This document shows positions 1 through 64,000 of a stretch of 64,000 nt of DNA, one piece after another. Source of the stretch: Cyclobacterium sp. SYSU L10401 (GTDB lineage Bacteria; Bacteroidota; Bacteroidia; Cytophagales; Cyclobacteriaceae). Each line of letters starts with the position of its first letter. Position 1 is the stretch's first letter. The position numbers and the translations under genes are program-made. The stretch is from assembly GCF_010993705.1 (NCBI RefSeq), contig NZ_WOFO01000004.1:248001-312000 (forward strand), written 5' to 3'. Under the pieces are notes generated by a model, which did no database searches, was not told the DNA's origin, and saw only the letters and a list, made by a program, of their open reading frames with translations.

Positions 1-1122
1 AACTCCCATCTCAAATACCATTTTGGCAGCTTCGCTGCCGGTCTCAGTACCGAAAATATCTGGTTCGGGCCGGGACAGTTCAATGCCTTGCTCTTCAGTG
101 ACAATGCCCCGGGATTCCCCCGTTTTACCCTGGAAAGCAGCAAACCGGTCAAAACCTTCCTGGGAAATTTTGAAGGGCAGTATTTTGTAGGTACCCTGAG
201 TGGCTCTGAGCTGCCCATTTACAGTGACGCAGCCTATGCCGACATCTTTTCCCCCAAAGACAATGACAGCTGGCGCTACTTTACAGGGCTCTCGCTGACC
301 TATTCTCCCAAATGGATTTCCGGACTATCTGTCGGACTTACGCGTACCTTTCAGGTTTACCGGGAAGACATGCGCAGCAATTTAAGGGCCTACTTCCCCC
401 TGTTTGCCCCCTTTCCCAAAGATGGAGAAGGCAATATTGAAAACATAGAACTCAGGGAGGATCAGAACCTTTCGGGCTTTGCCAGGTGGGTCTTTCCGGA
501 ATCCCGTTTTGAGCTGTACTTTGAGTACATCAGAAACGACCATGGCTTCAACTGGAGGGATGTGGTGATGAACCCCGAACATTCGCGGGGCTATACCCTG
601 GGCATGAGCAAGTACCTGCCCCTACCCAACACCTATTGGCTGGGGGTACGGGCTGAAATGACCCAGACGCAGATATCCATTAACAACAATGTGCGCTGGA
701 GAGGAAGACCGAATTTTGGATTGGGGCTGTTTGACAACAACCAGGTGAGACATGGCCTGACCCACCGGGGAATGGTGCTGGGCTCAGGTCTGGGCAGCAG
801 TGGCAATTTTGCTACCATTGAATTGAGCCTGCTGAAAGGCATGAAAAAGTACCAACTCTCTCTGGAGCGGCTGGCCAGGGAACAAAATTTTTACCAATTT
901 GCCTATTACGATGGGCTGGCGGTCAAACCCTGGGTGGATCTGGCCCTGGGACTGGCTGCCTCAGATACCTACCAAAACCTGGTATTCACCCTGGAGACCA
1001 AGCTGATCCGCTCCATGAATTACCAGTTTTACAATACAGAAATGGAAGCCGGCCAGCTTTTTCCCGAAACCCGGAAAAAAACGAGTTTACTGCTTGATTT
1101 CAATGTTGCCTATTTGTTTTGA
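1..1122 (+). CDS. Wzi-family capsule assembly outer-membrane protein (5' end missing)
   Basis: Outer-membrane protein of the Wzi family, which in E. coli is a beta barrel that helps hold capsule at the cell surface. The reading frame is open from the first base of the window, so the N-terminus and signal peptide lie outside; about 373 C-terminal residues are visible. They begin with the family hallmark: WFGPGQ, then a few residues on SDNAPGFPR. The rest alternates aromatic and polar residues as in a beta barrel and ends in Phe (VAYLF), the usual last residue of outer-membrane barrels. The TTG at 88 is in frame but lies inside the conserved motif, so it is not the real start. The gene fits the exopolysaccharide locus beginning at 6078, from which it is separated by the repeat and toxin-antitoxin region. 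Family call is firm; substrate unknown. Confidence 0.85.
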   Translation, partial: NSHLKYHFGSFAAGLSTENIWFGPGQFNALLFSDNAPGFPRFTLESSKPVKTFLGNFEGQYFVGTLSGSELPIYSDAAYADIFSPKDNDSWRYFTGLSLTYSPKWISGLSVGLTRTFQVYREDMRSNLRAYFPLFAPFPKDGEGNIENIELREDQNLSGFARWVFPESRFELYFEYIRNDHGFNWRDVVMNPEHSRGYTLGMSKYLPLPNTYWLGVRAEMTQTQISINNNVRWRGRPNFGLGLFDNNQVRHGLTHRGMVLGSGLGSSGNFATIELSLLKGMKKYQLSLERLAREQNFYQFAYYDGLAVKPWVDLALGLAASDTYQNLVFTLETKLIRSMNYQFYNTEMEAGQLFPETRKKTSLLLDFNVAYLF

Positions 1123-1160
1123 AAAAATTTAAATAATTTAGGGTCACAAAGCACACAAAG

Positions 1161-1683
1161 GTGTTTAATCGGTTATTTGGTTAATCGGTTAATTGCTGAG
1201 AGACTCGTTGAATGTTTACAGTTGAGAAAAGCGAGTGGGCCAGCACAAAACCGAGCCTGTCCTGAATTTTCTCAGGAGGGTGCGGGAGGATTGCGGAGAG
1301 AAGGATTTTTGTGCCTTGACTTTTTTGGTATCTTTTTTCGTCAAATCCAGTCCAATTAAACCACCATACTATCCTCAAATCAAACCTTTGTGTCCTTCGA
1401 GGTTCTTCGTGTCCTTTGTGACTATTTTTTTAATTACGTCATCCTTCGTCTCTCAGCCTCACTATCCCTAAGTCTCTAAGTCACTTCGTTAAGGGTTATA
1501 TGCCTGGGTGTTTACGAATACAGGAAAATATCCCGCTCCTTCAGAGCTGAGCCAAAATAAGATGTTATTTGCGATGGGCTCCACCCATCGCTGGGAGCTT
1601 CCGCCCCTTCAGGGCTCAAGGCAAATTGGTTATTCAGGACGAATACAAATTTGCTTAATCGCTTAACCGGTTATTTGTTTAAT
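1161..1683. repeat. Long direct repeat A, copy 1
   Basis: About 520 bp that recurs nearly unchanged at 3638-4159. It begins with GTGTTTAATCGGTTATTTGG and contains a conserved non-coding core, phrases resembling CTTCGTGTCCTTTGTGAC, and the hairpin at 1571-1591. The copies differ at scattered bases and diverge after the shared TTTGTTTAAT. No transposase or terminal inverted repeat is visible. Confidence 0.85.
1571..1591. repeat. REP-like hairpin (GCGATGGG / CCCATCGC)
   Basis: Perfect 8-bp stem with a CTCCA loop. It is repeated as a 7-bp-stem version at 4048-4066 and fully at 5198-5218, each within a copy of the long repeats. There is no T-run after it, so it is unlikely to be a terminator. Confidence 0.75.
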
Positions 1684-1761
1684 CCGAACGATTTCCCATC
1701 AGTTAACCAATTAAACCATCATACCAGGAAGAGGGGAGTTACCGATAGTAACAATAGATTC

Positions 1762-1980
1762 CAGGCCTGAAGGGCCTGAACAAAAATAACCGTGGGTGCA
1801 GCCCACGGAAAAAAAGCTAACAAAGAAGCACCAACCCCGAAAGGGGTTGAACCTTTACCAGGTGGCATTCCGTATTCGCAAGACCATGTTCAACCCACTC
1901 CGGGGTTGCTGGAAGTATAGATTGTTACCTAAACCCCGGGTTTCGAACGGGGTTATTGTTGTTGAAGCCCTTCAGGCTTC
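1762..1980. repeat. Cluster of four different REP-like hairpins
   Basis: Four perfect small palindromes follow each other: CAGGCC/GGCCTG with loop TGAAG (1762-1778), CCGTGGG/CCCACGG (1790-1808), AACCCC/GGGGTT with loop GAAA (1833-1848) and GAAGCC/GGCTTC (1964-1980). All recur in repeat B copy 2. Stems differ while loops are often CTTCA or TGAAG, as in repetitive extragenic palindromes of other bacteria. No RAYT transposase is present in the window. Confidence 0.7.
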
Positions 1981-2341
1981 GGCATCGAATAGCAGTTAGA
2001 GATGGTCAATGTTTCTTCCCGGAAATTAAGTTTGTTTTAAATCGACATTGATTTTCGTTTTTGACGAAGATAGGTAGGCTTAGAAATTGGCTTCGTATTT
2101 AAACATAAATTACGAGGTTGGTGAATCGGACGATTTCCCATCAGTTAAACAATTAAGCCACCAAACCATAACATCCCTCTGTCTCTCAGTCACTATGTCT
2201 CCCCCGCTCTCGGTTAAGGGTTAAAATGTTTAATCGGTTATTTGGTTAATCGGTTAATTGTTGAGAGACTCGTTTTTGAAGACTGGTTTGAAGTGACGAG
2301 ATAATGTTCGAATTAAAAAACCAAGTACGAAAACAAACAAC

Positions 2342-2473
2342 CGAACGATTTCCCATCAGTTAACCAATTAACCAGTTAAACAATTAAGCCACCAAATCAT
2401 ACCATCCCCTTGTCTCTAAGTCCCTCAGTCACTAGGTCTCTCAGTCCCTTCGTGCCCTTCGAGGCTCTCTGTG
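2342..2473. repeat. Direct repeat C, copy 1
   Basis: 132 bp matching 5745-5876 without gaps. It starts CGAACGATTTCCCATCAG and runs into pyrimidine-rich phrases ending near GAGGCTCTCTGTG. It lies just upstream of higB, whereas copy 2 lies upstream of the dehydrogenase 3' end. Confidence 0.8.
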
Positions 2474-2645
2474 TCCTCCGTGACAAAAGATAAATGTACG
2501 TCTCATCCGGCTCTCAGTCTCCCCCGCTCTCTTTGTGTGCGCTGTGACGCTCCCTTATTTTAAAGCTAGAATAAATGATTAAATGTTACGATTTTTTCCG
2601 AACTTTTTATTACCTTTCACCTAGGAGGATTACAGCAAAAATGAC

Positions 2646-2987
2646 TTGAGAATTATTAATAAACACATCCTGGGTAAATTGATCCGGAAAAATCGAGGCA
2701 ACATTAAATTGGTTAAAGCTGTTCAGGAATTGATTTCTGAAATTGAAGATAGCCATTGGAAATCTCCCCTTGATTTGATAGCAAAAAGACCTGATGCTGA
2801 TGGTGTGTATGGGGGCGAATTTTATTTCTTCAATATCCATGTACACCGCACATTGGTATTGATTGAATTTGAAGAAACCGGAGAAGCTACGATTGTTTGG
2901 GCTGGTAACCATGACGATTACGAATTGATTTTTAAAAACAATCGGAATGTAATTAAAAAATGGTTGAGAGATAACAACTGGATTTAA
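2646..2987 (+). CDS. higB: HigB-type mRNA interferase toxin
   Basis: Toxin of a type II toxin-antitoxin module. HigB proteins are RelE-fold endoribonucleases that cleave mRNA on the ribosome. The 113-residue product has the family order: MRIINK start, helical segment with SHWKSP near residue 40, then strands FYFFNIHVHRTLVLIEF and a C-terminal AGNHDDYELIF stretch. A good Shine-Dalgarno AGGAGG sits at 2623-2628. The call uses TTG at 2646, because the nearer ATG at 2641 is out of frame and reads only ATG-ACT-TGA. The antitoxin gene follows after 12 bases, the toxin-first order typical of higBA. Flanked on both sides by long repeats. Confidence 0.8.
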   Translation: MRIINKHILGKLIRKNRGNIKLVKAVQELISEIEDSHWKSPLDLIAKRPDADGVYGGEFYFFNIHVHRTLVLIEFEETGEATIVWAGNHDDYELIFKNNRNVIKKWLRDNNWI

Positions 2988-2999
2988 AAATAGGTAACC

Positions 3000-3551
3000 A
3001 TGAAAGATATTCTTGACATTAGGGAAATTGAGAAAATAGAAAGCTTAGAAAATGAATATGATTTGGAAAAAGCATCTTTATTTGAACGCCAATTGCGATT
3101 GATGATTGATGAAAATCCGGATTTAATACCGCTGAGAAAAAAACTTCGGGATTTGATTAAAGGTTACGAAGACCGGGAATGGTCTGATTTTGAAAAAATC
3201 ACTGATTCACAAGTAGCCGAATCTGACCAGGCAGAAAATACGGTGAATATGGAGCAAAAATTCATCCAAAAGCGAAAAGAGGCGATTCGAAAGAAACTCA
3301 AAGCCTATGAGCTGACCCAGCAAGATTTAGGTTCAATTCTCGATCATCCCAAATCTTACATGAGCGAATTGATAAATGGCGTATCTCAATTTACATTAAA
3401 GGATTTGGTGATTATTCACCAGGTATTGGGAATTAAGCTAAGTGTTTTGATTCCAACTTTTTTACAACCTGAAACAAAAATAAAAGTAAGCGAATCGATC
3501 AGAAAATTAAATAAACCAAAGCTCAAACTAAAAAGCACCGAAATGGTTTGA
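3000..3551 (+). CDS. higA: HigA-type antitoxin with helix-turn-helix domain
   Basis: Antitoxin partner of the HigB toxin 12 bases upstream. The 183-residue protein has a charged N-terminal half (about residues 1-80, rich in Glu, Lys and Leu) likely to bind the toxin. An XRE/Cro-type helix-turn-helix follows at about residues 92-150, with the pattern LTQQDLG, then SYMSELINGV, then VLGIKLSVL. Antitoxins of this class bind their own promoter and repress the operon. A basic tail (KPKLKLKS) follows. Start chosen at ATG 3000, giving the usual length for the Bacteroidota type of HigA. No mutation seen, so the module may be intact. Confidence 0.8.
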   Translation: MKDILDIREIEKIESLENEYDLEKASLFERQLRLMIDENPDLIPLRKKLRDLIKGYEDREWSDFEKITDSQVAESDQAENTVNMEQKFIQKRKEAIRKKLKAYELTQQDLGSILDHPKSYMSELINGVSQFTLKDLVIIHQVLGIKLSVLIPTFLQPETKIKVSESIRKLNKPKLKLKSTEMV

Positions 3552-3637
3552 GGAGATCTTGACTAGAGGTTTTTTGGGTACGGACTGGCTGGCAGCTGGG
3601 CTGGTGTTGTGGTCAGAGCTGGTGGATAAGGGTTAAA

Positions 3638-4159
3638 GTGTTTCATCGGTTATTTGGTTAATCGGTTAATTGTTGGAGGCCCGTTGAATGTTTACAGTTG
3701 AGAAATGCGGGTGGGCCAGCACAAAACCGAGCCTGTCCTGAATTTTCTCAGGAGGGTGCGGGAGGATTGCGGAGAGAAGGATTTTTGTGCCTTGACTTTT
3801 TTGGTATCTTTTTTCGTCAAAGCCTGTCCACTTAAACCACCATACTATCCTCAAATCAAACCTTTGTGTCCTTCGAGGTTCTTCGTGTCCTTTGTGACTA
3901 TTTTTTTAATTACGTCATCCTTCGTCTCTCAGCCTCACTATCCCTAAGTCTCTAAGTCACTTCGTTAAGGGTTATATGCCCGGGTGTTTACGAATACAGG
4001 AAAATATCCCGCTCCTTCAGAGCTGAGCCAATATAGGATGTTATTTACGATGGGCTCCACCCATCGCTGGGAGCTAAGGCCCCTTCAGGGCTCAAGGCAA
4101 ATTGGTTATTCAGGACGAATACAAATTTGCTAAATCGCTTAATCAGTTATTTGTTTAAT
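3638..4159. repeat. Long direct repeat A, copy 2
   Basis: Second copy of repeat A, 2477 bases downstream of the first in the same orientation. It begins right after a TAAGGGTTAAAGTG phrase and ends about 40 bases before the 3' end of the PIN toxin gene. It therefore separates the two toxin-antitoxin modules. Confidence 0.85.
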
Positions 4160-4198
4160 TGATTTATTTTTGACGAAGAAGGAGTAGCATCCGGGGTT

Positions 4199-4606
4199 TT
4201 AGTCATTCCAATTTTCAACATCAAGACCTTCTATTTTGCCAAAATGCCGAAGGTTATTGGTTACCAAATTTAACCCATTTGAGATTGCAATTCCCGCAAT
4301 TAAAATATCTATATCATCAATGGGCTCTCCTTTGATTCTCTGTTGCGAATAGATCTCTGCAGATTTCCAAATCGAATCTTTGGTTAGGTAAAGCATGTTG
4401 GCGGCTGAGCAAAATTGTTCAAAAATCAAAAATTGCTTTTCAGCATTTTTAAAAGCCAGACCACTAATTACTTCATAATAAGTAATAATACTAATATTTA
4501 TGCTTTGAAAGTGTTTAAGGTATTCGTCGAACCTAAAATTAACTTTGTCGTTTCCTTTCAAAAAATAGGAAACAATGTCTGTATCAATCAAAGCTGGTTT
4601 CATCAA
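4199..4606 (-). CDS. VapC-like PIN-domain ribonuclease toxin
   Basis: PIN-domain endoribonuclease, the toxin of a VapBC-type module. The 135-residue protein keeps the acidic metal-binding residues of the fold: Asp8 in LIDTDI, Glu45 in TYYEVISG, Asp100 in DDIDILIAG, and the TNN motif near residue 117. Its start overlaps the end of the upstream antitoxin gene by 23 bases, which favours translational coupling. The second Met is an equally possible start. Sits between repeat A copy 2 and repeat B copy 2. All expected active-site residues are present, so it is probably functional. Confidence 0.85.
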   Translation of the reverse strand: MMKPALIDTDIVSYFLKGNDKVNFRFDEYLKHFQSINISIITYYEVISGLAFKNAEKQFLIFEQFCSAANMLYLTKDSIWKSAEIYSQQRIKGEPIDDIDILIAGIAISNGLNLVTNNLRHFGKIEGLDVENWND

Positions 4607-4835
4607 AGAATCTTGCCCTATCTGATTTCCTTCTTTCTTTTAAATGAGTTGTAAACTCGTTGAAAGTTTCATCATCGAGATCACCCCAGGCCCCTGCAAA
4701 GGTTAAAAGTTCTCCTTTTTTATTTCTTGATTCCAGAGACTCCAAATACGCTTCTATATGCCTAAGCTTGTCCTCAGAAAGGCCATCAATTCTTTCTTTT
4801 AGCTTTTCCTTTAACTGCTTTGTACTGATCATCAT
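4584..4835 (-). CDS. VapB-like antitoxin of the PIN toxin
   Basis: Small 83-residue protein encoded directly upstream of and overlapping the PIN toxin, the standard antitoxin position. The N-terminal half is a helical region (STKQLKEKLKERI to YLESLES). The C-terminal half carries the motif FAGAWGDLDDETF followed by a basic stretch (LKERRKSDRARF). Antitoxins of PIN toxins often have this FAG-W pattern in the toxin-binding tail. No clear DNA-binding domain can be named from sequence alone; the antitoxin role rests mainly on position, size and motif. Confidence 0.7.
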   Translation of the reverse strand: MMISTKQLKEKLKERIDGLSEDKLRHIEAYLESLESRNKKGELLTFAGAWGDLDDETFNEFTTHLKERRKSDRARFFDETSFD

Positions 4836-4865
4836 GTCTTAAATTCTCAAATATAGCACAATATA

Positions 4866-5048
4866 ATGATCAAAAATCAGTATTCCAAGCCCGAATTTAC
4901 TGAAATAAAGCAAGTTAAATTACTCATTTCCGCTTCTAATAAAGGTGGATCGATACGGGCTGGGCTGATCCTGGCAGTTGAGGTAACTTTGGATTCAACC
5001 CTCAAATCAAACCTTTTTGTCCTTCGAGGTTCTTCGTGTCCTTTGTGA
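4866..5048 (+). CDS. Doubtful small peptide ORF, 3' part replaced by repeat DNA
   Basis: Sixty codons starting ATG at 4866. The first ~27 residues (MIKNQYSKPEF, then KLLISASNKGG) resemble the short Bacteroidota peptides of the type K-x-Y-x-KPE with a following LL-x-x-S segment. From about 5001 the frame enters repeat B, so the C-terminal part is repeat-derived. Either a truncated peptide gene or chance; low confidence. Confidence 0.25.
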   Translation: MIKNQYSKPEFTEIKQVKLLISASNKGGSIRAGLILAVEVTLDSTLKSNLFVLRGSSCPL

Positions 5049-5768
5049 CTATTTTTTTAATTACGTCATCCTTCCTCTCTCAGTCTCACTATCCCTAAGT
5101 CTCTAAGTCACTTCGTTAAGGGTTATATGCCCGGGCGTTTACGAATACAGGAAAATATCCCGCTCCTTCAGAGCTGAGCCAAAATAGGATGTTATTTGCG
5201 ATGGGCTCCACCCATCGCTGGGAGCTAAGGCCCCTTCAGGGCTCAAGGCAGATATGTTTTTCAGGACGAATACAAATTTGCTAAATCGGTAATTTGTTTA
5301 TTCCGAACGATTTCCCATCAGTTAACCAATTAAACCACCATACCAGGAAGGGGGGAGTTACCGATAGTAACAATAGATTCCAGGCCTGAAGGGCCTGAAC
5401 AACAATAACCGTGGGTGCAGCCCACGGAAAAAAGCTAACAAAGAAGCACCAACCCCGAAAGGGGTTGAACCTTTACCAGGTGGCATTCCGTATTCGCAAG
5501 ACCATGTTGAACCCACTCCGGGGTTGCCGGAAGTATAGATTGTTACCTAAACCCCGGGTTTCGCACGGGGTTATTGTTGTTGAAGCCCTTCAGGCTTCGG
5601 CATCGAATAGCAGTTAGAGATGGTCAATGTTTCTTCCCGGAAATTAAGTTTGTTTTAAATCGACATAGATTTTCGTTTTTGACGAAGATAGGCCGGCTTA
5701 GAAATTGGCTTCGTATTTAAACATAAACTACGGGATTGGTCAATCGAACGAATTCCCATCAGTTAACC
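5001..5768. repeat. Long direct repeat B, copy 2
   Basis: Second copy of repeat B, starting abruptly at CTCAAATCAAACC and containing the same series of hairpins (for example 5198-5218). Its left part corresponds only to the second half of repeat A, so this copy is 5'-truncated relative to the first. Joins repeat C copy 2 at its right end. Confidence 0.85.
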
Positions 5769-5876
5769 AATTAACCAGTTAAACAATTAAGCCACCAAAC
5801 CGTATCATCCCCCTGTCTCTAAGTCCCTCAGTCACTAGGTCTCTCAGTCCCTTCGTGCCCTTCGAGGCTCTCTGTG
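5745..5876. repeat. Direct repeat C, copy 2
   Basis: Gap-free partner of 2342-2473, overlapping the right end of repeat B copy 2. Followed by further TCTC/AGTC phrases to about 6060. Confidence 0.8.
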
Positions 5877-6077
5877 CTCTTTGAGACTAAATTTTTATGT
5901 GCGACCCCTGTCTCTTAGTCCCTTCGTCTCAACCTGGAAGTTAGGGGTTAAACAATTGTATCACCCTACCATAAAATCATCAAACCATCCCATCATCCCA
6001 TAATCTCTCAGCCACTTAGTCCCTCAGTCCCCCTCTCTCAGTCTCTCCTTCTCTAAATCACAAAGTCTCCTCACTTC

Positions 6078-7385
6078 CTACCAGCACAATCCACTGTAAT
6101 TCGGCAGGTCTTCCAGTTCGGGAATGCGGACCAGGTCTACTACGGCATCCTTTTGGGCCAGCTTTTCCTTATGAGGGGCGGCGTCAAAATTGCGGTGATT
6201 GATCAGCACCACTTCTGCTTCAGCCAAGGCGGTATCCAGGTCCTCTGCAATCAAGTCCGACAAATGCGGCAGGTGCTCGTCAATAAAAGACCTATTGGCG
6301 CCCACCAGCTTGGAAAGCCTTACATTGGGATCGTAAATGGAGATGCGGAAACCCTTGCCGATCAATTTTTCCGCCAAATCCACCGAGGGGCTGTAGCGCA
6401 GGTCATCGGTTCCCTCCTTAAAGGACAGGCCCACAAAACAAATGTTCCGCTTGCCGGTACGGGCAATCAATTCATAGGCCGTACGCTTCTGGTATTCGTT
6501 GGACTCGTGTACGCCGCTAAGCACCGGGGTGGCGACATACTGATCATGCCCCAGGGTAACCAGGCCTTTCAGGTCCTTGGGCAGGCAGGAGCCTCCATAG
6601 GCAAAGCCCGGCTTGAAATAGGCCGGGGAAATGTTCAGGTGCGTGTCCTTGCAAAACAGCTCCATTACCTGATGGGAATCAATGCCCAGGGCCTTGGAAA
6701 TGTTTCCTACCTCGTTGGCAAAGGTGATTTTCAGGGCATGGAAACTATTGTTCACGTACTTGATGATTTCGGCCACTTCGATGGCAGTAATTTCGATGGG
6801 GGCATCCAGGTCACGGTACAGGGAGGAAACTTGTTCCAGTGCTCCCTCGTGATCCCCTCCGATCACGGTAATGGCCGGATGGTAGTAGTCTTTGACGGCC
6901 GTGCCTTCCCTTAAAAATTCCGGATTCGATACCACGGAAAAGTCCTTGCCACGCTCCTTGCCGGATACAGCGGCCATGACCTCTCCGAACTTTCGGTTGG
7001 TCCCCGGCAAAACCGTGCTGCGGATCACCACGGTATGGAAACTGTCCTTGCCTTTCAGGGCTTCTCCTATCTGTTCGGCCGTTTTGTATATGTAATCCAG
7101 GTTCAGGTGTCCCTGCGGGGAGGAAGGCGTACCCACGCAAATGATGCTGATATCCGAAGCGACCACAGCTTCTGCCGCCTGTTGGGTGGCAGCAATCCGG
7201 CCGGCGGAATGCCCTTCCCGGATGATCTGGTCGATGTCCTTTTCCACTATGGTGGGTTTGCCCTGATTGATCAGGTCCACTTTCAGGGCATTGATGTCCA
7301 CACCGATGAGCTGATGCCCGTTTTTGGCCAGGCAACCCAAACTGACGCAGCCCACATATCCCAAGCCAAATATTGAAATCTTCAT
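6078..7385 (-). CDS. UDP-glucose/GDP-mannose 6-dehydrogenase family protein
   Basis: NAD-dependent dehydrogenase that oxidises a nucleotide sugar at C6 to a uronic acid, supplying acidic sugar for polysaccharide. The 435-residue protein has an N-terminal Rossmann motif (IFGLGYVG, residues 4-11), the NPEFLREG motif, Lys in EIIKYVNN, and the catalytic Cys in YGGSCLPKDL. A C-terminal UDP/GDP-binding domain follows (FVGLSFKEGTDDLR). The N-terminus resembles GDP-mannose dehydrogenase AlgD (GCLAKNGH, DLINQGKP) more than UDP-glucose dehydrogenase, but substrate cannot be fixed by eye. It is the last gene of the minus-strand polysaccharide operon, starting 2 bases after the stop of the DUF354 gene. 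Confidence 0.9.
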   Translation of the reverse strand: MKISIFGLGYVGCVSLGCLAKNGHQLIGVDINALKVDLINQGKPTIVEKDIDQIIREGHSAGRIAATQQAAEAVVASDISIICVGTPSSPQGHLNLDYIYKTAEQIGEALKGKDSFHTVVIRSTVLPGTNRKFGEVMAAVSGKERGKDFSVVSNPEFLREGTAVKDYYHPAITVIGGDHEGALEQVSSLYRDLDAPIEITAIEVAEIIKYVNNSFHALKITFANEVGNISKALGIDSHQVMELFCKDTHLNISPAYFKPGFAYGGSCLPKDLKGLVTLGHDQYVATPVLSGVHESNEYQKRTAYELIARTGKRNICFVGLSFKEGTDDLRYSPSVDLAEKLIGKGFRISIYDPNVRLSKLVGANRSFIDEHLPHLSDLIAEDLDTALAEAEVVLINHRNFDAAPHKEKLAQKDAVVDLVRIPELEDLPNYSGLCW

Positions 7386-7387
7386 GC

Positions 7388-8425
7388 TTATTTTTTATAA
7401 TGATTGATTTTTTCTTCCATAAAGGCGATCATGTCGTCCCATTTTGCCAGCAAGTCCTGGCGAACCTCTTGCTGCTTTTGCTTATCCACCGGCCGGGAGA
7501 TGGCTTGCCGTACCGGCTCCAGGGCGGCCTCTTCGGGATGCTGGGAAAGCGGCCCTCCTTCCTGCATCAGGTAGGCATTGGCCCTCATCTCCCGCACCCC
7601 GCAGTAAATGCTGGGTGTTCCCAACATGGCCCCTTCCCTGGCCATGCTGTCGCCGGAGGAAAGCACCAGGCGGGCATGAAACATCAGGGAATGGATATCC
7701 CCAACCGGCTCCTGTAGCTGCACCCAATGCTCCGGATACAGATGGGCCTTGGCTTTGTCTTCCAGGGACAGCAATACCGGCACATCGGCCGGAATTTTAG
7801 CGGCAAAGCTGCCGACAATATCGGCCTTCTGGTCGTAATAGTTAAAGGACTGGTTGCTTACCTCCCGCACAAATACATAGGAATAGGGAGCCAGTCCATA
7901 GGCATCGGTGACGCTTGGGTCCGGAGTAAATCGGGCCGGACTCAGGTAGCTCCATTCCTTCAGGCAGTTAAAAATTCCTACTTTCTCGCTTTCCTCCACA
8001 ATGGGCGGAAAGAAGATCCGGTCGGAGAGCCGGGCATTGATGGCATTGATGCGTTGGCGCTCGGGATCGTCATAAAACTGGATCACCGGCGTGCCGCTAA
8101 GCCTGCAAGCCAGGGCCAGCGGTGCCGAGCTGGCCGCCACGCAGATGTCATAGTGATTTTTACGGATCAGTTTTAAAAAACTGCTGACCCGCTGCACGTT
8201 TCCCTGCCAAAGGATGGACCATTTGGTACCCTTGCTGCTGCCTACGGGAAGGGTGTGAAAACCGGCGTATTCCCGGGCAATGATCTGGGGCAATTTGCCC
8301 CGCTGCAGGTAGCAGACCGTTACCTCCCAGCCTTTGTTCTTCAGGCTTTCAGCCAGGTGCTTGAACAGGTTGAGCTGCGCGGGATGCTTGATATCGATCA
8401 GGATTTTTGGATTGGTTTTTGGCAT
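7388..8425 (-). CDS. DUF354 family protein (glycosyltransferase-B-like fold)
   Basis: About 345 residues of the DUF354 family, related in fold to UDP-GlcNAc 2-epimerases and GT-B glycosyltransferases and common in surface-polysaccharide clusters. Seen: start PKILIDIKHPAQLNLFKHL, an AASSAPLALACRLSG segment near residue 95, and a late SGDSMAREGAMLGTPSIY stretch like the donor-binding region of GT-B enzymes. Start set at the ATG at 8425, which overlaps the upstream sulfotransferase stop as TAATG; an in-frame ATG at 8443 would overlap it by 19 bases. Exact reaction unknown. Confidence 0.75.
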   Translation of the reverse strand: MPKTNPKILIDIKHPAQLNLFKHLAESLKNKGWEVTVCYLQRGKLPQIIAREYAGFHTLPVGSSKGTKWSILWQGNVQRVSSFLKLIRKNHYDICVAASSAPLALACRLSGTPVIQFYDDPERQRINAINARLSDRIFFPPIVEESEKVGIFNCLKEWSYLSPARFTPDPSVTDAYGLAPYSYVFVREVSNQSFNYYDQKADIVGSFAAKIPADVPVLLSLEDKAKAHLYPEHWVQLQEPVGDIHSLMFHARLVLSSGDSMAREGAMLGTPSIYCGVREMRANAYLMQEGGPLSQHPEEAALEPVRQAISRPVDKQKQQEVRQDLLAKWDDMIAFMEEKINHYKK

Positions 8426-9165
8426 TAGCGGATATATTTCCAATACAATTTACGAAACTGAAAGGTGGTATGGTAGCTGAGGTTATCCTTCAAGCTAGGA
8501 CGATAAGAAGGCCAGAAGTCTGGAAAGGCATAGTCGTAGCGCTTCAGGGCATGGTAAAAAACGCGCTGGGCCTGTGGGATAATAGACGGCGTATAGTATT
8601 CCTCAAAAGATTTACCCTCTTTTTTGGTCTTGTTCACCACCGGCAAGTCCCGTAGGGGCTCGATGCCTACGGCGCGCAAAGCGGCCAGAAAATCCTCGGA
8701 AAGTTTTTCAAAGCGGATCACGTAATCGTAGCGGTCCCAGTAGATGGCATGCCAGTCACTGTAGGGTTGCTGGTAAAATTGTTTGAAAAACTCCTGAAAA
8801 CTCAGGTCCTTGCCACTGACCGCCGAAGCCCGGTTGGCCAGCAGGCGGTTGGCCAGTGAAATCAGGCTTCTTTGCAGCCAGTTTTTATGACCTACCTCCT
8901 TGATTTGTTGACTTTGAATGCCATCGTGGTTAGACTTATACTTAAAGAACAGGCTGACGGTTCTATCCAGGGGATTCCGGGAAGAAGCGATGACCTTGTA
9001 GTTTTTTTCTTCGGCGCTGGCCTGTCTAAGAAACACATCGTAGGAAGCGTGTTTGTACAAAATGGGTTCTCCCCCGTATTTTTCACACAATTCCTTTCGA
9101 ATGGCCGTGGTACCGGTGCGGGGCAGGCAGACAAAAACAAATTTATGGGTATGACTGATGATCAT
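8425..9165 (-). CDS. Sulfotransferase family 2 protein
   Basis: Predicted PAPS-dependent sulfotransferase of 246 residues that would move sulfate onto a carbohydrate. The 5'-phosphosulfate loop is visible as LPRTGTTAIRKEL (residues about 14-26). The 3'-phosphate-binding segment is SSRNPLDRTVSLFF (about 61-74), matching the R-x-P-x-x-R-x-x-S pattern of the family. No membrane segment or signal peptide, so cytoplasmic. Overlaps both neighbours (1 base with the DUF354 gene, ATGA with the glycosyltransferase), showing it belongs to the polysaccharide operon. The PAPS it needs can be made by CysD/CysN/CysC encoded upstream. Confidence 0.8.
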   Translation of the reverse strand: MIISHTHKFVFVCLPRTGTTAIRKELCEKYGGEPILYKHASYDVFLRQASAEEKNYKVIASSRNPLDRTVSLFFKYKSNHDGIQSQQIKEVGHKNWLQRSLISLANRLLANRASAVSGKDLSFQEFFKQFYQQPYSDWHAIYWDRYDYVIRFEKLSEDFLAALRAVGIEPLRDLPVVNKTKKEGKSFEEYYTPSIIPQAQRVFYHALKRYDYAFPDFWPSYRPSLKDNLSYHTTFQFRKLYWKYIR

Positions 9166-10289
9166 GCCTTGACTTTTTTAGTAGCTAATTGAGAAAATAA
9201 CGCCATTAATTTTTCGGCGCTGCTGCTGAGGGAATGTTGCTCCACCATCTCCCGAATACGCGGGTAATAGGAATCATATTCCGAAAGGTTTTGGGACAGA
9301 TGCCTGATTAGATTAGCCAGCTCCTTAACGTTATCTTTTTCGAAAAGAAATCCAGTTTGGCCAGGTATGACAAATTCTTTGATGCCTCCGACAGCCGTAC
9401 CTACCACCAATGCATTGCCTGCCATGGCTTCCAATCCTACCAGGCCAAGTGGTTCTTCCCGTGAAGGAAACACAAACACGTCGGCCAAATTGTTGTAAAT
9501 ATTCAGTACGTCCGGAGGCACCTTGGAGCGGATATGAATCACTTCTGAAAGCCCATTGCTTTCTACAAAAGATTGGTAGTTGCGTTTCAAGGGACCATCT
9601 GTAAGAAGGATCACTTGTATTTTTTGTTGAATAGACTCTTCCAGCGACAGTACGGCATCCAACATTACATCCATCCCCTTTCGTGGGATGGCATTTCCGG
9701 CGCAAAGAAAAACAACTTTGTCGTCTGAAACAGCATACTGCTTTTTGAGTTCATCCAGGCCATCAAGGGGTTTCATTACCGATAAATCTACTCCAGGGGA
9801 AATGATGCGCACATTTGGATTTGCTGATACTTGTTTCACTTTTTTATAAATGTCCTGACTATTGGCAATCACCCAATCAGACCGATCCAAGGAATACCGG
9901 ATCAGGCGATTTCCCATCCCCTTGCCCTTCAGGTTTCGATTAAGGTCTCCCCCATGCACATAGGCTACCACCGGCAATCCGGTAAATCGTTTTACCCACA
10001 CTGCCAGCAGGGTAGATAGCAAAATCCCCTGGGGAAACAACACATCTGTATTTTTCAGATTCCTAAGAAGAAAAGGAATATGGCTGAATACGTAAAAGAA
10101 ATACTTGATAACCGTGGCGAGAGGGTTTTTGACTTTATTGGCATTTCCCCAAAAATAAAAAACGACATTAAAACCTACCTTAACCTTGCCACCTTGTCGC
10201 TTCATTTCATCCACCATCTTCTTGATAAAAAGCTGATTGAAGGGATTGGCGCGTGTAGGGTAGCTATTACAAAGAAACAATATTTTCAT
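9162..10289 (-). CDS. Glycosyltransferase family 4 protein
   Basis: Retaining GT-B glycosyltransferase of 375 residues, probably adding one sugar of the repeat unit at the cytoplasmic side of the membrane. N-terminal acceptor domain begins KILFLCNSYP. The C-terminal domain carries the GT4 features GNAIPRKGMDVMLDAV (about residue 215) and the E-x7-E motif in EEPLGLVGLEAMA (about 285). Lies between the two sulfotransferases, with a 4-base ATGA overlap to the downstream one. Donor and acceptor unknown. Confidence 0.88.
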   Translation of the reverse strand: MKILFLCNSYPTRANPFNQLFIKKMVDEMKRQGGKVKVGFNVVFYFWGNANKVKNPLATVIKYFFYVFSHIPFLLRNLKNTDVLFPQGILLSTLLAVWVKRFTGLPVVAYVHGGDLNRNLKGKGMGNRLIRYSLDRSDWVIANSQDIYKKVKQVSANPNVRIISPGVDLSVMKPLDGLDELKKQYAVSDDKVVFLCAGNAIPRKGMDVMLDAVLSLEESIQQKIQVILLTDGPLKRNYQSFVESNGLSEVIHIRSKVPPDVLNIYNNLADVFVFPSREEPLGLVGLEAMAGNALVVGTAVGGIKEFVIPGQTGFLFEKDNVKELANLIRHLSQNLSEYDSYYPRIREMVEQHSLSSSAEKLMALFSQLATKKVKA

Positions 10290-10306
10290 TTCCTAAAAAT
10301 CACACG

Positions 10307-11215
10307 TTAATACCAGTCTTTTAAATCCAGTCCGGTCAATTTTTCCAGTTGCATAATATCTTTCCTAAAAACAGGCTTCAACAAATCAGCACTTTTCTGA
10401 TCCATTTTAGGCTTGGACAAAAACAGATTCCGATAGTAGTTATCGAACTTCTTACGGATTTTTGAAAGAGGAGAATGCGTCAAAAATGGAAAAGTCCTGC
10501 GCATAAAACGCAAACTTTTTATGTAAACTGTATGTAACATGCCAAATTTTGGAACTCCGGAAGCATTGTGTTTGTCTACTTTAATATCCTGAAAAACATT
10601 TTCCACGCCTAGGAATTCGGAAACCTTACCCAAAAATTCATTGGGATTTTTCATAAGGTCCTCAAACTTCAGAATTAAAATCTGATCTCTTGGAAACAGG
10701 TCGAAATAAGCCTGTAACTGTCTACCATACATACTCATGTCGATAAATTTCCGCTGGGGTGCCCAGGAGTCCCGTTTCCCACCTAGTTCTTCCTTAAGCG
10801 CATCATAAAAAGAAGGCGCTGAAACCGTTTGTTCTCGTACGTGATGCAGGTAATGGGAATAAGCTCTTTGAATGGGATTGCGCACAATTCCTATGATTTT
10901 AGCTTCCGGATTATAGTCGAATAATTTTTGGGCCACCTGAGAATAATACATGTACATGGTTGAGGCTTCCCCTACCCAGGCGTAGCCTTTTGCGTCGGAA
11001 AAAAGCTTTTCGTATTCGGTAAGCGTTTTGGGGTATTTTTCAAAGAAAAAGTCATCGTCAGGGCCTTGATATTTTAAGTCATGCACTTCCCTCAAAAAGT
11101 AGTGGGGTTCCTTTTGAATAGAAAAAAAGATTTCCTTAGATTTTTGAAGATAAGAATAAAGCGTGGTCGTTCCGCATTTTGCGCTGCCAATAATAAATAA
11201 ATTAGGCTTTGTCAT
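10307..11215 (-). CDS. Sulfotransferase domain protein
   Basis: Second predicted PAPS-dependent sulfotransferase, 302 residues. The 5'-phosphosulfate loop is GSAKCGTTTLYSYL (about 9-22) and the 3'-phosphate motif is IVRNPIQRAYSHYLH (about 128-142), followed by a typical LKFEDLMKNP segment. It resembles the heparan-type/bacterial Sulfotransfer_1 group and differs clearly from the family 2 enzyme at 8425, so two different positions or sugars may be sulfated. Overlaps the upstream polymerase gene by 14 bases. Confidence 0.85.
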   Translation of the reverse strand: MTKPNLFIIGSAKCGTTTLYSYLQKSKEIFFSIQKEPHYFLREVHDLKYQGPDDDFFFEKYPKTLTEYEKLFSDAKGYAWVGEASTMYMYYSQVAQKLFDYNPEAKIIGIVRNPIQRAYSHYLHHVREQTVSAPSFYDALKEELGGKRDSWAPQRKFIDMSMYGRQLQAYFDLFPRDQILILKFEDLMKNPNEFLGKVSEFLGVENVFQDIKVDKHNASGVPKFGMLHTVYIKSLRFMRRTFPFLTHSPLSKIRKKFDNYYRNLFLSKPKMDQKSADLLKPVFRKDIMQLEKLTGLDLKDWY

Positions 11216-12437
11216 TTCCGATTTTAAAATTTTTCTTTAAAATAAGATTGTACTTGGTAAGTATACCTAAAAGGAAAAAAACAGTAGATAAAGAAGAAAT
11301 GGTCCAATATTGGTTAGCAAAAGATTGAATGGTAGTAGCTAATAATAGAGCTAAAATGGTACCAAAGAGGACTTTCCTCCACCTGTATTTATAATTTTTA
11401 AAGATCCGATAATTATATCTTAAAATCGAATAATGAATTAGAATAAAAAGTAAAAGCCCAACAAGACCCGATCCTAGAAAAATTGCCGCAAAATCATTAT
11501 GTACTTGTCTCCATGGAAGGATCCATCCTATTCTGGTATGCTTAAAAATTTGCGAGTAATCACCAATCATTATTTCTCTGGCACTCCCCTCTTTGAACAC
11601 TTCCCATGCCATCTGCAAATCATAGCCTCTACTGTAGGTATCACTGGTCATTACCTCCACGCCACCTCTTTCTTCGAGACGAATCAAAAAATTTTCATAA
11701 AGTATCGGGGAGAACACCACCACTAAGGCAATAATAACGATAAAAAACCCCGCAAACTTCCTGTTTTTGAAATTAAAGAGAAATATTAAGGACAGTCCCA
11801 AAACATAAGCCAATAGCGCAGACCTTCTAAATACTAGTACCAATAAAACCAATGTAGCTAGGGTAATAATTAAAAAGAGCAACTTTTTAAACTTTGAAAA
11901 ATCAATTTCATAAAAAGCCAATGGAAGTAGCAGGGAGTAATAGGCCAAGGAATTTAAAACATATACACCTGTACCACTTCCGTCCCCCATAGCTGGCAAA
12001 TAGACGTTCGAATAGGAAGCCTCTCCCAATCCTGGAATAACCTGTGCCGACGCTAAATAAAAAATTATTAAACTAAAGGTTAGTAATATTGCGTTAAAAA
12101 CCTTTTTAAAATCTTCTTTATTATACAAAAAATTATAACCAAATAAGAACATATTGATTGAGGTTATAAATTTCAAATAAATGTCAAATGATCCAGTTAG
12201 GTTTTGAGAAAAAAGAACTAAAATAAAAAGGTAAGCGGTAAGGCAAAGGATCAGATGGTTTGTTAGTATATTTTTGTATTTGGTATAGCCCAAAACAAAC
12301 AAAAATATCAAAATAACTCCTCTTACATGACCTGTATGTAATCCTGAAGAAAAAAAATGAGCTGTAATATCAGAGATCCCATTTAAGATCGGAACAGATG
12401 ACAAAACGAGAATCCGGTAATTAAACTTTATTGACAT
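11202..12437 (-). CDS. Wzy / O-antigen-ligase-like polymerase
   Basis: Very hydrophobic 411-residue protein with roughly ten to twelve membrane segments and one larger outside loop (about residues 230-310). The loop and following part carry the WILPWRQVHNDFAAIFLGSGLVGLL-type pattern (read as HND followed by G-x-x-G) typical of the Wzy_C/WaaL family. It would polymerise lipid-linked repeat units in the periplasm. Base composition is more AT-rich than flanking genes, common for Wzy genes. Overlaps both neighbouring genes. Polymerase is favoured over ligase because Wzx and Wzc are in the same locus. Confidence 0.8.
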   Translation of the reverse strand: MSIKFNYRILVLSSVPILNGISDITAHFFSSGLHTGHVRGVILIFLFVLGYTKYKNILTNHLILCLTAYLFILVLFSQNLTGSFDIYLKFITSINMFLFGYNFLYNKEDFKKVFNAILLTFSLIIFYLASAQVIPGLGEASYSNVYLPAMGDGSGTGVYVLNSLAYYSLLLPLAFYEIDFSKFKKLLFLIITLATLVLLVLVFRRSALLAYVLGLSLIFLFNFKNRKFAGFFIVIIALVVVFSPILYENFLIRLEERGGVEVMTSDTYSRGYDLQMAWEVFKEGSAREIMIGDYSQIFKHTRIGWILPWRQVHNDFAAIFLGSGLVGLLLFILIHYSILRYNYRIFKNYKYRWRKVLFGTILALLLATTIQSFANQYWTISSLSTVFFLLGILTKYNLILKKNFKIGNDKA

Positions 12438-13458
12438 TAAAAAATTTAAGTTTTAGCCATTTTACAAAGGAGTTTCTATTTACAGATTTTGCCCTTCCAT
12501 ATATTGAATTATTTAGTTTTGCCGATATTATTTTTTTTGAAAGTAGCTTCAAATATGTTGATTGGGCAGTTTGTGGTAAATTATCAATTATCCTGACCAA
12601 ATAAAAAAACTCCTTTTTCCTATTATCATTATAAAGTTTAATCGCATGAGTTGAGAGTTTGTCTGTAAGATTTTTATTCCCTTTAAATGCTAAAAATGAT
12701 TCTTTACCTAACATATCGATATGGTCGTAACCGAGTTTTTTTCTCATTTTCATACACTCTACACCAAGCTCCATGTAAAAAATTTGTTTAATCCTTTTTA
12801 TAGGATCCCCTGAAACAGAGCCTTCCACATGCCTCCATTGTCGGTATAATACTTGCGGAACCAAAGTATAGTCCGAAACCAAAGACAATCTACATAAAAG
12901 ATCTGAATCCTGAGCATAGGTAAAAAACTCCCTGTATCCCCCTACCATTTCATAATAATTCCTTTTAACCATAATATGAGAGCCATTTAAAGGACGCTTG
13001 CCCTTCCGTATCATACTATTGTAAAAATTACGGGGCGGCCACCTTGCCGTCACTGAAATCGTACCGTCTTTAAAAACTTTTTCATCCTCACATCCAACAA
13101 TAGAATATTTTTCGTTTTCCAATAAAGCAGCTACTTGCTTCCCAACCCTCTCCGGGTACGAATAGTCTCCCGATCCGTGGATGGCAATAAACTCTCCCTT
13201 AGACTGCTGAATGGCATGGATCAATGCCCGGGTAAATCCTTGGTTTTGTTTATGAGCAATAATTTGAATTCTGGGATCAGATTCGAATTTCTGGAGCTCC
13301 TTTAAGGTATTGTCGGTGGAACAATCGTCAAAAATAATGATTTCCAGATTGGGGTAGGTCTGATCCAGCAGGCTTTGGATCGACTCGTCTACCAGGTTTT
13401 CCCGGTTGTAATAGCCGGTAATTACCGACACCAAAGGTTGATTCTTTTCTGCTTCCAT
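12421..13458 (-). CDS. Glycosyltransferase family 2 protein
   Basis: Inverting GT-A glycosyltransferase of 345 residues. The N-terminal domain has the family start SVITGYYNRENLVDESI and IIIFDDCSTDNT (about 10-50). The usual DxD position reads IHGSGDYSYPERV (about 95), with SGD instead of a clean DxD, and a further ED appears in GCEDEK. C-terminal part (about 220-345) is AT-rich and unrecognised. Overlaps the polymerase gene by 17 bases and lies 3 bases after murB. Likely adds a repeat-unit sugar; donor unknown. Confidence 0.85.
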   Translation of the reverse strand: MEAEKNQPLVSVITGYYNRENLVDESIQSLLDQTYPNLEIIIFDDCSTDNTLKELQKFESDPRIQIIAHKQNQGFTRALIHAIQQSKGEFIAIHGSGDYSYPERVGKQVAALLENEKYSIVGCEDEKVFKDGTISVTARWPPRNFYNSMIRKGKRPLNGSHIMVKRNYYEMVGGYREFFTYAQDSDLLCRLSLVSDYTLVPQVLYRQWRHVEGSVSGDPIKRIKQIFYMELGVECMKMRKKLGYDHIDMLGKESFLAFKGNKNLTDKLSTHAIKLYNDNRKKEFFYLVRIIDNLPQTAQSTYLKLLSKKIISAKLNNSIYGRAKSVNRNSFVKWLKLKFFNVNKV

Positions 13459-13461
13459 CGT

Positions 13462-14319
13462 TTAAATAATTCGCTGTTCTACTTCCAGCTCCACATCGTA
13501 GCGCTCCTTTACTTTATTTTTTACATGGGCTATGATCTCCAGGATATCCTGCCCGCTGGCATTGGCCACATTGACTATAAATCCCCCGTGTTTTTCGGAG
13601 ATTTGAGCCCCACCGACGGTATAGCCTTTAAGCCCCAGCTCGTCCATCAGGGCACCTACGTAATGGCCTTTGGGTCGCTTGAAAACGGAGCCGGCATTGG
13701 GATAGTTGCGGGGCTGCTTGGCCCAGCGTTGATCCCTGATCCGGTCCATCTTCGCTCGGATAGCGGCTTTATCCGCAGGACGCAGGCGCAGCCATACCTT
13801 CAGCACTACCTTATCGGTATGCCGCTGAAAGAAGCTGTTGCGGTACTCAAAACCCATATCCTCCTGCCGGATCTCCTTTACCTGCCTATCTGCCAGGTCC
13901 AGGTAGCGTACCTTGACCAGTACATCCTTGATCTCCTCCCCACTGGCCCCGGCGTTCATCACCACTGCCCCTCCCAGGGAACTGGGAATGTCGTAAAAAA
14001 TTTCCATGCCACTCAAACCCAATTCCAGGGCCTGCTCGCTGATTTCCAGCATGCTGATACCGGACTCGGCCACGATTTCCCCGGTTTCGGGGTTCCCTTC
14101 CAAGGCATTAAAATTACCATTAAAGATCAGAAAGCGGGTATCGTACCAATCTCTGGACAGGATCACATTGTGTCCGCTGCCCAGCAGGCAATAAGGAGCC
14201 GGATCTGAAAAAAAGCGCACAATATCTGCCTCAGTCTCCGGAAAATAGGCCTCCCGGCAGCGGGACGCTATCCGGTAGGAATTGTATAAAGTAAGATCAC
14301 ATTGCTTGATAATGCGCAT
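13462..14319 (-). CDS. murB: MurB-like UDP-N-acetylenolpyruvoylglucosamine reductase
   Basis: FAD- and NADPH-dependent enzyme family that reduces the enolpyruvyl group on UDP-GlcNAc to the lactyl group of UDP-MurNAc. The 285-residue protein has the FAD-binding GSGHNVILS (about 47-55) and IPSSLGGAVVMNAGASG (111-127). Active-site residues are all kept: Arg160 in EYRNSFF, Ser211 in NAGSVFKRP, and a C-terminal Glu in VELEVEQRI. It appears catalytically complete. It sits inside the exopolysaccharide operon together with a MurA-like gene 1.8 kb upstream, which suggests a role in making a lactyl-bearing sugar for the polymer rather than peptidoglycan. That role is inference; the cell's main murB could also simply lie here. 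Confidence 0.85.
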   Translation of the reverse strand: MRIIKQCDLTLYNSYRIASRCREAYFPETEADIVRFFSDPAPYCLLGSGHNVILSRDWYDTRFLIFNGNFNALEGNPETGEIVAESGISMLEISEQALELGLSGMEIFYDIPSSLGGAVVMNAGASGEEIKDVLVKVRYLDLADRQVKEIRQEDMGFEYRNSFFQRHTDKVVLKVWLRLRPADKAAIRAKMDRIRDQRWAKQPRNYPNAGSVFKRPKGHYVGALMDELGLKGYTVGGAQISEKHGGFIVNVANASGQDILEIIAHVKNKVKERYDVELEVEQRII

Positions 14320-14330
14320 GGGAAAAACGA

Positions 14331-15623
14331 TTAACGTATTTTTTTTCTGATTTTTTGCTCCAATACCTCGAAATCCGAACGCTGAAAAGCAAAAATATTC
14401 TTCAGGGTCAGGCCCGTATTTCGGGAATATATACCCACAAACAGGAAAGCGGCCAGGGTATAGCTGATGGCCGAAGCCAGTGCCACACCCATGGCTCCGT
14501 ATTCCGGAATCAAAAGATAGTTAAGAACTATATTTACCAGCACTGCGGGTCCCATGGCCTGTAAAGAAAGCCAGGGTTTTCCCCTACCCGCCAGGTCCAT
14601 ATTCAACACCTTAAAACAAACCATAAATAGGATACCCAGTGCCAGGAATTGAATGACCCTCCCCGAAGGAAGAAAATCCCGGCCGTAAAATCCCGTCACT
14701 ATCAACGGTGCCGCCAGCGCCACCACCAGCAATACAGCAGCAGTGACCAGTAGGGACACCCGAAGTAGTTTGGCTACCTTAAGGGAATAAACTTTGCTAT
14801 CTTTTGCATTGGCGGATCCGGCAAAAATAATGGTTCCCAGCAGCATGGGAATTTGCCAGACTTTTTCTACCAAAGTCACCCCTTTCTCATATATGCCCAA
14901 TTCGTAGGCAGAGGAAAGTCTTTCCAGCAGGATCTGATCTACTTTGTAGTTGAGGTTGATTACAAAAAGGGCAATCGCAAATACGATGCCCATCTGCAGC
15001 ATGCTTTTGCTTAGCTCCCAGTCGAAGCTAAATGTAAAGGAGAGGTAAGGCTTCAGAAAATAAAACATCAGTCCCGCCATCAGCATCATGGCCAGCAAGG
15101 GAGCGATTAAGGCTCCTGCCACTCCCCAGCCCAGCCACCAGACAAATAGCAAGGCTCCTGTCAGGCGAAAAAGGCTGGGCAGCCAGGTGATGGTGGCAAA
15201 TTTTTTGATATTGTTTTTTCCCAGTAAAATGCCCGAGGAATAATCCTTGAAGATTTCAAAAGGAATGGCGGCCACCGCCAGGCCTATCATCAGAGGACTG
15301 TATTCATTGCCGGCCAGGTATTGCAGCAGGTAAATACAGGACACCACGGCAAAGCCAGAGGTAAACAGCCATACCGTAATGATGGTGGAAAAAACCGTAT
15401 CTACGGGCTTGATCTCCTTGCCTACATAATAAACGGCTGCCTGGCGCAGGCCCAGGGTAGCAAAGGAAACAAACAAGGTGGGGTAAATAATTACTCCGGC
15501 CAGTATACCGCTGCCTTCTGGTCCCAAAACCCTTGCATAGATTATCCCAGTCAGAAGTGCCAGGATAATATTAAAAGCTTTGCTTTTAAATACGGCTAGA
15601 AAATCGGAGATAAATTTACTCAT
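14331..15623 (-). CDS. Wzx-type polysaccharide flippase
   Basis: Membrane protein of 430 residues with about twelve hydrophobic segments, of the oligosaccharide flippase (MOP/PST) superfamily. It would flip undecaprenyl-linked repeat units across the inner membrane. Seen: N-terminal FNIILALLTGIIYARVLGPEGSG and the late NIVLNYLLIPEYGAMGVALASAISYTLAA pattern, both typical of the family (segments named, not aligned). Overlaps the acetyltransferase gene by ATGA and precedes murB by 11 bases. Confidence 0.87.
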   Translation of the reverse strand: MSKFISDFLAVFKSKAFNIILALLTGIIYARVLGPEGSGILAGVIIYPTLFVSFATLGLRQAAVYYVGKEIKPVDTVFSTIITVWLFTSGFAVVSCIYLLQYLAGNEYSPLMIGLAVAAIPFEIFKDYSSGILLGKNNIKKFATITWLPSLFRLTGALLFVWWLGWGVAGALIAPLLAMMLMAGLMFYFLKPYLSFTFSFDWELSKSMLQMGIVFAIALFVINLNYKVDQILLERLSSAYELGIYEKGVTLVEKVWQIPMLLGTIIFAGSANAKDSKVYSLKVAKLLRVSLLVTAAVLLVVALAAPLIVTGFYGRDFLPSGRVIQFLALGILFMVCFKVLNMDLAGRGKPWLSLQAMGPAVLVNIVLNYLLIPEYGAMGVALASAISYTLAAFLFVGIYSRNTGLTLKNIFAFQRSDFEVLEQKIRKKIR

Positions 15624-16156
15624 CGGATGGGTTTAGCAGGAGCGCCTGCTACCGTACTGTTGGGTGCCACATCACGGGTTACAAGGGACAAGGCTCCTAC
15701 TGTGCTATTTTCCCCCAATTGCACATCTCCGATAACGACAGCGCCGGTAAATATACGAACACCTGATCCGATTTTTGGATACTGAAGGTCGGTTCCAGCT
15801 TTTCCATGAGAACCTATAGTGACTTGCTGCCAGATTTTGACCCTGTCCGCAATTTGTACACCATCACCAATAACAATTGCTATAGGATGTGGAAAGGATA
15901 TTTTTTTACCAATTTTCGCTTTATAGGAAATCTGGCAGGAATGGCGTTTGATTTGCCTGTGCTTTAACAGCTTACATAACCAGGCATTTCCTCTGGTCTG
16001 AAAAAAATACCCCAAGCGGTAATTGAGTATCAATTTGAAGGAGTTACTTATCAGCAGCTTTTTGGCCACTTTTAAGAAAAATTTTCCCTTTTCAGCTCCT
16101 GCATCGGAGCGAATCAGCTCCAGTAATTCCGACCGGCTCATCCTAAAATCGTACAT
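15620..16156 (-). CDS. CysE/LbH-type O-acetyltransferase
   Basis: Hexapeptide-repeat acyltransferase of 178 residues, similar to serine acetyltransferases that decorate polysaccharides. N-terminal helical part (1-75), then left-handed beta-helix repeats with PHPIAIVIGDGVQIAD, IWQQVTIGSHG and VTRDVAPNSTVAGAPAKPI. The ITIG/VTIG and AGxPAK pattern is typical of the CysE/EpsC branch. No cysK neighbour, and the operon is polysaccharide-directed, so sugar O-acetylation is more likely than cysteine synthesis. Overlaps murA by 14 bases. Confidence 0.78.
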   Translation of the reverse strand: MYDFRMSRSELLELIRSDAGAEKGKFFLKVAKKLLISNSFKLILNYRLGYFFQTRGNAWLCKLLKHRQIKRHSCQISYKAKIGKKISFPHPIAIVIGDGVQIADRVKIWQQVTIGSHGKAGTDLQYPKIGSGVRIFTGAVVIGDVQLGENSTVGALSLVTRDVAPNSTVAGAPAKPIR

Positions 16157-17423
16157 TTCCGCCTATGGCTTTCAGTTTCTCGGTCATGCGGTTATAGCCC
16201 CGCTCGATCTGCCAGGCATCTCTGATAATGGTTTCGCCAGTTGCTACAAATCCGGCAATCAGAAGCGCGGCACCGGCTCGTAAGTCGGAGGCACGAACTT
16301 CCGCTCCCTTCAGGGCATTGCCTCCGTGAATGATCAGCATGTTGCCCTTGGTCTCATAGGCCACGCCCATTTTTTCAAGTTCCTCAGCATAGGCATACCT
16401 TCCCGGAAAGCGCAGGTCAATAATACGGGTTTCTCCCTGTGCCATGGCCCCGTACAAAGCCAGGATAGGCTGCATGTCTGAGTTGATACCGGGATAGGGG
16501 CCGGTGCTTATTTCCAAAGGAAAGGGTGTGCCCCCGCGGACCACCAGTGCCTCCTCGTTGCTGTAAAATTGTGCGCCGCTTTCCCTGAGGAAAACCAGGG
16601 GTACCTCCAGGTCCTTAAAAGGAAAATCACGAATGGTCAGGTCCCCCCCGGTAACGGTGGCGGCCACCAACCAGGTAAGGGCTTCCATATTGTCCGGCAA
16701 TACCCTATAATTGACACCATTTAATTTCTCCACGCCACGGATCTCAATTTTCTCCTGCCCATAAACGGTAATACCCGCACCCATCTGCCGAAGCATGCGG
16801 ATCAGATCCAGGATTTCCGGTCTCACATGTGGATTCCATACGGTGGTAGTGCCTTCCGCCAGGGACCCGCAGATAATGGCATTTTCAGTGGCTCCCGTAG
16901 AGCGAAGGCTCAGGTGTATGTCATTGCCCTTTAATCGTTTGTTGGTTCGGGCATACAGAAAGGTGTCGTCTTCCCATACTTCAGCTCCCAATGACTCAAA
17001 AACCAACACGTGCAGGTCGTATTTCCGCTCTCCCAGTTTACAGCCTCCGGGCAAGGGAACGGCCCCCTCTCCATATTTGGCCAGTAAGGCTCCCAGGATA
17101 AGCAGGGTATTGCGTATGGATCGTTCCTGCCAGTCCAGTTTGGTAGCCAGAGCTTTGTCTTGAGAAATCTGGATTTCATCCCTGCTGACGGTACAGGTTT
17201 TCCCCAGCACCCGAAGCATTTCCACATGAATAACCGCATCTCTCAATTGCTCAGGGTAATTGGTCAATTGCACTTTTTCATCGGTCAGAATGGAGGCGGC
17301 CAGCAAACGCAGGGCGCTATTCTTGGCACCACTTACGGTAACCTCCCCTTCCAGGCGGGAGGGATGAACCCGGTAGACCAATTCCTTTTCCCGGGCAATG
17401 CTTTGTTGAATAGACATGTTCAT
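16143..17423 (-). CDS. murA: MurA-like UDP-GlcNAc 1-carboxyvinyltransferase
   Basis: Transfers enolpyruvate from PEP to the 3-OH of UDP-GlcNAc, the step before MurB. The 426-residue protein keeps the catalytic set: Lys34-Asn35 in SGAKNSALR, Arg104 in IRNTLLILG, Cys128 in LPGGCKLGE, an Asp in NSDMQPI, Arg in PGRYAYAEE, and Asp-Leu-Arg in ASDLRAGAA. The usual PTDMQ segment reads NSDMQ and the Cys loop reads ERKYDLH instead of ARPVDLH, so it is a divergent but probably active member. Divergence plus location between Wzx/acetyltransferase and cysQ suggests a second, polysaccharide-dedicated MurA. Confidence 0.83.
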   Translation of the reverse strand: MNMSIQQSIAREKELVYRVHPSRLEGEVTVSGAKNSALRLLAASILTDEKVQLTNYPEQLRDAVIHVEMLRVLGKTCTVSRDEIQISQDKALATKLDWQERSIRNTLLILGALLAKYGEGAVPLPGGCKLGERKYDLHVLVFESLGAEVWEDDTFLYARTNKRLKGNDIHLSLRSTGATENAIICGSLAEGTTTVWNPHVRPEILDLIRMLRQMGAGITVYGQEKIEIRGVEKLNGVNYRVLPDNMEALTWLVAATVTGGDLTIRDFPFKDLEVPLVFLRESGAQFYSNEEALVVRGGTPFPLEISTGPYPGINSDMQPILALYGAMAQGETRIIDLRFPGRYAYAEELEKMGVAYETKGNMLIIHGGNALKGAEVRASDLRAGAALLIAGFVATGETIIRDAWQIERGYNRMTEKLKAIGGNVRF

Positions 17424-17465
17424 TAGCTGTTAGAAGTTGTAATCCGTGGTTAAAAAGGGACTGGT

Positions 17466-18224
17466 TCAGGCTTCGCAGATAAACCAGGGGTTCAGTAGGT
17501 TTTCCTTGTTATAAATTAAAGGGCTGTCTTCATCGGTTTTCTTTACCGTATAACCCAGGGCCAGCAATACGCCGTGTGCAGCCGCCGTATCCCATTCCAT
17601 GGTGGGTGCAAAACGCGGATAGAGCTGGGCCTTGCCCTCGGCCAGCAGCATGAATTTCAGGGAAGACCCCATGCTGATGACTTCCGCACCCGGGTAGCGA
17701 TCGATCACTTCCTGCGTCTCGGGACTCAGGTGGGAACGGCTGGCCACAATGGCCCGCACGGTTTTGTCTTCCGGCTGCTTCAGCGGCAGGGGGGCTTCCT
17801 GCCCTTCCTGCTTCCAGGCTCCTTCTTCGGCATTTCCCCAGTACATGATATCCAGCACCGGGGCATACACCACGCCCATCACGGGCGTATCCCGGTGGAT
17901 CAGGGCGATGTTGACGGTAAATTCTCCGTTCTTTTTGATAAATTCCTTGGTACCGTCCAGGGGGTCCACCATCCAGAAGTAGTCCCAGTCTTTGCGCTCG
18001 GCATAGGGAATGTCCTTGCCCTCCTCGGAAAGGACCGGGTAGGCGGTTTCCTTCAGGTAGGCCATGATCACTTCATGGGCGGCCTTATCGGCCAGTGTCA
18101 ACGGGGAATCATCACTTTTCATCTCTACCCCAAAGTCAGCAGAATGGTAAATCTTGAGGATTTCCCCACCTGCTGCCTTGGCGGCCTCGATGGCAAGGAT
18201 AGTTAATTTTGGTATGTCGATCAT
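17466..18224 (-). CDS. cysQ: 3'(2'),5'-bisphosphate nucleotidase CysQ
   Basis: Magnesium-dependent phosphatase of the inositol monophosphatase superfamily that turns PAP, the by-product of sulfotransferases, into AMP and phosphate. The 252-residue protein has SEEGKD (about 60), the metal-binding DPLDGTKEF (about 88-96), and WDTAAAHGVLLALG near residue 210. Located 42 bases upstream of murA and downstream of cysN on the same strand. Next to two sulfotransferase genes its job is probably to remove inhibitory PAP. Confidence 0.92.
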   Translation of the reverse strand: MIDIPKLTILAIEAAKAAGGEILKIYHSADFGVEMKSDDSPLTLADKAAHEVIMAYLKETAYPVLSEEGKDIPYAERKDWDYFWMVDPLDGTKEFIKKNGEFTVNIALIHRDTPVMGVVYAPVLDIMYWGNAEEGAWKQEGQEAPLPLKQPEDKTVRAIVASRSHLSPETQEVIDRYPGAEVISMGSSLKFMLLAEGKAQLYPRFAPTMEWDTAAAHGVLLALGYTVKKTDEDSPLIYNKENLLNPWFICEA

Positions 18225-18533
18225 ATATTTCTAGTCTATGTATTCAATAAAGAGACTGAGTGAGAGACGAAGGGACTACTGAGAGATTAAGGGACTAAGA
18301 GACTGGGGGACGAAGGGACTGAGAGACTAAGGGACATCTTTAGTCTTCCTCTCTCTCGGTCACTCCGTATCCCCTTCTCTAAGTCTCCAAGTCTCAATCT
18401 CTCTAAGTCACTCCGTCCCTAAGCCTCTAATTCTCTCCCTCTCTTCGTCTCTAAGTCTTCCACTCCCCTCGACTCCGCTGCCTTCGACAGGCTCAGGCAC
18501 CTCTGGGACCGAAAACGATAGGTCACTCGCTCA
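18225..18533. other. cysQ-cysN gap filled by purine-then-pyrimidine phrase block
   Basis: No gene. From 18251 to 18334 the + strand is made of GAGACTGAG / GAAGGGACT phrases. From 18346 to 18469 it is made of the complementary type (TCTCTAAGTC, CACTCCGTCC). The two halves could pair as a long imperfect hairpin. Followed at 18481-18497 by CCTTCGACAGGCTCAGG, a small palindrome of the common TTCGAC/CTCAGG type. Confidence 0.7.
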
Positions 18534-19793
18534 TTAAATCACCATCCCTGCAGCGACGGTTTCGTTGGTATTGGGGTCGATGAGGATGATGGAACCGGTC
18601 TGGCGGTTGCGGCGGTAGGCATCCATAAACAAGGGCTGGGCAGTGCGCAGGCTTATCCGGGCAATGTCATTCATACCAATTTCATGTACCCCTTCTTCCC
18701 GGTGAAGGGTATTGACATCCACCCGGTACAGGATATCCTTTACCATGGCCTGACACTCTTTGGTGGTATGCTTGACCAGCAATTTGGTCCGTCCTGCCAG
18801 TTTTTGCTGGCTCATCCAGCAAACCATGACATCCAAATCCTGCGCCACTGTCGGGACATTATTGGGCCGCACCAGCATGTCTCCCCTGCTGATGTCCAGT
18901 TCATCCTCCAGGGTCATGGTCACTGACATGGGAGAAAAAGCCTCACTTATGGCTTGCCCGTTCAGTTCTATGCTTTTGATTTTGGAGGTAAAGCCGGTAG
19001 GCAATACCTTCACATCGTCCCCGGGTTTAAAAATCCCCCCTTCAATCCTGCCGGCATAACCCCTGAAATCCTGGTGTTCGTGGGTATGGGGGCGGATTAC
19101 CATCTGCACGGGAAAACGGCAATCGATATGGTTCAGGTCGGAAGCGATATGCACATTTTCCAGCAGGTACAAAAGGGTGGGACCTTCGTACCAGTCCATG
19201 TTCTTAGACCGGTCCACCACATTGTCTCCCTTCAAAGCGGAAATAGGTACAAAATGAACGTCTTTGATTTCCATTTTGCTGGCAAAGTCCTTGTAGTCTT
19301 TGATGATCTTTTCGAAGACCGCTTCGTCATAATCCACCAGGTCCATCTTATTGACACAGACGATCACATGAGGGATTTTCAGCAGGGAAGCTATAAAGGA
19401 ATGCCTGTAGGTTTGTTCCAGCAAGCCCTTTCTCGCATCAATCAGGATAATGGCCAGGTTGGCGGTGGAAGCTCCGGTAACCATGTTTCGGGTATATTGG
19501 ATGTGCCCCGGGGTATCGGCAATGATAAATTTACGTTTGGGTGTCGCAAAATAGCGGTAAGCCACATCGATGGTAATGCCTTGCTCCCTTTCCGACTTGA
19601 GGCCGTCGGTCAACAAAGAAAGGTCCACATAGTCAAAGCCTTTTTTCTCACTGGAGGTTTTTACTGCGGCGATCTGATCTTCAAAAATAGATTTGGAATC
19701 AAATAAAAGCCTGCCGATCAGGGTACTTTTCCCATCATCCACCGATCCGGCAGTTGTAAATCGTAGGAGTTGATTGGTTTCTTGTATGCTCAT
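18534..19793 (-). CDS. cysN: Sulfate adenylyltransferase subunit 1 (GTPase CysN)
   Basis: GTPase subunit of ATP sulfurylase; with CysD it makes APS from sulfate and ATP. The 419-residue protein shows the EF-Tu-like GTPase motifs: GSVDDGKSTLIGR (about 16-28), EREQGITIDVAYRYF, DTPGHIQYTRNM (about 93) and NKMDLVDY (about 148). Beta-barrel domains 2 and 3 follow. It lacks a fused CysC domain, which is encoded separately. In Bacteroidota CysN is usually about this length. Separated from cysD by a 600-bp repeat-rich gap although both are on the same strand. Confidence 0.95.
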   Translation of the reverse strand: MSIQETNQLLRFTTAGSVDDGKSTLIGRLLFDSKSIFEDQIAAVKTSSEKKGFDYVDLSLLTDGLKSEREQGITIDVAYRYFATPKRKFIIADTPGHIQYTRNMVTGASTANLAIILIDARKGLLEQTYRHSFIASLLKIPHVIVCVNKMDLVDYDEAVFEKIIKDYKDFASKMEIKDVHFVPISALKGDNVVDRSKNMDWYEGPTLLYLLENVHIASDLNHIDCRFPVQMVIRPHTHEHQDFRGYAGRIEGGIFKPGDDVKVLPTGFTSKIKSIELNGQAISEAFSPMSVTMTLEDELDISRGDMLVRPNNVPTVAQDLDVMVCWMSQQKLAGRTKLLVKHTTKECQAMVKDILYRVDVNTLHREEGVHEIGMNDIARISLRTAQPLFMDAYRRNRQTGSIILIDPNTNETVAAGMVI

Positions 19794-20081
19794 GCTTTTT
19801 ATTTTATTTCTTATTTCAGTCTCGTATTTTTTTAGTCACAAAGGACTCAAAGAACCACAGAGGACACAAAGGTTAAGGGTCGCTGAATGGCCTGATCAGC
19901 CGTGCTGTCTGGCAGTACGCCATAACCATGGCTTTAACCCTGTTTGTTAAGGGTTAAAGTGATTGGTAACTGGCCAGGTTGTTCAACCGGGCTGTCTGGC
20001 AGTTGGGCTGGCGATGAGATCAACTCTTGTAGTTAAGGGTTAATCAATCGTACCAATGCACCATCAAATCATCACAACATG

Positions 20082-20120
20082 CCTTCGGCTCCGCTCCCTT
20101 CGACTCCGCTCAGGGACCGG
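20082..20120. repeat. 39-base CTTCGACTCCGCTC repeat, copy 1
   Basis: Reads CCTTCGGCTCCGCTC then CCTTCGACTCCGCTCAGGG then ACCGG. Copy 2 at 20330-20368 has the A/G variants swapped between the two halves. Related to the CCTTCGACAGGCTCAGG palindrome at 18481. Confidence 0.7.
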
Positions 20121-20210
20121 TAAGGAAATTTTTCTCTTCTCTTCGTCCCTATGTCTCTCAGTCCCTGAGTCCCCCCCTCTCTAAGTACCTCGTAGAATAC
20201 CATCAGTAAA

Positions 20211-20271
20211 CGAATGACGGATTCGTAATCCGACAGACTGCCGCGGGTGCCCGAGCAATTACGATCATTCG
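20211..20271. repeat. Nested palindrome in cysN-cysD gap
   Basis: Outer arms CGAATGA (20211-20217) and TCATTCG (20265-20271) enclose an inner hairpin CGGATT-CGT-AATCCG (20218-20232). The inner unit has the same design as the GGATT-x-AATCC hairpins of the array at 30546-30905. Confidence 0.65.
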
Positions 20272-20329
20272 ATTGGACTCCGTCTGCACCCTCGCAGTGA
20301 CGGCATCATCATCACATCATCAAATCATA

Positions 20330-20368
20330 CCTTCGACTCCGCTCCCTTCGGCTCCGCTCAGGGACCGG
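20330..20368. repeat. 39-base CTTCGACTCCGCTC repeat, copy 2
   Basis: Partner of 20082-20120, same orientation, located about 30 bases before the 3' end of cysD. Confidence 0.7.
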
Positions 20369-20393
20369 AGAAATCACATCATCACATCCTCTC

Positions 20394-21299
20394 CTAGAAA
20401 TACCCACTCTTCTTCCTGTCCTCCATGGCGGTTTCGCCTCTTTTGTCGTCTGCCCGGGTACCCCTTTCGGTGGTTCGAGTGGTAGCTACTTCGGCAATGA
20501 TTTTTTCCAGGTCATCGGCATCCGATTCCACCGCTCCCGTGATGGGCATATCCCCGCAGGTACGGTACCGCACGGTCATGGTCTTCACTTCTTCTTCGGG
20601 CTTCAACTGAATGAAATCCGATTTGGCCAGGATGACACCGTCCCTGACCACACATTCCCGCTGATGGGAAAAGTACAGGGAAGGCAAACCGATGTTTTGG
20701 TTTTGGATGTATTGCCAGACATCCATTTCTGTCCAGTTTGAAATGGGGAAAATCCTGAAATGCTCTCCCATGTGCTTTTTGCCGTTAAACAGGTTCCAAA
20801 GCTCAGGCCTTTGGTTTTTGGGATCCCACTGACCAAATTCATCGCGGTGGGAAAAGAAGCGCTCCTTGGCACGGGCTTTCTCTTCGTCCCTTCTTGCACC
20901 TCCCATGGCGGCATCAATTTTGAATTTTTCAAGGGTATCCAGTAGGGTCACCGTCTGCAGGGCATTGCGACTAGCATTGACACCGGTCTCCTCCCTCACC
21001 TTGCCTTCATTGATGCTCTGCTGTACCGAGCCAACGATCAGTTGGACGCCCAGGTCATTTACCAGCTGGTCCCTGAAAGCGATGGTCTCGGGAAAGTTAT
21101 GTCCCGTATCGATATGGATCAGGGGAAAGGGGATGCGGGAAGGATAAAACGCCTTTTTGGACAGGTGAGCCAGTACGATACTGTCCTTGCCACCTGAAAA
21201 CAAAAGGGCAGGTTTCTCAAATTGGGAGACCACCTCCCGGATAACAAAAATCGCTTCTGCTTCCAGTTCCTCCAGGTGGGATAAATAGTATTGTGCCAT
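20394..21299 (-). CDS. cysD: Sulfate adenylyltransferase subunit 2 (CysD)
   Basis: Catalytic ATP-pyrophosphatase subunit of ATP sulfurylase. The 301-residue protein has the PP-loop FSGGKDSIVLAHL (about 33-46), HIDTGHNFPET, and the C-terminal EVATTRTTERGTRADD region characteristic of CysD. cysC lies 2 bases upstream, so the two are cotranscribed. Together with cysN and cysC it gives PAPS. No APS/PAPS reductase or sulfite reductase gene is nearby, pointing to sulfation rather than cysteine synthesis. Confidence 0.96.
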   Translation of the reverse strand: MAQYYLSHLEELEAEAIFVIREVVSQFEKPALLFSGGKDSIVLAHLSKKAFYPSRIPFPLIHIDTGHNFPETIAFRDQLVNDLGVQLIVGSVQQSINEGKVREETGVNASRNALQTVTLLDTLEKFKIDAAMGGARRDEEKARAKERFFSHRDEFGQWDPKNQRPELWNLFNGKKHMGEHFRIFPISNWTEMDVWQYIQNQNIGLPSLYFSHQRECVVRDGVILAKSDFIQLKPEEEVKTMTVRYRTCGDMPITGAVESDADDLEKIIAEVATTRTTERGTRADDKRGETAMEDRKKSGYF

Positions 21300-21301
21300 A
21301 A

Positions 21302-21895
21302 TTATATTTTAATTTTTTTATCTAATGCTTCCATCAATTGTTCTACTGCCTTCTCAGCGGTGACTTCTGCCGTTTTGATCACTAAAAAAGGAGATTCAGG
21401 AGCTTCATAGGGGGAATCGATGCCTGTAAAATCCTTGATCAGACCTTGCCGGGCCTTTTGATACAGGCCTTTTACATCTCTTTCCTCACAGATTTTCAGC
21501 GGACAGTCCACATGGATTTCCAGAAACTGATCTTCACCCACCAACTCCCGGATCATTTCCCTGTCAGAAATATAGGGGGAAATAAATGCCGATAATACGA
21601 TCAGGCCGGCATCCATCATCAGCTGACTCACGGCAGCGATTCTGCGTATGTTTTCTACCCGGTCAACCTTGCTGAAGCCCAGGTCTTTGTTCAGCCCCGT
21701 ACGGATATTGTCTCCATCCAGCAGGTACGTATGGTATCCCAGGCGGTGCAGGGCCTGCTCTGTGGCATTGGCCAGGGTGGACTTGCCCGAGCCGGACAGG
21801 CCGGTAAACCAGATCAGCCTGGCCTGCTGCCCCAGGGCCTGCTGCCGGAGCTCCCGGGTGACTTTAAATTCGGATGGGTGTATGTTTTCCTGCAT
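21302..21895 (-). CDS. cysC: Adenylylsulfate kinase (CysC)
   Basis: Phosphorylates APS at the 3' position to give PAPS, the sulfate donor of sulfotransferases. The 197-residue protein has Walker A GLSGSGKSTLAN (about 32-43), LDGDNIRTGLNKDLGFS, and FISPYISDREMIR with the conserved Ser of the family. A stand-alone kinase, not fused to CysN. Positioned between the SLC13 permease gene (22 bases upstream) and cysD (2 bases downstream). Confidence 0.96.
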   Translation of the reverse strand: MQENIHPSEFKVTRELRQQALGQQARLIWFTGLSGSGKSTLANATEQALHRLGYHTYLLDGDNIRTGLNKDLGFSKVDRVENIRRIAAVSQLMMDAGLIVLSAFISPYISDREMIRELVGEDQFLEIHVDCPLKICEERDVKGLYQKARQGLIKDFTGIDSPYEAPESPFLVIKTAEVTAEKAVEQLMEALDKKIKI

Positions 21896-21917
21896 GCGAT
21901 TTTATACTGAATACGAC

Positions 21918-23699
21918 TTAAAGGTAATACCATTGAATAAACAAAAGCACCACGGTACTGTAAATCAGGGTAAGCGGAAAGCCGATTTTAAAGTAATCTT
22001 TAAACTTGTAATTTCCAGGCCCCATGACCATCAAATTGGTTTGATACCCTATAGGCGTCATGAAATCCCCGGACGCCCCAAAGGCTATGGCCACAAAGAA
22101 AGGGACCAATGGCTGCTCCAGCTGGTTACCAAGCTCCATGGCAATGGGAAACATGATGGAAACCGCTGCCGCATTGGTGATCAGACTGGTCAGCACCAGG
22201 GTCATGACAAACAACAGGACCAAAGCAAGCATTACCTCCGTACCATCACTGAGGTAAAGCAAGCCATTTACCAACTGATTGGCCGCTCCGGAATTGTTTA
22301 AAGCTACTCCCAGAGAAAGGGAACAGACCAGGATCAACAACAGGTCCAGGTCCACTGCCTTTCGTAAAGTCTGCAAATTTAACACTTTAAATATATAGAG
22401 GGTAAGGATTCCGGCAAAAGCTGCCATAAAAAGATCTACCCAGCCTATAATGCCGGTAAACAATATGGCCAATGCCAGCAGGGAGGGCAAGCGCTTGAAC
22501 AAGCCCTTGTCCTGACTGATTTCTCCCCTTAGGGTAATGATAATCAAATCTTTGAGGTACTCGTTCCGGTTATCTTCCTTACCGGTCAGCATCAGGAAAA
22601 GGTCACCTGCCTGCACCTTGGTCTCGCCTATGTTGCCTTTCAGTTGGGTACCATTTCGGTGAATGGAAATGATGGAGGCCTGGTACCGGTTGCGGAAATC
22701 GCTGTCCTTGATTTTTTCACCGATCAAAGCGGAGGAGGCCGGCACCACCGCTTCGGTCAATTGAAAAAAGCCATAATTGGAAACATAGCCATCTTCCGGA
22801 AGGCTGAGTCCGTTTTCCTCCTGAATCAATTGGAGTATGGCCTCCGAATTTCCGGTAAAAAAAAGCTTGTCTCCCTCCTGCAAAAGCTCATTGGGACCTA
22901 CCGGTGATATTTCCAGGCTTCCTCTCTTGATTTCCGCCAGAAAAATCTCCTTCAACTTTCTGAGTCCGGCTTCCTTGACGGTTTTGCCATGCATTTTGGA
23001 TCCCTGCGGCAGGTAGGTTTCTACCAGGTACTCATTCAGGTGATCGATGATTTCGCTTTTGTTTTCTTCCCGGGCAGGCAGCAGGTGGGCAGAAGCCAGG
23101 CTGAGGTAAATGATGCCAAAGAATGTGACCAGCAAGCCCAGGTAAAGGAAATCCTCAAAGCCCAGCAGGGGAAGCCCATACTGGCTGATCAGTCCGTTTA
23201 GTACCAGGTTGGTAGAGGTACCTACTACCGTGATCATACCTCCAAGGATAGTAGAAAAAGAAAGTGGGATCAAGAATTTTGAAGCCGGATAGTTATTGGT
23301 TTTGGTCCACTCTTTTACGTAGGGGATCATAAAGGCTACCACCGGTGTATTATTCAGCACGGCAGAGAGACTCCCTACCAGCAGCATCAGGCGCATGCGG
23401 AATACACCCGGCTTTAGTTTTTGGCTGAAAAGCCGGAAGAAAAAACCTGTTCCTATATTTTTCTGTATGCCGGCCGTGAGTCCGATCAACAAAAAAATCA
23501 CAATGATCTGTTTGTTGGCCAGGCCCATCAAAAATTCCTCGGGCCGGATGATTTGCAGGAGGAGCAACAAAAAAACCGCCCCCAAAAATGCAAAAGACGG
23601 TCTGAGCAGGTCTCTGTACAATACAAATACCAATCCTGCAACAATAAACAGGGTAATCAGGCTGGGGGAAAACATCAAAGGGTTAAAGAAATCAGGCAC
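21918..23699 (-). CDS. SLC13-family permease with two RCK_C domains, probably sulfate uptake
   Basis: Inner-membrane anion:sodium symporter-type protein of 593 residues. N-terminal block of membrane segments (1-200) with VLNNTPVVAFMIPYV, then a soluble middle part with two TrkA-C/RCK_C-like domains (about 215-380). A second membrane block (about 400-593) contains SLGVALNNSGAANQL and ASGDFMTPIGYQTNLMV. This layout matches sulfate permeases of the SLC13/DASS group. It heads the cysC-cysD-cysN run, which supports sulfate as substrate; that is inference from context. Confidence 0.85.
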   Translation of the reverse strand: MPDFFNPLMFSPSLITLFIVAGLVFVLYRDLLRPSFAFLGAVFLLLLLQIIRPEEFLMGLANKQIIVIFLLIGLTAGIQKNIGTGFFFRLFSQKLKPGVFRMRLMLLVGSLSAVLNNTPVVAFMIPYVKEWTKTNNYPASKFLIPLSFSTILGGMITVVGTSTNLVLNGLISQYGLPLLGFEDFLYLGLLVTFFGIIYLSLASAHLLPAREENKSEIIDHLNEYLVETYLPQGSKMHGKTVKEAGLRKLKEIFLAEIKRGSLEISPVGPNELLQEGDKLFFTGNSEAILQLIQEENGLSLPEDGYVSNYGFFQLTEAVVPASSALIGEKIKDSDFRNRYQASIISIHRNGTQLKGNIGETKVQAGDLFLMLTGKEDNRNEYLKDLIIITLRGEISQDKGLFKRLPSLLALAILFTGIIGWVDLFMAAFAGILTLYIFKVLNLQTLRKAVDLDLLLILVCSLSLGVALNNSGAANQLVNGLLYLSDGTEVMLALVLLFVMTLVLTSLITNAAAVSIMFPIAMELGNQLEQPLVPFFVAIAFGASGDFMTPIGYQTNLMVMGPGNYKFKDYFKIGFPLTLIYSTVVLLFIQWYYL

Positions 23700-23999
23700 A
23701 GCTTCGCCCGGTGAGTCCCATTATTAAAGGACCGGAGCATACAATTACACCATTCAAAAAAAAACCAAATGAACCCTTCACACGCTTCAAAGGGGCATTG
23801 GTTGAGTTAGGTTATGAAGGATATAAAGGCATCCAGAGGACCACCAGTGTAGGAGTAGCCCGGAGCGCCTTTCAGGTACAGGTTTATTGAAAGGCTAAAA
23901 GTAGTGGGGTAGTAATTTATTTCAAAATTTTAAGCAAAATTTAAATGATTAAAATTTGTATTTTCCAAATAAAATTTAGCTTAAAATCTGAATGTAAAT

Positions 24000-24050
24000 A
24001 TTTAAAATATATTTTTATGTATTTTATATCTTATTTTATGTATTTTAAAT
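24000..24050. promoter_or_regulatory. Operator-like repeat pair upstream of wza-like gene
   Basis: The 14-mer TTTTATGTATTTTA occurs twice (24013-24026 and 24034-24047), start-to-start 21 bp, i.e. two helical turns. An exact inverted pair, ATTTAAAATA (24000-24009) and TATTTTAAAT (24041-24050), brackets them. This could bind a dimeric regulator on one DNA face; AT-richness makes chance possible. Confidence 0.4.
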
Positions 24051-24148
24051 CCTGTTTGCTCTTGTTCTGTTGTCTATAAAGCAGGGAATTTGCAGCAGCC
24101 TTTAATGACTAGTCGGAAAACTGAACGATGGATTTTTATTTTTCCTTG

Positions 24149-24176
24149 TTTGAAAAGAATTAATCAATTTACTTTG
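24149..24176 (+). promoter_or_regulatory. Candidate promoter of the wza/wzc operon
   Basis: TTTG at 24149-24152 and TTACTTTG at 24169-24176, one base off the Bacteroidota -7 element TAnnTTTG, with a short 16-base spacer. About 70 bases upstream of the start codon. Confidence 0.3.
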
Positions 24177-24245
24177 ACCTGATTTTGAGCTTTTCAGATC
24201 GACTTTATAAATCCAATCAGCATTTCAAATTAACGAATCATTCTA

Positions 24246-25097
24246 TTGAAACCCCGGCAAGTCCTTTACCCCAGTATCAGCACCTTTGGTCTGAATAGAA
24301 GCCTTTTTTTATTTTTACTGGCACTTCAGTTTTTTTCCTGTGTGTCCAATGAAAAGCTGATTTATTTGCAGAACCTGGAAGGAAATGAACCGATACCCGA
24401 GGACGCCCTGATCGGATATACCACCACAGAATATCAGGTACAATACAATGATGTACTGGACGTGAAAATTCAGACCGTAGATCCGGAAATGAATGAGTTG
24501 TTCAATATTTCCGGCGGTCAAAACATGATGCAGGCAGGCAGAAATGCGGAATCCTCCGGAGGGGATATTTTTTACCTTACAGGTCATACCGTGGATAAGG
24601 AGGGCAATATAGAATTACCCTTGTTGGGAGAAGTATTTGTAATGGACATGACCCTAAAAGAAATCAAAACCAAAGTGCATGAGGATTTGAAGAAATACAT
24701 GACCAATGATGACTATTATGTGCGGGTCAAACTGGGGGGGATTCGCTTCAGCACCCTGGGGGAGTTCAGGAGACCGAACAAATACGTGGTATTGCAGGAC
24801 CGGATGACCATATTGGAAGCCATATCCCTATCCGGGGACCTGAATGTGTCGGCCAAAAGGGATGAGATCCTATTGATCCGGCAATATCCGGAGGGAACCA
24901 AATTGCATCGGGTCAATCTCAATGACCGGAACCTGGTCAACAGTCCCTACTATTTTATTCAGCCCAATGACCAGTTGTATGCCGAGCCCATGCGGATCCG
25001 CGAACTGGGATCAGGAGAAAACCTGGCCCAATCTATCTCCTTACTCGTTACATCTGTAACCGCAGCGGCTTTGATCCTTAATTTAATTTTAAACTAA
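24246..25097 (+). CDS. wza: Wza-like polysaccharide export lipoprotein
   Basis: Outer-membrane polysaccharide export protein (Poly_export plus SLBB domain) forming the exit channel for exopolysaccharide. The 283-residue protein starts at TTG 24246. It has a hydrophobic signal with Cys near residue 32 (LQFFSC) as probable lipidation site. A Poly_export domain follows (about 60-165, YQVQYNDVLDVKI), then an SLBB segment (YVRVKLGGIRFSTLGEF, GDLNVSAKRDEILL). A C-terminal hydrophobic stretch may cross the outer membrane. The wzc gene follows 3 bases later. No closer ATG precedes the signal sequence, which supports the TTG start. Confidence 0.88.
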   Translation: MKPRQVLYPSISTFGLNRSLFLFLLALQFFSCVSNEKLIYLQNLEGNEPIPEDALIGYTTTEYQVQYNDVLDVKIQTVDPEMNELFNISGGQNMMQAGRNAESSGGDIFYLTGHTVDKEGNIELPLLGEVFVMDMTLKEIKTKVHEDLKKYMTNDDYYVRVKLGGIRFSTLGEFRRPNKYVVLQDRMTILEAISLSGDLNVSAKRDEILLIRQYPEGTKLHRVNLNDRNLVNSPYYFIQPNDQLYAEPMRIRELGSGENLAQSISLLVTSVTAAALILNLILN

Positions 25098-25100
25098 AAC

Positions 25101-27539
25101 ATGGAGCAACCTGCATCCCATCCTTTTCAGCAAAATCCTATGGAAGAAGAGGAAATAGATCTGAAAGAAATATTGTTTAAATACCTGAGGTACTGGAAGG
25201 TAATTGCTTTTTGTGCATTCATTGGTTTTTTTCTGGCTTTTGCCTTTAACCAACTGGTAACCCCGGTCTATAAGGTACAATCCTCGGTAATCATCAAAGA
25301 TGAGGATTCCGGCATGTTGGGATCGGGTTTGTTTGAACAGGCAGGCTTGAATGTACCCAAAAACAATGTGGAAAATGAAATGGGCATACTGACCAGTTTT
25401 TCGCTGGTGTATGAGGCGCTGGAAAAGCTCAACCTGAATGTCACTTACTCCAGGGATGGTTTTTTCGGTCCGGAGGAAATATACCTTACTTCCCCCCTGC
25501 TGGTCGAAGTAGACTGGCAGCATCCCCAGATTATCTATGGTAGTTTTGCCGTAGAGAATCTGGGTGATGGTCAATTTGAGCTGAGCATTGAGGAGGATGA
25601 GTTCCTATTGTTTTCCCCAAAAGATCCCAACTTCAAAACCAGAATAGAAAATGTAGAAATTGAGGAAGGTATATACAGCTTTGATGAACTGCTCACCGGC
25701 ACAAGCTTTAAGTTCAGTATTTCCAATATAAGTATGGATAAAGGTGAAAAGGTTTATTTTAACCTGAAAGATACCGGAGCTTTAACCAATGAATTCCGGT
25801 CTTCCCTGGAGGTAAGTCCACTGAATCGAACCTCCACAGTCCTGAACCTTGAAATAGAATTGAACAACCGAAGAAAGGGAGAAAACTTCCTGAACCAACT
25901 GATGGAGGATTACCTGGCCCGGGAGCTCAACGAAAAAAACCGTACCGCAACCAATACCATCAATTTTATCGAGGGGCAACTTTCGGGGATTTCGGATTCC
26001 CTTTCCTTTATCGAGGACAGACTGGAAAACTACCGCAGTGCAAACAGTGTGTTTAACCTGACAGAAGAAGGCACCCTGATCTTTCAGCGGCTGGCAGAAC
26101 TGGAAGAACAAAAGGCCCAAATGGACCTTTCCCTATCCTACTACCGGTCCATGGCTACTTACCTGGGAGAAGAGGAACTCAATGACCTGGTCGCCCCATC
26201 TTTTATCGGAATCCAGGATCCATTGCTCAATGCCCTGGTGATTTCACTGGCAGAATTGCAAAGTGAAAAAGTCAGGCTGACCGCCAGCTTTTCTGATGAG
26301 ACCCCTGCGGTTCGGGAGGTTAACTCCAAGATAAAAAATACCCAGAATGCCCTTTCGGAAAACTTGCGAAATGCCATATCCAATGCAGAAACGAAGCTTT
26401 CCGAGCTCAATGACCGGATCCGCCAGGTAGAACGGGAAATCAACCGGCTGCCCAGCACGGAGCGAAACCTGCTGGGCATTCAGCGGCAGTTTACGATTAA
26501 TGAGAACATCTATGTGTATTTGCTCGAAAAAAGAGCAGAGGCAGAAATCACCAGGGCCTCCAATTACCCGTCCAATAATATCCTGGATGCTGCAAGGTCC
26601 GCGTCTGTGCCGGTATTCCCCCGAAAAAATATCAATTACCTGATCGGGATCCTTTTTGGCATCATCCTACCGGTAGGTTTTATTACCCTTCGGGACTTGT
26701 TCAATACCAAGATCCGGGACCCACACGAAGTGGAGAAAAAATTGCGGGTGCCCCTGATCGGATTGATCGGTTACAGTACCGCCAAAACCAACCTGGTGGT
26801 CCACAGCAATCCCAAATCGGTGATTACCGAGGCTTTCAGAAACCTGCGGGCCAATATGAGCTACCTGAGCATGGGCAAAAACAAATTGATGATCGGACTT
26901 TCCTCCTCCATTTCCGGCGAAGGAAAGACCTTCTGCTCCATCAACCTGGCAGCGGTGTATGCCCTTTCGGGCAAAAAAGTCTTATTGGTAGGCCTGGACC
27001 TTAGAAAACCCCGGATAGCCGATGATTTTGACCTGTCCAATGACCGGGGAGTAAGTACCTACCTGAAAAGTGAAACTGACTGGAAACCTCTGGTGCACCA
27101 GGAAGTAAAGGAAAACCTGGACATTTTGCTTTCCGGTCCCATTCCCCCCAACCCTGCCGAATTGATGCTCCAGGACCGGTTTTCCTACCTGATGGAAGAG
27201 ATCCGCGAAGCCTACGATATCGTAATTCTGGACTGCCCCCCGGTGGGGCTGGTTTCGGAAACCCTGGAAATATTCAAATATTCTCAAATTAACCTGATGA
27301 TCCTGCGGCAGGAATTTTCTGAGAAAAGCGCCTGCGACTACATCAACTCCCTTCAGGAACAAAACGGTGTCAAGAAATTATATGCCGTCATGAATGGGGT
27401 GGTCAATAAATCCAAATATGGAGGTTATGGTAAATATGGCTATGGTGGAGGCTATGGCTATGGCAGCAAAGGTTACGGTTACCATGAGGAGATGCCTTCC
27501 AGGGCATGGTGGAGAAAATGGTTACCTATATCGGTTTAA
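25101..27539 (+). CDS. wzc: Wzc-type polysaccharide co-polymerase / tyrosine autokinase
   Basis: Inner-membrane protein of 812 residues that sets chain length and drives export with the Wza channel. Order seen: cytoplasmic N-tail, first membrane segment (about 35-55), Wzz domain, long coiled-coil periplasmic part (about 270-470), GNVR-type segment, second membrane segment (about 515-535). A BY-kinase domain follows, with Walker A SISGEGKTFCSINLA (about 602), Walker A' LLVGLDLRKPR and Walker B VILDCPPVG. The tail (about 770-795) is a Tyr/Gly-rich stretch (YGGYGKYGYGGG and on) with around ten tyrosines, the expected autophosphorylation cluster. Phosphorylation state would control polymer length. 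Confidence 0.93.
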   Translation: MEQPASHPFQQNPMEEEEIDLKEILFKYLRYWKVIAFCAFIGFFLAFAFNQLVTPVYKVQSSVIIKDEDSGMLGSGLFEQAGLNVPKNNVENEMGILTSFSLVYEALEKLNLNVTYSRDGFFGPEEIYLTSPLLVEVDWQHPQIIYGSFAVENLGDGQFELSIEEDEFLLFSPKDPNFKTRIENVEIEEGIYSFDELLTGTSFKFSISNISMDKGEKVYFNLKDTGALTNEFRSSLEVSPLNRTSTVLNLEIELNNRRKGENFLNQLMEDYLARELNEKNRTATNTINFIEGQLSGISDSLSFIEDRLENYRSANSVFNLTEEGTLIFQRLAELEEQKAQMDLSLSYYRSMATYLGEEELNDLVAPSFIGIQDPLLNALVISLAELQSEKVRLTASFSDETPAVREVNSKIKNTQNALSENLRNAISNAETKLSELNDRIRQVEREINRLPSTERNLLGIQRQFTINENIYVYLLEKRAEAEITRASNYPSNNILDAARSASVPVFPRKNINYLIGILFGIILPVGFITLRDLFNTKIRDPHEVEKKLRVPLIGLIGYSTAKTNLVVHSNPKSVITEAFRNLRANMSYLSMGKNKLMIGLSSSISGEGKTFCSINLAAVYALSGKKVLLVGLDLRKPRIADDFDLSNDRGVSTYLKSETDWKPLVHQEVKENLDILLSGPIPPNPAELMLQDRFSYLMEEIREAYDIVILDCPPVGLVSETLEIFKYSQINLMILRQEFSEKSACDYINSLQEQNGVKKLYAVMNGVVNKSKYGGYGKYGYGGGYGYGSKGYGYHEEMPSRAWWRKWLPISV

Positions 27540-27542
27540 AGC

Positions 27543-28481
27543 ATGAGAAGCTGCCTGCAATTTGGTTGGATACTGCTGTTGGTCGCTTGCCTGAATGGCT
27601 GTGGGCCGAAAGACATTACCTTTATGGCCATCGGGGATGTGCCCTATCACCTGCCTGAGGATTTTGAGCGATTTGAACGCTTGATTCAGCAAATCAATGG
27701 TGAAGGTCCTGCCCTGACTTTGCATGTGGGAGACATCAAATCCGGCAGCACCCCTTGCTCGGATGCGTATTTTGAAAAAATAAAAGGCTATTTCGATACT
27801 TTTGATCAGCCTTTGGTCTATACCCCGGGGGACAATGAATGGACGGATTGCCACCGGGAAGCCTGCGGAAGCTTTGAGCCGGAGGAAAGGCTGGATAAAC
27901 TGCGGCAATTGTTTTTTGCTACCCCACAAAGCCAGGGCAAAAACCCCATGCCTCTGGAAAGGCAGAACAGCCTGGAGGGCTTTGAAAAGTTCCCGGAAAA
28001 TGCCCGCTGGCAAATGGCCGGAGTTACCTTTGGCACCTTGCACGTCATCGGTTCCAATAACAATTTCAAACTGGATTCAGCGGCACTGAACGATGAGTTT
28101 TACGAGCGAGAGCTGGCGAATAACTTCTGGTTGAAACAACTTTTTGAACAGGCCAGGGAGACTGATAGCCGCGGTTTGGTGCTGGTCCTGCATGCCGGAC
28201 TTAATTATAACAGCCGGGATGAACGTAACGGCCATGCCAGTTTTGTACACCTCTTGCGGGAAGAAGTGATGGCGTATGGCAAGCCGGTGCTGCTCCTGTA
28301 TGGAGACAACCACCGGTTTATGATAGACCAACCCCTTCGGGACGATACGGGCAGGACCCTAACCAACTTTACTGCTGTTCAGGTATTTGGTGATCGGGAC
28401 ATGCATGCCGTGCGGATACAGGTATCCCCGGAAAACCCCCATTTGTTTTTGATTGACCCTTTTTATGTAGCAGGGAATTGA
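27543..28481 (+). CDS. Calcineurin-like phosphoesterase lipoprotein
   Basis: Predicted periplasmic metallophosphoesterase of 312 residues, beginning with a lipoprotein signal (LLLVACLNGC, Cys20). Metal-binding motifs of the family appear in order: IGDVPYH (about 30), HVGDIKSG (about 63), PGDNEW (about 97) and LVLHAGL (about 220). The final motif is LYGDNHRF where most members have GHxH. So the fold is likely, but the last metal site is changed. Starts 3 bases after wzc, so made with the export machinery. Substrate unknown. Confidence 0.7.
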   Translation: MRSCLQFGWILLLVACLNGCGPKDITFMAIGDVPYHLPEDFERFERLIQQINGEGPALTLHVGDIKSGSTPCSDAYFEKIKGYFDTFDQPLVYTPGDNEWTDCHREACGSFEPEERLDKLRQLFFATPQSQGKNPMPLERQNSLEGFEKFPENARWQMAGVTFGTLHVIGSNNNFKLDSAALNDEFYERELANNFWLKQLFEQARETDSRGLVLVLHAGLNYNSRDERNGHASFVHLLREEVMAYGKPVLLLYGDNHRFMIDQPLRDDTGRTLTNFTAVQVFGDRDMHAVRIQVSPENPHLFLIDPFYVAGN

Positions 28482-28518
28482 AGGAGGATTTGGAATACTG
28501 ATTTACGGGAACGTACCG

Positions 28519-28533
28519 GGGATTACAAATCCC
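28519..28533. repeat. Isolated GGGATT-ACA-AATCCC hairpin
   Basis: Perfect 6-bp stem with ACA loop, followed by AAGGAGCAC. The same hairpin and same flank occur at 30582-30596 and 30724-30738. Located between the phosphoesterase and hexosaminidase genes; no T-run. Confidence 0.7.
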
Positions 28534-28643
28534 AAGGAGCACAAACAAAGTATTTATTATTCAAAATTTTTTATATATCTTGTGCATTGATTAATAAAAA
28601 TTTTAATTAGATCTTATTGGACCAGCATCCGTAAACCATTGAT

Positions 28644-30545
28644 ATGAGAAAAGTATTTTACCTTACCCTCACCCTTTTGCTGCTATTGGGAAACCTTATT
28701 TTTGCCCAAACCAAAAGCATCGTACCCCAGCCAAAGACCATGACCAGGGCTGAGGGGCATTGGGTCCTGGAGCCCGGCACCATTATTCAGGCAGCCACCG
28801 CCGATGCCAGGAAATCCGCAGCCATTTTTAATGAATTGCTGGAAGCCAAAGCAGGTTTCCAGCTGACTATCCAACACCAGGCATCAGCTGAGGGGCCGGT
28901 TATTCACCTGGATGAAGCGCAGGTCGGTGAGCAGGAGGAAGCCTATACCCTGAGCGTAAAAGACAAGGGAGTATACATTAAGGGGGCTGGTAAAGGGTTG
29001 TTTTATGGCCTTCAATCCCTGATCCAATTGCTGGAAATAAGGGGACCGGAAGTCATGTTGCCGCAGGTTGAAATTGCCGATGCCCCAGCCTTCGGCTATA
29101 GGGGGATCATGCTGGACGTTTCACGGCATTATTTCAGTAGCCAACAGATCATGAAGGTCCTGGACCTGATGTCCCAGCTGAAATTCAATACCATGCACTG
29201 GCACCTGACCGATGATCAGGGCTGGCGCCTGGAGATCAAAAAATATCCCAAGTTAACCGCCATTGGTGCCCGGAGGGATTCTACCATTATCGGCCAATAC
29301 TATGATTTCCAACCCTTCATTTACGATGGGGAGCCCCATGGAGGCTATTACAGCCAGGAAGAGGCCAGGTCCATCGTCCAATATGCCGCTGACCGAAAGA
29401 TTACCATTATTCCGGAAATTGAACTTCCCGGACACAGCTCTGCCGTGCTGGCCGCCTATCCTGAGCTGGGTAGCTTTGATGTCAACAAAAATGAGGGCAA
29501 GGGTACCATCGCTGCCCTCAATGATAAGGGGGAGCCCCTGGACAACGATATCAGCAGTCAGGTACCAGGATACTGGGGGGTCCACTACAATATTTATGGG
29601 CCTACGAATCAGGCCTATCAGTTTCTGGAGGACGTCCTGACTGAGGTCATGGATATCTTCCCAGGGGAATACATCCATATCGGAGGAGATGAAGTCCCCA
29701 AAGACCACTGGGAAACCTCTGCCCTTGCCCAAAAAGTAATCAAAAAAGAAAAGTTGGCCGATGAACACGAGCTGCAGAGCTTTTTTATTCGAAGGATCGA
29801 GCAATTTTTGAATGAAAACGGCAGGAAATTGATTGGCTGGGATGAAATCCTGGAGGGTGGATTAGCCCCCAATGCAACGGTCATGAGCTGGAGGGGAGAA
29901 AAAGGGGGGATTGCGGCGGCAAAAATGGGACATGATGTGATCATGACCCCTAACAGTCACCTGTATTTTGATCATTACCAGTCGGAAGACAAAAGTACCG
30001 AACCCCTGGCTATCGGCGGCTTTTTGCCACTGGAAAAGGTTTATGCATACAACCCCATACCTGCGGACCTGACAGCTGAGGAAGGGAAACATGTGCTGGG
30101 TGTTCAGGCCAACCTCTGGACCGAATACCTGGCTACCAACAATAAAATGGAATACCACCTTTTCCCCCGGGCGCTGGCACTGGCAGAAGTAGCCTGGAAA
30201 AGCAGGGAGGAAAAGGACTACCAGTCATTTATCCATGAACGCCTGCCCTTCCGCTTATTGGATCTGGAAGAAAAAGGAGTATTTTTCCGGATTCCGGAAG
30301 CTGATGTTCAGATCAGTAAGGATGCTGAAAGCGGCCGGCATAAGGTAGCAATAAAGCCCCTGGTGGCGGGAGCCCGGGTGTATTATACCCTTGACGGACA
30401 TAAGGCTGACCAGACAGGTCTATTGTACGCCGGGCCATTTCTGACTCCTATACCCGGGGCGGAGCAGAAACCGCTTACTCTCAGGTATGTGACAGTCACC
30501 CCCGGAGGCAGAAGCAGCAATGAATTTCAGGTTCCACTTGAATGA
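28644..30545 (+). CDS. Beta-N-acetylhexosaminidase, family GH20
   Basis: Exo-acting glycosidase that removes terminal GlcNAc or GalNAc using substrate-assisted catalysis. The 633-residue protein has a signal peptide (1-21, ending IFAQ) and a GH20b N-terminal domain (about 25-145). The TIM-barrel catalytic domain (about 150-500) has the Asp-Glu pair in IHIGGDEVPKDHW (about 349-350) and LTDDQGWRLEI upstream. The C-terminal region (about 540-633) resembles the chitobiase C-terminal module. Lies in the same orientation as wza-wzc, 160 bases after the phosphoesterase. It could trim the exported polymer or feed on chitin/peptidoglycan sugars. Confidence 0.93.
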   Translation: MRKVFYLTLTLLLLLGNLIFAQTKSIVPQPKTMTRAEGHWVLEPGTIIQAATADARKSAAIFNELLEAKAGFQLTIQHQASAEGPVIHLDEAQVGEQEEAYTLSVKDKGVYIKGAGKGLFYGLQSLIQLLEIRGPEVMLPQVEIADAPAFGYRGIMLDVSRHYFSSQQIMKVLDLMSQLKFNTMHWHLTDDQGWRLEIKKYPKLTAIGARRDSTIIGQYYDFQPFIYDGEPHGGYYSQEEARSIVQYAADRKITIIPEIELPGHSSAVLAAYPELGSFDVNKNEGKGTIAALNDKGEPLDNDISSQVPGYWGVHYNIYGPTNQAYQFLEDVLTEVMDIFPGEYIHIGGDEVPKDHWETSALAQKVIKKEKLADEHELQSFFIRRIEQFLNENGRKLIGWDEILEGGLAPNATVMSWRGEKGGIAAAKMGHDVIMTPNSHLYFDHYQSEDKSTEPLAIGGFLPLEKVYAYNPIPADLTAEEGKHVLGVQANLWTEYLATNNKMEYHLFPRALALAEVAWKSREEKDYQSFIHERLPFRLLDLEEKGVFFRIPEADVQISKDAESGRHKVAIKPLVAGARVYYTLDGHKADQTGLLYAGPFLTPIPGAEQKPLTLRYVTVTPGGRSSNEFQVPLE

Positions 30546-30905
30546 TGCCGGATTTGTAGTCCTGTTTGCGTGTAAGTTATGGGGATTACAAATCCCAAGG
30601 AGCACAGCTGTTCGGAAACGCGCTGTTCGGAATTTGTAATTCCGAACCCCAGATAAGGCAGGATTTGTAATCCTGCTTTTACGCACACGTCATGGGGATT
30701 GCAAATCCCCTTTATCTGTCCTCGGGATTACAAATCCCAAGGAGCACGGCTGTTCGGAATTTGTAATTCCGAATCCACAGATAAGGCAGGATTTGTAATC
30801 CTGCTGACGGGCACGTTACGGATACTGTGCGCGGTATTTGCGACGCACACCTTACGGGGATTGCAAATCCCCTTTATCTGTCCTCGGGATTGCAAATCCC
30901 AAGGA
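30546..30905. repeat. Tandem array of GGATT/AATCC-type hairpins
   Basis: About 360 bp carrying at least eight perfect small palindromes with 3-base loops. These are GGGATT-ACA-AATCCC (30582, 30724), TTCGGAATT-TGT-AATTCCGAA (30626, 30753), CAGGATT-TGT-AATCCTG (30659, 30787) and GGGGATT-GCA-AATCCCC (30694, 30856), with a further GGGATT-GCA-AATCCC at 30886. They come in a fixed order, giving two full tandem units of about 140-160 bp and the start of a third. No open frame. Lies between the convergent ends of the hexosaminidase and CPBP genes. Confidence 0.85.
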
Positions 30906-30930
30906 GCATGGACTCTAGGTCACCTGTTCC

Positions 30931-31506
30931 CTATGTCTCCCCCTCACTTCGTCCCATAGTCTCCCCTCCAGCTGTCATCCAAAACAGCAATACTGCATCA
31001 AAAACGGCATGGGCAGTCATGGCGGCTACAATTCCTGCCTCCTCATACAAAAAACCAAAAAAGCCAATCAGCCCCACCATCAGCAGGCCATAAATACTGA
31101 TGCGCCAATTGAGAGGGTTCAGGTAGCCATGGATAAGAACAAAGCCGACAGCAGTGGGCCATAAGCCCAACAAAGGTTGTAAGCCGGCACGGAAAAACAT
31201 TTCCTCTCCTACTCCTGCACAGATAGAAATGAATACAATTCCTTTAGCCGACCAGGACCAATGATTGATCAATTTCCGGTAACGAAACTTTTCCTTCTCA
31301 AAAAAAGACCTTTGGATAAGCCACTTGGACAAATGGGCTCCCAGGAACCCTGTCAACGCTCCTGCCAGTAATTGCCATGGAAAATACCAATGTCCTCTCC
31401 ATAAATCCGCCATGGATTGTCCCTGAAAAAAAAATACCAAAGCCATGCCGGCAAAGCCAAAGCCGAAAAGGGTAATCCAGCCCAAAAGCCACATTTTTCG
31501 ATTCAT
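30931..31506 (-). CDS. CPBP-family intramembrane metalloprotease
   Basis: Membrane protein of about 191 residues in the CPBP (CAAX protease / bacteriocin-processing) family. The hallmark is CAGVGEEMFFRAGLQPLLG with EE-x3-R (about 105-122), followed by H in VLIHGYLNP and a later H in MTAHAVFDAVLLF. Four to six hydrophobic segments. Start placed at ATG 31506 (MNRKMWLLG); the frame is open further upstream to 31551 but that part overlaps the terminator hairpin at 31526-31553. Function in bacteria ranges from peptide processing to immunity; no partner gene is visible. Confidence 0.75.
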   Translation of the reverse strand: MNRKMWLLGWITLFGFGFAGMALVFFFQGQSMADLWRGHWYFPWQLLAGALTGFLGAHLSKWLIQRSFFEKEKFRYRKLINHWSWSAKGIVFISICAGVGEEMFFRAGLQPLLGLWPTAVGFVLIHGYLNPLNWRISIYGLLMVGLIGFFGFLYEEAGIVAAMTAHAVFDAVLLFWMTAGGETMGRSEGET

Positions 31507-31520
31507 GTGTCGAAATAAAC

Positions 31521-31553
31521 AGAAAAAGTGCCGGAAAAGACATCCCGGCACTT
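31521..31553 (-). terminator. Rho-independent terminator after osmC
   Basis: Stem AAGTGCCGG / CCGGCACTT (9 bp) with a 10-base loop. It is followed on the minus strand by a short T-run within CACTTTTTCTG. Positioned 25 bases past the osmC stop and before the CPBP start. Confidence 0.65.
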
Positions 31554-31577
31554 AAAAATCAATTAAAAACCCCCCTT

Positions 31578-32015
31578 TTAAGAGGAAAAGGTGATATTCA
31601 AAGAAATGGGTACAGCACTTAATGCTTTGCTTATGGGACAGTTTTCTTTGGCTACCTCAGCCAGTTCCTTGAATTGGGACTCGTCCATTCCAGACACCTT
31701 TCCTTTAAGGTCCAGTACAATTCCTGTAATGGAAAAGCCGGCATCATCCTTTTCCAAAGTTACGGTAGCAGTAGTATTCAATTCGTCTGCCTTTAAATCT
31801 TTACCTGCAATTTGAAAACTCAGTGCCATGTTGAAACATCCCGCATGTGCTGCGGCGATCATTTCCTCAGGGTTGGTTCCCTGGGTACCGTCCTCGTTTT
31901 CAAATCTGGTTTTTGCACTATAGGGAGATTTGTCAAAAAAACCACTGGGGGAAGACAAGGTACCAGTTCCTTCCAATCCTGTTCCTTTCCAAATTGCTGT
32001 TGCTTTCCTTTTCAT
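31578..32015 (-). CDS. OsmC-family peroxiredoxin
   Basis: Small thiol peroxidase of 145 residues that reduces organic hydroperoxides. The two reactive cysteines are present in HAGCFNMALS (about Cys60) and ENCPISKALS (about Cys125), with the conserved NPEEMIAAAHAG before the first. Length and motifs match the OsmC branch (as opposed to Ohr). Monocistronic, with its own terminator downstream. Confidence 0.92.
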   Translation of the reverse strand: MKRKATAIWKGTGLEGTGTLSSPSGFFDKSPYSAKTRFENEDGTQGTNPEEMIAAAHAGCFNMALSFQIAGKDLKADELNTTATVTLEKDDAGFSITGIVLDLKGKVSGMDESQFKELAEVAKENCPISKALSAVPISLNITFSS

Positions 32016-32241
32016 TTTTATATTTTGTTGATGGGTTAATAGATTAAAACTTATTCAAGGTATCAATTATCTGTTAAAATAACTAAATTAACTTCTGTCA
32101 TCATACCGCTGACCATTCAACCTATTAATAAACCCGTCTTCCTTTGGTATTGTTTTAACTGCGTCGGCTGGTGCTGCTACCTTCCGAAAGGATTCTTTCC
32201 CCTTATCATCCATCAAGGATAGCCTGAATCCAGGTACCTGG

Positions 32242-34116
32242 TCAAAAAACCTTCACCCCTATGGTTACTTCCAATTCCACTTCTTCCCCCAATATTTCCT
32301 CAATTTCATTTTTTATGGACTTTAACCTGGTTTCATCCAGGTTGCCCTCGGTAACAATTTTCACGGCCAGCCTGACCGGGTTGATTCCACGGACCGTGAT
32401 ATCCCGCAAAACGGTACCCTCTATCTGATAGCCATCCAGTTTGGAGATCACATCTTTCTCCCGGACCATATCCATAAACCCAAAAAACAGGGGTAAACTG
32501 ACAACCCCCACTACTATGAGGGAGTAGGCGATCCCCTTTCTGGCCAGACGGAAAGGACTGAATCCCAAAAACAGAAAGGTCAAGGCAGCCGCCATGACCA
32601 TACCTGCCAGGTTGGTCAGCAACAAGAGCAGGGCTCCCTGGAAAATGCTCCAATCCATCCAACCCAGGCCGATGCCAGAAACGGCCAAAGGTGGTACCAG
32701 GGCAACCGCAATGGCTACTCCAGCCAGGGTTTTGGCTATTTCCTCCTTGGCACTGGCATATGCCCCTGCGATGCCTGAACCCACCGCTATGCCCAAATCC
32801 AATAAATTGGGCCTCACCCTGGCCATGATTTCCTCGTTGGAAATATTCAGGGGAGTAAGCCAGGTAATCAGCATGGCGCAAAGATAACCCAACAGCATGC
32901 CCCAGCCTATGGATTTGGCACTGTTAAGGATCAGGTTCTTGTCCTGGCGCAATACACCCATAGAAAGGGAAATAATGGGAGCCATCAGGGGGGCAAGTAT
33001 CATCGCTCCAATGATGACGGGGGATGAGTTGCCAAAAAGTCCCAGGGTAGCAATAAAGGTAGACAGTAACATCAAAACCAGGTAGCTGTTGCTGGTCCGG
33101 GCACTGGCGCGCAGGCTGGAAAACAGTTCTTTGAACTCTTCAGTGGAAGCATGGTGGATAAGGGGAAGTTTCCTCTTCAGCAATTCATCCCTCACCTCTC
33201 CCCTTGGCAATACCTTTACTTTAAAAACATCCTCCTGAGAAACCTTTCCCTCCATGTCCAGGTGCTTGCCTGGCAACATTTTCAGTGCTTTAGGGCTCAC
33301 CTTTAGTTCCAGCTTCTTTGCGCTCAATAATATACCGTCCTGCGCATATTCTATGGCATCATCACTGCATATGGATAGCACCGAGGTTTTGATATGGGCG
33401 GCAAAGGGGGGCAGACCTGACCTTCCCTTTTTACGGAAAAAACTATCCAATCCAAACCACAGCAAACCCGAAATACTCTTGGGAGCCAGAATCATGGCAT
33501 GCATCTTCCCATCGTTGATATAAGAATCCTTCAATACCTTTCTACTGAGGAGGTTACTTTTGCCATGTTGCACGATCACCATGCCGATAGCCGCCGTATC
33601 CAGCTTTTCCTTTTCCGAGGCTTCCAGTATGTACCTGTGGGATTTTGCAATCCAGAACAACTTAAAAAAATAACCCATCTTTTTCCAGAACCGCTCCCAT
33701 CCATTTTTTGCCACAGAACCGCTCATCAGACTCAGGGACTCACCTATGATTACCGTATTGAAAACAGGTCTGCCATTTAGGGTAAGCAGGTCTATGTTTC
33801 GGGTTTCTTCTGCCTCCAGCACCCGCTCCAGACAGTCGTCCAGGTCATTGTCTATGCCAAAACCCTGCCTCCCGTGAACCAGTCCGGGATGAGGGAGCAG
33901 GGCAATGCGCCATTCATGCTCCAAAGCAATAGGAAACAGTTCCTTCAGCTGTTCATCCGAGAGATAGGTAACCACAAAGTCATCTTTCCCAAGCTCCACC
34001 GTCAATTCGGTTTTGAACGGTAGCTTGAGTTTTAAATCTGCCCCCAATTTGGGGATGATGGTTTCCGCTACCAGCGCTTCTGCTTCGGGATCATACAATA
34101 AGATTATACTTTTCAT
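32242..34116 (-). CDS. DUF389 (TIGR00341) membrane protein with N-terminal kinase-like region
   Basis: Protein of 624 residues. The C-terminal half (about 345-560) is the DUF389 membrane domain, with GNSSPVIIGAMILAPLMAPI, DLGIAVGSGIAGAYAS and VALVPPLAVSGIGLG. The N-terminal half (1-320) is soluble; it contains LLPHPGLVHG and ILSAKKLELKVSPKALKM-like strands resembling the C-terminal sheet of diacylglycerol/lipid kinases, but a full kinase site was not found. A soluble tail (560-624) follows. Function not established. Stop lies close before the mutase gene on the same strand (10 bases), so possibly cotranscribed. Confidence 0.75.
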   Translation of the reverse strand: MKSIILLYDPEAEALVAETIIPKLGADLKLKLPFKTELTVELGKDDFVVTYLSDEQLKELFPIALEHEWRIALLPHPGLVHGRQGFGIDNDLDDCLERVLEAEETRNIDLLTLNGRPVFNTVIIGESLSLMSGSVAKNGWERFWKKMGYFFKLFWIAKSHRYILEASEKEKLDTAAIGMVIVQHGKSNLLSRKVLKDSYINDGKMHAMILAPKSISGLLWFGLDSFFRKKGRSGLPPFAAHIKTSVLSICSDDAIEYAQDGILLSAKKLELKVSPKALKMLPGKHLDMEGKVSQEDVFKVKVLPRGEVRDELLKRKLPLIHHASTEEFKELFSSLRASARTSNSYLVLMLLSTFIATLGLFGNSSPVIIGAMILAPLMAPIISLSMGVLRQDKNLILNSAKSIGWGMLLGYLCAMLITWLTPLNISNEEIMARVRPNLLDLGIAVGSGIAGAYASAKEEIAKTLAGVAIAVALVPPLAVSGIGLGWMDWSIFQGALLLLLTNLAGMVMAAALTFLFLGFSPFRLARKGIAYSLIVVGVVSLPLFFGFMDMVREKDVISKLDGYQIEGTVLRDITVRGINPVRLAVKIVTEGNLDETRLKSIKNEIEEILGEEVELEVTIGVKVF

Positions 34117-34125
34117 GCTCAGTGC

Positions 34126-37100
34126 TTATTTTATTAAAGCAGCCAAAAGTTTGATAGCCGCTTCGGCCAAAGGTGTTCCCGGTCCAAAAATGGCTAAAAC
34201 CCCTTTTTTGTAAAGAAAATCATGGTCCTGGTCAGGAATTACTCCCCCGGCCACTACCGCTATGTCAGCCCTGCCTTCCGCCTTTAAAGCATTGATCAAA
34301 GCGGGCAACAGGCTTTTGTGTCCCCCTGCCAGGGAGGACACGCCCACTACATGTACATCATTTTCCATGGCTTGACGAGCCACCTCTTCAGGAGTCTGAA
34401 ATAGCGGCCCCACATCCACATCAAATCCCAGATCTGCAAAGCCACTGGCGATGATCCGGGCTCCCCTGTCATGCCCGTCCTGCCCGATTTTGGCCACCAG
34501 AATTCTGGGTCTCCTACCCTCTAGCCGGGCAAATTCATCTGACTTTAACAGGGCTTCCTTTACTTTGGAATTATCTTTCATGCCTTTTAAATACGTTCCG
34601 CTCACTGTTTTGTGCACTGCCTTGTAGCGCCCATAGACTTTTTCCATTGCCTGGGAAATTTCTCCCAATGTAGCCCTTTCTCTGGCAGCCTCCACAGCCA
34701 GCTCCAATAGGTTTCCGCTGTTTTTTTCAGCCGCTTCAGAAATGGCCAGGAGGCATTGGGTAACCGCCGACTGGTTCCTGCCGGCTTTAATCGCTTGAAT
34801 TTTTGCCACCTGACTGGCCCTTACCTGGTCATTGTCCACTTCCAATATTTCAAAATCATAAGGCTGCCTTTCACCTTGCTGCCGGTTGAGTCCAATGATA
34901 ATTTCTTCCCCGCTGTCAATTCTGGCTTGTTTCCGGGCTGCAGCTGCTTCTATCCTCAACTTAGGAATTCCTTTTTCAAGCGCAGCTACCATGCCTCCAT
35001 GACTGTCAATTTCTTCCAGATGGGCTTTGGCCTGCTCCACCAGGGCATGGGTCAGGGATTCCAGTTTACCTGATCCACCCATGGCATCAACCACCTGGCT
35101 CAGGTCGGTTTCCTGTTGCAGGTAGAGTTGGGTATCACGGGCCGTTTTGGCCGAGGCAGGGGTCGGCAAGGCAATGGCCTCGTCAAAGGCATTGGTATGC
35201 AGGGATTGGGTATGGCCCAGAACAGCGGATATGGCTTCAATGGTAGTTCTGCAAATGTTATGGTAGGGGTACTGCTGGGTCAGCGACCAACCCGAGGTCT
35301 GGCAATGAGCCCTCAACATCAGGGATTTTGGATTTTTGGGCTGAAACTGTTGCATGAACTCTGCCCAGAGCAACCTGCCTGCCCTGAGTTTGGCGATTTC
35401 TTCCCAATGATTCATGCCAATGGCCCAAAAAAAGGAAAGCCGCGGAGCAAATTCATCCACAGCCAATCCCAGCTCCAAACCTTTTCTGACATAGGCCAGG
35501 CCGTCTGCCAAGGTGTAGGCCAACTCCAGATCTGCTGTGGCACCAGCCTCATGCATGTGATAACCTGATATAGAAATGGAATTGAACCGGGGCATGCATT
35601 TAGAAAGGTACACAAAAATATCCCCAACTATCCGCATGGATGGCTCAGGAGGGTAGATATAGGTATTCCTCACCATAAACTCCTTGAGGATATCATTTTG
35701 AATGGTTCCGGTAAGGTCCTCAAGTGCTACTCCCTGTTCCTCAGCGGTAACCACAAAAAATGCCAGAATGGGAATGACGGCACCGTTCATGGTCATGGAA
35801 ACTGAAACCTGATCCAAAGGAATGCCATCGAAAAGGCGCTTCATGTCTGCTACAGTGGAAATGGCCACCCCGGCTTTACCCACATCTCCCACTACCCGGG
35901 GATGATCTGCATCGTATCCCCTGTGGGTCGGAAGGTCAAAGGCTACCGAAAGGCCTTTTTGTCCGGCCTGCAGGTTTTTTTTGTAGAAAGCATTGGACTC
36001 CCCGGCCGTAGAGAATCCGGCGTACTGCCGAATGGTCCATGGCCGTTTGAGGTACATGCTCGCATAGGGTCCCCGGAGATAGGGTGGCTCCCCAGCCCCG
36101 AAACCTGTATGAGGAAAATCGCGTGATTTTTCCGTAGATCTGTGCCCCTTCTGAGGAATCTGCTGTATTTCCGGAAACAAGGTGCGGATTTTGCCATCGG
36201 TGGCAGCCATTATTCCTGCCTTTAATTTTTCCAGAAAATAGCTTCCCTGCCAGCTCCCCCCGGGATCCTGCAACTGAGCTTCCTCCTTCAAAATAAGGCC
36301 AATATTAAAAGCCGTTTGCAGCACCTGTTTGCTGGCAGGCTGTCCCAATTCGCTAAAAGGTTTTATCCACAAGGCCCTTACAGGAACCAGCATGGCAGCC
36401 CAGGACCGGGCCGTTTGCTGAATATAGGACGCCCTGGCGGAGTTTTTGTCTGTTGCTACTATAGCCATTACCGGCAGCTTACAGGGGAGGGAATCCGGAA
36501 ACAGGGATTGATAAAGGCGGGAAAAACAACTTATGGCCGCACTGATTCTGGCTATTTCATTTAAGAGTCTGTCACCAACCGGTGTCACCCAAGCGATGTT
36601 TTCCATAATTGTCCTGGCCATTTCTCCTTCAAGAGGAGCCTTCAAGCCATCCAGCCAATTCCTGCAATGATGAAAAAGGGTGCCATTATCCGCTTTTCCT
36701 GTCTGATCCATAAAGCCTAAAACCTGAAATTGAGGATAGTCATCAGCCATTTCCAGGTAGGCCAATCTTCTATTTGGATCGGTAAAGTATTTGTCCCCAC
36801 CGTCTAAAATCACCCCTCCCTTAAGAAAACCAGGATCAACTCCCTGCTCCCGGTACCAGGCCAGAAATCGTTGCAACAGGGGCAGGGGATCTCCTGTAGG
36901 GAGCAACCAAAAATGGATGGCATCCGGAATGACTTTATCCAGTCTGATGGTAAGGTCTTCTTTTCCATCAAGTACCAATACCAACCCCTCTGCGCCAAGG
37001 GCAAAAGCCTGATGAATGGTTTCTGCGGCCTGAGCATCATCTGCATTTTCTACGGCCATCAGGCAAAGGCTTGTTTCAAATTCAGAGCTCCTCTCCTGCC

Positions 37101-37248
37101 CTTCATCCGACAATTCTTCAGGAGTATAGTAGGGGTCAAAACTTGTGCCATCGGAAAGTCGGTACCTGATACCCTCAGGAGACAAGCCTTCCTTTTCGAG
37201 GGTGGATTTCCAGTTGGCTTTATTGGTTTTGGGGAAGGAATATACCAT
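34126..37248 (-). CDS. Single-chain methylmalonyl-CoA mutase (small-subunit barrel fused to large subunit)
   Basis: Adenosylcobalamin-dependent mutase interconverting methylmalonyl-CoA and succinyl-CoA. About 1040 residues from ATG 37248 ([10 protein letters not shown]); an upstream in-frame start at 37320 would add 24 unlikely residues. Residues 1-375 look like the barrel of the small subunit (MutA) without its cobalamin-like domain. From about 380 the large subunit starts with [15 protein letters not shown] and [10 protein letters not shown]. It continues with [16 protein letters not shown] (substrate His) and ends in the cobalamin-binding domain with the DGHDRGARI motif (about 921) and [12 protein letters not shown]. 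Large-subunit catalytic features are all present. meaB lies 2.6 kb away. Most bacteria encode the two subunits as separate genes. Confidence 0.9.
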
Positions 37249-37463
37249 AACATTAAAAATACAAATCAGGATACCTGATTTCAGGGCCTTTTCCAAAAAT
37301 AAACCTAAATCACTTCCCAAACAAAACCGTTCATCCAGGCATAGGTGTAAAACAAAGGACTTATTTCACTTTTCAAATATATAAAAAATAAAAACCGCCT
37401 GAACAAACTGCTTTCCCATAAAGTAAAAAAGTCAAGTAAATTGGCATTTTTTATTTAAGATAT

Positions 37464-37472
37464 TTTTCCACA
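37464..37472 (+). promoter_or_regulatory. Single DnaA-box-like site upstream of dnaA
   Basis: TTTTCCACA, one mismatch to TTATCCACA, about 65 bases before the dnaA start. Only one clear site was seen, so this is more likely autoregulation than an origin. Confidence 0.3.
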
Positions 37473-37534
37473 ATTTTGTTTCCCCCTGTTAAGGAGTATT
37501 CAAGTTTTTTCTACTTTCGATTAAATGAAATTCA

Positions 37535-38959
37535 ATGAATTCAGAAGCAACGGCTATATGGACTGAATGTTTGCGGGTAATCGAAAAACACGTCAACGAA
37601 CAGAGTTTTTCTACCTGGTTTAAGCCCATTTCACCTGCCAGAATAGAAGGTTCCGTCCTTACCATTCAGGTTCCCAGCCAGTTTTTCTATGAATGGTTGG
37701 AGGACAATTATGTAGATGTACTGAAACTGGCCATCAAAACCGTGATCGGTGCCAATGGCCGGCTTGAATATGCCGTGGTCGTGGATAAGGGCAATTCCCA
37801 AAACCAACCCTACATGGTCAGCTATCCACAGGGAGTGAGCAGTCCAGCTGGGAAAAAGAAAAAAGAAGTGCTGGCGGCTGCCAACAGCCCTTTTGACCTG
37901 TCCAGCCTGGATGAGGAAACCACGCTGCAATCCAACCTGAGTTCAAATTATACTTTCAGTTCTTTTATAGAGGGCGATTGCAACCGACTTGCCAGATCTG
38001 CAGGCTTTGCGGTAGCCAATAAGCCCGGGATCACTTCTTTCAATCCGCTGATGGTATATGGTGGTGTAGGACTGGGCAAGACCCACCTGGTGCAGGCCAT
38101 AGGCAATGAAATCAAAAACGGTCCCGAAGATAAATTTGTCCTGTATGTATCATCTGAGAAATTCGTCAACCAATTTATGGATGGCATCAAGGATGGTAAT
38201 ATCAAATCCTTCACCAATTTCTACATGCAGGTGGATGTGTTGATCATTGATGACATACAGTTTCTGGCAGGTAAGGGCAGGACACAGGAAATGTTTTTCC
38301 ATATTTTTAACCACCTGCACCAGAACAAGAAGCAAATCATCATGACCTCTGATTGTGCACCCAAGGATTTAATGGGACTGGAAGAAAGATTACTTTCCCG
38401 CTTTAAATGGGGGCTGACTGCAGATTTACAAATGCCGGATTTTGAAACCCGGATTGCCATTATCAGGAAAAAAATGCAGTCGGAAGGCATCACCATCCCC
38501 AATAATGTAATTGAATACCTGGCTTACACGGTGGACACCAATGTGCGTGAGCTGGAGGGAGTGATGATCTCCCTGATCGCCCATGCCTCCCTGAATCGGG
38601 TGGAAATAAGCCTTGACCTGGCCAAGACCATCATGAAAAACATTGTCAAAGACATAGAAACAGAGGTCAGCATTGAATACATCCAAAAATCCTGTTCCGA
38701 GTATTATGGCATCAAGGTGGAAGAACTCAAGGCCAAAACCAGAAAAAAAGAAATCGTTATTGCCCGGCAGGTGGCCATGTATTTCAGCAAGGAGTTTACC
38801 AACCACTCCCTGAAATCCATTGGTTATCATTTTGGAGGAAGGGATCACAGCACCGTGATACACGCCGTGCAATCAGTCAATGACCTGATGGAAACAGACA
38901 CCAACTTCAGGAATGCCATTCAGGAACAAAAGAAGCAATTCAAAATCAGGTCGTACTGA
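37535..38959 (+). CDS. dnaA: Chromosomal replication initiator DnaA
   Basis: Initiator ATPase that binds DnaA boxes and opens oriC. The 474-residue protein has domain I (1-85, WTECLRVIEKHV) and a linker (90-140). The AAA+ domain has Walker A GGVGLGKTH (about 177) and Walker B LIIDDIQFL (about 235). The C-terminal DNA-binding domain has the signature GGRDHSTVIHAV (about 434-445). Divergent from the mutase gene. Its last codons and stop lie inside a 44-bp direct repeat (38942-38985) whose second copy overlaps the 3' end of meaB. No dnaN is adjacent, as is usual in Bacteroidota. Confidence 0.98.
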   Translation: MNSEATAIWTECLRVIEKHVNEQSFSTWFKPISPARIEGSVLTIQVPSQFFYEWLEDNYVDVLKLAIKTVIGANGRLEYAVVVDKGNSQNQPYMVSYPQGVSSPAGKKKKEVLAAANSPFDLSSLDEETTLQSNLSSNYTFSSFIEGDCNRLARSAGFAVANKPGITSFNPLMVYGGVGLGKTHLVQAIGNEIKNGPEDKFVLYVSSEKFVNQFMDGIKDGNIKSFTNFYMQVDVLIIDDIQFLAGKGRTQEMFFHIFNHLHQNKKQIIMTSDCAPKDLMGLEERLLSRFKWGLTADLQMPDFETRIAIIRKKMQSEGITIPNNVIEYLAYTVDTNVRELEGVMISLIAHASLNRVEISLDLAKTIMKNIVKDIETEVSIEYIQKSCSEYYGIKVEELKAKTRKKEIVIARQVAMYFSKEFTNHSLKSIGYHFGGRDHSTVIHAVQSVNDLMETDTNFRNAIQEQKKQFKIRSY

Positions 38960-38985
38960 TGATTTTTCAAAAAATAAACTAACCA
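38942..38985. repeat. 44-bp direct repeat, left copy (dnaA 3' end)
   Basis: Covers the last five sense codons and stop of dnaA plus following bases. Matches 39877-39920 at 41 of 44 positions. The two copies bracket the PIN toxin-antitoxin remnant. Confidence 0.9.
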
Positions 38986-38987
38986 GT

Positions 38988-39443
38988 TTAACCTTCTTCC
39001 GCAAGCTCCAGAACCTTTTCAATTAAAGCTTCACTCAGCCGAAAATTAGTTTTCTGTATCTTTTCAATTATTGGTTTGATCAAGGGGACTAGTCTTTTTT
39101 TCTTCGCTAGTATAAGTATTCCCAACGAACCGGTAATCGATATCCCTAATTCTTTAGCAACTTTTCGTCCTTTCCCTTCATCTATAATAAGTAAAGCATT
39201 ATCAAATGATGCCGCTAAACCAATGGAAGAAGCTTCCCCGGGATCCAAAAACTCCTTCAGACCAATTTAAAGATCAGGGGAAGGATACTTTATCAGAATC
39301 CAATCCGGAAGTCGTTTTTTAAATTCAGCAGCTACGGTATTCGTAATGAGAATCTGACCAAAAATCCTATTTAGTAAACTCAGTTCACCCAACTTATCTA
39401 AAAGTATTAAACAACTTGCGTCAGAGACTATGGTTTGCTGCAT
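38988..39443 (-). pseudogene. DUF3368 PIN-like toxin broken by an in-frame stop
   Basis: Reading from ATG 39443 gives a normal PIN/DUF3368 start (IVSDASCLILLDKLGELSLL, then TNTVAAEF and LPDWI) that stops at TAA 39267-39269 after 58 codons. The same frame continues directly with IGLKEFLDPGEASS, LLIIDEGKGRKVA and GSLGILILAKK to a stop at 38988, the expected rest of the family (about 151 residues in all). No frameshift; a single codon, probably AAA to TAA, breaks it. The start overlaps the UPF0175 antitoxin gene by 23 bases. Probably inactive, unless the stop is a sequencing error or is read through. Confidence 0.8.
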
Positions 39444-39663
39444 GCTTTAAATCCTCATCTAAGTCGCTCGGGGGATAATTGAAAAAAGACACACCATAAT
39501 TTCCCAACATCTCCATAAAAGTTTCTTTTGGGTAGCCCGCAAGTCCTGCTGCCTGCCCCAAGGACAATTTCCCTATCTCATATAGTTTCGCTGCAAAAAC
39601 CGTTTTTACCTCCTGATCATTAAGATCAACTGAATCAGGAAATGCTATTGTTATGGTCCTCAT
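39421..39663 (-). CDS. UPF0175 antitoxin
   Basis: 80-residue protein of the UPF0175 family, the usual antitoxin of DUF3368 PIN toxins. Pattern seen: FAAKLYEIGKLSLGQAAGLAGYPKETF (about 23-49; helix-turn-helix-like) followed by MLGNYGVSFFNYPPSDLDEDL. Overlaps the start of the broken toxin gene by 23 bases, the same arrangement as the PIN module at 4199-4835. The antitoxin frame itself is intact. Confidence 0.85.
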   Translation of the reverse strand: MRTITIAFPDSVDLNDQEVKTVFAAKLYEIGKLSLGQAAGLAGYPKETFMEMLGNYGVSFFNYPPSDLDEDLKHAANHSL

Positions 39664-39876
39664 GATAATAAAGATACTTTTTTTGTTACTACGCTAAAAC
39701 CCTCCGGAAAGTTTTTGTCAAATAAGGCATGAATGCCCCTCACTATTTAAACCCGAAAATGCAACAGTAATATTTTTTTTTAGAGCAATCCAATTTTCCA
39801 TCGCCAGCATCTTTAAAAGATTTCATGATAGTCAAGGCATGACCATTGCCAACCCAAAGGAAAAAAGTAATATATG

Positions 39877-39920
39877 AAAATCAGGTCGCACTGATCATTT
39901 TTCAAAAAATAAACGAACCA
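39877..39920. repeat. 44-bp direct repeat, right copy (meaB 3' end)
   Basis: Second copy of 38942-38985. It contains the last codons and stop of meaB (minus strand) and a vestige of the dnaA end (AAA ATC AGG TCG CAC TGA). In this copy the dnaA-type stop TGA (39892-39894) directly abuts the meaB stop (39895-39897). Confidence 0.9.
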
Positions 39921-40884
39921 AGTCTTCTGCCAGCCGGATAGGGTTACTTTTTTCCTGATTCAGATCTTTCATTGCGCTTTGCTTTGCCTTTTCCACAGCT
40001 TTGTCTTCATTGAATTTTTTCTGCAGCAAAAAAGCAATGTGATCTTCCAGCCATTGGTGTTGCTGGGTTATTCTTGTTTGTTCAAAATGGCCATTCTCCT
40101 TCAATTTAAAAACCAGGCTCTCCAAGCTTTCCAGCAAATCATCCATACCCTTTCCATTGAGCGAAGAACAGGTTTTGACAGCAGGCTCCCATCCTCTTTC
40201 GGTTGGATGGATCAGGTGTAGTACAGTTTGAAGGGTTTGTTTCATTTTATCAGCTTCAGCAGTATTGGTACCATCTGCCTTATTGATAACAAAGATATCT
40301 GCCCATTCCATGATGCCCCTTTTAATTCCCTGTAGCTCATCCCCGGCACCGGTGATCAGGAGCAGCAGAAAAACATCTACCATTTGCTTTACCGCTGTTT
40401 CTGATTGACCCACACCTACCGTTTCAACCAGAATCCTGTCAAACCCGGCAGCTTCACACAAAAGCATGGTCTCCCTTGTTTTGGCACTTATGCCCCCCAG
40501 GCTGGGGCCTGCAGGAGAAGGACGGACATAGGCATTGGGATGGTGGCTCAGCGTCTCCATTCTGGTCTTATCGGCCAAAATACTCCCTTTGGTTTTACTA
40601 CTGCTGGGGTCTACTGTAAGTACTGCGGGATGATGCCCTTTGGCAATCAACAGTCCTCCAAAGCTATTGATAAAGGTGCTTTTTCCTACTCCCGGAATGC
40701 CCGAAACTCCAATTCTGAGTGCTTTTCCGGTATAGGGCAGGAGGCATTGAATAAGCTCATTGGCCAAGGTCCGATCGCTCTCCAATTCACTTTCTACCAG
40801 ACTGATACCCCTGCTGAGCACAGACCTGTTCCCCTCACGTATCCCTTCTACATATTGTCTCACTGAGAATCTTTTTGCCAGCAT
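39895..40884 (-). CDS. meaB: Methylmalonyl-CoA mutase chaperone GTPase MeaB
   Basis: G3E-family GTPase of 329 residues (ArgK/MeaB) that loads adenosylcobalamin onto methylmalonyl-CoA mutase and protects it. Visible: Walker A SGIPGVGKSTFINS (about 58-71), VDPSSSKTKGSILADKTRM, the ETVGVGQSETAV switch region (about 153) and NKADGTN base-recognition motif (about 198). Serves the mutase encoded at 34126-37248, from which it is now separated by dnaA. Its stop lies in the right copy of the 44-bp repeat. Confidence 0.95.
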   Translation of the reverse strand: MLAKRFSVRQYVEGIREGNRSVLSRGISLVESELESDRTLANELIQCLLPYTGKALRIGVSGIPGVGKSTFINSFGGLLIAKGHHPAVLTVDPSSSKTKGSILADKTRMETLSHHPNAYVRPSPAGPSLGGISAKTRETMLLCEAAGFDRILVETVGVGQSETAVKQMVDVFLLLLITGAGDELQGIKRGIMEWADIFVINKADGTNTAEADKMKQTLQTVLHLIHPTERGWEPAVKTCSSLNGKGMDDLLESLESLVFKLKENGHFEQTRITQQHQWLEDHIAFLLQKKFNEDKAVEKAKQSAMKDLNQEKSNPIRLAEDLVRLFFEK

Positions 40885-40887
40885 GCC

Positions 40888-41295
40888 TTAAGGTTTGTCA
40901 AAGGGAAACTGCTGAAAACTAACCTGCCCCATGGCTGATTTTTCATATTTTGCCAGGCATGCACTTCTGTATCTGGCATCAAAATGAGGAGGTTCCGGGG
41001 AAAGGCGGATATCCTCCAGCTCCTGATCGAAGAAAAAGACCCGGGTATTCCCGTATTTGGTATGGGGCATAAAATCTCCGTACGCACGCATGTCCTCCCA
41101 AAGCCTTTCACCCGTATAAACGGCAAAGACCCGGACTACAGGACCGGTATTATTTTCATTTCTAAATTTCGCTAGCTCCCGGTAATCACCTTTAAGGTCT
41201 GCCACACCCGGCTGGCTGAGGCTGTCATACACCATTACCAGCACCAATATACCCACTACAGTCGCTATCAGGTAAAACCAATAATTTGTTTTCAT
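40888..41295 (-). CDS. Conserved hypothetical membrane-anchored protein
   Basis: 135 residues with one N-terminal membrane segment (about 5-23, FYLIATVVGILVLVMVY) and a soluble, probably periplasmic part with no motif I recognise. The gene ends 3 bases before the meaB start, on the same strand, so the two are likely cotranscribed. Sequence looks coding (even composition, no stop in 135 codons, plausible start). Function unknown. Confidence 0.65.
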   Translation of the reverse strand: MKTNYWFYLIATVVGILVLVMVYDSLSQPGVADLKGDYRELAKFRNENNTGPVVRVFAVYTGERLWEDMRAYGDFMPHTKYGNTRVFFFDQELEDIRLSPEPPHFDARYRSACLAKYEKSAMGQVSFQQFPFDKP

Positions 41296-41344
41296 TTTAT
41301 TATTATACCATGTGAAACCCTTAATTTAGCCCAAAATATTGACA

Positions 41345-41881
41345 ATGGCATTCGAATACATCAAAGCACTGCACATAATTTTCGTAGTTACCTGGTTTGC
41401 AGGCTTGTTTTACATTGTGCGACTTTTTATTTACCAGACAGAGGCACTGGAGCGCCCTGAACCGGAAAAGGCCATCCTTAAACCACAACTCGATCTGATG
41501 GCAAACCGGTTATGGAACATCATCACCTGGCCCTCAGCCGTCTTGACCCTGATTTTTGGCACATGGGTTTTGCTGTACCGCCCTGCTTACCTTCAACTGC
41601 CATTTATGCATGCCAAACTGGGGTTTGTGGCTTTGCTCTATGCCTACCATATCCGGTGTCATTTCCTATATAAAGCACTTCAAAAAGGACAGGCCAAATG
41701 GAGCAGTTCAAAACTCCGCTTGTGGAATGAAGGGGCTACCTTACTCCTCTTTGCCATTGTATTCCTGATCGTACTGAAAAGCCTGCTCAACATGTTTTGG
41801 GGAATGCTTGGATTGGTCCTACTGGCAGTCAGCCTGATGCTGGCCACCAAATGGTACAAAAAAGTCCGGGAAGGGAACTAA
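41345..41881 (+). CDS. hemJ: HemJ / CopD-family protoporphyrinogen oxidase-like membrane protein
   Basis: Membrane protein of 178 residues with four to five segments. It matches HemJ, which oxidises protoporphyrinogen IX in haem synthesis. Conserved His in ALHIIFVVTWFAGLFYIVRLF near the N-terminus, WPSAVLTLIFG, and YHIRCHF in the middle fit the family. ATG 41345 (MAFEYIKALH) is preferred over the TTG at 41339. Heads a run with SCO and cytochrome c genes, consistent with haem and respiratory functions. Confidence 0.8.
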   Translation: MAFEYIKALHIIFVVTWFAGLFYIVRLFIYQTEALERPEPEKAILKPQLDLMANRLWNIITWPSAVLTLIFGTWVLLYRPAYLQLPFMHAKLGFVALLYAYHIRCHFLYKALQKGQAKWSSSKLRLWNEGATLLLFAIVFLIVLKSLLNMFWGMLGLVLLAVSLMLATKWYKKVREGN

Positions 41882-41915
41882 TGCCGCCCCCCAGGTGTAC
41901 TAACTTTAAAAAAAA

Positions 41916-42593
41916 ATGAAAACTTCTCGCCTGCTTATGGGGTCCCTTTTGGTGGCCCTGATATGGGTTTCCGTTTCTTGCCAACCCAATCATTCTTCCG
42001 GTGAAAAACTGCCCATATTGGGCAACAGACATGTGGAAGAAACTACCGTGAATGGAGAGCTTAAGGCAGATACTGTTTACCATAAGATAGCCGATTTTCA
42101 ATTTGTCAATCAGGAAGGTGATACGGTGACCCATAGGGATGTAGCCGGCAAGATTTATGTAGCCGACTTTTTTTTCACTTCATGCCCTACCATTTGTCCT
42201 GTGATGAAAAAAGAAATGCTCAGGGTTTATGAGGAATTTAAAGACCAGCCCAATTTCAAAATACTCAGCCATACCATTGATCCGGAATACGACACTGTGG
42301 CCCTGTTAAAAGACTATGCTGCCAGACTAGGGATAGAAAATGCCGATACCTGGAATTTTCTAACCGGTGATCAGGAAAAAATATTTGAAATCGGTCAAAC
42401 GTCCTATTTGACTACTGCCATGTCCGATAAAAATGAACCTGGCGGTTTTCTGCACAGCGGGGCCTTTCTTTTGATCGATACCCAAGGCAGAATCAGAGGT
42501 GTATACGATGGAACAAAAGCCACACAAGTAAACCAACTGATAAAGGACATCCCCAAGTTACTGAATGAAAGCGATGAGATCAGTATGCGCTAA
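41916..42593 (+). CDS. SCO1/SenC-family copper chaperone lipoprotein
   Basis: Thioredoxin-fold protein of 225 residues that delivers copper to the CuA site of cytochrome oxidase. Lipoprotein signal with Cys22 (IWVSVSC). Copper-binding C-x3-C in TSCPTICPVM (about 90-94) and the distant His in GFLHSGAF (about 178). Overlaps the following cytochrome c gene by 29 bases. All three metal ligands are present. Confidence 0.92.
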   Translation: MKTSRLLMGSLLVALIWVSVSCQPNHSSGEKLPILGNRHVEETTVNGELKADTVYHKIADFQFVNQEGDTVTHRDVAGKIYVADFFFTSCPTICPVMKKEMLRVYEEFKDQPNFKILSHTIDPEYDTVALLKDYAARLGIENADTWNFLTGDQEKIFEIGQTSYLTTAMSDKNEPGGFLHSGAFLLIDTQGRIRGVYDGTKATQVNQLIKDIPKLLNESDEISMR

Positions 42594-43041
42594 GTGCTTG
42601 CTTATGGCAGTACTTTTGGCCGGATATGCCTGTAATGATCGGAAGCAAACCCAAAATGCAGGCATCAATGAGATCGAAGACCTGAAAACCAAACAGTACG
42701 CCATTCAGGGGCAGCAGCTTTACCTGCAATATTGCAGCAACTGTCATCAGGAAGATGGTAGCGGTCTGGCAAGGCTTATTCCCCCTTTAAAAGGAGCAGA
42801 TTACATGCTGACAGATGTCGGCCGTACCATCCGCTTGATCAAGCATGGGATTAAGGGTGAAATCCTGGTAAATGGTATCACCTATAATCAACCCATGCCA
42901 GGAAACCAGCACCTTACCTCCATAGAAATCGCCCAAATAAGTACCTACATTTATAATGTATGGGGAAATCAGAAAGGTCTGATTGGAACAGAACAAGTCA
43001 ACGATGCATTGAAAAATACCTCAGGCCCCGACTTGCAATAG
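42565..43041 (+). CDS. Cytochrome c lipoprotein-like protein
   Basis: Small mono-haem cytochrome c of 158 residues. N-terminal signal with a possible lipidation Cys (LLAGYAC, about 23). Haem-binding CSNCH at about 57-61 and the distal Met likely in NQPMPG (about 112). Overlaps the SCO gene, so translationally coupled; an in-frame ATG at 42574 is an alternative start. Likely an electron carrier in the periplasm. Confidence 0.85.
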   Translation: MKAMRSVCAKCLLMAVLLAGYACNDRKQTQNAGINEIEDLKTKQYAIQGQQLYLQYCSNCHQEDGSGLARLIPPLKGADYMLTDVGRTIRLIKHGIKGEILVNGITYNQPMPGNQHLTSIEIAQISTYIYNVWGNQKGLIGTEQVNDALKNTSGPDLQ

Positions 43042-43443
43042 GGAATCGGCTGTACTCAGCGCAGTAAGTATATCGGCTTTTACTTTTTCCACCATTTGAA
43101 GTTGCTCCTGCAAATATGCCCTGGTTTCTTCCTCAGTCATGTCATCATATTCGCTTTCAAATTGCCTCATCCAAACAAACATATTGTCATAGGCTGATTC
43201 GCAGGACTGGGCTGCTTTGTTCAATTCCTCCCTATATGAGGATTCATCTGCTTCATTCTCCAGCGCATTGGCTTTTTCAACCAACTTTGACTGCTGGCTT
43301 TTTAGATTACCGATTTCAGGCATTACTTCGTCGTGGATGGCGATTACCTGCTCTTTTAACACCTCATTTTCATCATTTTCGGTTCCACAGGAAAATAAAA
43401 GGCTAATAAATAGCATCGATAGCACAAAAGGTATTAATTTCAT
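43021..43443 (-). CDS. Small coiled-coil lipoprotein, unknown function
   Basis: About 140 residues from ATG 43443 (MKLIPFVLSMLF); the frame extends upstream to 43518 but that part is not signal-like. Signal peptide with lipobox LLFSC (Cys near 19), then an acidic, helical body rich in Glu/Gln (LVEKANALENEADES; YDDMTEEETRAYLQEQLQ) likely to form a coiled coil. 3' end overlaps the convergent cytochrome c gene by 21 bases. Family not recognised. Confidence 0.7.
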   Translation of the reverse strand: MKLIPFVLSMLFISLLFSCGTENDENEVLKEQVIAIHDEVMPEIGNLKSQQSKLVEKANALENEADESSYREELNKAAQSCESAYDNMFVWMRQFESEYDDMTEEETRAYLQEQLQMVEKVKADILTALSTADSLLQVGA

Positions 43444-43600
43444 GTCTAATGTTAAAATTGGGTTTGGGTGATAATATAAGTCTAAATCAGTGGTAAATTT
43501 GAATAAAATAAACCTCATAAAAAAATAAAAACTAATATAATTTCATTGTAAAGGTAATATTATATCAATAAAGTTAAAGTAAATATAATCAGGATAATAA

Positions 43601-44437
43601 ATGAAGCCATATTGTTTTGCCAATGACACCATCACAGACAGCAAAGAGGCCAGCCTACATCCCCTGGATATCGGATTGATCCGCGGCTATGCCATATTCG
43701 ATTTTTTCAGGACGGTGGGCACTCATCCCCTATTCCTGGAAGATTACCTGAAAAGGTTCACGCTTTCGGCAGAGAAAGCCGGACTTCCACTGGATTACAG
43801 CAGGGATGAATTGAGGGACATCATCTACCAGCTTATAGAAAAAAACGACCACAAAGACGGTGGCATACGGATGGTTTTGACAGGAGGAATATCTGCCAAC
43901 CATTTTCTCCCAGCTCGTGGACAGCTTTTTATCTTTTGTGAGCCTCTGATGCTGCCTTCACAGGAGAAGTACAAAAATGGGGTAAAACTGCTGAGTGTAG
44001 ACTACGTCCGACCCCTGCCGGCCATCAAAACTACCAACTATACCTATCCCTGCTGGCTTAGCCTGGATTGGAAATCCCAGGGGGCTGAGGATGTGGTTTA
44101 CCACCACGATGGCAGGGTTTCCGAAAGCTCAAGAAGCAATATTTTTCTCGTAAAACAGGGGCAAATTTATACCCCTCAGCGGGATATTTTATGGGGCATT
44201 ACCCGTAAGAAAGTCATGGAACTGGCCGGTAATATAAGCCTCTCTGATTTCAGTCTGGAAGACTTATTGAATGCGGATGAAGTTTTCATCAGTTCCACCA
44301 CCAAAAGAATCCTTCCCATAACCCGGATTGATGAGGTACAAGTAGGCCATGGAAAACCAGGTCCACACACCAGGAAACTTATGACTGACTTCCTGACCAT
44401 GGAAATCGAAAATGCAGGGGCTGTAAAGAGGAATTAA
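43601..44437 (+). CDS. Class IV aminotransferase
   Basis: PLP enzyme of 278 residues, fold type IV, the group of branched-chain aminotransferase, D-amino-acid aminotransferase and aminodeoxychorismate lyase. Seen: GLIRGYAIFDFFRT (about 26-39), the PLP Lys in PAIKTTNY (about 145), and VSESSRSNIFLVK (about 183). Substrate cannot be fixed from sequence; the small size and RGYAIFDFFRT start fit several members. Stands alone between convergent and divergent neighbours. Confidence 0.85.
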   Translation: MKPYCFANDTITDSKEASLHPLDIGLIRGYAIFDFFRTVGTHPLFLEDYLKRFTLSAEKAGLPLDYSRDELRDIIYQLIEKNDHKDGGIRMVLTGGISANHFLPARGQLFIFCEPLMLPSQEKYKNGVKLLSVDYVRPLPAIKTTNYTYPCWLSLDWKSQGAEDVVYHHDGRVSESSRSNIFLVKQGQIYTPQRDILWGITRKKVMELAGNISLSDFSLEDLLNADEVFISSTTKRILPITRIDEVQVGHGKPGPHTRKLMTDFLTMEIENAGAVKRN

Positions 44438-44448
44438 TCCTTCTAAAA

Positions 44449-44880
44449 TCAGGGAGAGACCAGCATGGCATCCTTTAGGATATACATCAACTTTTCAGGA
44501 TCCTTGGCATTGAGTTCCAGTTTGCCCTTTACCTGTACTTTTTTTGAGGTGTATTTGATGGGATCTTTGAGCATGACCTCCATGACCGTTTCTGGTCCGC
44601 CTGAGCCGCAGAAAAAGCACTCCGCCAATGGCAGAGAGGAAAGAATAATGTGCTCTGGCTTAAACATCCCTTCAAATGGAATGATATAACCTTCTGCAGT
44701 AATTTCTTCCCCCTGCAATTTTTTGATTTTTTCGTCGAAAACGGGCAGGTATAATTCACCGAATTCATCTTCTCCAATTTCATAAGTTACATTGGATAGA
44801 TCCTTCCATACGCTGCCCTGTTGGGCCATGGCAGTAAAGGAAAAAAAGGCAAACAGAACGATCAAATATCTCTTTATCAT
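44449..44880 (-). CDS. Secreted small protein, OB-fold/DUF3299-like
   Basis: About 143 residues from ATG 44880 (MIKRYLIVLF); the longer frame to 44991 overlaps the permease. Signal peptide ends near AMAQ. The body has ITAEGYIIPFEG and a Cys-x2-Cys in AECFFCGSGG, then KVQVKGKLEL, resembling DUF3299-type proteins often encoded with ABC/FtsX permeases. The CxxC could bind metal or be a disulfide. Last gene of the five-gene operon 44449-51406. Family match is tentative. Confidence 0.6.
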   Translation of the reverse strand: MIKRYLIVLFAFFSFTAMAQQGSVWKDLSNVTYEIGEDEFGELYLPVFDEKIKKLQGEEITAEGYIIPFEGMFKPEHIILSSLPLAECFFCGSGGPETVMEVMLKDPIKYTSKKVQVKGKLELNAKDPEKLMYILKDAMLVSP

Positions 44881-44888
44881 CTTTTTTT

Positions 44889-46115
44889 TTATTTTGTTAG
44901 TTGGTTTGCAATGTCGGTGCGGTAAGCATTCCAGGCCGGTATAAGTGAGGCAAGTATCCCTACCCCAAGCGCATAAGCCAAAATCCACCATTCCTGAGTC
45001 AGGAACACCCCAGCACTTAGTCCGGATAAGGCACCTTGCTCATTAGTCATAACCAAAATATAAAGGAAAAAGTGTCCGATCAGCAGTCCTGTTACTGCCC
45101 CAAGAAACGTAAGCAAGACACCCTCCAAAATGATCAATACAAAGAGCTGTTCCCTGGAAGCTCCAATGGCCCGCATTACTGCCAAATCATATTTTCTTTC
45201 TTTGAGGGAATTGTAAAGCGCAATAAATATGCCTAAACCAGCAATGAGTACAATAATCAGGGCTAAACCCTGCACCAGAGAAATACCAACGCCCAATAAT
45301 TCAAAAAGCCTTGAGATCTCGAAAGATGGAGAAGCTGCCTGCAAGGCACTTCTGCTGTTTACCAGACGGGGCAATTGAACGGCGGCAATCGGATTTCTGT
45401 ATTGAACCAGTAGTGTGGTCAGTTCTCGCTCCTCATCAGCTACTACCTCCGGAAAACCGGTTTTGGCTACTTCTTCCTCCATTTTACCATGATCATGCTC
45501 CTCATCGTGGGCATACCATACCGATTCTATGCTGGTCAGGATCAATTGGTCGACTATCTTATCGGAAGGGGCCAAAATACCCACCACTCTGTAGGGGTGT
45601 TCATCGTGTTCGTGGCTGGCAGCTTCTATGCCATGAGATCCTACAAAGACATCTCCCACTTCAAATCCTGATTTTTGCGCTACCCGACTGCCCAATACCA
45701 CGTCAAAAGCTTTGTTCCAGGCCTCCCCGGCAGCAAAGGTAACCTCGTACAGGTCTAAATAATCATGGTTGGTACCCACTATTCGAAAGCCCTGGTAGTT
45801 ATCCCCCAAGCCGAGAGGAATGGTATTTTTGATCAACCTGTTTCTGGAAATGCCCCTGGCCTCATCCAAAGGAATGTTACCTGTTGGGAAATCAATGTGA
45901 TAGACAGAAGAAAGCACCAGTTGCAGGGGACTACCCTTGGCCCCAATCACGAGGTCTATTCCGGCTGCATCCCTGTTCATTTTGTTTTCGAATTGATCCT
46001 GAATCAGAATCAGCACAGTAATGATGGATAAGCCCAAAGCCAATAGCAGGATGTTCAAGGTCGTATTCCAGGGTTTGGCCAGCAGGTATTTCCAGCTAAG
46101 CTTCAACATACTCAT
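44889..46115 (-). CDS. FtsX-like ABC transporter permease with His-rich loop
   Basis: Permease of 408 residues with the MacB/FtsX layout: one N-terminal membrane segment, a large periplasmic domain (about 45-260), then three C-terminal segments (from about 275). The periplasmic domain has two histidine clusters, SHEHDEHPY (about 165) and AHDEEHDHGK (about 197), which suggest metal binding. Overlaps the ATPase gene by ATGA. Works with that ATPase, probably driving a periplasmic or outer-membrane process rather than classic import. A loose parallel is the zinc-linked Zrg transporters; not proven. Confidence 0.83.
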   Translation of the reverse strand: MSMLKLSWKYLLAKPWNTTLNILLLALGLSIITVLILIQDQFENKMNRDAAGIDLVIGAKGSPLQLVLSSVYHIDFPTGNIPLDEARGISRNRLIKNTIPLGLGDNYQGFRIVGTNHDYLDLYEVTFAAGEAWNKAFDVVLGSRVAQKSGFEVGDVFVGSHGIEAASHEHDEHPYRVVGILAPSDKIVDQLILTSIESVWYAHDEEHDHGKMEEEVAKTGFPEVVADEERELTTLLVQYRNPIAAVQLPRLVNSRSALQAASPSFEISRLFELLGVGISLVQGLALIIVLIAGLGIFIALYNSLKERKYDLAVMRAIGASREQLFVLIILEGVLLTFLGAVTGLLIGHFFLYILVMTNEQGALSGLSAGVFLTQEWWILAYALGVGILASLIPAWNAYRTDIANQLTK

Positions 46116-46750
46116 AGGTCCTTCCGCTTTAGTGTTATGCTCTGGTTAATTTCGCTTTTGATGCGCTGATCGTGGGTGACAATGAGCAAGGCAGCCCCAA
46201 GCTTTGCGGCCTGGGATTTTAACAATTGGACAACAATCCTGGCATTCTCATCATCCAAACTGGCTGTAGGCTCGTCTGCCAGAATAATTTTAGGTTCGTT
46301 GACCAGGGCGCGGGCGATGGAAACGCGCTGCGCTTCTCCTTCACTCAGGGTATTGATTTTGGCATGTTTTTTATCCATGATTCCCAGCTCTTTCAGGTAG
46401 TGGTCTACCTTATCATTTGCCTCACTTTTACTAAAAAAATGTGGTAGTGCGATATTTTCGGCAACGGATAGTGGAGCCAGGATATGAGGTTTTTGAAAAA
46501 CGATACCAATGTTTTTACCTCTGAATTTATCCAGTTTTTGCCCTTTCAGGGAATACAATGACAGGCCATCCACCAGGATTTCTCCCTTTCTGGGAGCAAG
46601 TAGTCCACCCAGTATATTCAAAAGTGTCGTTTTCCCACTGCCTGACTTACCTAAAACCAACAAGGCCTCACCTCCCCTTATTTCCAAATCCGGAATTTCG
46701 AAGGCCGGAATCCCTTCATAGGAAAATTGAATAGACTTGGTGGCAATCAT
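46112..46750 (-). CDS. ABC transporter ATP-binding protein (LolD/MacB type)
   Basis: 212-residue ATPase with Walker A LGKSGSGKTTLLN (about 33-45), signature LSEGEAQRVSIARAL (about 135), Walker B IILADEPTASLD (about 155) and switch His in VTHDQR. LSEGE replaces the usual LSGGE. Size and LNILGGLL after Walker A fit the LolD/FtsE/MacB branch, which pairs with FtsX-type permeases such as the overlapping downstream gene. Begins 6 bases after the stop of the response-regulator kinase gene. Confidence 0.9.
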   Translation of the reverse strand: MIATKSIQFSYEGIPAFEIPDLEIRGGEALLVLGKSGSGKTTLLNILGGLLAPRKGEILVDGLSLYSLKGQKLDKFRGKNIGIVFQKPHILAPLSVAENIALPHFFSKSEANDKVDHYLKELGIMDKKHAKINTLSEGEAQRVSIARALVNEPKIILADEPTASLDDENARIVVQLLKSQAAKLGAALLIVTHDQRIKSEINQSITLKRKDL

Positions 46751-46756
46751 TAAAAC

Positions 46757-47968
46757 TTATTTTTTTGCAGGAATTTCCAGATTGAATTCGGTACCCTTGT
46801 TTACTTTGCTGATAAAACTGATCTTTCCTCCGATTACTTCAATGCATTTCTTGACAATAGAGAGACCCAGACCAGAGCCTTCCCTCAAGCCTACGTTTTT
46901 ACCTCTGAAGAAACGATCAAAAAGCTGAGATTGTTCCGCATCCGAAATCCCAATCCCCTCATCTTTGATCGATAGCTTGAGTAAGTCATCTTCGTGATGG
47001 ACCTTAAAAGTCACTTTCCCCCCATCTTTAGAATATTTAACTGCATTGGAAAGCAGATTTTCCAGGATCTGGTAGAGCAAATCCATATCGGAGGTGATCA
47101 TTTTGGGTAATTTTTCAAATGACGTCACGATTTTCACATCATTGTCAATCCCTGCCTTAACCATGTCTACCACCTCATTAAGAAAAGCGGAAGTGTAGAT
47201 CCGTACAGGCTTATAATTCATTTTATCGGCATCTGCTTTTCCGAAAAACAAGACACTGGTCAGCAGGCTGTTCAGGTTTCTGACGGAATTTTCTATTTTT
47301 GTAGCATGTTTTACGATTTTGACCTTGTGAGGATGGTCTTTTTCAGCATACATTTTCAGCAACTGTGCAGAACTCAATATAGAGGTGAGGGGTGTTTTAA
47401 AACCGTGAGAAACATTTTGGACAATCCTGGATTTTAATTCACTCAATTCCCTTTCCTTTTCCAGCGCTTTCTGCAATTCCTTATTGGCTTCATTCAGGTC
47501 AGCTGTTCTTTTCCTTACTTTTTCTTCCAGCTCATTGTTCAGGTTCTGCAGCTCTTTTTCCTTTTTGTCTTTAAATATGGCCAGTTCTATGACCATATTG
47601 AGCTCCCTGATATTAAATGGCTTGATTACATAAGCACTTGGATTGGTAACGGCTACTTTTTGTAAGGTTTCCGAATCAGAACTTGCCGTAAGGTAAACCA
47701 CGGGAATGTTGTATTTTTCATTGATGATTTCAGTGGTTTTGATACCATCCAGTTTACCGGAAAGGTTGATATCCATCATGACGATATCCGCCCGGTTGTT
47801 TTTCAAAATTTCCAGAGCCATTTCTCCTGAATCGGCCATTCCAATGATTTGGTGGTGATTCTTTTCCAAGGCTTTTTTGAGCAAAAGTGCCGAAACGGTA
47901 TCGTCTTCGGTAATTAATATTTTAAGAGAAAACATACTTACAAAATTATTAAAATCACGGATCTCCAT
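46757..47968 (-). CDS. Response regulator / histidine kinase hybrid (REC-HisKA-HATPase)
   Basis: 403 residues without membrane segments. REC domain (about 12-135) with phospho-acceptor Asp in MMDINLSGKLDG, a coiled coil (about 140-190), then HisKA with the phosphate-accepting His in QNVSHGFKTPLTS. The HATPase follows with DEGIGISDAEQ and GSGLGLSIVKKC. The H-box reads HGFKTP where HEFRTP is usual, so the acidic residue next to His is lost. Starts 7 bases after the upstream kinase stop; an internal ATG at 47935 is possible. Likely gets phosphate from or signals with the upstream kinase. No DNA-binding output domain. Confidence 0.88.
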   Translation of the reverse strand: MEIRDFNNFVSMFSLKILITEDDTVSALLLKKALEKNHHQIIGMADSGEMALEILKNNRADIVMMDINLSGKLDGIKTTEIINEKYNIPVVYLTASSDSETLQKVAVTNPSAYVIKPFNIRELNMVIELAIFKDKKEKELQNLNNELEEKVRKRTADLNEANKELQKALEKERELSELKSRIVQNVSHGFKTPLTSILSSAQLLKMYAEKDHPHKVKIVKHATKIENSVRNLNSLLTSVLFFGKADADKMNYKPVRIYTSAFLNEVVDMVKAGIDNDVKIVTSFEKLPKMITSDMDLLYQILENLLSNAVKYSKDGGKVTFKVHHEDDLLKLSIKDEGIGISDAEQSQLFDRFFRGKNVGLREGSGLGLSIVKKCIEVIGGKISFISKVNKGTEFNLEIPAKK

Positions 47969-47974
47969 AGGGCA

Positions 47975-50900
47975 TCAATCATCTAAAGGAAGAGAAATTT
48001 TCACCAATGTACCCTTATCCTTTTCACTTTCAACCTGAATATGACCACCCAGGCGTTCAACTAAATGCCTGGTAATGGCCAACCCTATTCCTGACCCTTC
48101 AAATTTACGGTTAAAACCCTTACTTTCCTGCTCAAACGGGTAAAACAATTTCACCAAATAATCCTGACTGATTCCCACCCCTTCATCCTGTACATGGAGT
48201 ACCAACTGTTTTTCAACTTTTTCCACCCGTATTTGAATCATTCCCTTTTCGGAATATTTTATTGAATTACCGACCGTATTATTCACAATTATTTCCAAAC
48301 ATCTCCTTTCCACCTTTGCAAAAAAAGGTTTGGTGATAAATTTTGTCGAGACTAAGATACCTTTTTTTATTCCGGCAGATTTATGTTTAAGCAATATTTT
48401 TGAAATAAAATCATTGATGTTGGTATTTTCAAGCATCAAATCGACTCTATCTGACTCGATCAGGGAAAGGTCCAGGATATTTGTCATGGTATGGAGCAAT
48501 CTTTCTCCACTTTCCCTGATGATTTCCAAATGGCCCTGCAAATCATCATCTCCTGTTCTATTTTGTATCAGGTGCTCTGCACTTCCCAATATACCATTGA
48601 GGGGGGTTCTGACCTCATGACTCATGTTGGAAATAATGTTACTCTTTAACTGACTGACTTCCTCTGCCTTATCCCTGGCTATTTTCAATCCCTGTTCATA
48701 GGCCTTCTTACTCGATACATCCCGAAAAACATTCAAATAAAGCGGCTTCCCATCATAATCTTCCTTCATTCTGGTAATGAACAACTCTATCTCTTTTTTC
48801 CCTGAGCGAAAAGGCATCTCCAACTCGCAGGTAAATCCATTGCCATCAATATTTTGAATGTCTCCTTTAATTTGGTTGCGAATCGTAATGTAATAAGCAG
48901 GATCGGAGAAAAGATGGCCCAGTCCATAGGTCTGTAAGGATTTTTCGGTCACCGATGCCATTCTGCAAAGATTGGGGTTAGCCGCTATTACCTGCCCTCC
49001 CAAAACAGATAGCAATAAACCATCCTGTGAACTATTCCAGACATTCCGAAACCGGTCTTCCCTGTTTTCAATTTCAATGGTTTTTTGGTTTAAGGAATTT
49101 TTTAATACCCCCTGGTGCTTTGCCTGTCTGTAGAATGTATTGATACCATACCCCAGCGCAATCAAAAAAGCAATGACCAAAAGAATAAACCATACCTGGA
49201 AATAATAGGGATTGTCAATTTGAAATTCTGAGGAATAAACGGTCTCAGATTCAGGATACCCTACCAGGGAGGCCTTCATGGCCAACCGATAGTTTCCGGG
49301 GGGGAGGTTATTGAAATACAATTCGTTGCTTCTTGGATTCTCCACTTTTTGCCATTCCGAATGAAATCCCTCTAATCGGTAATATACCATCAGGTTTGGG
49401 GAATTGAGGAAGCTGGCAGCACTGAACGCACACACGATATTATTCAGCTGATAGGGAATGGTCAGAAAATCAGTTTCTACAGGCTCTGCATCCACCACGG
49501 CCACTTTATTCAGGTTTACCAAAGGGCTGGAAGGGTAACTCAGGTCTTCCTCAGGATAATACACCGACACCCCATTTTGGGTACCAATAAACACCCTTCC
49601 CTTATCCGCCAGTACCAATGCCCCTCTGCCAACATCATTCCCAATCAGGCCGGTATTTTCATCAAATAACCGCAAACGGTCCTTTTCATGAAGGATAACA
49701 CCTGAGTCAGTACCTAACCAAACGTACCCCTTGTCATCTTCTAAAATCGCATAAACCGGATGATTTATTATCTGCCCATGCAAAAGTGCCGGAACCAGCT
49801 CACCATTATCATAGGAAAAGTAACCTTTTTCTGTCCCCAAAAACAAGGTATCATTTCTCTCCAGGTAGTCGTACCCCTTTACCTTGATCAGGTCACCATA
49901 CGCCATGATTTCCTGATTGGGAGAGGGGCTATCCGATACAAAAACGATCCATTTTCCGTTTTTTAGCTGCCCAAATTTCCGGATAAATCCCAGCGATACA
50001 TTTTCCGGCAATCCTAAATCAAACACTTCCAGTTTGGGGGCAACTCCCTGCCTGGGAAGTTTTGCGGTGTAAATTCTATCTTCCCCTGCAACCCATAAAT
50101 GGCCATCTTTAGCGAGTACATAAGTTACAATTTCCTGATTGGGTAGCTGAAAAATCTGGTAATCCATGGTGCCGGCATTAAAGAAACCCAATCCATATTC
50201 ATAGGCAGAAAACCAAACATTCGCATTTTCATCCTGACTAAAATTCAAAACCCGCTCTCGTCTGGTAGGGGAATTCCCATCTGAAAAAATGTGGGTTTTT
50301 ACCGGTCGGGAGCCATTCCAGACCTGAATGCCATTTTCAAAACCTGCCAGGTATTTCTGCCTGTCATATTTGATGGCAGCTGATACATCCGGATTTGGAA
50401 TGCCCGTCCTCTGGTCAAAATTCTGAAATCTGGTACTTGCCAGATTGGCCAAACCCCGAAAGGTGCCCACCCAGATAATCCCTTCCCTGTCCACCATGGC
50501 TGTATTGACCTGATTGACCCTCAAATCATCATAGGCAGAAAGTTCAAATCGTCGTTTGGTAGCCAGGTTGTACTGATAGAGCTGAGAATTGAAATAAAAA
50601 TACAGTTTATCATGCTTATAAAAAAGGTCAAAGGCATCATTTGACCCAATCATCTCCTCCCTGAAATCCTGATACAGCGTATCGATGGGATTTCCAGCAG
50701 CATCTCCCTGGTACAAGGCATCTTTGGTTAAATAAAAAAAGGATTCCCTTTCCTCCAAAAAAATCATTTTCACGATTGGTTCTTCATTCTTAGCCTGAAA
50801 AAAACTTTCCTGGGGTTGAAGCCGCTCATTTTCCAGCCGGTAAACACCCTTCCCGAAGAAAAACAAGGTGTCGGTTTCAGAGACGAAATGAGAATAATAT

Positions 50901-51406
50901 GCTCCCATACCTTTGGTCATTAAAGCAACCGCTTCTTTTTCAGGCTTTTTCTGATAAATTATTCTATCCGGCAATACCAAAAATTTTTGTTGGTTTTCAG
51001 CAGCACCCAAAGTGAAGAAATGCATATCACTGAAAAATGTTGCCGTATCTACCGATGCTACCAGCTTATCTTCCTTCCTCCATTTTTCCAAATTGAAATG
51101 GTACACCAAAGGTTTCCCTGCACTTTGATATACCCATACCATACCTTCTTCATCCACCCAGACTTTCTGATGAGCGGAAAATACTCCTTGAATGCTGTCC
51201 GGAAGGCTAAGTGGGGTAATGCCATCGGAATATTGAACGCCCCGGTTGCTGGAAACCCAAACAAAACCCCGTTTGTCCTGAGAAAGGGAATTGATCTGGT
51301 TAGGAATATGACCGAAACCCTTGACTTGCTTGTTAAATTTATAAGTTTGACCCCAAGCCAATCCCTGGACCAAAAGCAGAAAAATTAAAGAGATTAATTT
51401 GTTCAT
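47975..51406 (-). CDS. Sensor histidine kinase with periplasmic propeller, Y_Y_Y and PAS domains
   Basis: 1143-residue inner-membrane kinase. Signal peptide (1-19, ending AWGQ) and two-component regulator propeller repeats (about 30-650; e.g. QDKRGFVWVSSNRG and DDKGYVWLGTDSG). A Y_Y_Y domain follows (about 680-750), then one membrane segment (about 757-780) and PAS (about 795-905). HisKA comes next, with His in ISNMSHEVRTPLNG (about 945), then HATPase (NNTVGNSIKYSEKG, DEGVGISQDYL, GSGIGLAITR). Unlike typical hybrid two-component systems of the phylum it has no REC or AraC domain; the REC is in the next gene. Propeller sensors usually detect glycans, but the operon here suggests another ligand. 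Confidence 0.9.
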   Translation of the reverse strand: MNKLISLIFLLLVQGLAWGQTYKFNKQVKGFGHIPNQINSLSQDKRGFVWVSSNRGVQYSDGITPLSLPDSIQGVFSAHQKVWVDEEGMVWVYQSAGKPLVYHFNLEKWRKEDKLVASVDTATFFSDMHFFTLGAAENQQKFLVLPDRIIYQKKPEKEAVALMTKGMGAYYSHFVSETDTLFFFGKGVYRLENERLQPQESFFQAKNEEPIVKMIFLEERESFFYLTKDALYQGDAAGNPIDTLYQDFREEMIGSNDAFDLFYKHDKLYFYFNSQLYQYNLATKRRFELSAYDDLRVNQVNTAMVDREGIIWVGTFRGLANLASTRFQNFDQRTGIPNPDVSAAIKYDRQKYLAGFENGIQVWNGSRPVKTHIFSDGNSPTRRERVLNFSQDENANVWFSAYEYGLGFFNAGTMDYQIFQLPNQEIVTYVLAKDGHLWVAGEDRIYTAKLPRQGVAPKLEVFDLGLPENVSLGFIRKFGQLKNGKWIVFVSDSPSPNQEIMAYGDLIKVKGYDYLERNDTLFLGTEKGYFSYDNGELVPALLHGQIINHPVYAILEDDKGYVWLGTDSGVILHEKDRLRLFDENTGLIGNDVGRGALVLADKGRVFIGTQNGVSVYYPEEDLSYPSSPLVNLNKVAVVDAEPVETDFLTIPYQLNNIVCAFSAASFLNSPNLMVYYRLEGFHSEWQKVENPRSNELYFNNLPPGNYRLAMKASLVGYPESETVYSSEFQIDNPYYFQVWFILLVIAFLIALGYGINTFYRQAKHQGVLKNSLNQKTIEIENREDRFRNVWNSSQDGLLLSVLGGQVIAANPNLCRMASVTEKSLQTYGLGHLFSDPAYYITIRNQIKGDIQNIDGNGFTCELEMPFRSGKKEIELFITRMKEDYDGKPLYLNVFRDVSSKKAYEQGLKIARDKAEEVSQLKSNIISNMSHEVRTPLNGILGSAEHLIQNRTGDDDLQGHLEIIRESGERLLHTMTNILDLSLIESDRVDLMLENTNINDFISKILLKHKSAGIKKGILVSTKFITKPFFAKVERRCLEIIVNNTVGNSIKYSEKGMIQIRVEKVEKQLVLHVQDEGVGISQDYLVKLFYPFEQESKGFNRKFEGSGIGLAITRHLVERLGGHIQVESEKDKGTLVKISLPLDD

Positions 51407-51482
51407 ATCTTGTCAAACTGGTCCTAAAAATATAAAAAGTTATCAATACTCTAAATTAAATTGATAATGTTTGCCAATTCTT

Positions 51483-51512
51483 TTTGTGATCGCTCTTTAT
51501 CTTCTATTTTTG
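51483..51512 (+). promoter_or_regulatory. Promoter of sucD (Bacteroidota type)
   Basis: TTTG at 51483-51486 and a perfect TAnnTTTG element (TATTTTTG, 51505-51512), spacer 18 bases, start codon 26 bases downstream. Fits the -33/-7 consensus of the Bacteroidota primary sigma factor. Confidence 0.55.
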
Positions 51513-51538
51513 TACCGAATTAATTATAAAGTAGATAT

Positions 51539-52420
51539 ATGAGCGTACTGGTAAATAAAAATTCTAAAGTAATTGTTCAGGGCTTCACCGGCACTGAGGG
51601 TTCATTTCATGCCCAACAGATGATCGAATATGGCACCAATGTGGTTGGCGGTGTGACGCCGGGAAAAGGGGGGACCACCCACCTGGGAAAACCTGTTTTC
51701 AATACTGTAGAAGATGCTGTCAAATCAAAGGGAGCGGACACTACCATCATTTTTGTACCTCCGGCTTTTGCAGCAGATGCCATTATGGAAGCAGCAGACG
51801 CAGGAATCAAAACCATCATTACCATTACAGAAGGAATTCCTGTCAAGGACATGATGAAAGCCAAACCTTTCGTAAAAAGGAAGGGTGCTGTTTTAATCGG
51901 GCCCAACTGTCCCGGAGTAATCACCCCGGGTGAGGCTAAGGTAGGCATCATGCCCGGATTTGTTTTCAAGCCGGGACGGGTAGGTGTAGTGTCCAAATCT
52001 GGAACCCTTACTTATGAAGCTGCGGATCAGATCACCAAAGCCGGTCTTGGCGTTTCTACCGCCATTGGAATTGGCGGAGATCCCATCATCGGTACTTCCA
52101 CCAAGGAAGCCGTGCAAATGCTGATGGAAGACCCGGAGACAGATGCCATCGTAATGATTGGAGAAATCGGAGGTAACTATGAAGCTGAGGCCGCTAAGTG
52201 GATCAAGGAAAATGGAAATAAAAAACCGGTGGTCGGCTTTATTGCTGGGCAAACCGCCCCGGCAGGCCGAAGAATGGGGCATGCTGGCGCCATTATCGGA
52301 GGTAAGGATGATACAGCAATGGCTAAAATGCGGATCATGAAGGAAAATGGGATTTACGTAGCTGAATCTCCGGCCGAAATTGGAGAAGTTATGGCAAAAG
52401 CGCTGGGCGTGGATGCCTGA
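51539..52420 (+). CDS. sucD: Succinyl-CoA synthetase alpha subunit
   Basis: TCA-cycle enzyme subunit of 293 residues that binds CoA and carries the phospho-histidine. Visible: [12 protein letters not shown] (about 15-26, CoA binding), [11 protein letters not shown] (about 120), [11 protein letters not shown], and the phosphorylated His248 in [12 protein letters not shown]. sucC is not adjacent, so the beta subunit must be encoded elsewhere. Own promoter and terminator, so probably monocistronic. Confidence 0.97.
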
Positions 52421-52461
52421 TTTTATTCCTCAGAAAAATAGAATGTACATGGCATGAAAAG

Positions 52462-52486
52462 GAAACCCCAGGGTTTCTTTTTTTTT
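52462..52486 (+). terminator. Rho-independent terminator after sucD
   Basis: Stem GAAACCC / GGGTTTC with a 2-base spacer in the written sequence, so the real loop is larger and the stem shorter, followed directly by nine T. Lies about 40 bases past the sucD stop. Confidence 0.8.
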
Positions 52487-52616
52487 GTCTTTCACTTTTT
52501 AGTGGGAAGAAAGTGATGGGATTACCATCTATCAAAATAGTATTGGAAAAATCAGAATTTTTCCTTTACTTTCATTTCATCTGATAGCAAATACCCAAAT
52601 AACATATATCCCTGCG

Positions 52617-54575
52617 ATGAAATCATTTCTTTTCCTCGTTTTTTCTATATCAATCCTGAATCCTGTATCTGCACAGGAAACCCTGGATTATTCCACGGAA
52701 ATCATACCGGTACTTCGCAAACATTGTTACAACTGCCATAATGTGGGCAATCCCAAGGGAGGGGTAAACCTGGAAAGATATGAAGAAGAGGGGCGAATAG
52801 TAAAAGAAGGGCAGCTCTGGCTGAAGGTAGTAGACATGGTCAAAACCAAAGAAATGCCCCCTTCCAGCAAACCGGCGCTAAATGATGAAGATTACCATGT
52901 TTTGGTAGAAGGCATCAACGGTATTTTGATTAAATCCCTGGAAAAGAAAACTCCCGGAAAGGTAATCATCCGAAGATTGAGCCATACCGAATACGAATAT
53001 ACCATCTTTGATTTGACAGGTATTTCCTATGATGCTACAGGAAGGTTTCCAGCAGATGGTTCTGGAGGAGGTGGATTTGATAATCAGGGAGGATCATTAT
53101 TTTTCACTCCATTGAAAATGGAAAGGTATTATGATGCGGCAGAAGAAATTATTTCCAATGTATTTGATGTTCCGCAAAAATGGCAGCAACTGGTCCCGAT
53201 TCATTACCGGCAAAACCTATGGCAACGGTTCATCAACTGGTTGATGCCCAAATTTATTTCAGATTTCAAACCAGTAAATCCACCGGAGGCAGCCGCAGAA
53301 GAAGTGATTTTCCCCTTTGCCAGCAAAGCATTCAGAAGATTGATAAAGGTGGATGAAAAAGAAAATTTCATCAAGCTCTTCAAGCAGGTTTACCAAACCA
53401 TGCCAGAACAAACAGATCCCCAAAGATTCAACAGATCTGTAGCAGAGGTATTTAAAGCCATTTTAATTTCCCCTTCCTTTTTATACAAAATGGAAGAAGA
53501 ACCTGTGGTTAACGAACCGGTACCATTAAGTGATTTTGAATTGGCCAACCGGCTCTCCTTCTTTTTATGGTGCAGCATGCCGGACGACGAATTATTCCAA
53601 CTCGCAGTCCAGGGAAAGCTGCAGGAACCCGGAGTGTTAGAAAGTCAAGTCAGCAGAATGCTGGAAGATCCGAAATCTATTCGTTTTGCGGAATCTTTTG
53701 TCAGCCAATGGCTGGGCATCAATAAATTAAAAGATCCCAATGCGCCATTGGCAGAACTTGCACGTTTCCCTCAATTCACCCAGAACATTAGAGAAGCCAT
53801 GTTTAAGGAGACGACCGCATTTTTTCACCATGTACTCACCGAAAGGAAGAATTTCCTCGACCTGATTTCCAGTGATTATTCATTTCTAAATGAAGATTTG
53901 GCCAGCTATTATGGCATAAATGACGTGGAAGGTGAGGATTTTAGAAAAGTAAACCTGGCCAATCAAAATAGAGGAGGATTCTTGGGAATGGGAAGTGTTC
54001 AGGCCGTTACCTCACTACCTACCCGTACCAGCCCAGTGCTCCGAGGAAAATGGGTTTTGGAAGAAATATTAGGGACCTCCCCGCCCCCGCCCCCCCCGGA
54101 TGTGGCTGAATTGCCGGAGGATGAGGGGCTGCACGAAGACCTGGGCTTAAAAGCACTCCTGGAAAGGCACCGATCTGATCCCGCCTGCCAGTCCTGCCAT
54201 GAAAAAATGGATCCTTTGGGTCTGGGCCTGGAAAACTTTGACGCAGATGGTAAATGGAGAGAAAGTTACGGTAATACACCCATTGATCCTTCTGGGGTGT
54301 TGGCTTCCGGCGAAACCTTTGAGGGTCCAGCTGAACTGAAGAAGCTGTTGTTGGGTGAAAAAGAGAAATTTGCGAGGAATATATCTAAAAAATCGCTCTC
54401 CTTCGCTATTGGACGGGGCATGACCTTTACTGATGAAATGGCCATCAGAGACCTGTCTGCTGTGCTGATGGAGAATGACTTTAACCCGGACACCTTTATT
54501 GCGGCATTGGTTAAAAGTTATCCCTTTCGGATGAAAATCAAGGATTTTCAGAAAAAGGTCAATGAAATAGATTAA
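52617..54575 (+). CDS. DUF1592-family secreted cytochrome-c protein (planctomycete type)
   Basis: 652 residues with signal peptide (1-19, ending VSAQ). N-terminal cytochrome c-like domain with CYNCH (about 37-41) and EMPPSSKP. It continues through DUF1587 (RRLSHTEYEYTIFDLTG), DUF1595, DUF1592 (LSFFLWCSMPDDEL; SFVSQWLGI), DUF1588 with a second haem-type motif CQSCH in PACQSCHEKMDPLGLGLENFD (about 525), and DUF1585 at the end. This domain string is common in Planctomycetes and some Bacteroidota; its activity is not established. Followed by the DUF1552 gene, the usual partner. Confidence 0.88.
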   Translation: MKSFLFLVFSISILNPVSAQETLDYSTEIIPVLRKHCYNCHNVGNPKGGVNLERYEEEGRIVKEGQLWLKVVDMVKTKEMPPSSKPALNDEDYHVLVEGINGILIKSLEKKTPGKVIIRRLSHTEYEYTIFDLTGISYDATGRFPADGSGGGGFDNQGGSLFFTPLKMERYYDAAEEIISNVFDVPQKWQQLVPIHYRQNLWQRFINWLMPKFISDFKPVNPPEAAAEEVIFPFASKAFRRLIKVDEKENFIKLFKQVYQTMPEQTDPQRFNRSVAEVFKAILISPSFLYKMEEEPVVNEPVPLSDFELANRLSFFLWCSMPDDELFQLAVQGKLQEPGVLESQVSRMLEDPKSIRFAESFVSQWLGINKLKDPNAPLAELARFPQFTQNIREAMFKETTAFFHHVLTERKNFLDLISSDYSFLNEDLASYYGINDVEGEDFRKVNLANQNRGGFLGMGSVQAVTSLPTRTSPVLRGKWVLEEILGTSPPPPPPDVAELPEDEGLHEDLGLKALLERHRSDPACQSCHEKMDPLGLGLENFDADGKWRESYGNTPIDPSGVLASGETFEGPAELKKLLLGEKEKFARNISKKSLSFAIGRGMTFTDEMAIRDLSAVLMENDFNPDTFIAALVKSYPFRMKIKDFQKKVNEID

Positions 54576-54655
54576 AATATTTGATAATCATTGCTTTGCA
54601 TGATAAAAAATGAATAATTTACTTACCAAAGCAAGACCAGAAAACGAGAGCATCC

Positions 54656-56041
54656 ATGAGTAAAAAGTGGCAAATATCCAGAAGAAAAATGTTAAAGGGT
54701 GTAGGCGCAGCCATCGCCCTTCCTTTTATGGAGGCAATGGCATCTCCGCTGAGCCTGAACACCTACAGCAATGATGGCTTTCCTGTCCGCTCTGCTTTTA
54801 TGTTTATGCCCAATGGTGTTCATCCTGGACGCTGGACCCCACAAGGCATTGGTAAAAACTTTCAGCTTTCGCCGACCCTTTCTCCCCTTAGTCACCTGAA
54901 AGACGACATACTGGTATTGGGTCAGTTGATGAACAAAAATGCCATCTTCCAGGGAGCAGATGGACATTATGCCAAAACGGCCAATCTATTGACTTGTATG
55001 CCCATTCAAAAAACGGCAGGGGATAACATCAATAGCGGAGGCATATCAGTGGATCAGCTGATTGCCAATCATTACAAAAATGAAACCCTTTTCCCTTCTC
55101 TGGAATATGGATTGGACCGCATCAAAACCGGCGTGGACATCAATGTGGGATTCACCCGCCTGTATGCCAGCAGCATTTCCTGGAAAAATGCCACTACTCC
55201 ACTGTCCAAAGAAATTGATCCCAGACTGGCGTTTGACAGGCTGTTTAAATCCTTTGTCCCGGGTAACAATGCAACGGAAAACCCCTACAAAAGTAGCATA
55301 CTGGATGCGGTATTGACCGATGCCAAATCACTGAAAAACAACCTGGGGCGATCCGATCAGGATAAGCTTGAAGAATACCTAGAATCCATCAGGTCCATAG
55401 AAAAAAGGATCAACAACCAGTCCAACATAAAAGATTTTTCCAGTAAAATTACTCCCGATATCAAAAAGGAGCTTGTACGGGTAAATCAAAATATTGATGA
55501 ATATGTAGAAGTCTATGCAGGTGTTGACGTCACGGAGAAAACCAGGCTGATGTTTGATATCATGGCACTGGCACTGTGGAGCGATGCCAGCAGGGTGGCT
55601 ACTTTTATGTTTGGCAATTCGGTAAGCAACAGGAATTTTTCATTTCTGGAAGGGGTGAATGGCGCACATCATTCCATTTCCCACCACATGAACCATCCTG
55701 ATAAAATGGATCAATATGATCGGATCACCAAATGGCACCTGGAACAATATGCCTACTTTTTGGATAAACTGAAATCAATCAAAGAAGGAAACGGTACCTT
55801 GCTGGACAACTCGCTGGTTATGTTTGCCTCCGGGTTAAGAGATGGTAACCGGCACTCCCCCAGAGATTTACCCATACTTGTGGGAGGACATGGAGGTAGA
55901 AAAATAAAATCCGGCCAAAACCTGATTTTTGACGAAAACACCCCACTGGCCAACCTGTATACCACCTGGATGCAAGCGGTGGGCATAGAAAAAGAATCTT
56001 TTGCAGACAGTACCGGGCTTTTACCTTCCATCATGGCCTGA
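54656..56041 (+). CDS. DUF1552-family protein with Tat signal
   Basis: 461 residues starting with a twin-arginine signal (SRRKMLKGVGAAIALPF, about 8-24), so exported folded, probably with a cofactor or metal. Body matches DUF1552: RSAFMFMPNGVHPGRWTP near the start, HHSISHHMNHPDK (about 340) and DNSLVMFASGLRDGNRHSPRDLP (about 385; given as landmarks). The fold is related to DUF1501/sulfatase-like alkaline phosphatase superfamily proteins. Always seen beside DUF1592 proteins, suggesting a joint periplasmic function. Confidence 0.87.
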   Translation: MSKKWQISRRKMLKGVGAAIALPFMEAMASPLSLNTYSNDGFPVRSAFMFMPNGVHPGRWTPQGIGKNFQLSPTLSPLSHLKDDILVLGQLMNKNAIFQGADGHYAKTANLLTCMPIQKTAGDNINSGGISVDQLIANHYKNETLFPSLEYGLDRIKTGVDINVGFTRLYASSISWKNATTPLSKEIDPRLAFDRLFKSFVPGNNATENPYKSSILDAVLTDAKSLKNNLGRSDQDKLEEYLESIRSIEKRINNQSNIKDFSSKITPDIKKELVRVNQNIDEYVEVYAGVDVTEKTRLMFDIMALALWSDASRVATFMFGNSVSNRNFSFLEGVNGAHHSISHHMNHPDKMDQYDRITKWHLEQYAYFLDKLKSIKEGNGTLLDNSLVMFASGLRDGNRHSPRDLPILVGGHGGRKIKSGQNLIFDENTPLANLYTTWMQAVGIEKESFADSTGLLPSIMA

Positions 56042-56112
56042 TTTTTAACAATCAATGTACCTCAAAACAGTAATAGTTGTCAGGATCAGCAGGTCCTGCT
56101 ACCAGGAATTTT

Positions 56113-57612
56113 ATGGATAAACATAAGCACCCCACCCAAGAGCAAAAAGCAGTTTTATTCCAAAAGAAAGGCCTGCCATTCCTTCTTTTGCCGCTTGGCC
56201 TTTACCTGTTTTTATTGTTCTTGCCGTTTGAAACATCCACACAAAATCCATTATTGATTTTTTTAGGGAGATTTCATCCCCTGATGCTTCATTTTCCAAT
56301 CGTGCTGATTCTCCTGACTACTACTTTTGTATTGGTGGGGAGATTGAATCCCCATTTTGAAAAGCCGGTAATAATTCGCTCATTATTGGGAAGCTCAGTA
56401 CTCTTTACCCTGGCAGCCATAATGGCAGGATACCTGCTTTTTATTTCAGACACCTATACCGGAGCTTTGGCCAAAAACCACTTTTATGGCGCCCTCATTA
56501 CCGGAGGGGGGATTACGCTCAGTTTCATCTGCTATGAATGGATGAGCACCAAAGGCAGACCTCCCGGATTAATTTTTTTTCTTTTTCTGGGCCTGACCAA
56601 TTTCTCACTGGCTTATACCAGCCATATGGGTGGATCCCTGACACATGGATCAGACTACCTTTCCGAACCATTGGTAAGCCTGTTTCCTCCCAAAATGGAA
56701 CAAAAAAATCCGGAAGACATGCTCTTGTATGAAGACATCGTCGCCACTGTTCTGGAAACCAAATGTGTCAATTGCCACAATGAAAACAAGTCCAAGGGGG
56801 ACCTGTTGCTGGACAGCCATGAAGCTTTATTGGCTGAAGGTAAAAGCGGTCAGAAAGCCGTAGTTCCCGGAAACCCCGAAGGCTCAGAATTGATGGTGAG
56901 GATTCAGCTTCCCGAGGAACATGATGACCGGATGCCACCGGAAGGAAAACCCGGATTGACGGAAAACGAGCTTGCCGTGCTCACCTTCTGGATAGAAAAA
57001 GGGGCCTCTCAGGAAATCAAGCAGGGTGAAATTGAAGACGATGTTATTATGACCAAACTGGAAGAAATGATGCCTGATATCCAACAAGCGCAATTTAAAA
57101 TTCTGGAAGAAAAAGCAGCATTTGAAGCGGCACAAAAAGAACTGGAAAGCATTGCCTCCAATTTTGGGGTTACAGTGGCTCCGGACAGGCAGGTGAATGA
57201 AAAATATTTTGAAATGAAAATGAAATTTCCTCCTCCCCCTTTTGGTACAGAGGAATTACAAGCCTTTTCACCCTATTTCCCCTATTTTTCCCGGATATCC
57301 CTGGCATCCACTAATGTGAGCGACGATGACCTGTTTTATCTGGCAAAAATGAGTCAATTGCGGGAGTTGGTATTACAAAAAACGGCCATTTCCGGAGAAG
57401 GCCTACCCTATTTGAAAGACCTGCCCTATCTGGAAGTTTTGAACCTGTCATTTACGCCAATGGAAGATGCCCACCTGTTACATCTCCTGGAATTCAAAAG
57501 CCTGAAAAAAGTCTACCTGTTTGGTACACCTGTAAAAAAAGAAATAGTAGCTGCTTTTCAAAAACACAAACCGGAAATAGCCATTATTTTAGAAGAGGGG
57601 CCATCAAATTAG
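56113..57612 (+). CDS. Membrane-anchored planctomycete-type cytochrome c with C-terminal leucine-rich part
   Basis: About 499 residues from ATG 56113; a TTG at 56077 is in frame but less likely. N-terminal membrane part with about five segments (20-165; FHPLMLHFPIVLIL as in DUF2231). The PSCyt1-type cytochrome domain has CVNCH at 218-222 and RMPPEGKPGLT. A coiled-coil stretch (about 310-350) follows, and the last 100 residues have LRR-like pattern (LRELVLQKTAI, LEVLNLSFTP, LKKVYLFGTP). Could pass electrons between the periplasmic enzymes of this cluster and the respiratory chain. Confidence 0.83.
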   Translation: MDKHKHPTQEQKAVLFQKKGLPFLLLPLGLYLFLLFLPFETSTQNPLLIFLGRFHPLMLHFPIVLILLTTTFVLVGRLNPHFEKPVIIRSLLGSSVLFTLAAIMAGYLLFISDTYTGALAKNHFYGALITGGGITLSFICYEWMSTKGRPPGLIFFLFLGLTNFSLAYTSHMGGSLTHGSDYLSEPLVSLFPPKMEQKNPEDMLLYEDIVATVLETKCVNCHNENKSKGDLLLDSHEALLAEGKSGQKAVVPGNPEGSELMVRIQLPEEHDDRMPPEGKPGLTENELAVLTFWIEKGASQEIKQGEIEDDVIMTKLEEMMPDIQQAQFKILEEKAAFEAAQKELESIASNFGVTVAPDRQVNEKYFEMKMKFPPPPFGTEELQAFSPYFPYFSRISLASTNVSDDDLFYLAKMSQLRELVLQKTAISGEGLPYLKDLPYLEVLNLSFTPMEDAHLLHLLEFKSLKKVYLFGTPVKKEIVAAFQKHKPEIAIILEEGPSN

Positions 57613-57631
57613 TGGCCTTTTTATCCAACTT

Positions 57632-59125
57632 ATGGGTATTATTATCGTAAAACGACACCTTATGCTTCACAAACACCACCTATCAGCCAAAGCAGGACTT
57701 TATTTAAATACAGTTCTGATATTTTTGTTGTTATCTAGCTGTCAAACCGACAGAAAACCTGAAAACAAACCCTCAGAGGTCAGGGGCATAGACTTGCTTA
57801 AAGCCTATGTAGCAGAGGACCAGGAAGCATTTGATTACGAGTTGGTCCTCGAGTCGCAGGCTGAAGGATATTCCTATTATGTCCTGAAAATGGTTTCCCA
57901 GGAATGGCTGACAACTGCTGAAGTCGACTCCACCCATTGGTGGCATTGGGTGTCCTTTGTCATTCCAGACAGCCTTCACCACGACACCTCATTGCTGATG
58001 GTCACAGGTGGGAGTAGCCAATCCAAACTGCCTCAAAAGCCGGATGAGCTCATTCTGCAAGCAGCAATGGCTACGGGCTCTCCAGCCATTAAAGTCCATA
58101 ATATCCCCTATCAGCCGGTGCGCTATGTAGGAGATACCCTGGAAAAAAGGACAGAAGACGGGTTGATTGCCTATGGCTGGAGGGAGTTTATGGAAAGAGG
58201 CGCTACAGACGAAGCAGCTATCTGGTTGGCCAGGTTTCCCATGACAAAGGCAGTGGTTTCAGCCATGGATGCTGTGGTGGATTTTACCGGACAGGAATTG
58301 GGGCTGAGATTAGAAAAATACGTGATAGCCGGTGGTTCTAAAAGAGGATGGACTACCTGGACCACCGCTGCTGTGGACGATCGGGTAGTGGGTATGGCAC
58401 CACTTGTTATTGATATGCTGAACTTAACACCTTCCTTTAAGCATCATTGGCAAACCTATGGTTTTTGGGCACCGGCAGTGGATGACTATACAGAAGAAGG
58501 TATTTTTAACTGGATGGACAGCCGCGAATTTCAGCGGCTTACTGAAATAGTAGAACCCTATCATTTCCTGGATGCCTATGCCGAAATCCCCAAATTACTT
58601 ATAAATGCATCCGGAGACCAGTTTTTCCTTCCTGATAGCTGGAAGTTTTACTGGGACGAATTGCCGGGAGAAAAACACCTGGCCTATATTCCCAATACCG
58701 GTCATTCATTGGATAAATCGGATGCAGCACAGGTATTATTGGGATTCTACGCCCATATCATTTCGGACCAAAAGCGACCTGATTACCACTGGGACATCAG
58801 CGACGAAGAGATTTCCCTGCAAATTGATCCTGAAAACCCCCCGGTTGCCATTAAATTATGGACCGCTACCAATCCTGAAAAACGAGATTTCAGAATAGAT
58901 GAGCTGGGTCCTGCCTGGACCGCCAGCAATGTCCCGGTTTCCGCTGACGGAAATTATAATATCCCCATTCAATCTCCCGAAAAGGGCTGGCGTGGGCATT
59001 TTGTAGAATTGACCTATGCGGGGAATACTCCTTTAAAGTTTACCAGTGGCATAAAAGTCCTCCCGGAAGCCTATCCTTATGAGCCCTTTGTTCCTGAGTC
59101 TCCCCAAGGTACTCCGATAGAATAA
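57632..59125 (+). CDS. PhoPQ-activated pathogenicity-related (PqaA) family lipoprotein
   Basis: 497 residues, family PF10142. Lipoprotein signal with LLLSSC (Cys near 37); the Met at residue 11 (57662) gives a more usual signal length. Alpha/beta-hydrolase features: GGSKRGWTTW with probable nucleophile Ser near 236, and later PNTGHSL with the His of the triad (about 353). Enzymatic activity of the family is not well established. Same strand as the cytochrome gene, 19 bases downstream. Confidence 0.85.
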   Translation: MGIIIVKRHLMLHKHHLSAKAGLYLNTVLIFLLLSSCQTDRKPENKPSEVRGIDLLKAYVAEDQEAFDYELVLESQAEGYSYYVLKMVSQEWLTTAEVDSTHWWHWVSFVIPDSLHHDTSLLMVTGGSSQSKLPQKPDELILQAAMATGSPAIKVHNIPYQPVRYVGDTLEKRTEDGLIAYGWREFMERGATDEAAIWLARFPMTKAVVSAMDAVVDFTGQELGLRLEKYVIAGGSKRGWTTWTTAAVDDRVVGMAPLVIDMLNLTPSFKHHWQTYGFWAPAVDDYTEEGIFNWMDSREFQRLTEIVEPYHFLDAYAEIPKLLINASGDQFFLPDSWKFYWDELPGEKHLAYIPNTGHSLDKSDAAQVLLGFYAHIISDQKRPDYHWDISDEEISLQIDPENPPVAIKLWTATNPEKRDFRIDELGPAWTASNVPVSADGNYNIPIQSPEKGWRGHFVELTYAGNTPLKFTSGIKVLPEAYPYEPFVPESPQGTPIE

Positions 59126-59128
59126 GCC

Positions 59129-61264
59129 TTATTCAGCCAGGGTAAAAGCCAGGTAGTAATCTCCTGAGGGTGTCCCCATTTTGCCACCGCCAGCAGCAAT
59201 TACCACATACTGTTTGCCATTTACGGCATAGACAGCCGGGGTAGCGTAGCCTCCGGCCGGCAACTTATACTTCCACAGTTCTTCCCCGGTATCCTTGTCA
59301 AATACCCGGAAATATTCATCCTTGGAAGCCCCGATAAAAACTAATCCACCGGCAGTTACTACCGGTCCTCCGTAATTTTCGGTGCCCGTCTGGGGTATTC
59401 CTCTGGCAGTCAATTCAGGAAATTCTCCCAGGGGTACTGACCAGGCAATACTCCCCCTGTTCAGATCAATCGCATTCAATGTGCCCCAGGGCGGCTTTAC
59501 TGCGGGATAACCTTCCTGATCAAAAAAACGGTTGTATCCGGTAGTAGTATAAGGAACAGCATCCTCGTTGGATTCAGCTCCTATCAGGTGATCATCCTGG
59601 CTTTCATCGGGTTGTAGGAGAAAATCGATAATGGCTTCCCTGCTTTCGGTTTTTACTTGTTGAAAAGCAGGCATCCTTCCCCTGCCTTTGGCCATCACTG
59701 CAGCGATCTCTTCCCGACCAAGGCGGTTTCCAATATTTCTTAGGGAAGGGAATGCCCCTGAATTATCCCCGGCCAGATCCGGACCGTGGCACATTCCACA
59801 ATGTGTAAAATAAGCAGATTTACCCGCAGTAACTTCCCCGGTGGAAGTAGGAACCATTGTCAGGATCCAGGGCATTTCATTCGCATTCACATAAAGCATC
59901 CCTGATTCCGGATCATAGGCTGCTCCACCCCACTCACCTCCTCCATCAAAACCGGGGAAAATTACGGTTCCTTCCGTACTGGGAGGTGCAAAAGTATGCC
60001 CATAGTTTAGCCCCTGGATTTTTTCCCTGACATAGGCAGTGGCTTCCGGAGAAATATCTGTGATCTCTTCCGCTGTGAAAACCTGCCTGGAAAATGGGGG
60101 AGGGATAGTCGGAAGGGGTTGTGAAGGCGCCACTTCCTCTCCCTGCAGACCGGAAGGAGGTACAGCTACCTCTTCTATGGGATAAACGGGTTCACCCGTC
60201 TCCCTGTCAAATATAAACACCCGGCCTGTCTTTGTAATTTGTGCCACGGCACTAATTTCCCTGCCATCCTTCTTAATGGTCACCAAATTGGGAGGAGCTG
60301 GCAAATCCCTGTCCCATACGTCATGCCTTACCGTTTGGTAATGCCATATCCTTTTCCCGGTATTGGCGTCAAGGGCCAACAGGGTATTGGCAAACAGGTT
60401 ATCTCCCAATCTATTACCCCCCCAGAAATCAAAAGCTGCCGATCCGGTAGGAACGAAAACCAGACCCATTTCCTCATCCAGGCTCATTCCTGCCCAGCTA
60501 TTGGCCCCTCCCGAGGATTGATAGGCATTTTCCGGCCATGTTTCATGGCCAAACTCTCCTGGCTGGGGAATGGTGTGGAAAATCCATTCCAACTCCCCGC
60601 TCAAAACATTAAAAGCCCTGATATAGCCGGGAGCAGCATCTGAACTTTCAGACACCCTTGTGCCAATGATCAGTTTGTCCTGATAAATGACTCCGGGAGT
60701 AGAAGAAATCACGTACAGTTCCTGAGCCCAATCTCCCAATCCCTCCTTTAAAGACACCTTACCGCCATCCCCGAATTCAGGAATCAATTTCCCTGTCTCA
60801 GCATCCAGGGCAAACAAATAGGGACCCGCAGCATAAAACACCCTGCCCGTATCCTCTGATTCCCAGTACATCAATCCCCTGTTGACACTTCCTCCTATTT
60901 CATGGTCTTCATGGGGATCAAAATCCCATAGCGCTTCTCCGGTAGCAGCATCCAGGGCAAAGGCCTTCAGGGTAGGGCTGGTTCCGTATAACACGCCACT
61001 GATGATCAATGGATTACATTGAATCTGGGTATTCCCTTTCTCCTTCAGGTCTCCCGTTTGGTATTTCCAGGCCAGCTTCAGGGAGGATACATTTTCTCTG
61101 GTGATTTGGTCCAGGACAGTATATTGGGAACTGCCTTTGCTTCCGAGGTAGGAAGACCAGTCCTCCATATCCTGCGGCTGGCCTGCCGGCTGCTGCTTAC
61201 AGGAAATCAGAACCATAACGGTAAACATCCAAAAAGATGCATTGCGTATATTCAAAATATTCAT
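59129..61264 (-). CDS. PQQ-dependent dehydrogenase with internal cytochrome c domain
   Basis: 711-residue periplasmic quinoprotein. Lipoprotein-type N-terminus (VLISCKQQ). Beta-propeller repeats (about 40-480) with GLMYWESEDTGRVFYAAGPYLFALDAETGKL-like W-motifs. A cytochrome c domain with CGMCH (about 492-496) and Met in GRMPAFQQ is inserted before the last blades (about 600-711, ending GGYATPAVYAVNGKQYVVIAAGGG). This order fits quinoprotein glucose/alcohol dehydrogenases of Bacteroidota. Substrate unknown; no PQQ synthesis genes in the window, so the cofactor may be scavenged. Ends 3 bases from the convergent PqaA gene. Confidence 0.88.
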   Translation of the reverse strand: MNILNIRNASFWMFTVMVLISCKQQPAGQPQDMEDWSSYLGSKGSSQYTVLDQITRENVSSLKLAWKYQTGDLKEKGNTQIQCNPLIISGVLYGTSPTLKAFALDAATGEALWDFDPHEDHEIGGSVNRGLMYWESEDTGRVFYAAGPYLFALDAETGKLIPEFGDGGKVSLKEGLGDWAQELYVISSTPGVIYQDKLIIGTRVSESSDAAPGYIRAFNVLSGELEWIFHTIPQPGEFGHETWPENAYQSSGGANSWAGMSLDEEMGLVFVPTGSAAFDFWGGNRLGDNLFANTLLALDANTGKRIWHYQTVRHDVWDRDLPAPPNLVTIKKDGREISAVAQITKTGRVFIFDRETGEPVYPIEEVAVPPSGLQGEEVAPSQPLPTIPPPFSRQVFTAEEITDISPEATAYVREKIQGLNYGHTFAPPSTEGTVIFPGFDGGGEWGGAAYDPESGMLYVNANEMPWILTMVPTSTGEVTAGKSAYFTHCGMCHGPDLAGDNSGAFPSLRNIGNRLGREEIAAVMAKGRGRMPAFQQVKTESREAIIDFLLQPDESQDDHLIGAESNEDAVPYTTTGYNRFFDQEGYPAVKPPWGTLNAIDLNRGSIAWSVPLGEFPELTARGIPQTGTENYGGPVVTAGGLVFIGASKDEYFRVFDKDTGEELWKYKLPAGGYATPAVYAVNGKQYVVIAAGGGKMGTPSGDYYLAFTLAE

Positions 61265-61288
61265 CTAAATTAGGTCAATTGTTCCTGA

Positions 61289-61296
61289 CAAATATA
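61289..61296 (-). promoter_or_regulatory. Candidate -7 element of the PQQ dehydrogenase gene
   Basis: Minus strand reads TATATTTG, a perfect TAnnTTTG, about 25 bases before the start codon. An upstream TTG lies 16 bases away, slightly closer than the usual spacing. Confidence 0.4.
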
Positions 61297-61356
61297 TCAA
61301 ATTTGATCAAAGCAACATGAACAGAAAGAAATGGCTGAATTAAATAACTGATAAAG

Positions 61357-61860
61357 ATGAAAAAACTACTGATTTGCCGGCATGCCAAATCTTCCAGGGA
61401 CGAACCCGGATTAAATGATCATGAACGACCTCTGGCCAAAAGAGGATGGCGGGATGCCCCGCTCATGGCCAAAAGAATAAAAACCAACCACATTTATCCG
61501 GAACAAATCATTTCTTCCGATGCTTTACGGGCTTTGCAGACGGCAGAAGTTTATCTGGAAACTTTCCGCAAGGAGGATGTTATTTTCGAAAAGACTGCAG
61601 AACTCTACCATGCTTCAGTTAGTGATATTTTAGAAGTGGTCCGCCATGCCTCTGACAGGGTAAACACCTTGTTTATTTTTGGCCATAATCCCGGATTTAC
61701 AGATTTGATCAACCATTTGGGAGAAAGCCTGGACAACCTGCCCACCGCAGCTGTTTTCGGATTTACTTTTGCCACCAACAGCTGGAGTAAGCTTTCCAGG
61801 GAAAATGCTTCCTTCTGGTTATATGATTTTCCCAAAAACAGTTCCCCTAAAATTTTCTGA
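61357..61860 (+). CDS. SixA-like histidine phosphatase
   Basis: 167-residue phosphohistidine phosphatase of the phosphoglycerate mutase superfamily. Catalytic RHAKS at residues 8-12 (His9 nucleophile), DHERPLAKRG, SSDALRALQTAE and the second His in IFGHNPGFTDL (about 108). SixA proteins dephosphorylate His-containing phosphotransfer domains, so a link to the sensor kinases at 46757-51406 is conceivable but unsupported. 3' end overlaps the convergent SDR gene by 14 bases. Confidence 0.9.
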   Translation: MKKLLICRHAKSSRDEPGLNDHERPLAKRGWRDAPLMAKRIKTNHIYPEQIISSDALRALQTAEVYLETFRKEDVIFEKTAELYHASVSDILEVVRHASDRVNTLFIFGHNPGFTDLINHLGESLDNLPTAAVFGFTFATNSWSKLSRENASFWLYDFPKNSSPKIF

Positions 61861-62578
61861 CATCCTGTAATACACCGTTAAACTCCTGATGGTTATCGAT
61901 CAAAAATTGTACTTTAAGAGCGACTTCTTCCGCTGTGCTGAGGGCACCCTCAGATTTGAAGGATTTAAATTTTGAAAGGCTGCTAAAATTCTCCTCAGAG
62001 GCGGAGCGAATGGTCTCCTGCATGGGAGTATCGATGATTCCCGGAGAAAGGGCAAACAACCTGAAGCCCCTGTTTCTCAAATCAGACTCCTGCTGGGCAA
62101 TGGCTGTCATTTGATTGAGAGCGGCTTTAGAGGCACTGTACCCGGACCAGCCATCGGTCACTTTGCCAGCAGCTCCTGAACTGATATTGATGATCAATTT
62201 CTCAGCCGGAAGCTGGTCATATTTTTTCATAAAAGCGTTCATCAGTAAAGCCGGGGCAATCACATTTATCTGATAGATATCCTGAATGGATTGGGGTGAG
62301 ATATATCCTGTATGGGCGATTTCACCGATCCAACCTGCATTATTGATCAAAACAACTTTTTTGAATGGCGAATCCGGCAGTATTTCATCCAATTTTTTAA
62401 TCAGCGATTCCACATCCCCCAGGTCAAGACTTATGCCGGTAAAATTCTTCTCTGATTTAAGCACGGATCGGGCAATTCCAATCACCAGGTTGTTTTCATT
62501 GGCCTTCAACTGGTCGCTCAGGGCTTTTCCCAGGCCCTTACTTGCTCCAGTGATGATGTAACAGTTGTTGTAATCCAT
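61847..62578 (-). CDS. Short-chain dehydrogenase/reductase
   Basis: NAD(P)-dependent oxidoreductase of 243 residues. Cofactor motif TGASKGLGKAL (about 8-18), NNAGWIGE (about 80), catalytic Ser in NISSGAAG and Tyr-x3-Lys in GYSASKAAL (about 147-151), then SPGIIDTPMQ. Start TGASKGLG and overall order resemble sepiapterin reductase-like SDRs, but the substrate is not determined. 31 bases before it on the same strand lies the MATE gene. Confidence 0.92.
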   Translation of the reverse strand: MDYNNCYIITGASKGLGKALSDQLKANENNLVIGIARSVLKSEKNFTGISLDLGDVESLIKKLDEILPDSPFKKVVLINNAGWIGEIAHTGYISPQSIQDIYQINVIAPALLMNAFMKKYDQLPAEKLIINISSGAAGKVTDGWSGYSASKAALNQMTAIAQQESDLRNRGFRLFALSPGIIDTPMQETIRSASEENFSSLSKFKSFKSEGALSTAEEVALKVQFLIDNHQEFNGVLQDVRKF

Positions 62579-62609
62579 AGCAAAATTGTTTTTTTTATGA
62601 TTCAGCCAT

Positions 62610-63974
62610 TTAGGTGGCTGGTTTCCTTTGTGATTGTCGGTACAAGCGCAAACTTAAGGCATGAAACCTATAAATCAACATGATGGCCGTCAGGGTTAAC
62701 CCGATCAAAAGTCCGGACCAAATTCCCATTTCCTCCCATCCCAAGCCAAATGCCAGGAAATAACCCAAGGGAAGCCCAATCACCCAATAAGCCACCAGGG
62801 TGACCAGTGTGGGTACTTTTACATCTGAAAGCCCCCTCAATGCACCTAAACCAACCACCTGGAGGCCATCTGACAATTGGAAAAAAGCGGCAATCACCAA
62901 TAGGCTTGCTGCCATTTCCACCACCTGTACGTCATTGATATAAAGCAGGGGAAGTTGGTTTCTTGTCAACAGAAAAACGATAGCGAAAGACAACATAAAG
63001 ATCGCCACCATCCCAAAAATGGAAAAGCCTACCGTTCTCAGTTTTGATATATCCCGTTTTCCCAGCTGGTTCCCCACCCTGACCATGGCAGCCGCAGACA
63101 AACCCGAAGCCATCATGTAACTTATGGATGCCAGGTTAATGGCAATCTGGTGGGCAGCCAGGGCATTGACTCCTATCCAACCCATCATGATGGCTGCTGT
63201 ACTGAAAGCTCCCACTTCAAATACAAATTGCAATCCGGTAGGAATGCCTATCTGTACCATTTTCTTTATGATTGAAAACCTGATGTTTTTTGCGTTGAAG
63301 GCTTGAAGAAGTTTTTTATACCTCCCGGAACGGGTTACATATAGGTAGATGACCCATGCCATCAAAATCCTGGAGATCAAGGTAGCCCAACCAGCCCCAT
63401 TTAAACCCAACTCAGGAAAGCCCCAATTGCCATAAATTAACAGCCAGTTCAGCCCTATGTTGAGCAGGTTGAAGATTACTGTGATATACATGGCTTGCTT
63501 GGTCTGGGATAGCCCTTCAATAAATTGCTTATAGGTCTGGAAAAACATGAAAGGAACCAGAGAAAATGCGATGATCAGCAGGTAGGGAATAGCGAGTACT
63601 ACCACTTCCTCGGGTTGTTTCAGAAATTTTAAGCCCGAAGAAATACCAAGAATGAATAGAAACAACACGAAGGCGGAAAAACCATTGATAACCATGCCAT
63701 GATTCAACAACCTGCCAATTCTCCCCTTTTTCCCCTCTCCGTCAGCTGCAGCCACCATGGGTGTCACGGCCATCGAAATGCCAATACCAAACATTAGGAT
63801 CAGAAAGAAAATGCTATTGGCCAGGGATGCAGCAGCTAATGGAGTTGCACCCAGCCTTCCCACCATGACATTATCTGCCACACCCACCATTACCTGACCC
63901 AATTGGCTAAGCATCACAGGATATGCCAGACGAAAAGTAAAGGCAAAATCTGCTTTAAATGCACTCAAATTCAT
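62610..63974 (-). CDS. MATE-family multidrug/metabolite exporter
   Basis: Inner-membrane protein of 454 residues with about twelve segments and the NorM-type MATE pattern: YPVMLSQLGQVMVGVADNVMVGRLGATPLAAAS near the N-terminus (landmark LGATPLAAAS), VTPMVAAADGEG, and the mid-protein FEVGAFSTAAIMMGW. Uses sodium or proton gradient to export cationic compounds. Complete: start at 63974, 26 bases from the window edge. Confidence 0.93.
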   Translation of the reverse strand: MNLSAFKADFAFTFRLAYPVMLSQLGQVMVGVADNVMVGRLGATPLAAASLANSIFFLILMFGIGISMAVTPMVAAADGEGKKGRIGRLLNHGMVINGFSAFVLFLFILGISSGLKFLKQPEEVVVLAIPYLLIIAFSLVPFMFFQTYKQFIEGLSQTKQAMYITVIFNLLNIGLNWLLIYGNWGFPELGLNGAGWATLISRILMAWVIYLYVTRSGRYKKLLQAFNAKNIRFSIIKKMVQIGIPTGLQFVFEVGAFSTAAIMMGWIGVNALAAHQIAINLASISYMMASGLSAAAMVRVGNQLGKRDISKLRTVGFSIFGMVAIFMLSFAIVFLLTRNQLPLLYINDVQVVEMAASLLVIAAFFQLSDGLQVVGLGALRGLSDVKVPTLVTLVAYWVIGLPLGYFLAFGLGWEEMGIWSGLLIGLTLTAIMLIYRFHALSLRLYRQSQRKPAT

Positions 63975-64000
63975 GAATCAATAACTATACTTGCTTTAAA

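Follow-up and report, generated by a model that had tools for sequence, protein, structure and literature searches.

The exopolysaccharide locus at positions 6078-28481 of the 64,000-nt stretch of DNA analysed here (the window; Cyclobacterium sp. SYSU L10401, NZ_WOFO01000004.1) encodes a second MurA/MurB pair alongside genes for sulfate activation and two sulfotransferases, and this pair is the most unusual part of the locus. Judged from its genes, the locus probably directs a Wzx/Wzy-assembled acidic exopolysaccharide, the repeat unit of which would be sulfated and carry a lactyl-ether, muramic-acid-like sugar.

Gene content and layout of the locus

Gene identities and gene order were observed directly. 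A set of sixteen genes lies on the minus strand with Wza and Wzc divergent on the plus strand (Table 1), and all genes named in the first-pass annotation (permease, cysC, cysD, cysN, cysQ, Wzx, Wzy-like polymerase, sulfotransferases, dehydrogenase, divergent Wza/Wzc) were found in place by curated models. The two glycosyltransferases it reported are actually three glycosyltransferase-like genes (GT2 at 12421, GT4 at 9162, DUF354/GT4-like at 7388), and three genes were overlooked (MurA-like, MurB-like and CysE/EpsC-like). Wzx, Wzy, Wza, Wzc and glycosyltransferases were found together over Pfam cut-offs, identifying a Wzx/Wzy-type locus. The sulfate genes had been described as running directly into the polysaccharide operon. 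This holds for permease-cysC-cysD (gaps of 22 and 2 bases) and for the closely spaced block that starts with cysQ and ends with the dehydrogenase (intergenic gaps of -19 to 42 bases, with 42 bases between cysQ and MurA), but not for cysD-cysN and cysN-cysQ, which are 600 and 309 bases apart with repeats in both gaps.

The permease fell below the NCBIfam DASS cut-off (97.7 compared to 198.6 bits); its probable role is sulfate uptake, a substrate suggested by the neighbouring genes. None of the substrate-specific dehydrogenase models reached its own cut-off, and no Pfam family matched the 312-aa protein beside Wzc. An initiating sugar-phosphate transferase (PF02397) was not found in the 64-kb window, the nearest lying ~26 kb outside, which counts against the proposed polymer pathway.

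Table 1. Features of the locus, with positions in the window and supporting matches.
Feature	Position	Strand	Evidence
DASS/SLC13-type anion permease with TrkA-C domains	21918..23699	-	CitMHS 162.3 bits, Na_sulph_symp 52 bits
cysC, APS kinase	21302..21895	-	TIGR00455 256.9 bits (cut-off 138.7)
cysD, ATP sulfurylase small subunit	20394..21299	-	TIGR02039 422.6 bits (cut-off 396.6)
cysN, ATP sulfurylase large subunit without APS kinase domain	18534..19793	-	TIGR02034 566.2 bits (cut-off 336.1)
cysQ, 3'(2'),5'-bisphosphate nucleotidase (PAP removal)	17466..18224	-	TIGR01331 278.1 bits (cut-off 228.8)
Second MurA, enolpyruvyl transferase of exopolysaccharide clade	16143..17423	-	EPSP_synthase 243.6 bits
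CysE/EpsC-type hexapeptide acetyltransferase	15620..16156	-	EPS_EpsC 108.9 (cut-off 150), cysE 102.7 (cut-off 210.65), both below cut-off
Wzx-type flippase	14331..15623	-	Polysacc_synt 66 bits (cut-off 28.2)
Second MurB, enolpyruvyl reductase	13462..14319	-	TIGR00179 205.6 bits (cut-off 144.5)
GT2 glycosyltransferase	12421..13458	-	Glycos_transf_2 102.3 bits; 3 bases after MurB
Wzy-like polymerase	11202..12437	-	Wzy_C 45 bits (cut-off 31.7)
Sulfotransferase 1	10307..11215	-	Sulfotransfer_1 57.3 bits (cut-off 22), Sulfotransfer_3 57.9 bits
GT4 glycosyltransferase	9162..10289	-	Glycos_transf_1 101.1 bits
Sulfotransferase 2	8425..9165	-	Sulfotransfer_2 29.9 bits (cut-off 22)
DUF354/GT4-like probable glycosyltransferase	7388..8443	-	DUF354 44.7 bits, Glyco_transf_4 29 bits
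Nucleotide-sugar dehydrogenase (uronic-acid forming)	6078..7385	-	TIGR03026 381.8 bits (cut-off 189.8)
Wza-type export lipoprotein	24246..25097	+	Poly_export 50.9 bits (cut-off 28)
Wzc-type co-polymerase and tyrosine kinase	25101..27539	+	GNVR, Wzz, AAA_31; TIGR01007 131.2 bits (cut-off 108.05)
312-aa protein adjoining Wzc	27543..28481	+	Homologues 64% identical in L148 and L150

The second MurA/MurB pair

The window MurA has ~30% identity to the genome's own canonical MurA (on C17). It scored 390.6 bits against TIGR01072, missing the equivalog cut-off of 392.7 by 2 bits, which counts against the reading we prefer, and passed the broader PRK09369 (397.7 compared to 297). The protein belongs to a clade whose 59 rows share one branch (SH-aLRT 100), with loci spanning eight phyla; an earlier FastTree tree, superseded by the SH-aLRT tree, also held the clade as one group, with support labels that shifted on re-rooting. 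The alignment left out a partial sequence (L070) and duplicate loci, and L073-L076 (Clostridia/Eubacteriales, 35-36% identical) were counted as canonical MurA. The clade is rare and patchy within the phylum, detected at E 1e-100 or better in 1 of 395 sampled genomes (the own genome only), and canonical MurA coexists in 15 of the 16 genomes tested.

Catalytic residues K22, C115, R120 and D305 were retained in 59/59 clade rows and R397 in 58/59, the window protein keeping all five. The canonical acceptor pocket residues E188, A186, V163 and I233, kept in 21, 21, 20 and 20 of 21 canonical rows, respectively, were changed in every clade row, and nine pocket positions were fixed in 59/59 to residues absent or rare in canonical rows. 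Arginines are fixed at pocket positions 161, 188 and 327; an acidic acceptor, e.g., a uronic-acid nucleotide sugar, would fit these, although UDP-GlcNAc could still be the acceptor.

The window MurB has ~27% identity to the canonical MurB of the same genome (on C3). It passed the TIGR00179 cut-off and retained R159, S229 and E325, residues kept in all 54 locus-type MurB rows (35/35, 17/17 and 2/2 by group). A MurB homologue was found within 6 kb of MurA in 52 of the 59 clade loci, and these partners fell into at least two MurB lineages in a tree that left out two ORFs of ~600 aa. In the same tree, canonical rows L120 and L143 formed long branches beyond the 14-row canonical group, and L026 and L058 formed a further pair. 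Position 233 of MurB was rejected as a marker of new specificity because the PDB MurB 3tx1 has the same residue. Wzx sits between MurA and MurB in 25/37 Bacteroidota loci and in 0/22 others, another polysaccharide gene of the window has a homologue in 56/59 clade loci, and one plasmid carries a bare murA-murB-GT2 triad. The GT2 next to MurB is a candidate for transfer of the lactyl sugar; a GT2 homologue adjoins MurB in 15/54 loci and is not universal.

As the catalytic residues are kept and the pocket is changed throughout the clade, the best reading is a dedicated pair that would make a lactyl-ether, muramic-acid-like nucleotide sugar for the polymer. A duplicate making ordinary UDP-MurNAc, spare for peptidoglycan or placing plain N-acetylmuramic acid in the polymer, would equally retain all the catalytic positions examined, and would agree with a MurB above its curated cut-off and a MurA just short of its own. 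This is nevertheless unlikely given the nine fixed pocket positions, the polysaccharide surroundings of the clade and the coexisting canonical copies. Plain MurNAc in the polymer differs from the preferred reading in the acceptor only. More tentatively, with a little less than even weight, we propose that a horizontally mobile MurA/MurB module (one MurA clade, at least two MurB lineages) supplies surface polysaccharides with a lactyl-ether nucleotide sugar distinct from UDP-MurNAc.

Sulfotransferases and the supply of activated sulfate

Two sulfotransferase genes lie inside the locus, the second exceeding its Pfam cut-off by 7.9 bits. Sulfotransferase 1 is related by sequence to heparan sulfate sulfotransferases (PDB matches: 3rnl, 7e-47; heparan sulfotransferases, 6.5e-12 and weaker). 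Sulfotransferase 2 had no relative in the PDB searched up to E 1, and a single-sequence AlphaFold model (mean pLDDT 38.8) was set aside as unusable; its weak Pfam match counts against a sulfated product. In one unrelated genome (L177), a homologue of sulfotransferase 2 is the immediate divergent neighbour of cysC-cysD, and homologues of both sulfotransferases stand side by side in two further genomes (L178, L179). Among the MurA-clade loci, a Pfam-level sulfotransferase was present in 3/7 with the cassette compared to 5/52 others (p = 0.046; p = 0.16 within Bacteroidota alone, both values ignoring relatedness), but a recognised sulfotransferase lay near 1 of the 16 family cysCDN operons examined. 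Cassette and sulfotransferase co-occur weakly in related loci, which again counts against the sulfated polymer. The final count comprised eight loci (L021, L043, L056, L059, L061, L064, L066, L067), leaving out L052 and L072 (weak). An iterated home-made profile had matched ORFs in 13/59 loci; L039, L045, L068 and L067:11151 were rejected, having no Pfam match over the curated cut-off, and p values of 0.0016 and 0.016 from this looser count were replaced by those above.

The Lunatibacter locus, with the same cassette and MurA/MurB order, had no recognised sulfotransferase among 6 ORFs scanned, a further point against the sulfated polymer, and a genome-wide search of Lunatibacter (G005) for PF13469 gave no match. 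Three PF13469 matches in G020 (locus L037) all lie away from the locus. Whole-genome PF13469 positions covered 50/59 loci and were used for these two genomes only. One mat study reported, in the part available, that all its Bacteroidota metagenome bins were without a PF13469 sulfotransferase (PMC9723792).

The window CysD was the only CysD found in the own-genome search, which found no Sat-type ATP sulfurylase; within that scope (CysD and Sat) there was no second-copy cysDN beyond an assimilatory copy as in Vibrio KMM 8419. The statement that no APS/PAPS reductase is nearby stands for the window, which has no cysH, but elsewhere the genome has two cysH genes and one sulfite/nitrite-reductase-like gene. 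Its cysH/sulfite-reductase operon is without cysDN, present there in 3/3 relatives examined. From the sole CysD, the lack of a Sat match and this operon, cysDN is probably common to cysteine synthesis and this locus. The CysH on C20 passed the APS-reductase cut-off (250.1 compared to 235.3 bits), so it should require cysDN but neither cysC nor cysQ; PAPS may be the substrate of the second CysH. An own PAPS supply, as first annotated, was too strong a claim.

That the locus is nonetheless self-contained, with its own PAPS supply, a sulfated uronic-acid polymer and incidental Mur-like genes, would suit the co-directional order of permease, cysC/D/N/Q and both sulfotransferases with the operon, the closeness of cysQ to MurA and the APS-type CysH. 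We consider this improbable, since the supply is probably shared, two wide gaps interrupt the cys genes, and a MurA/MurB pair recurring in 52 loci is hardly incidental. A stronger contender, only somewhat short of even, is that the cys genes serve the genome as its ordinary operon for sulfate activation, without being specially linked to this polymer, and that a mobile exopolysaccharide module lies beside them by chance. CysD is single-copy in 53 of the 55 CysD-bearing family genomes (60 sampled), and CysD, CysN and canonical MurA have 93%, 86% and 83% identity to Lunatibacter compared to ~64% for the locus MurA and MurB. In addition, L150 combines permease-cysC-cysD-cysN-cysQ with genes for a sugar transferase and a dehydrogenase-like protein, and MurA, MurB, Wzx and sulfotransferase sought there gave no match. 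However, CysQ (63%), CysC (69%) and the permease (74%) are no better conserved than the locus genes, which limits the identity argument to CysDN; Wza/wzc also adjoin 4/16 PAPS-type family cassettes, and the homologue of sulfotransferase 2 next to cysC-cysD in L177 likewise speaks for a tie.

Proposed pathway and known systems

The sulfated acidic polymer of the first-pass annotation remains the best reading, with two Pfam-level sulfotransferases inside a Wzx/Wzy operon, once the MurA/MurB pair that it missed is included. The pathway that we infer is deduced from the genes throughout: its reactions, the acceptor sugar, the sequence of steps and what the polymer is made of. The permease would import sulfate, CysDN would make APS (also serving cysteine synthesis) and CysC would make PAPS. 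Using PEP, the MurA-like enzyme would attach enolpyruvate to a nucleotide sugar; reduction by the MurB-like enzyme would then give an O-lactyl (1-carboxyethyl) ether. The GT2 beside MurB and the other transferases would build the repeat on a lipid, with a starter transferase encoded outside the window; one or both sulfotransferases would sulfate it from PAPS, with CysQ clearing PAP, and Wzx, Wzy, Wzc and Wza would flip, polymerise and export the polymer.

Precedents in Vibrio, Cobetia, Bacteroides (sterols) and synechan make sulfation here of an already known kind. The synechan xss cluster of Synechocystis 6803 similarly contains Wzx, Wzy, a co-polymerase and glycosyltransferases along with two sulfotransferases that belong to different subfamilies, and its sulfated polymer has been demonstrated; the terms PAPS and cysC are absent from that paper, and its available part mentions no Mur-like pair (PMC8205485). 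Capsule loci of Vibrio sp. KMM 8419 and Cobetia marina KMM 1449 also unite PAPS genes with sulfotransferases, and sulfate was demonstrated by NMR; these differ in being proteobacterial and exported by ABC transporters, with no Mur-like pair mentioned in the excerpts (PMC11641403, PMC11766843). The Vibrio locus holds second copies of cysC, cysN and cysD (PMC11641403, in part), whereas cysDN here seems to be the genome's only copy. In Bacteroides thetaiotaomicron, BT_0411-BT_0416 group a sulfotransferase with putative genes for importing sulfate and making PAPS, but cholesterol is sulfated and there is no polysaccharide locus (PMC9417993, in part); the remark that such loci are little described in Bacteroidota has to be weighed against this cluster. 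On the sulfation side, the locus contributes a Wzx/Wzy example from this phylum.

The new part is the MurA/MurB branch. The pair resembles peptidoglycan MurA/MurB in fold family, catalytic residues and the chemistry predicted for it, but its acceptor pocket is altered and its genes lie in polysaccharide loci of genomes that also have a canonical copy. NikO, with a comparison score of 129.3 bits, shows that different acceptors can be used within the family (PMC6801904, in part). Sugars with 1-carboxyethyl (lactyl) ethers, the product class predicted here, are known as structures in O-antigens and other polysaccharides, with no biosynthetic genes named in the available parts of the sources (PMC10609480, PMC8466920), and among the literature matches listed no paper tied a polysaccharide-locus MurA/MurB pair to such sugars. 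If our reading is true, the module would account genetically for 1-carboxyethyl ethers in bacterial glycans, with sulfation of the same polymer in the present locus, and the clade offers testable candidate genes across many genomes, some of them as small units on plasmids. Position 115 is Cys in 59/59 clade rows and Asp in 9/9 Bacteroidota canonical MurA rows, and Asp at this position goes with fosfomycin resistance (PMC6801904, in part); fosfomycin might therefore hit the MurA-clade branch only, sparing the cell wall.

Organization of the locus and the predicted polymer

Sixteen genes run on the minus strand, with Wza, Wzc and a 312-aa protein encoded divergently on the plus strand. Every gene named in the first-pass annotation was present, although that annotation had overlooked three genes of the operon, encoding a MurA-like protein, a MurB-like protein and a CysE/EpsC-type acetyltransferase. 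Spacing is tight from the permease to cysD (gaps of 22 and 2 bases) and from cysQ to the dehydrogenase (gaps of -19 to 42 bases). A single transcript is not assured, because the run is interrupted by gaps of 600 bases (cysD/cysN) and 309 bases (cysN/cysQ), both with repeats; 8-base-periodic pyrimidine- or purine-rich runs together with a 62-base repeat at 89% occupy much of these gaps. Homologues of the 312-aa protein (64% identical; no Pfam family) adjoin Wzc in the Lunatibacter locus (L148) and a sulfate permease in L150, a related locus in which no Wza/Wzc was matched. The flanking Wzi-like and GH20 genes have a putative tie to the polymer.

Features of the window, in its own coordinates
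Feature	Position	Strand	Remark
Wzi-like capsule assembly protein	88-1122		flank
Sixteen-gene run	6078-23699	-	
Sulfotransferase 2	8425-9165	-	
Sulfotransferase 1	10307-11215	-	
MurB-like gene	13462-14319	-	
CysE/EpsC-type acetyltransferase	15620-16156	-	
MurA-like gene	16143-17423	-	
Repeats by cysN	18250-18480		
Repeats by cysN	19893-20388		
312-aa protein	27543-28481	+	adjoins Wzc
GH20 hexosaminidase	28644-30545		flank
PSD/PSCyt domain, HXXSHH and PhoPQ-related genes	52617-59125		PSCyt domain named after Planctomycete cytochromes

The locus had been proposed to make a sulfated acidic polymer, which is supported in part: the explanation we consider fairly probable is a Wzx/Wzy-assembled acidic exopolysaccharide whose repeat unit is sulfated and carries a lactyl-ether, muramic-acid-like sugar. 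Sulfate would be taken up and converted to APS and PAPS, while the MurA-like enzyme would transfer enolpyruvyl to a nucleotide sugar for reduction by the MurB-like enzyme. Assembly on lipid would be begun by a transferase encoded outside the window (the genome has nine PF02397 matches, none inside the window), sulfation from PAPS would take place before or after polymerisation, and export would proceed by Wzx/Wzy/Wzc/Wza.

Sulfation of this kind is already known. Capsule loci with PAPS genes and sulfotransferases, and NMR-proven sulfate, are reported for Vibrio KMM 8419 and Cobetia KMM 1449 (PMC11641403, PMC11766843), two sulfotransferases together with Wzx/Wzy for synechan (PMC8205485), putative sulfate import and PAPS genes adjoining a sterol sulfotransferase for Bacteroides (PMC9417993), and sulfated glycosaminoglycan-like polymers with a candidate cluster for Pontiella (PMC7356697). 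Lactyl ethers are also known structures (PMC10609480, PMC8466920). What sets the locus apart and is worth testing is the MurA/MurB branch; among the matches listed, in a search covering subscription literature poorly, no title or abstract start linked MurA/MurB to exopolysaccharides or 1-carboxyethyl glycans.

Sulfate activation and sulfotransferases

The genome (5.9 Mb on 22 contigs, completeness 99.99%) contains three PF01507 genes, the window CysD and two CysH, and a search of it found no Sat-type ATP sulfurylase. On contig C20, cysH precedes a 700-aa sulfite/nitrite-reductase-like gene as well as two genes of the sirohaem type, and cysDN is absent there, whereas in all three relatives compared (L164-L166) homologues of these four genes, at 66-76% identity, lie on either side of a cysD-cysN pair that has no cysC. 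The PAPS genes are in the locus, but its supply is probably not wholly its own, since the window CysDN is likely to serve cysteine synthesis as well as PAPS formation. With a score above the APS-reductase cut-off, the C20 CysH should be able to work without CysC and CysQ, which favours the use of PAPS by the sulfotransferases. The second CysH (contig C9) passed the general phosphoadenylyl-sulfate reductase model only, and assimilation may also use PAPS through it.

Sulfotransferase 1 matched 3rnl, the structure of a bacterial sulfotransferase, at 7e-47; heparan sulfate 3-O- and N-sulfotransferases gave weaker matches. Sulfotransferase 2 exceeded the Sulfotransfer_2 cut-off by 7.9 bits and is rare, occurring in 5 of 395 class genomes, counting this one. 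One homologue (L177), which Pfam also recognises, lies directly divergent from a cysC-cysD pair whose members are 51% and 71% identical to those of the window, and two others (L178, L179; two genomes of one genus) lie beside a sulfotransferase 1 homologue, so the pairing of the two types recurs.

CysD was found in 55 of 60 family genomes, as a single match in 53. CysC and CysQ were also present in 16 (L148-L163) of the 20 CysD neighbourhoods retrieved, which extended about 10 kb in both directions except where a contig ended sooner; wza/wzc adjoined four of these cassettes (L148, L149, L152, L153) and a sulfotransferase was near one (L149, matched by our own profiles and by Pfam). Lunatibacter has the window's gene order from permease to MurB, with no sulfotransferase recognised in that locus. 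In L150 the cassette is accompanied by genes for a sugar transferase and a dehydrogenase-like protein, and neither MurA, MurB or Wzx nor a sulfotransferase was matched in the locus. Across 59 related MurA loci, cysC occurred in seven, a Pfam-level sulfotransferase in eight and both in three (one-sided P = 0.046; 0.16 within Bacteroidota). The association of cassette and sulfotransferase is only suggestive, and its weakness slightly lowers the odds of the sulfated lactyl-ether polymer.

The MurA/MurB pair

Scanning genomes with the window MurA yielded 63 loci, 59 of them at 58-65% identity and spanning eight phyla. A MurB homologue lay within 6 kb in 52 of the 59, and 56 contained one or more additional homologues of the window's polysaccharide genes; a Qingshengfaniella plasmid carries a bare murA-murB-GT2 triad, with no further polysaccharide gene annotated in the 21 kb covered. 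In the MurA tree, 59 rows (58 loci and the window) were separated from 21 canonical rows by a branch with SH-aLRT 100, and 15 of 16 genomes tested additionally had a canonical MurA. The MurB partners fell into at least two lineages, both apart from a 14-row canonical group: one of 35 rows, all Bacteroidota (100/100), and one of 17 rows (100/99) that combines Pseudomonadota, Planctomycetota and Actinomycetota with a single Bacteroidota. That a single MurA clade is joined by partners from several MurB lineages speaks for a functional pair.

K22, N23, R91, C115, R120, D231, D305, R331, D369 and R371 (E. coli numbering) were invariant in the 59 clade rows, and R397 was retained in 58. All 59 carried V161R, V163T, A186H, E188R, I233M, F302I, P303N, T304S and V327R, and 56 carried P121K, whereas all 21 canonical rows retained E188 and A186, and 20 of them V163 and, likewise, 20 of them I233. 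W95L was also fixed in the clade, yet it occurs in five of 21 canonical rows and is little informative. Ligand contacts reported from docking, not a crystal complex, include Trp95, Val161, Val163, Glu188, Ile233, Pro303 and Val327 (PMC11628175). By these alignments the enzyme should retain its chemistry but have a modified acceptor pocket that has gained positive charge, which would fit an acidic acceptor. All nine Bacteroidota canonical MurA rows, including that of this genome (contig C17), have Asp at the Cys115 position, as in fosfomycin-resistant MurA (PMC6801904).

Contig C21 of the same genome contains a second exopolysaccharide locus (L079:1596-11579), which appears to be a decayed sister of the first: it has homologues of Wza (48%) and Wzc (40%), MurA-like pieces across three frames, a 39-residue MurB-like piece and a sulfotransferase ORF of 286 aa that is open.
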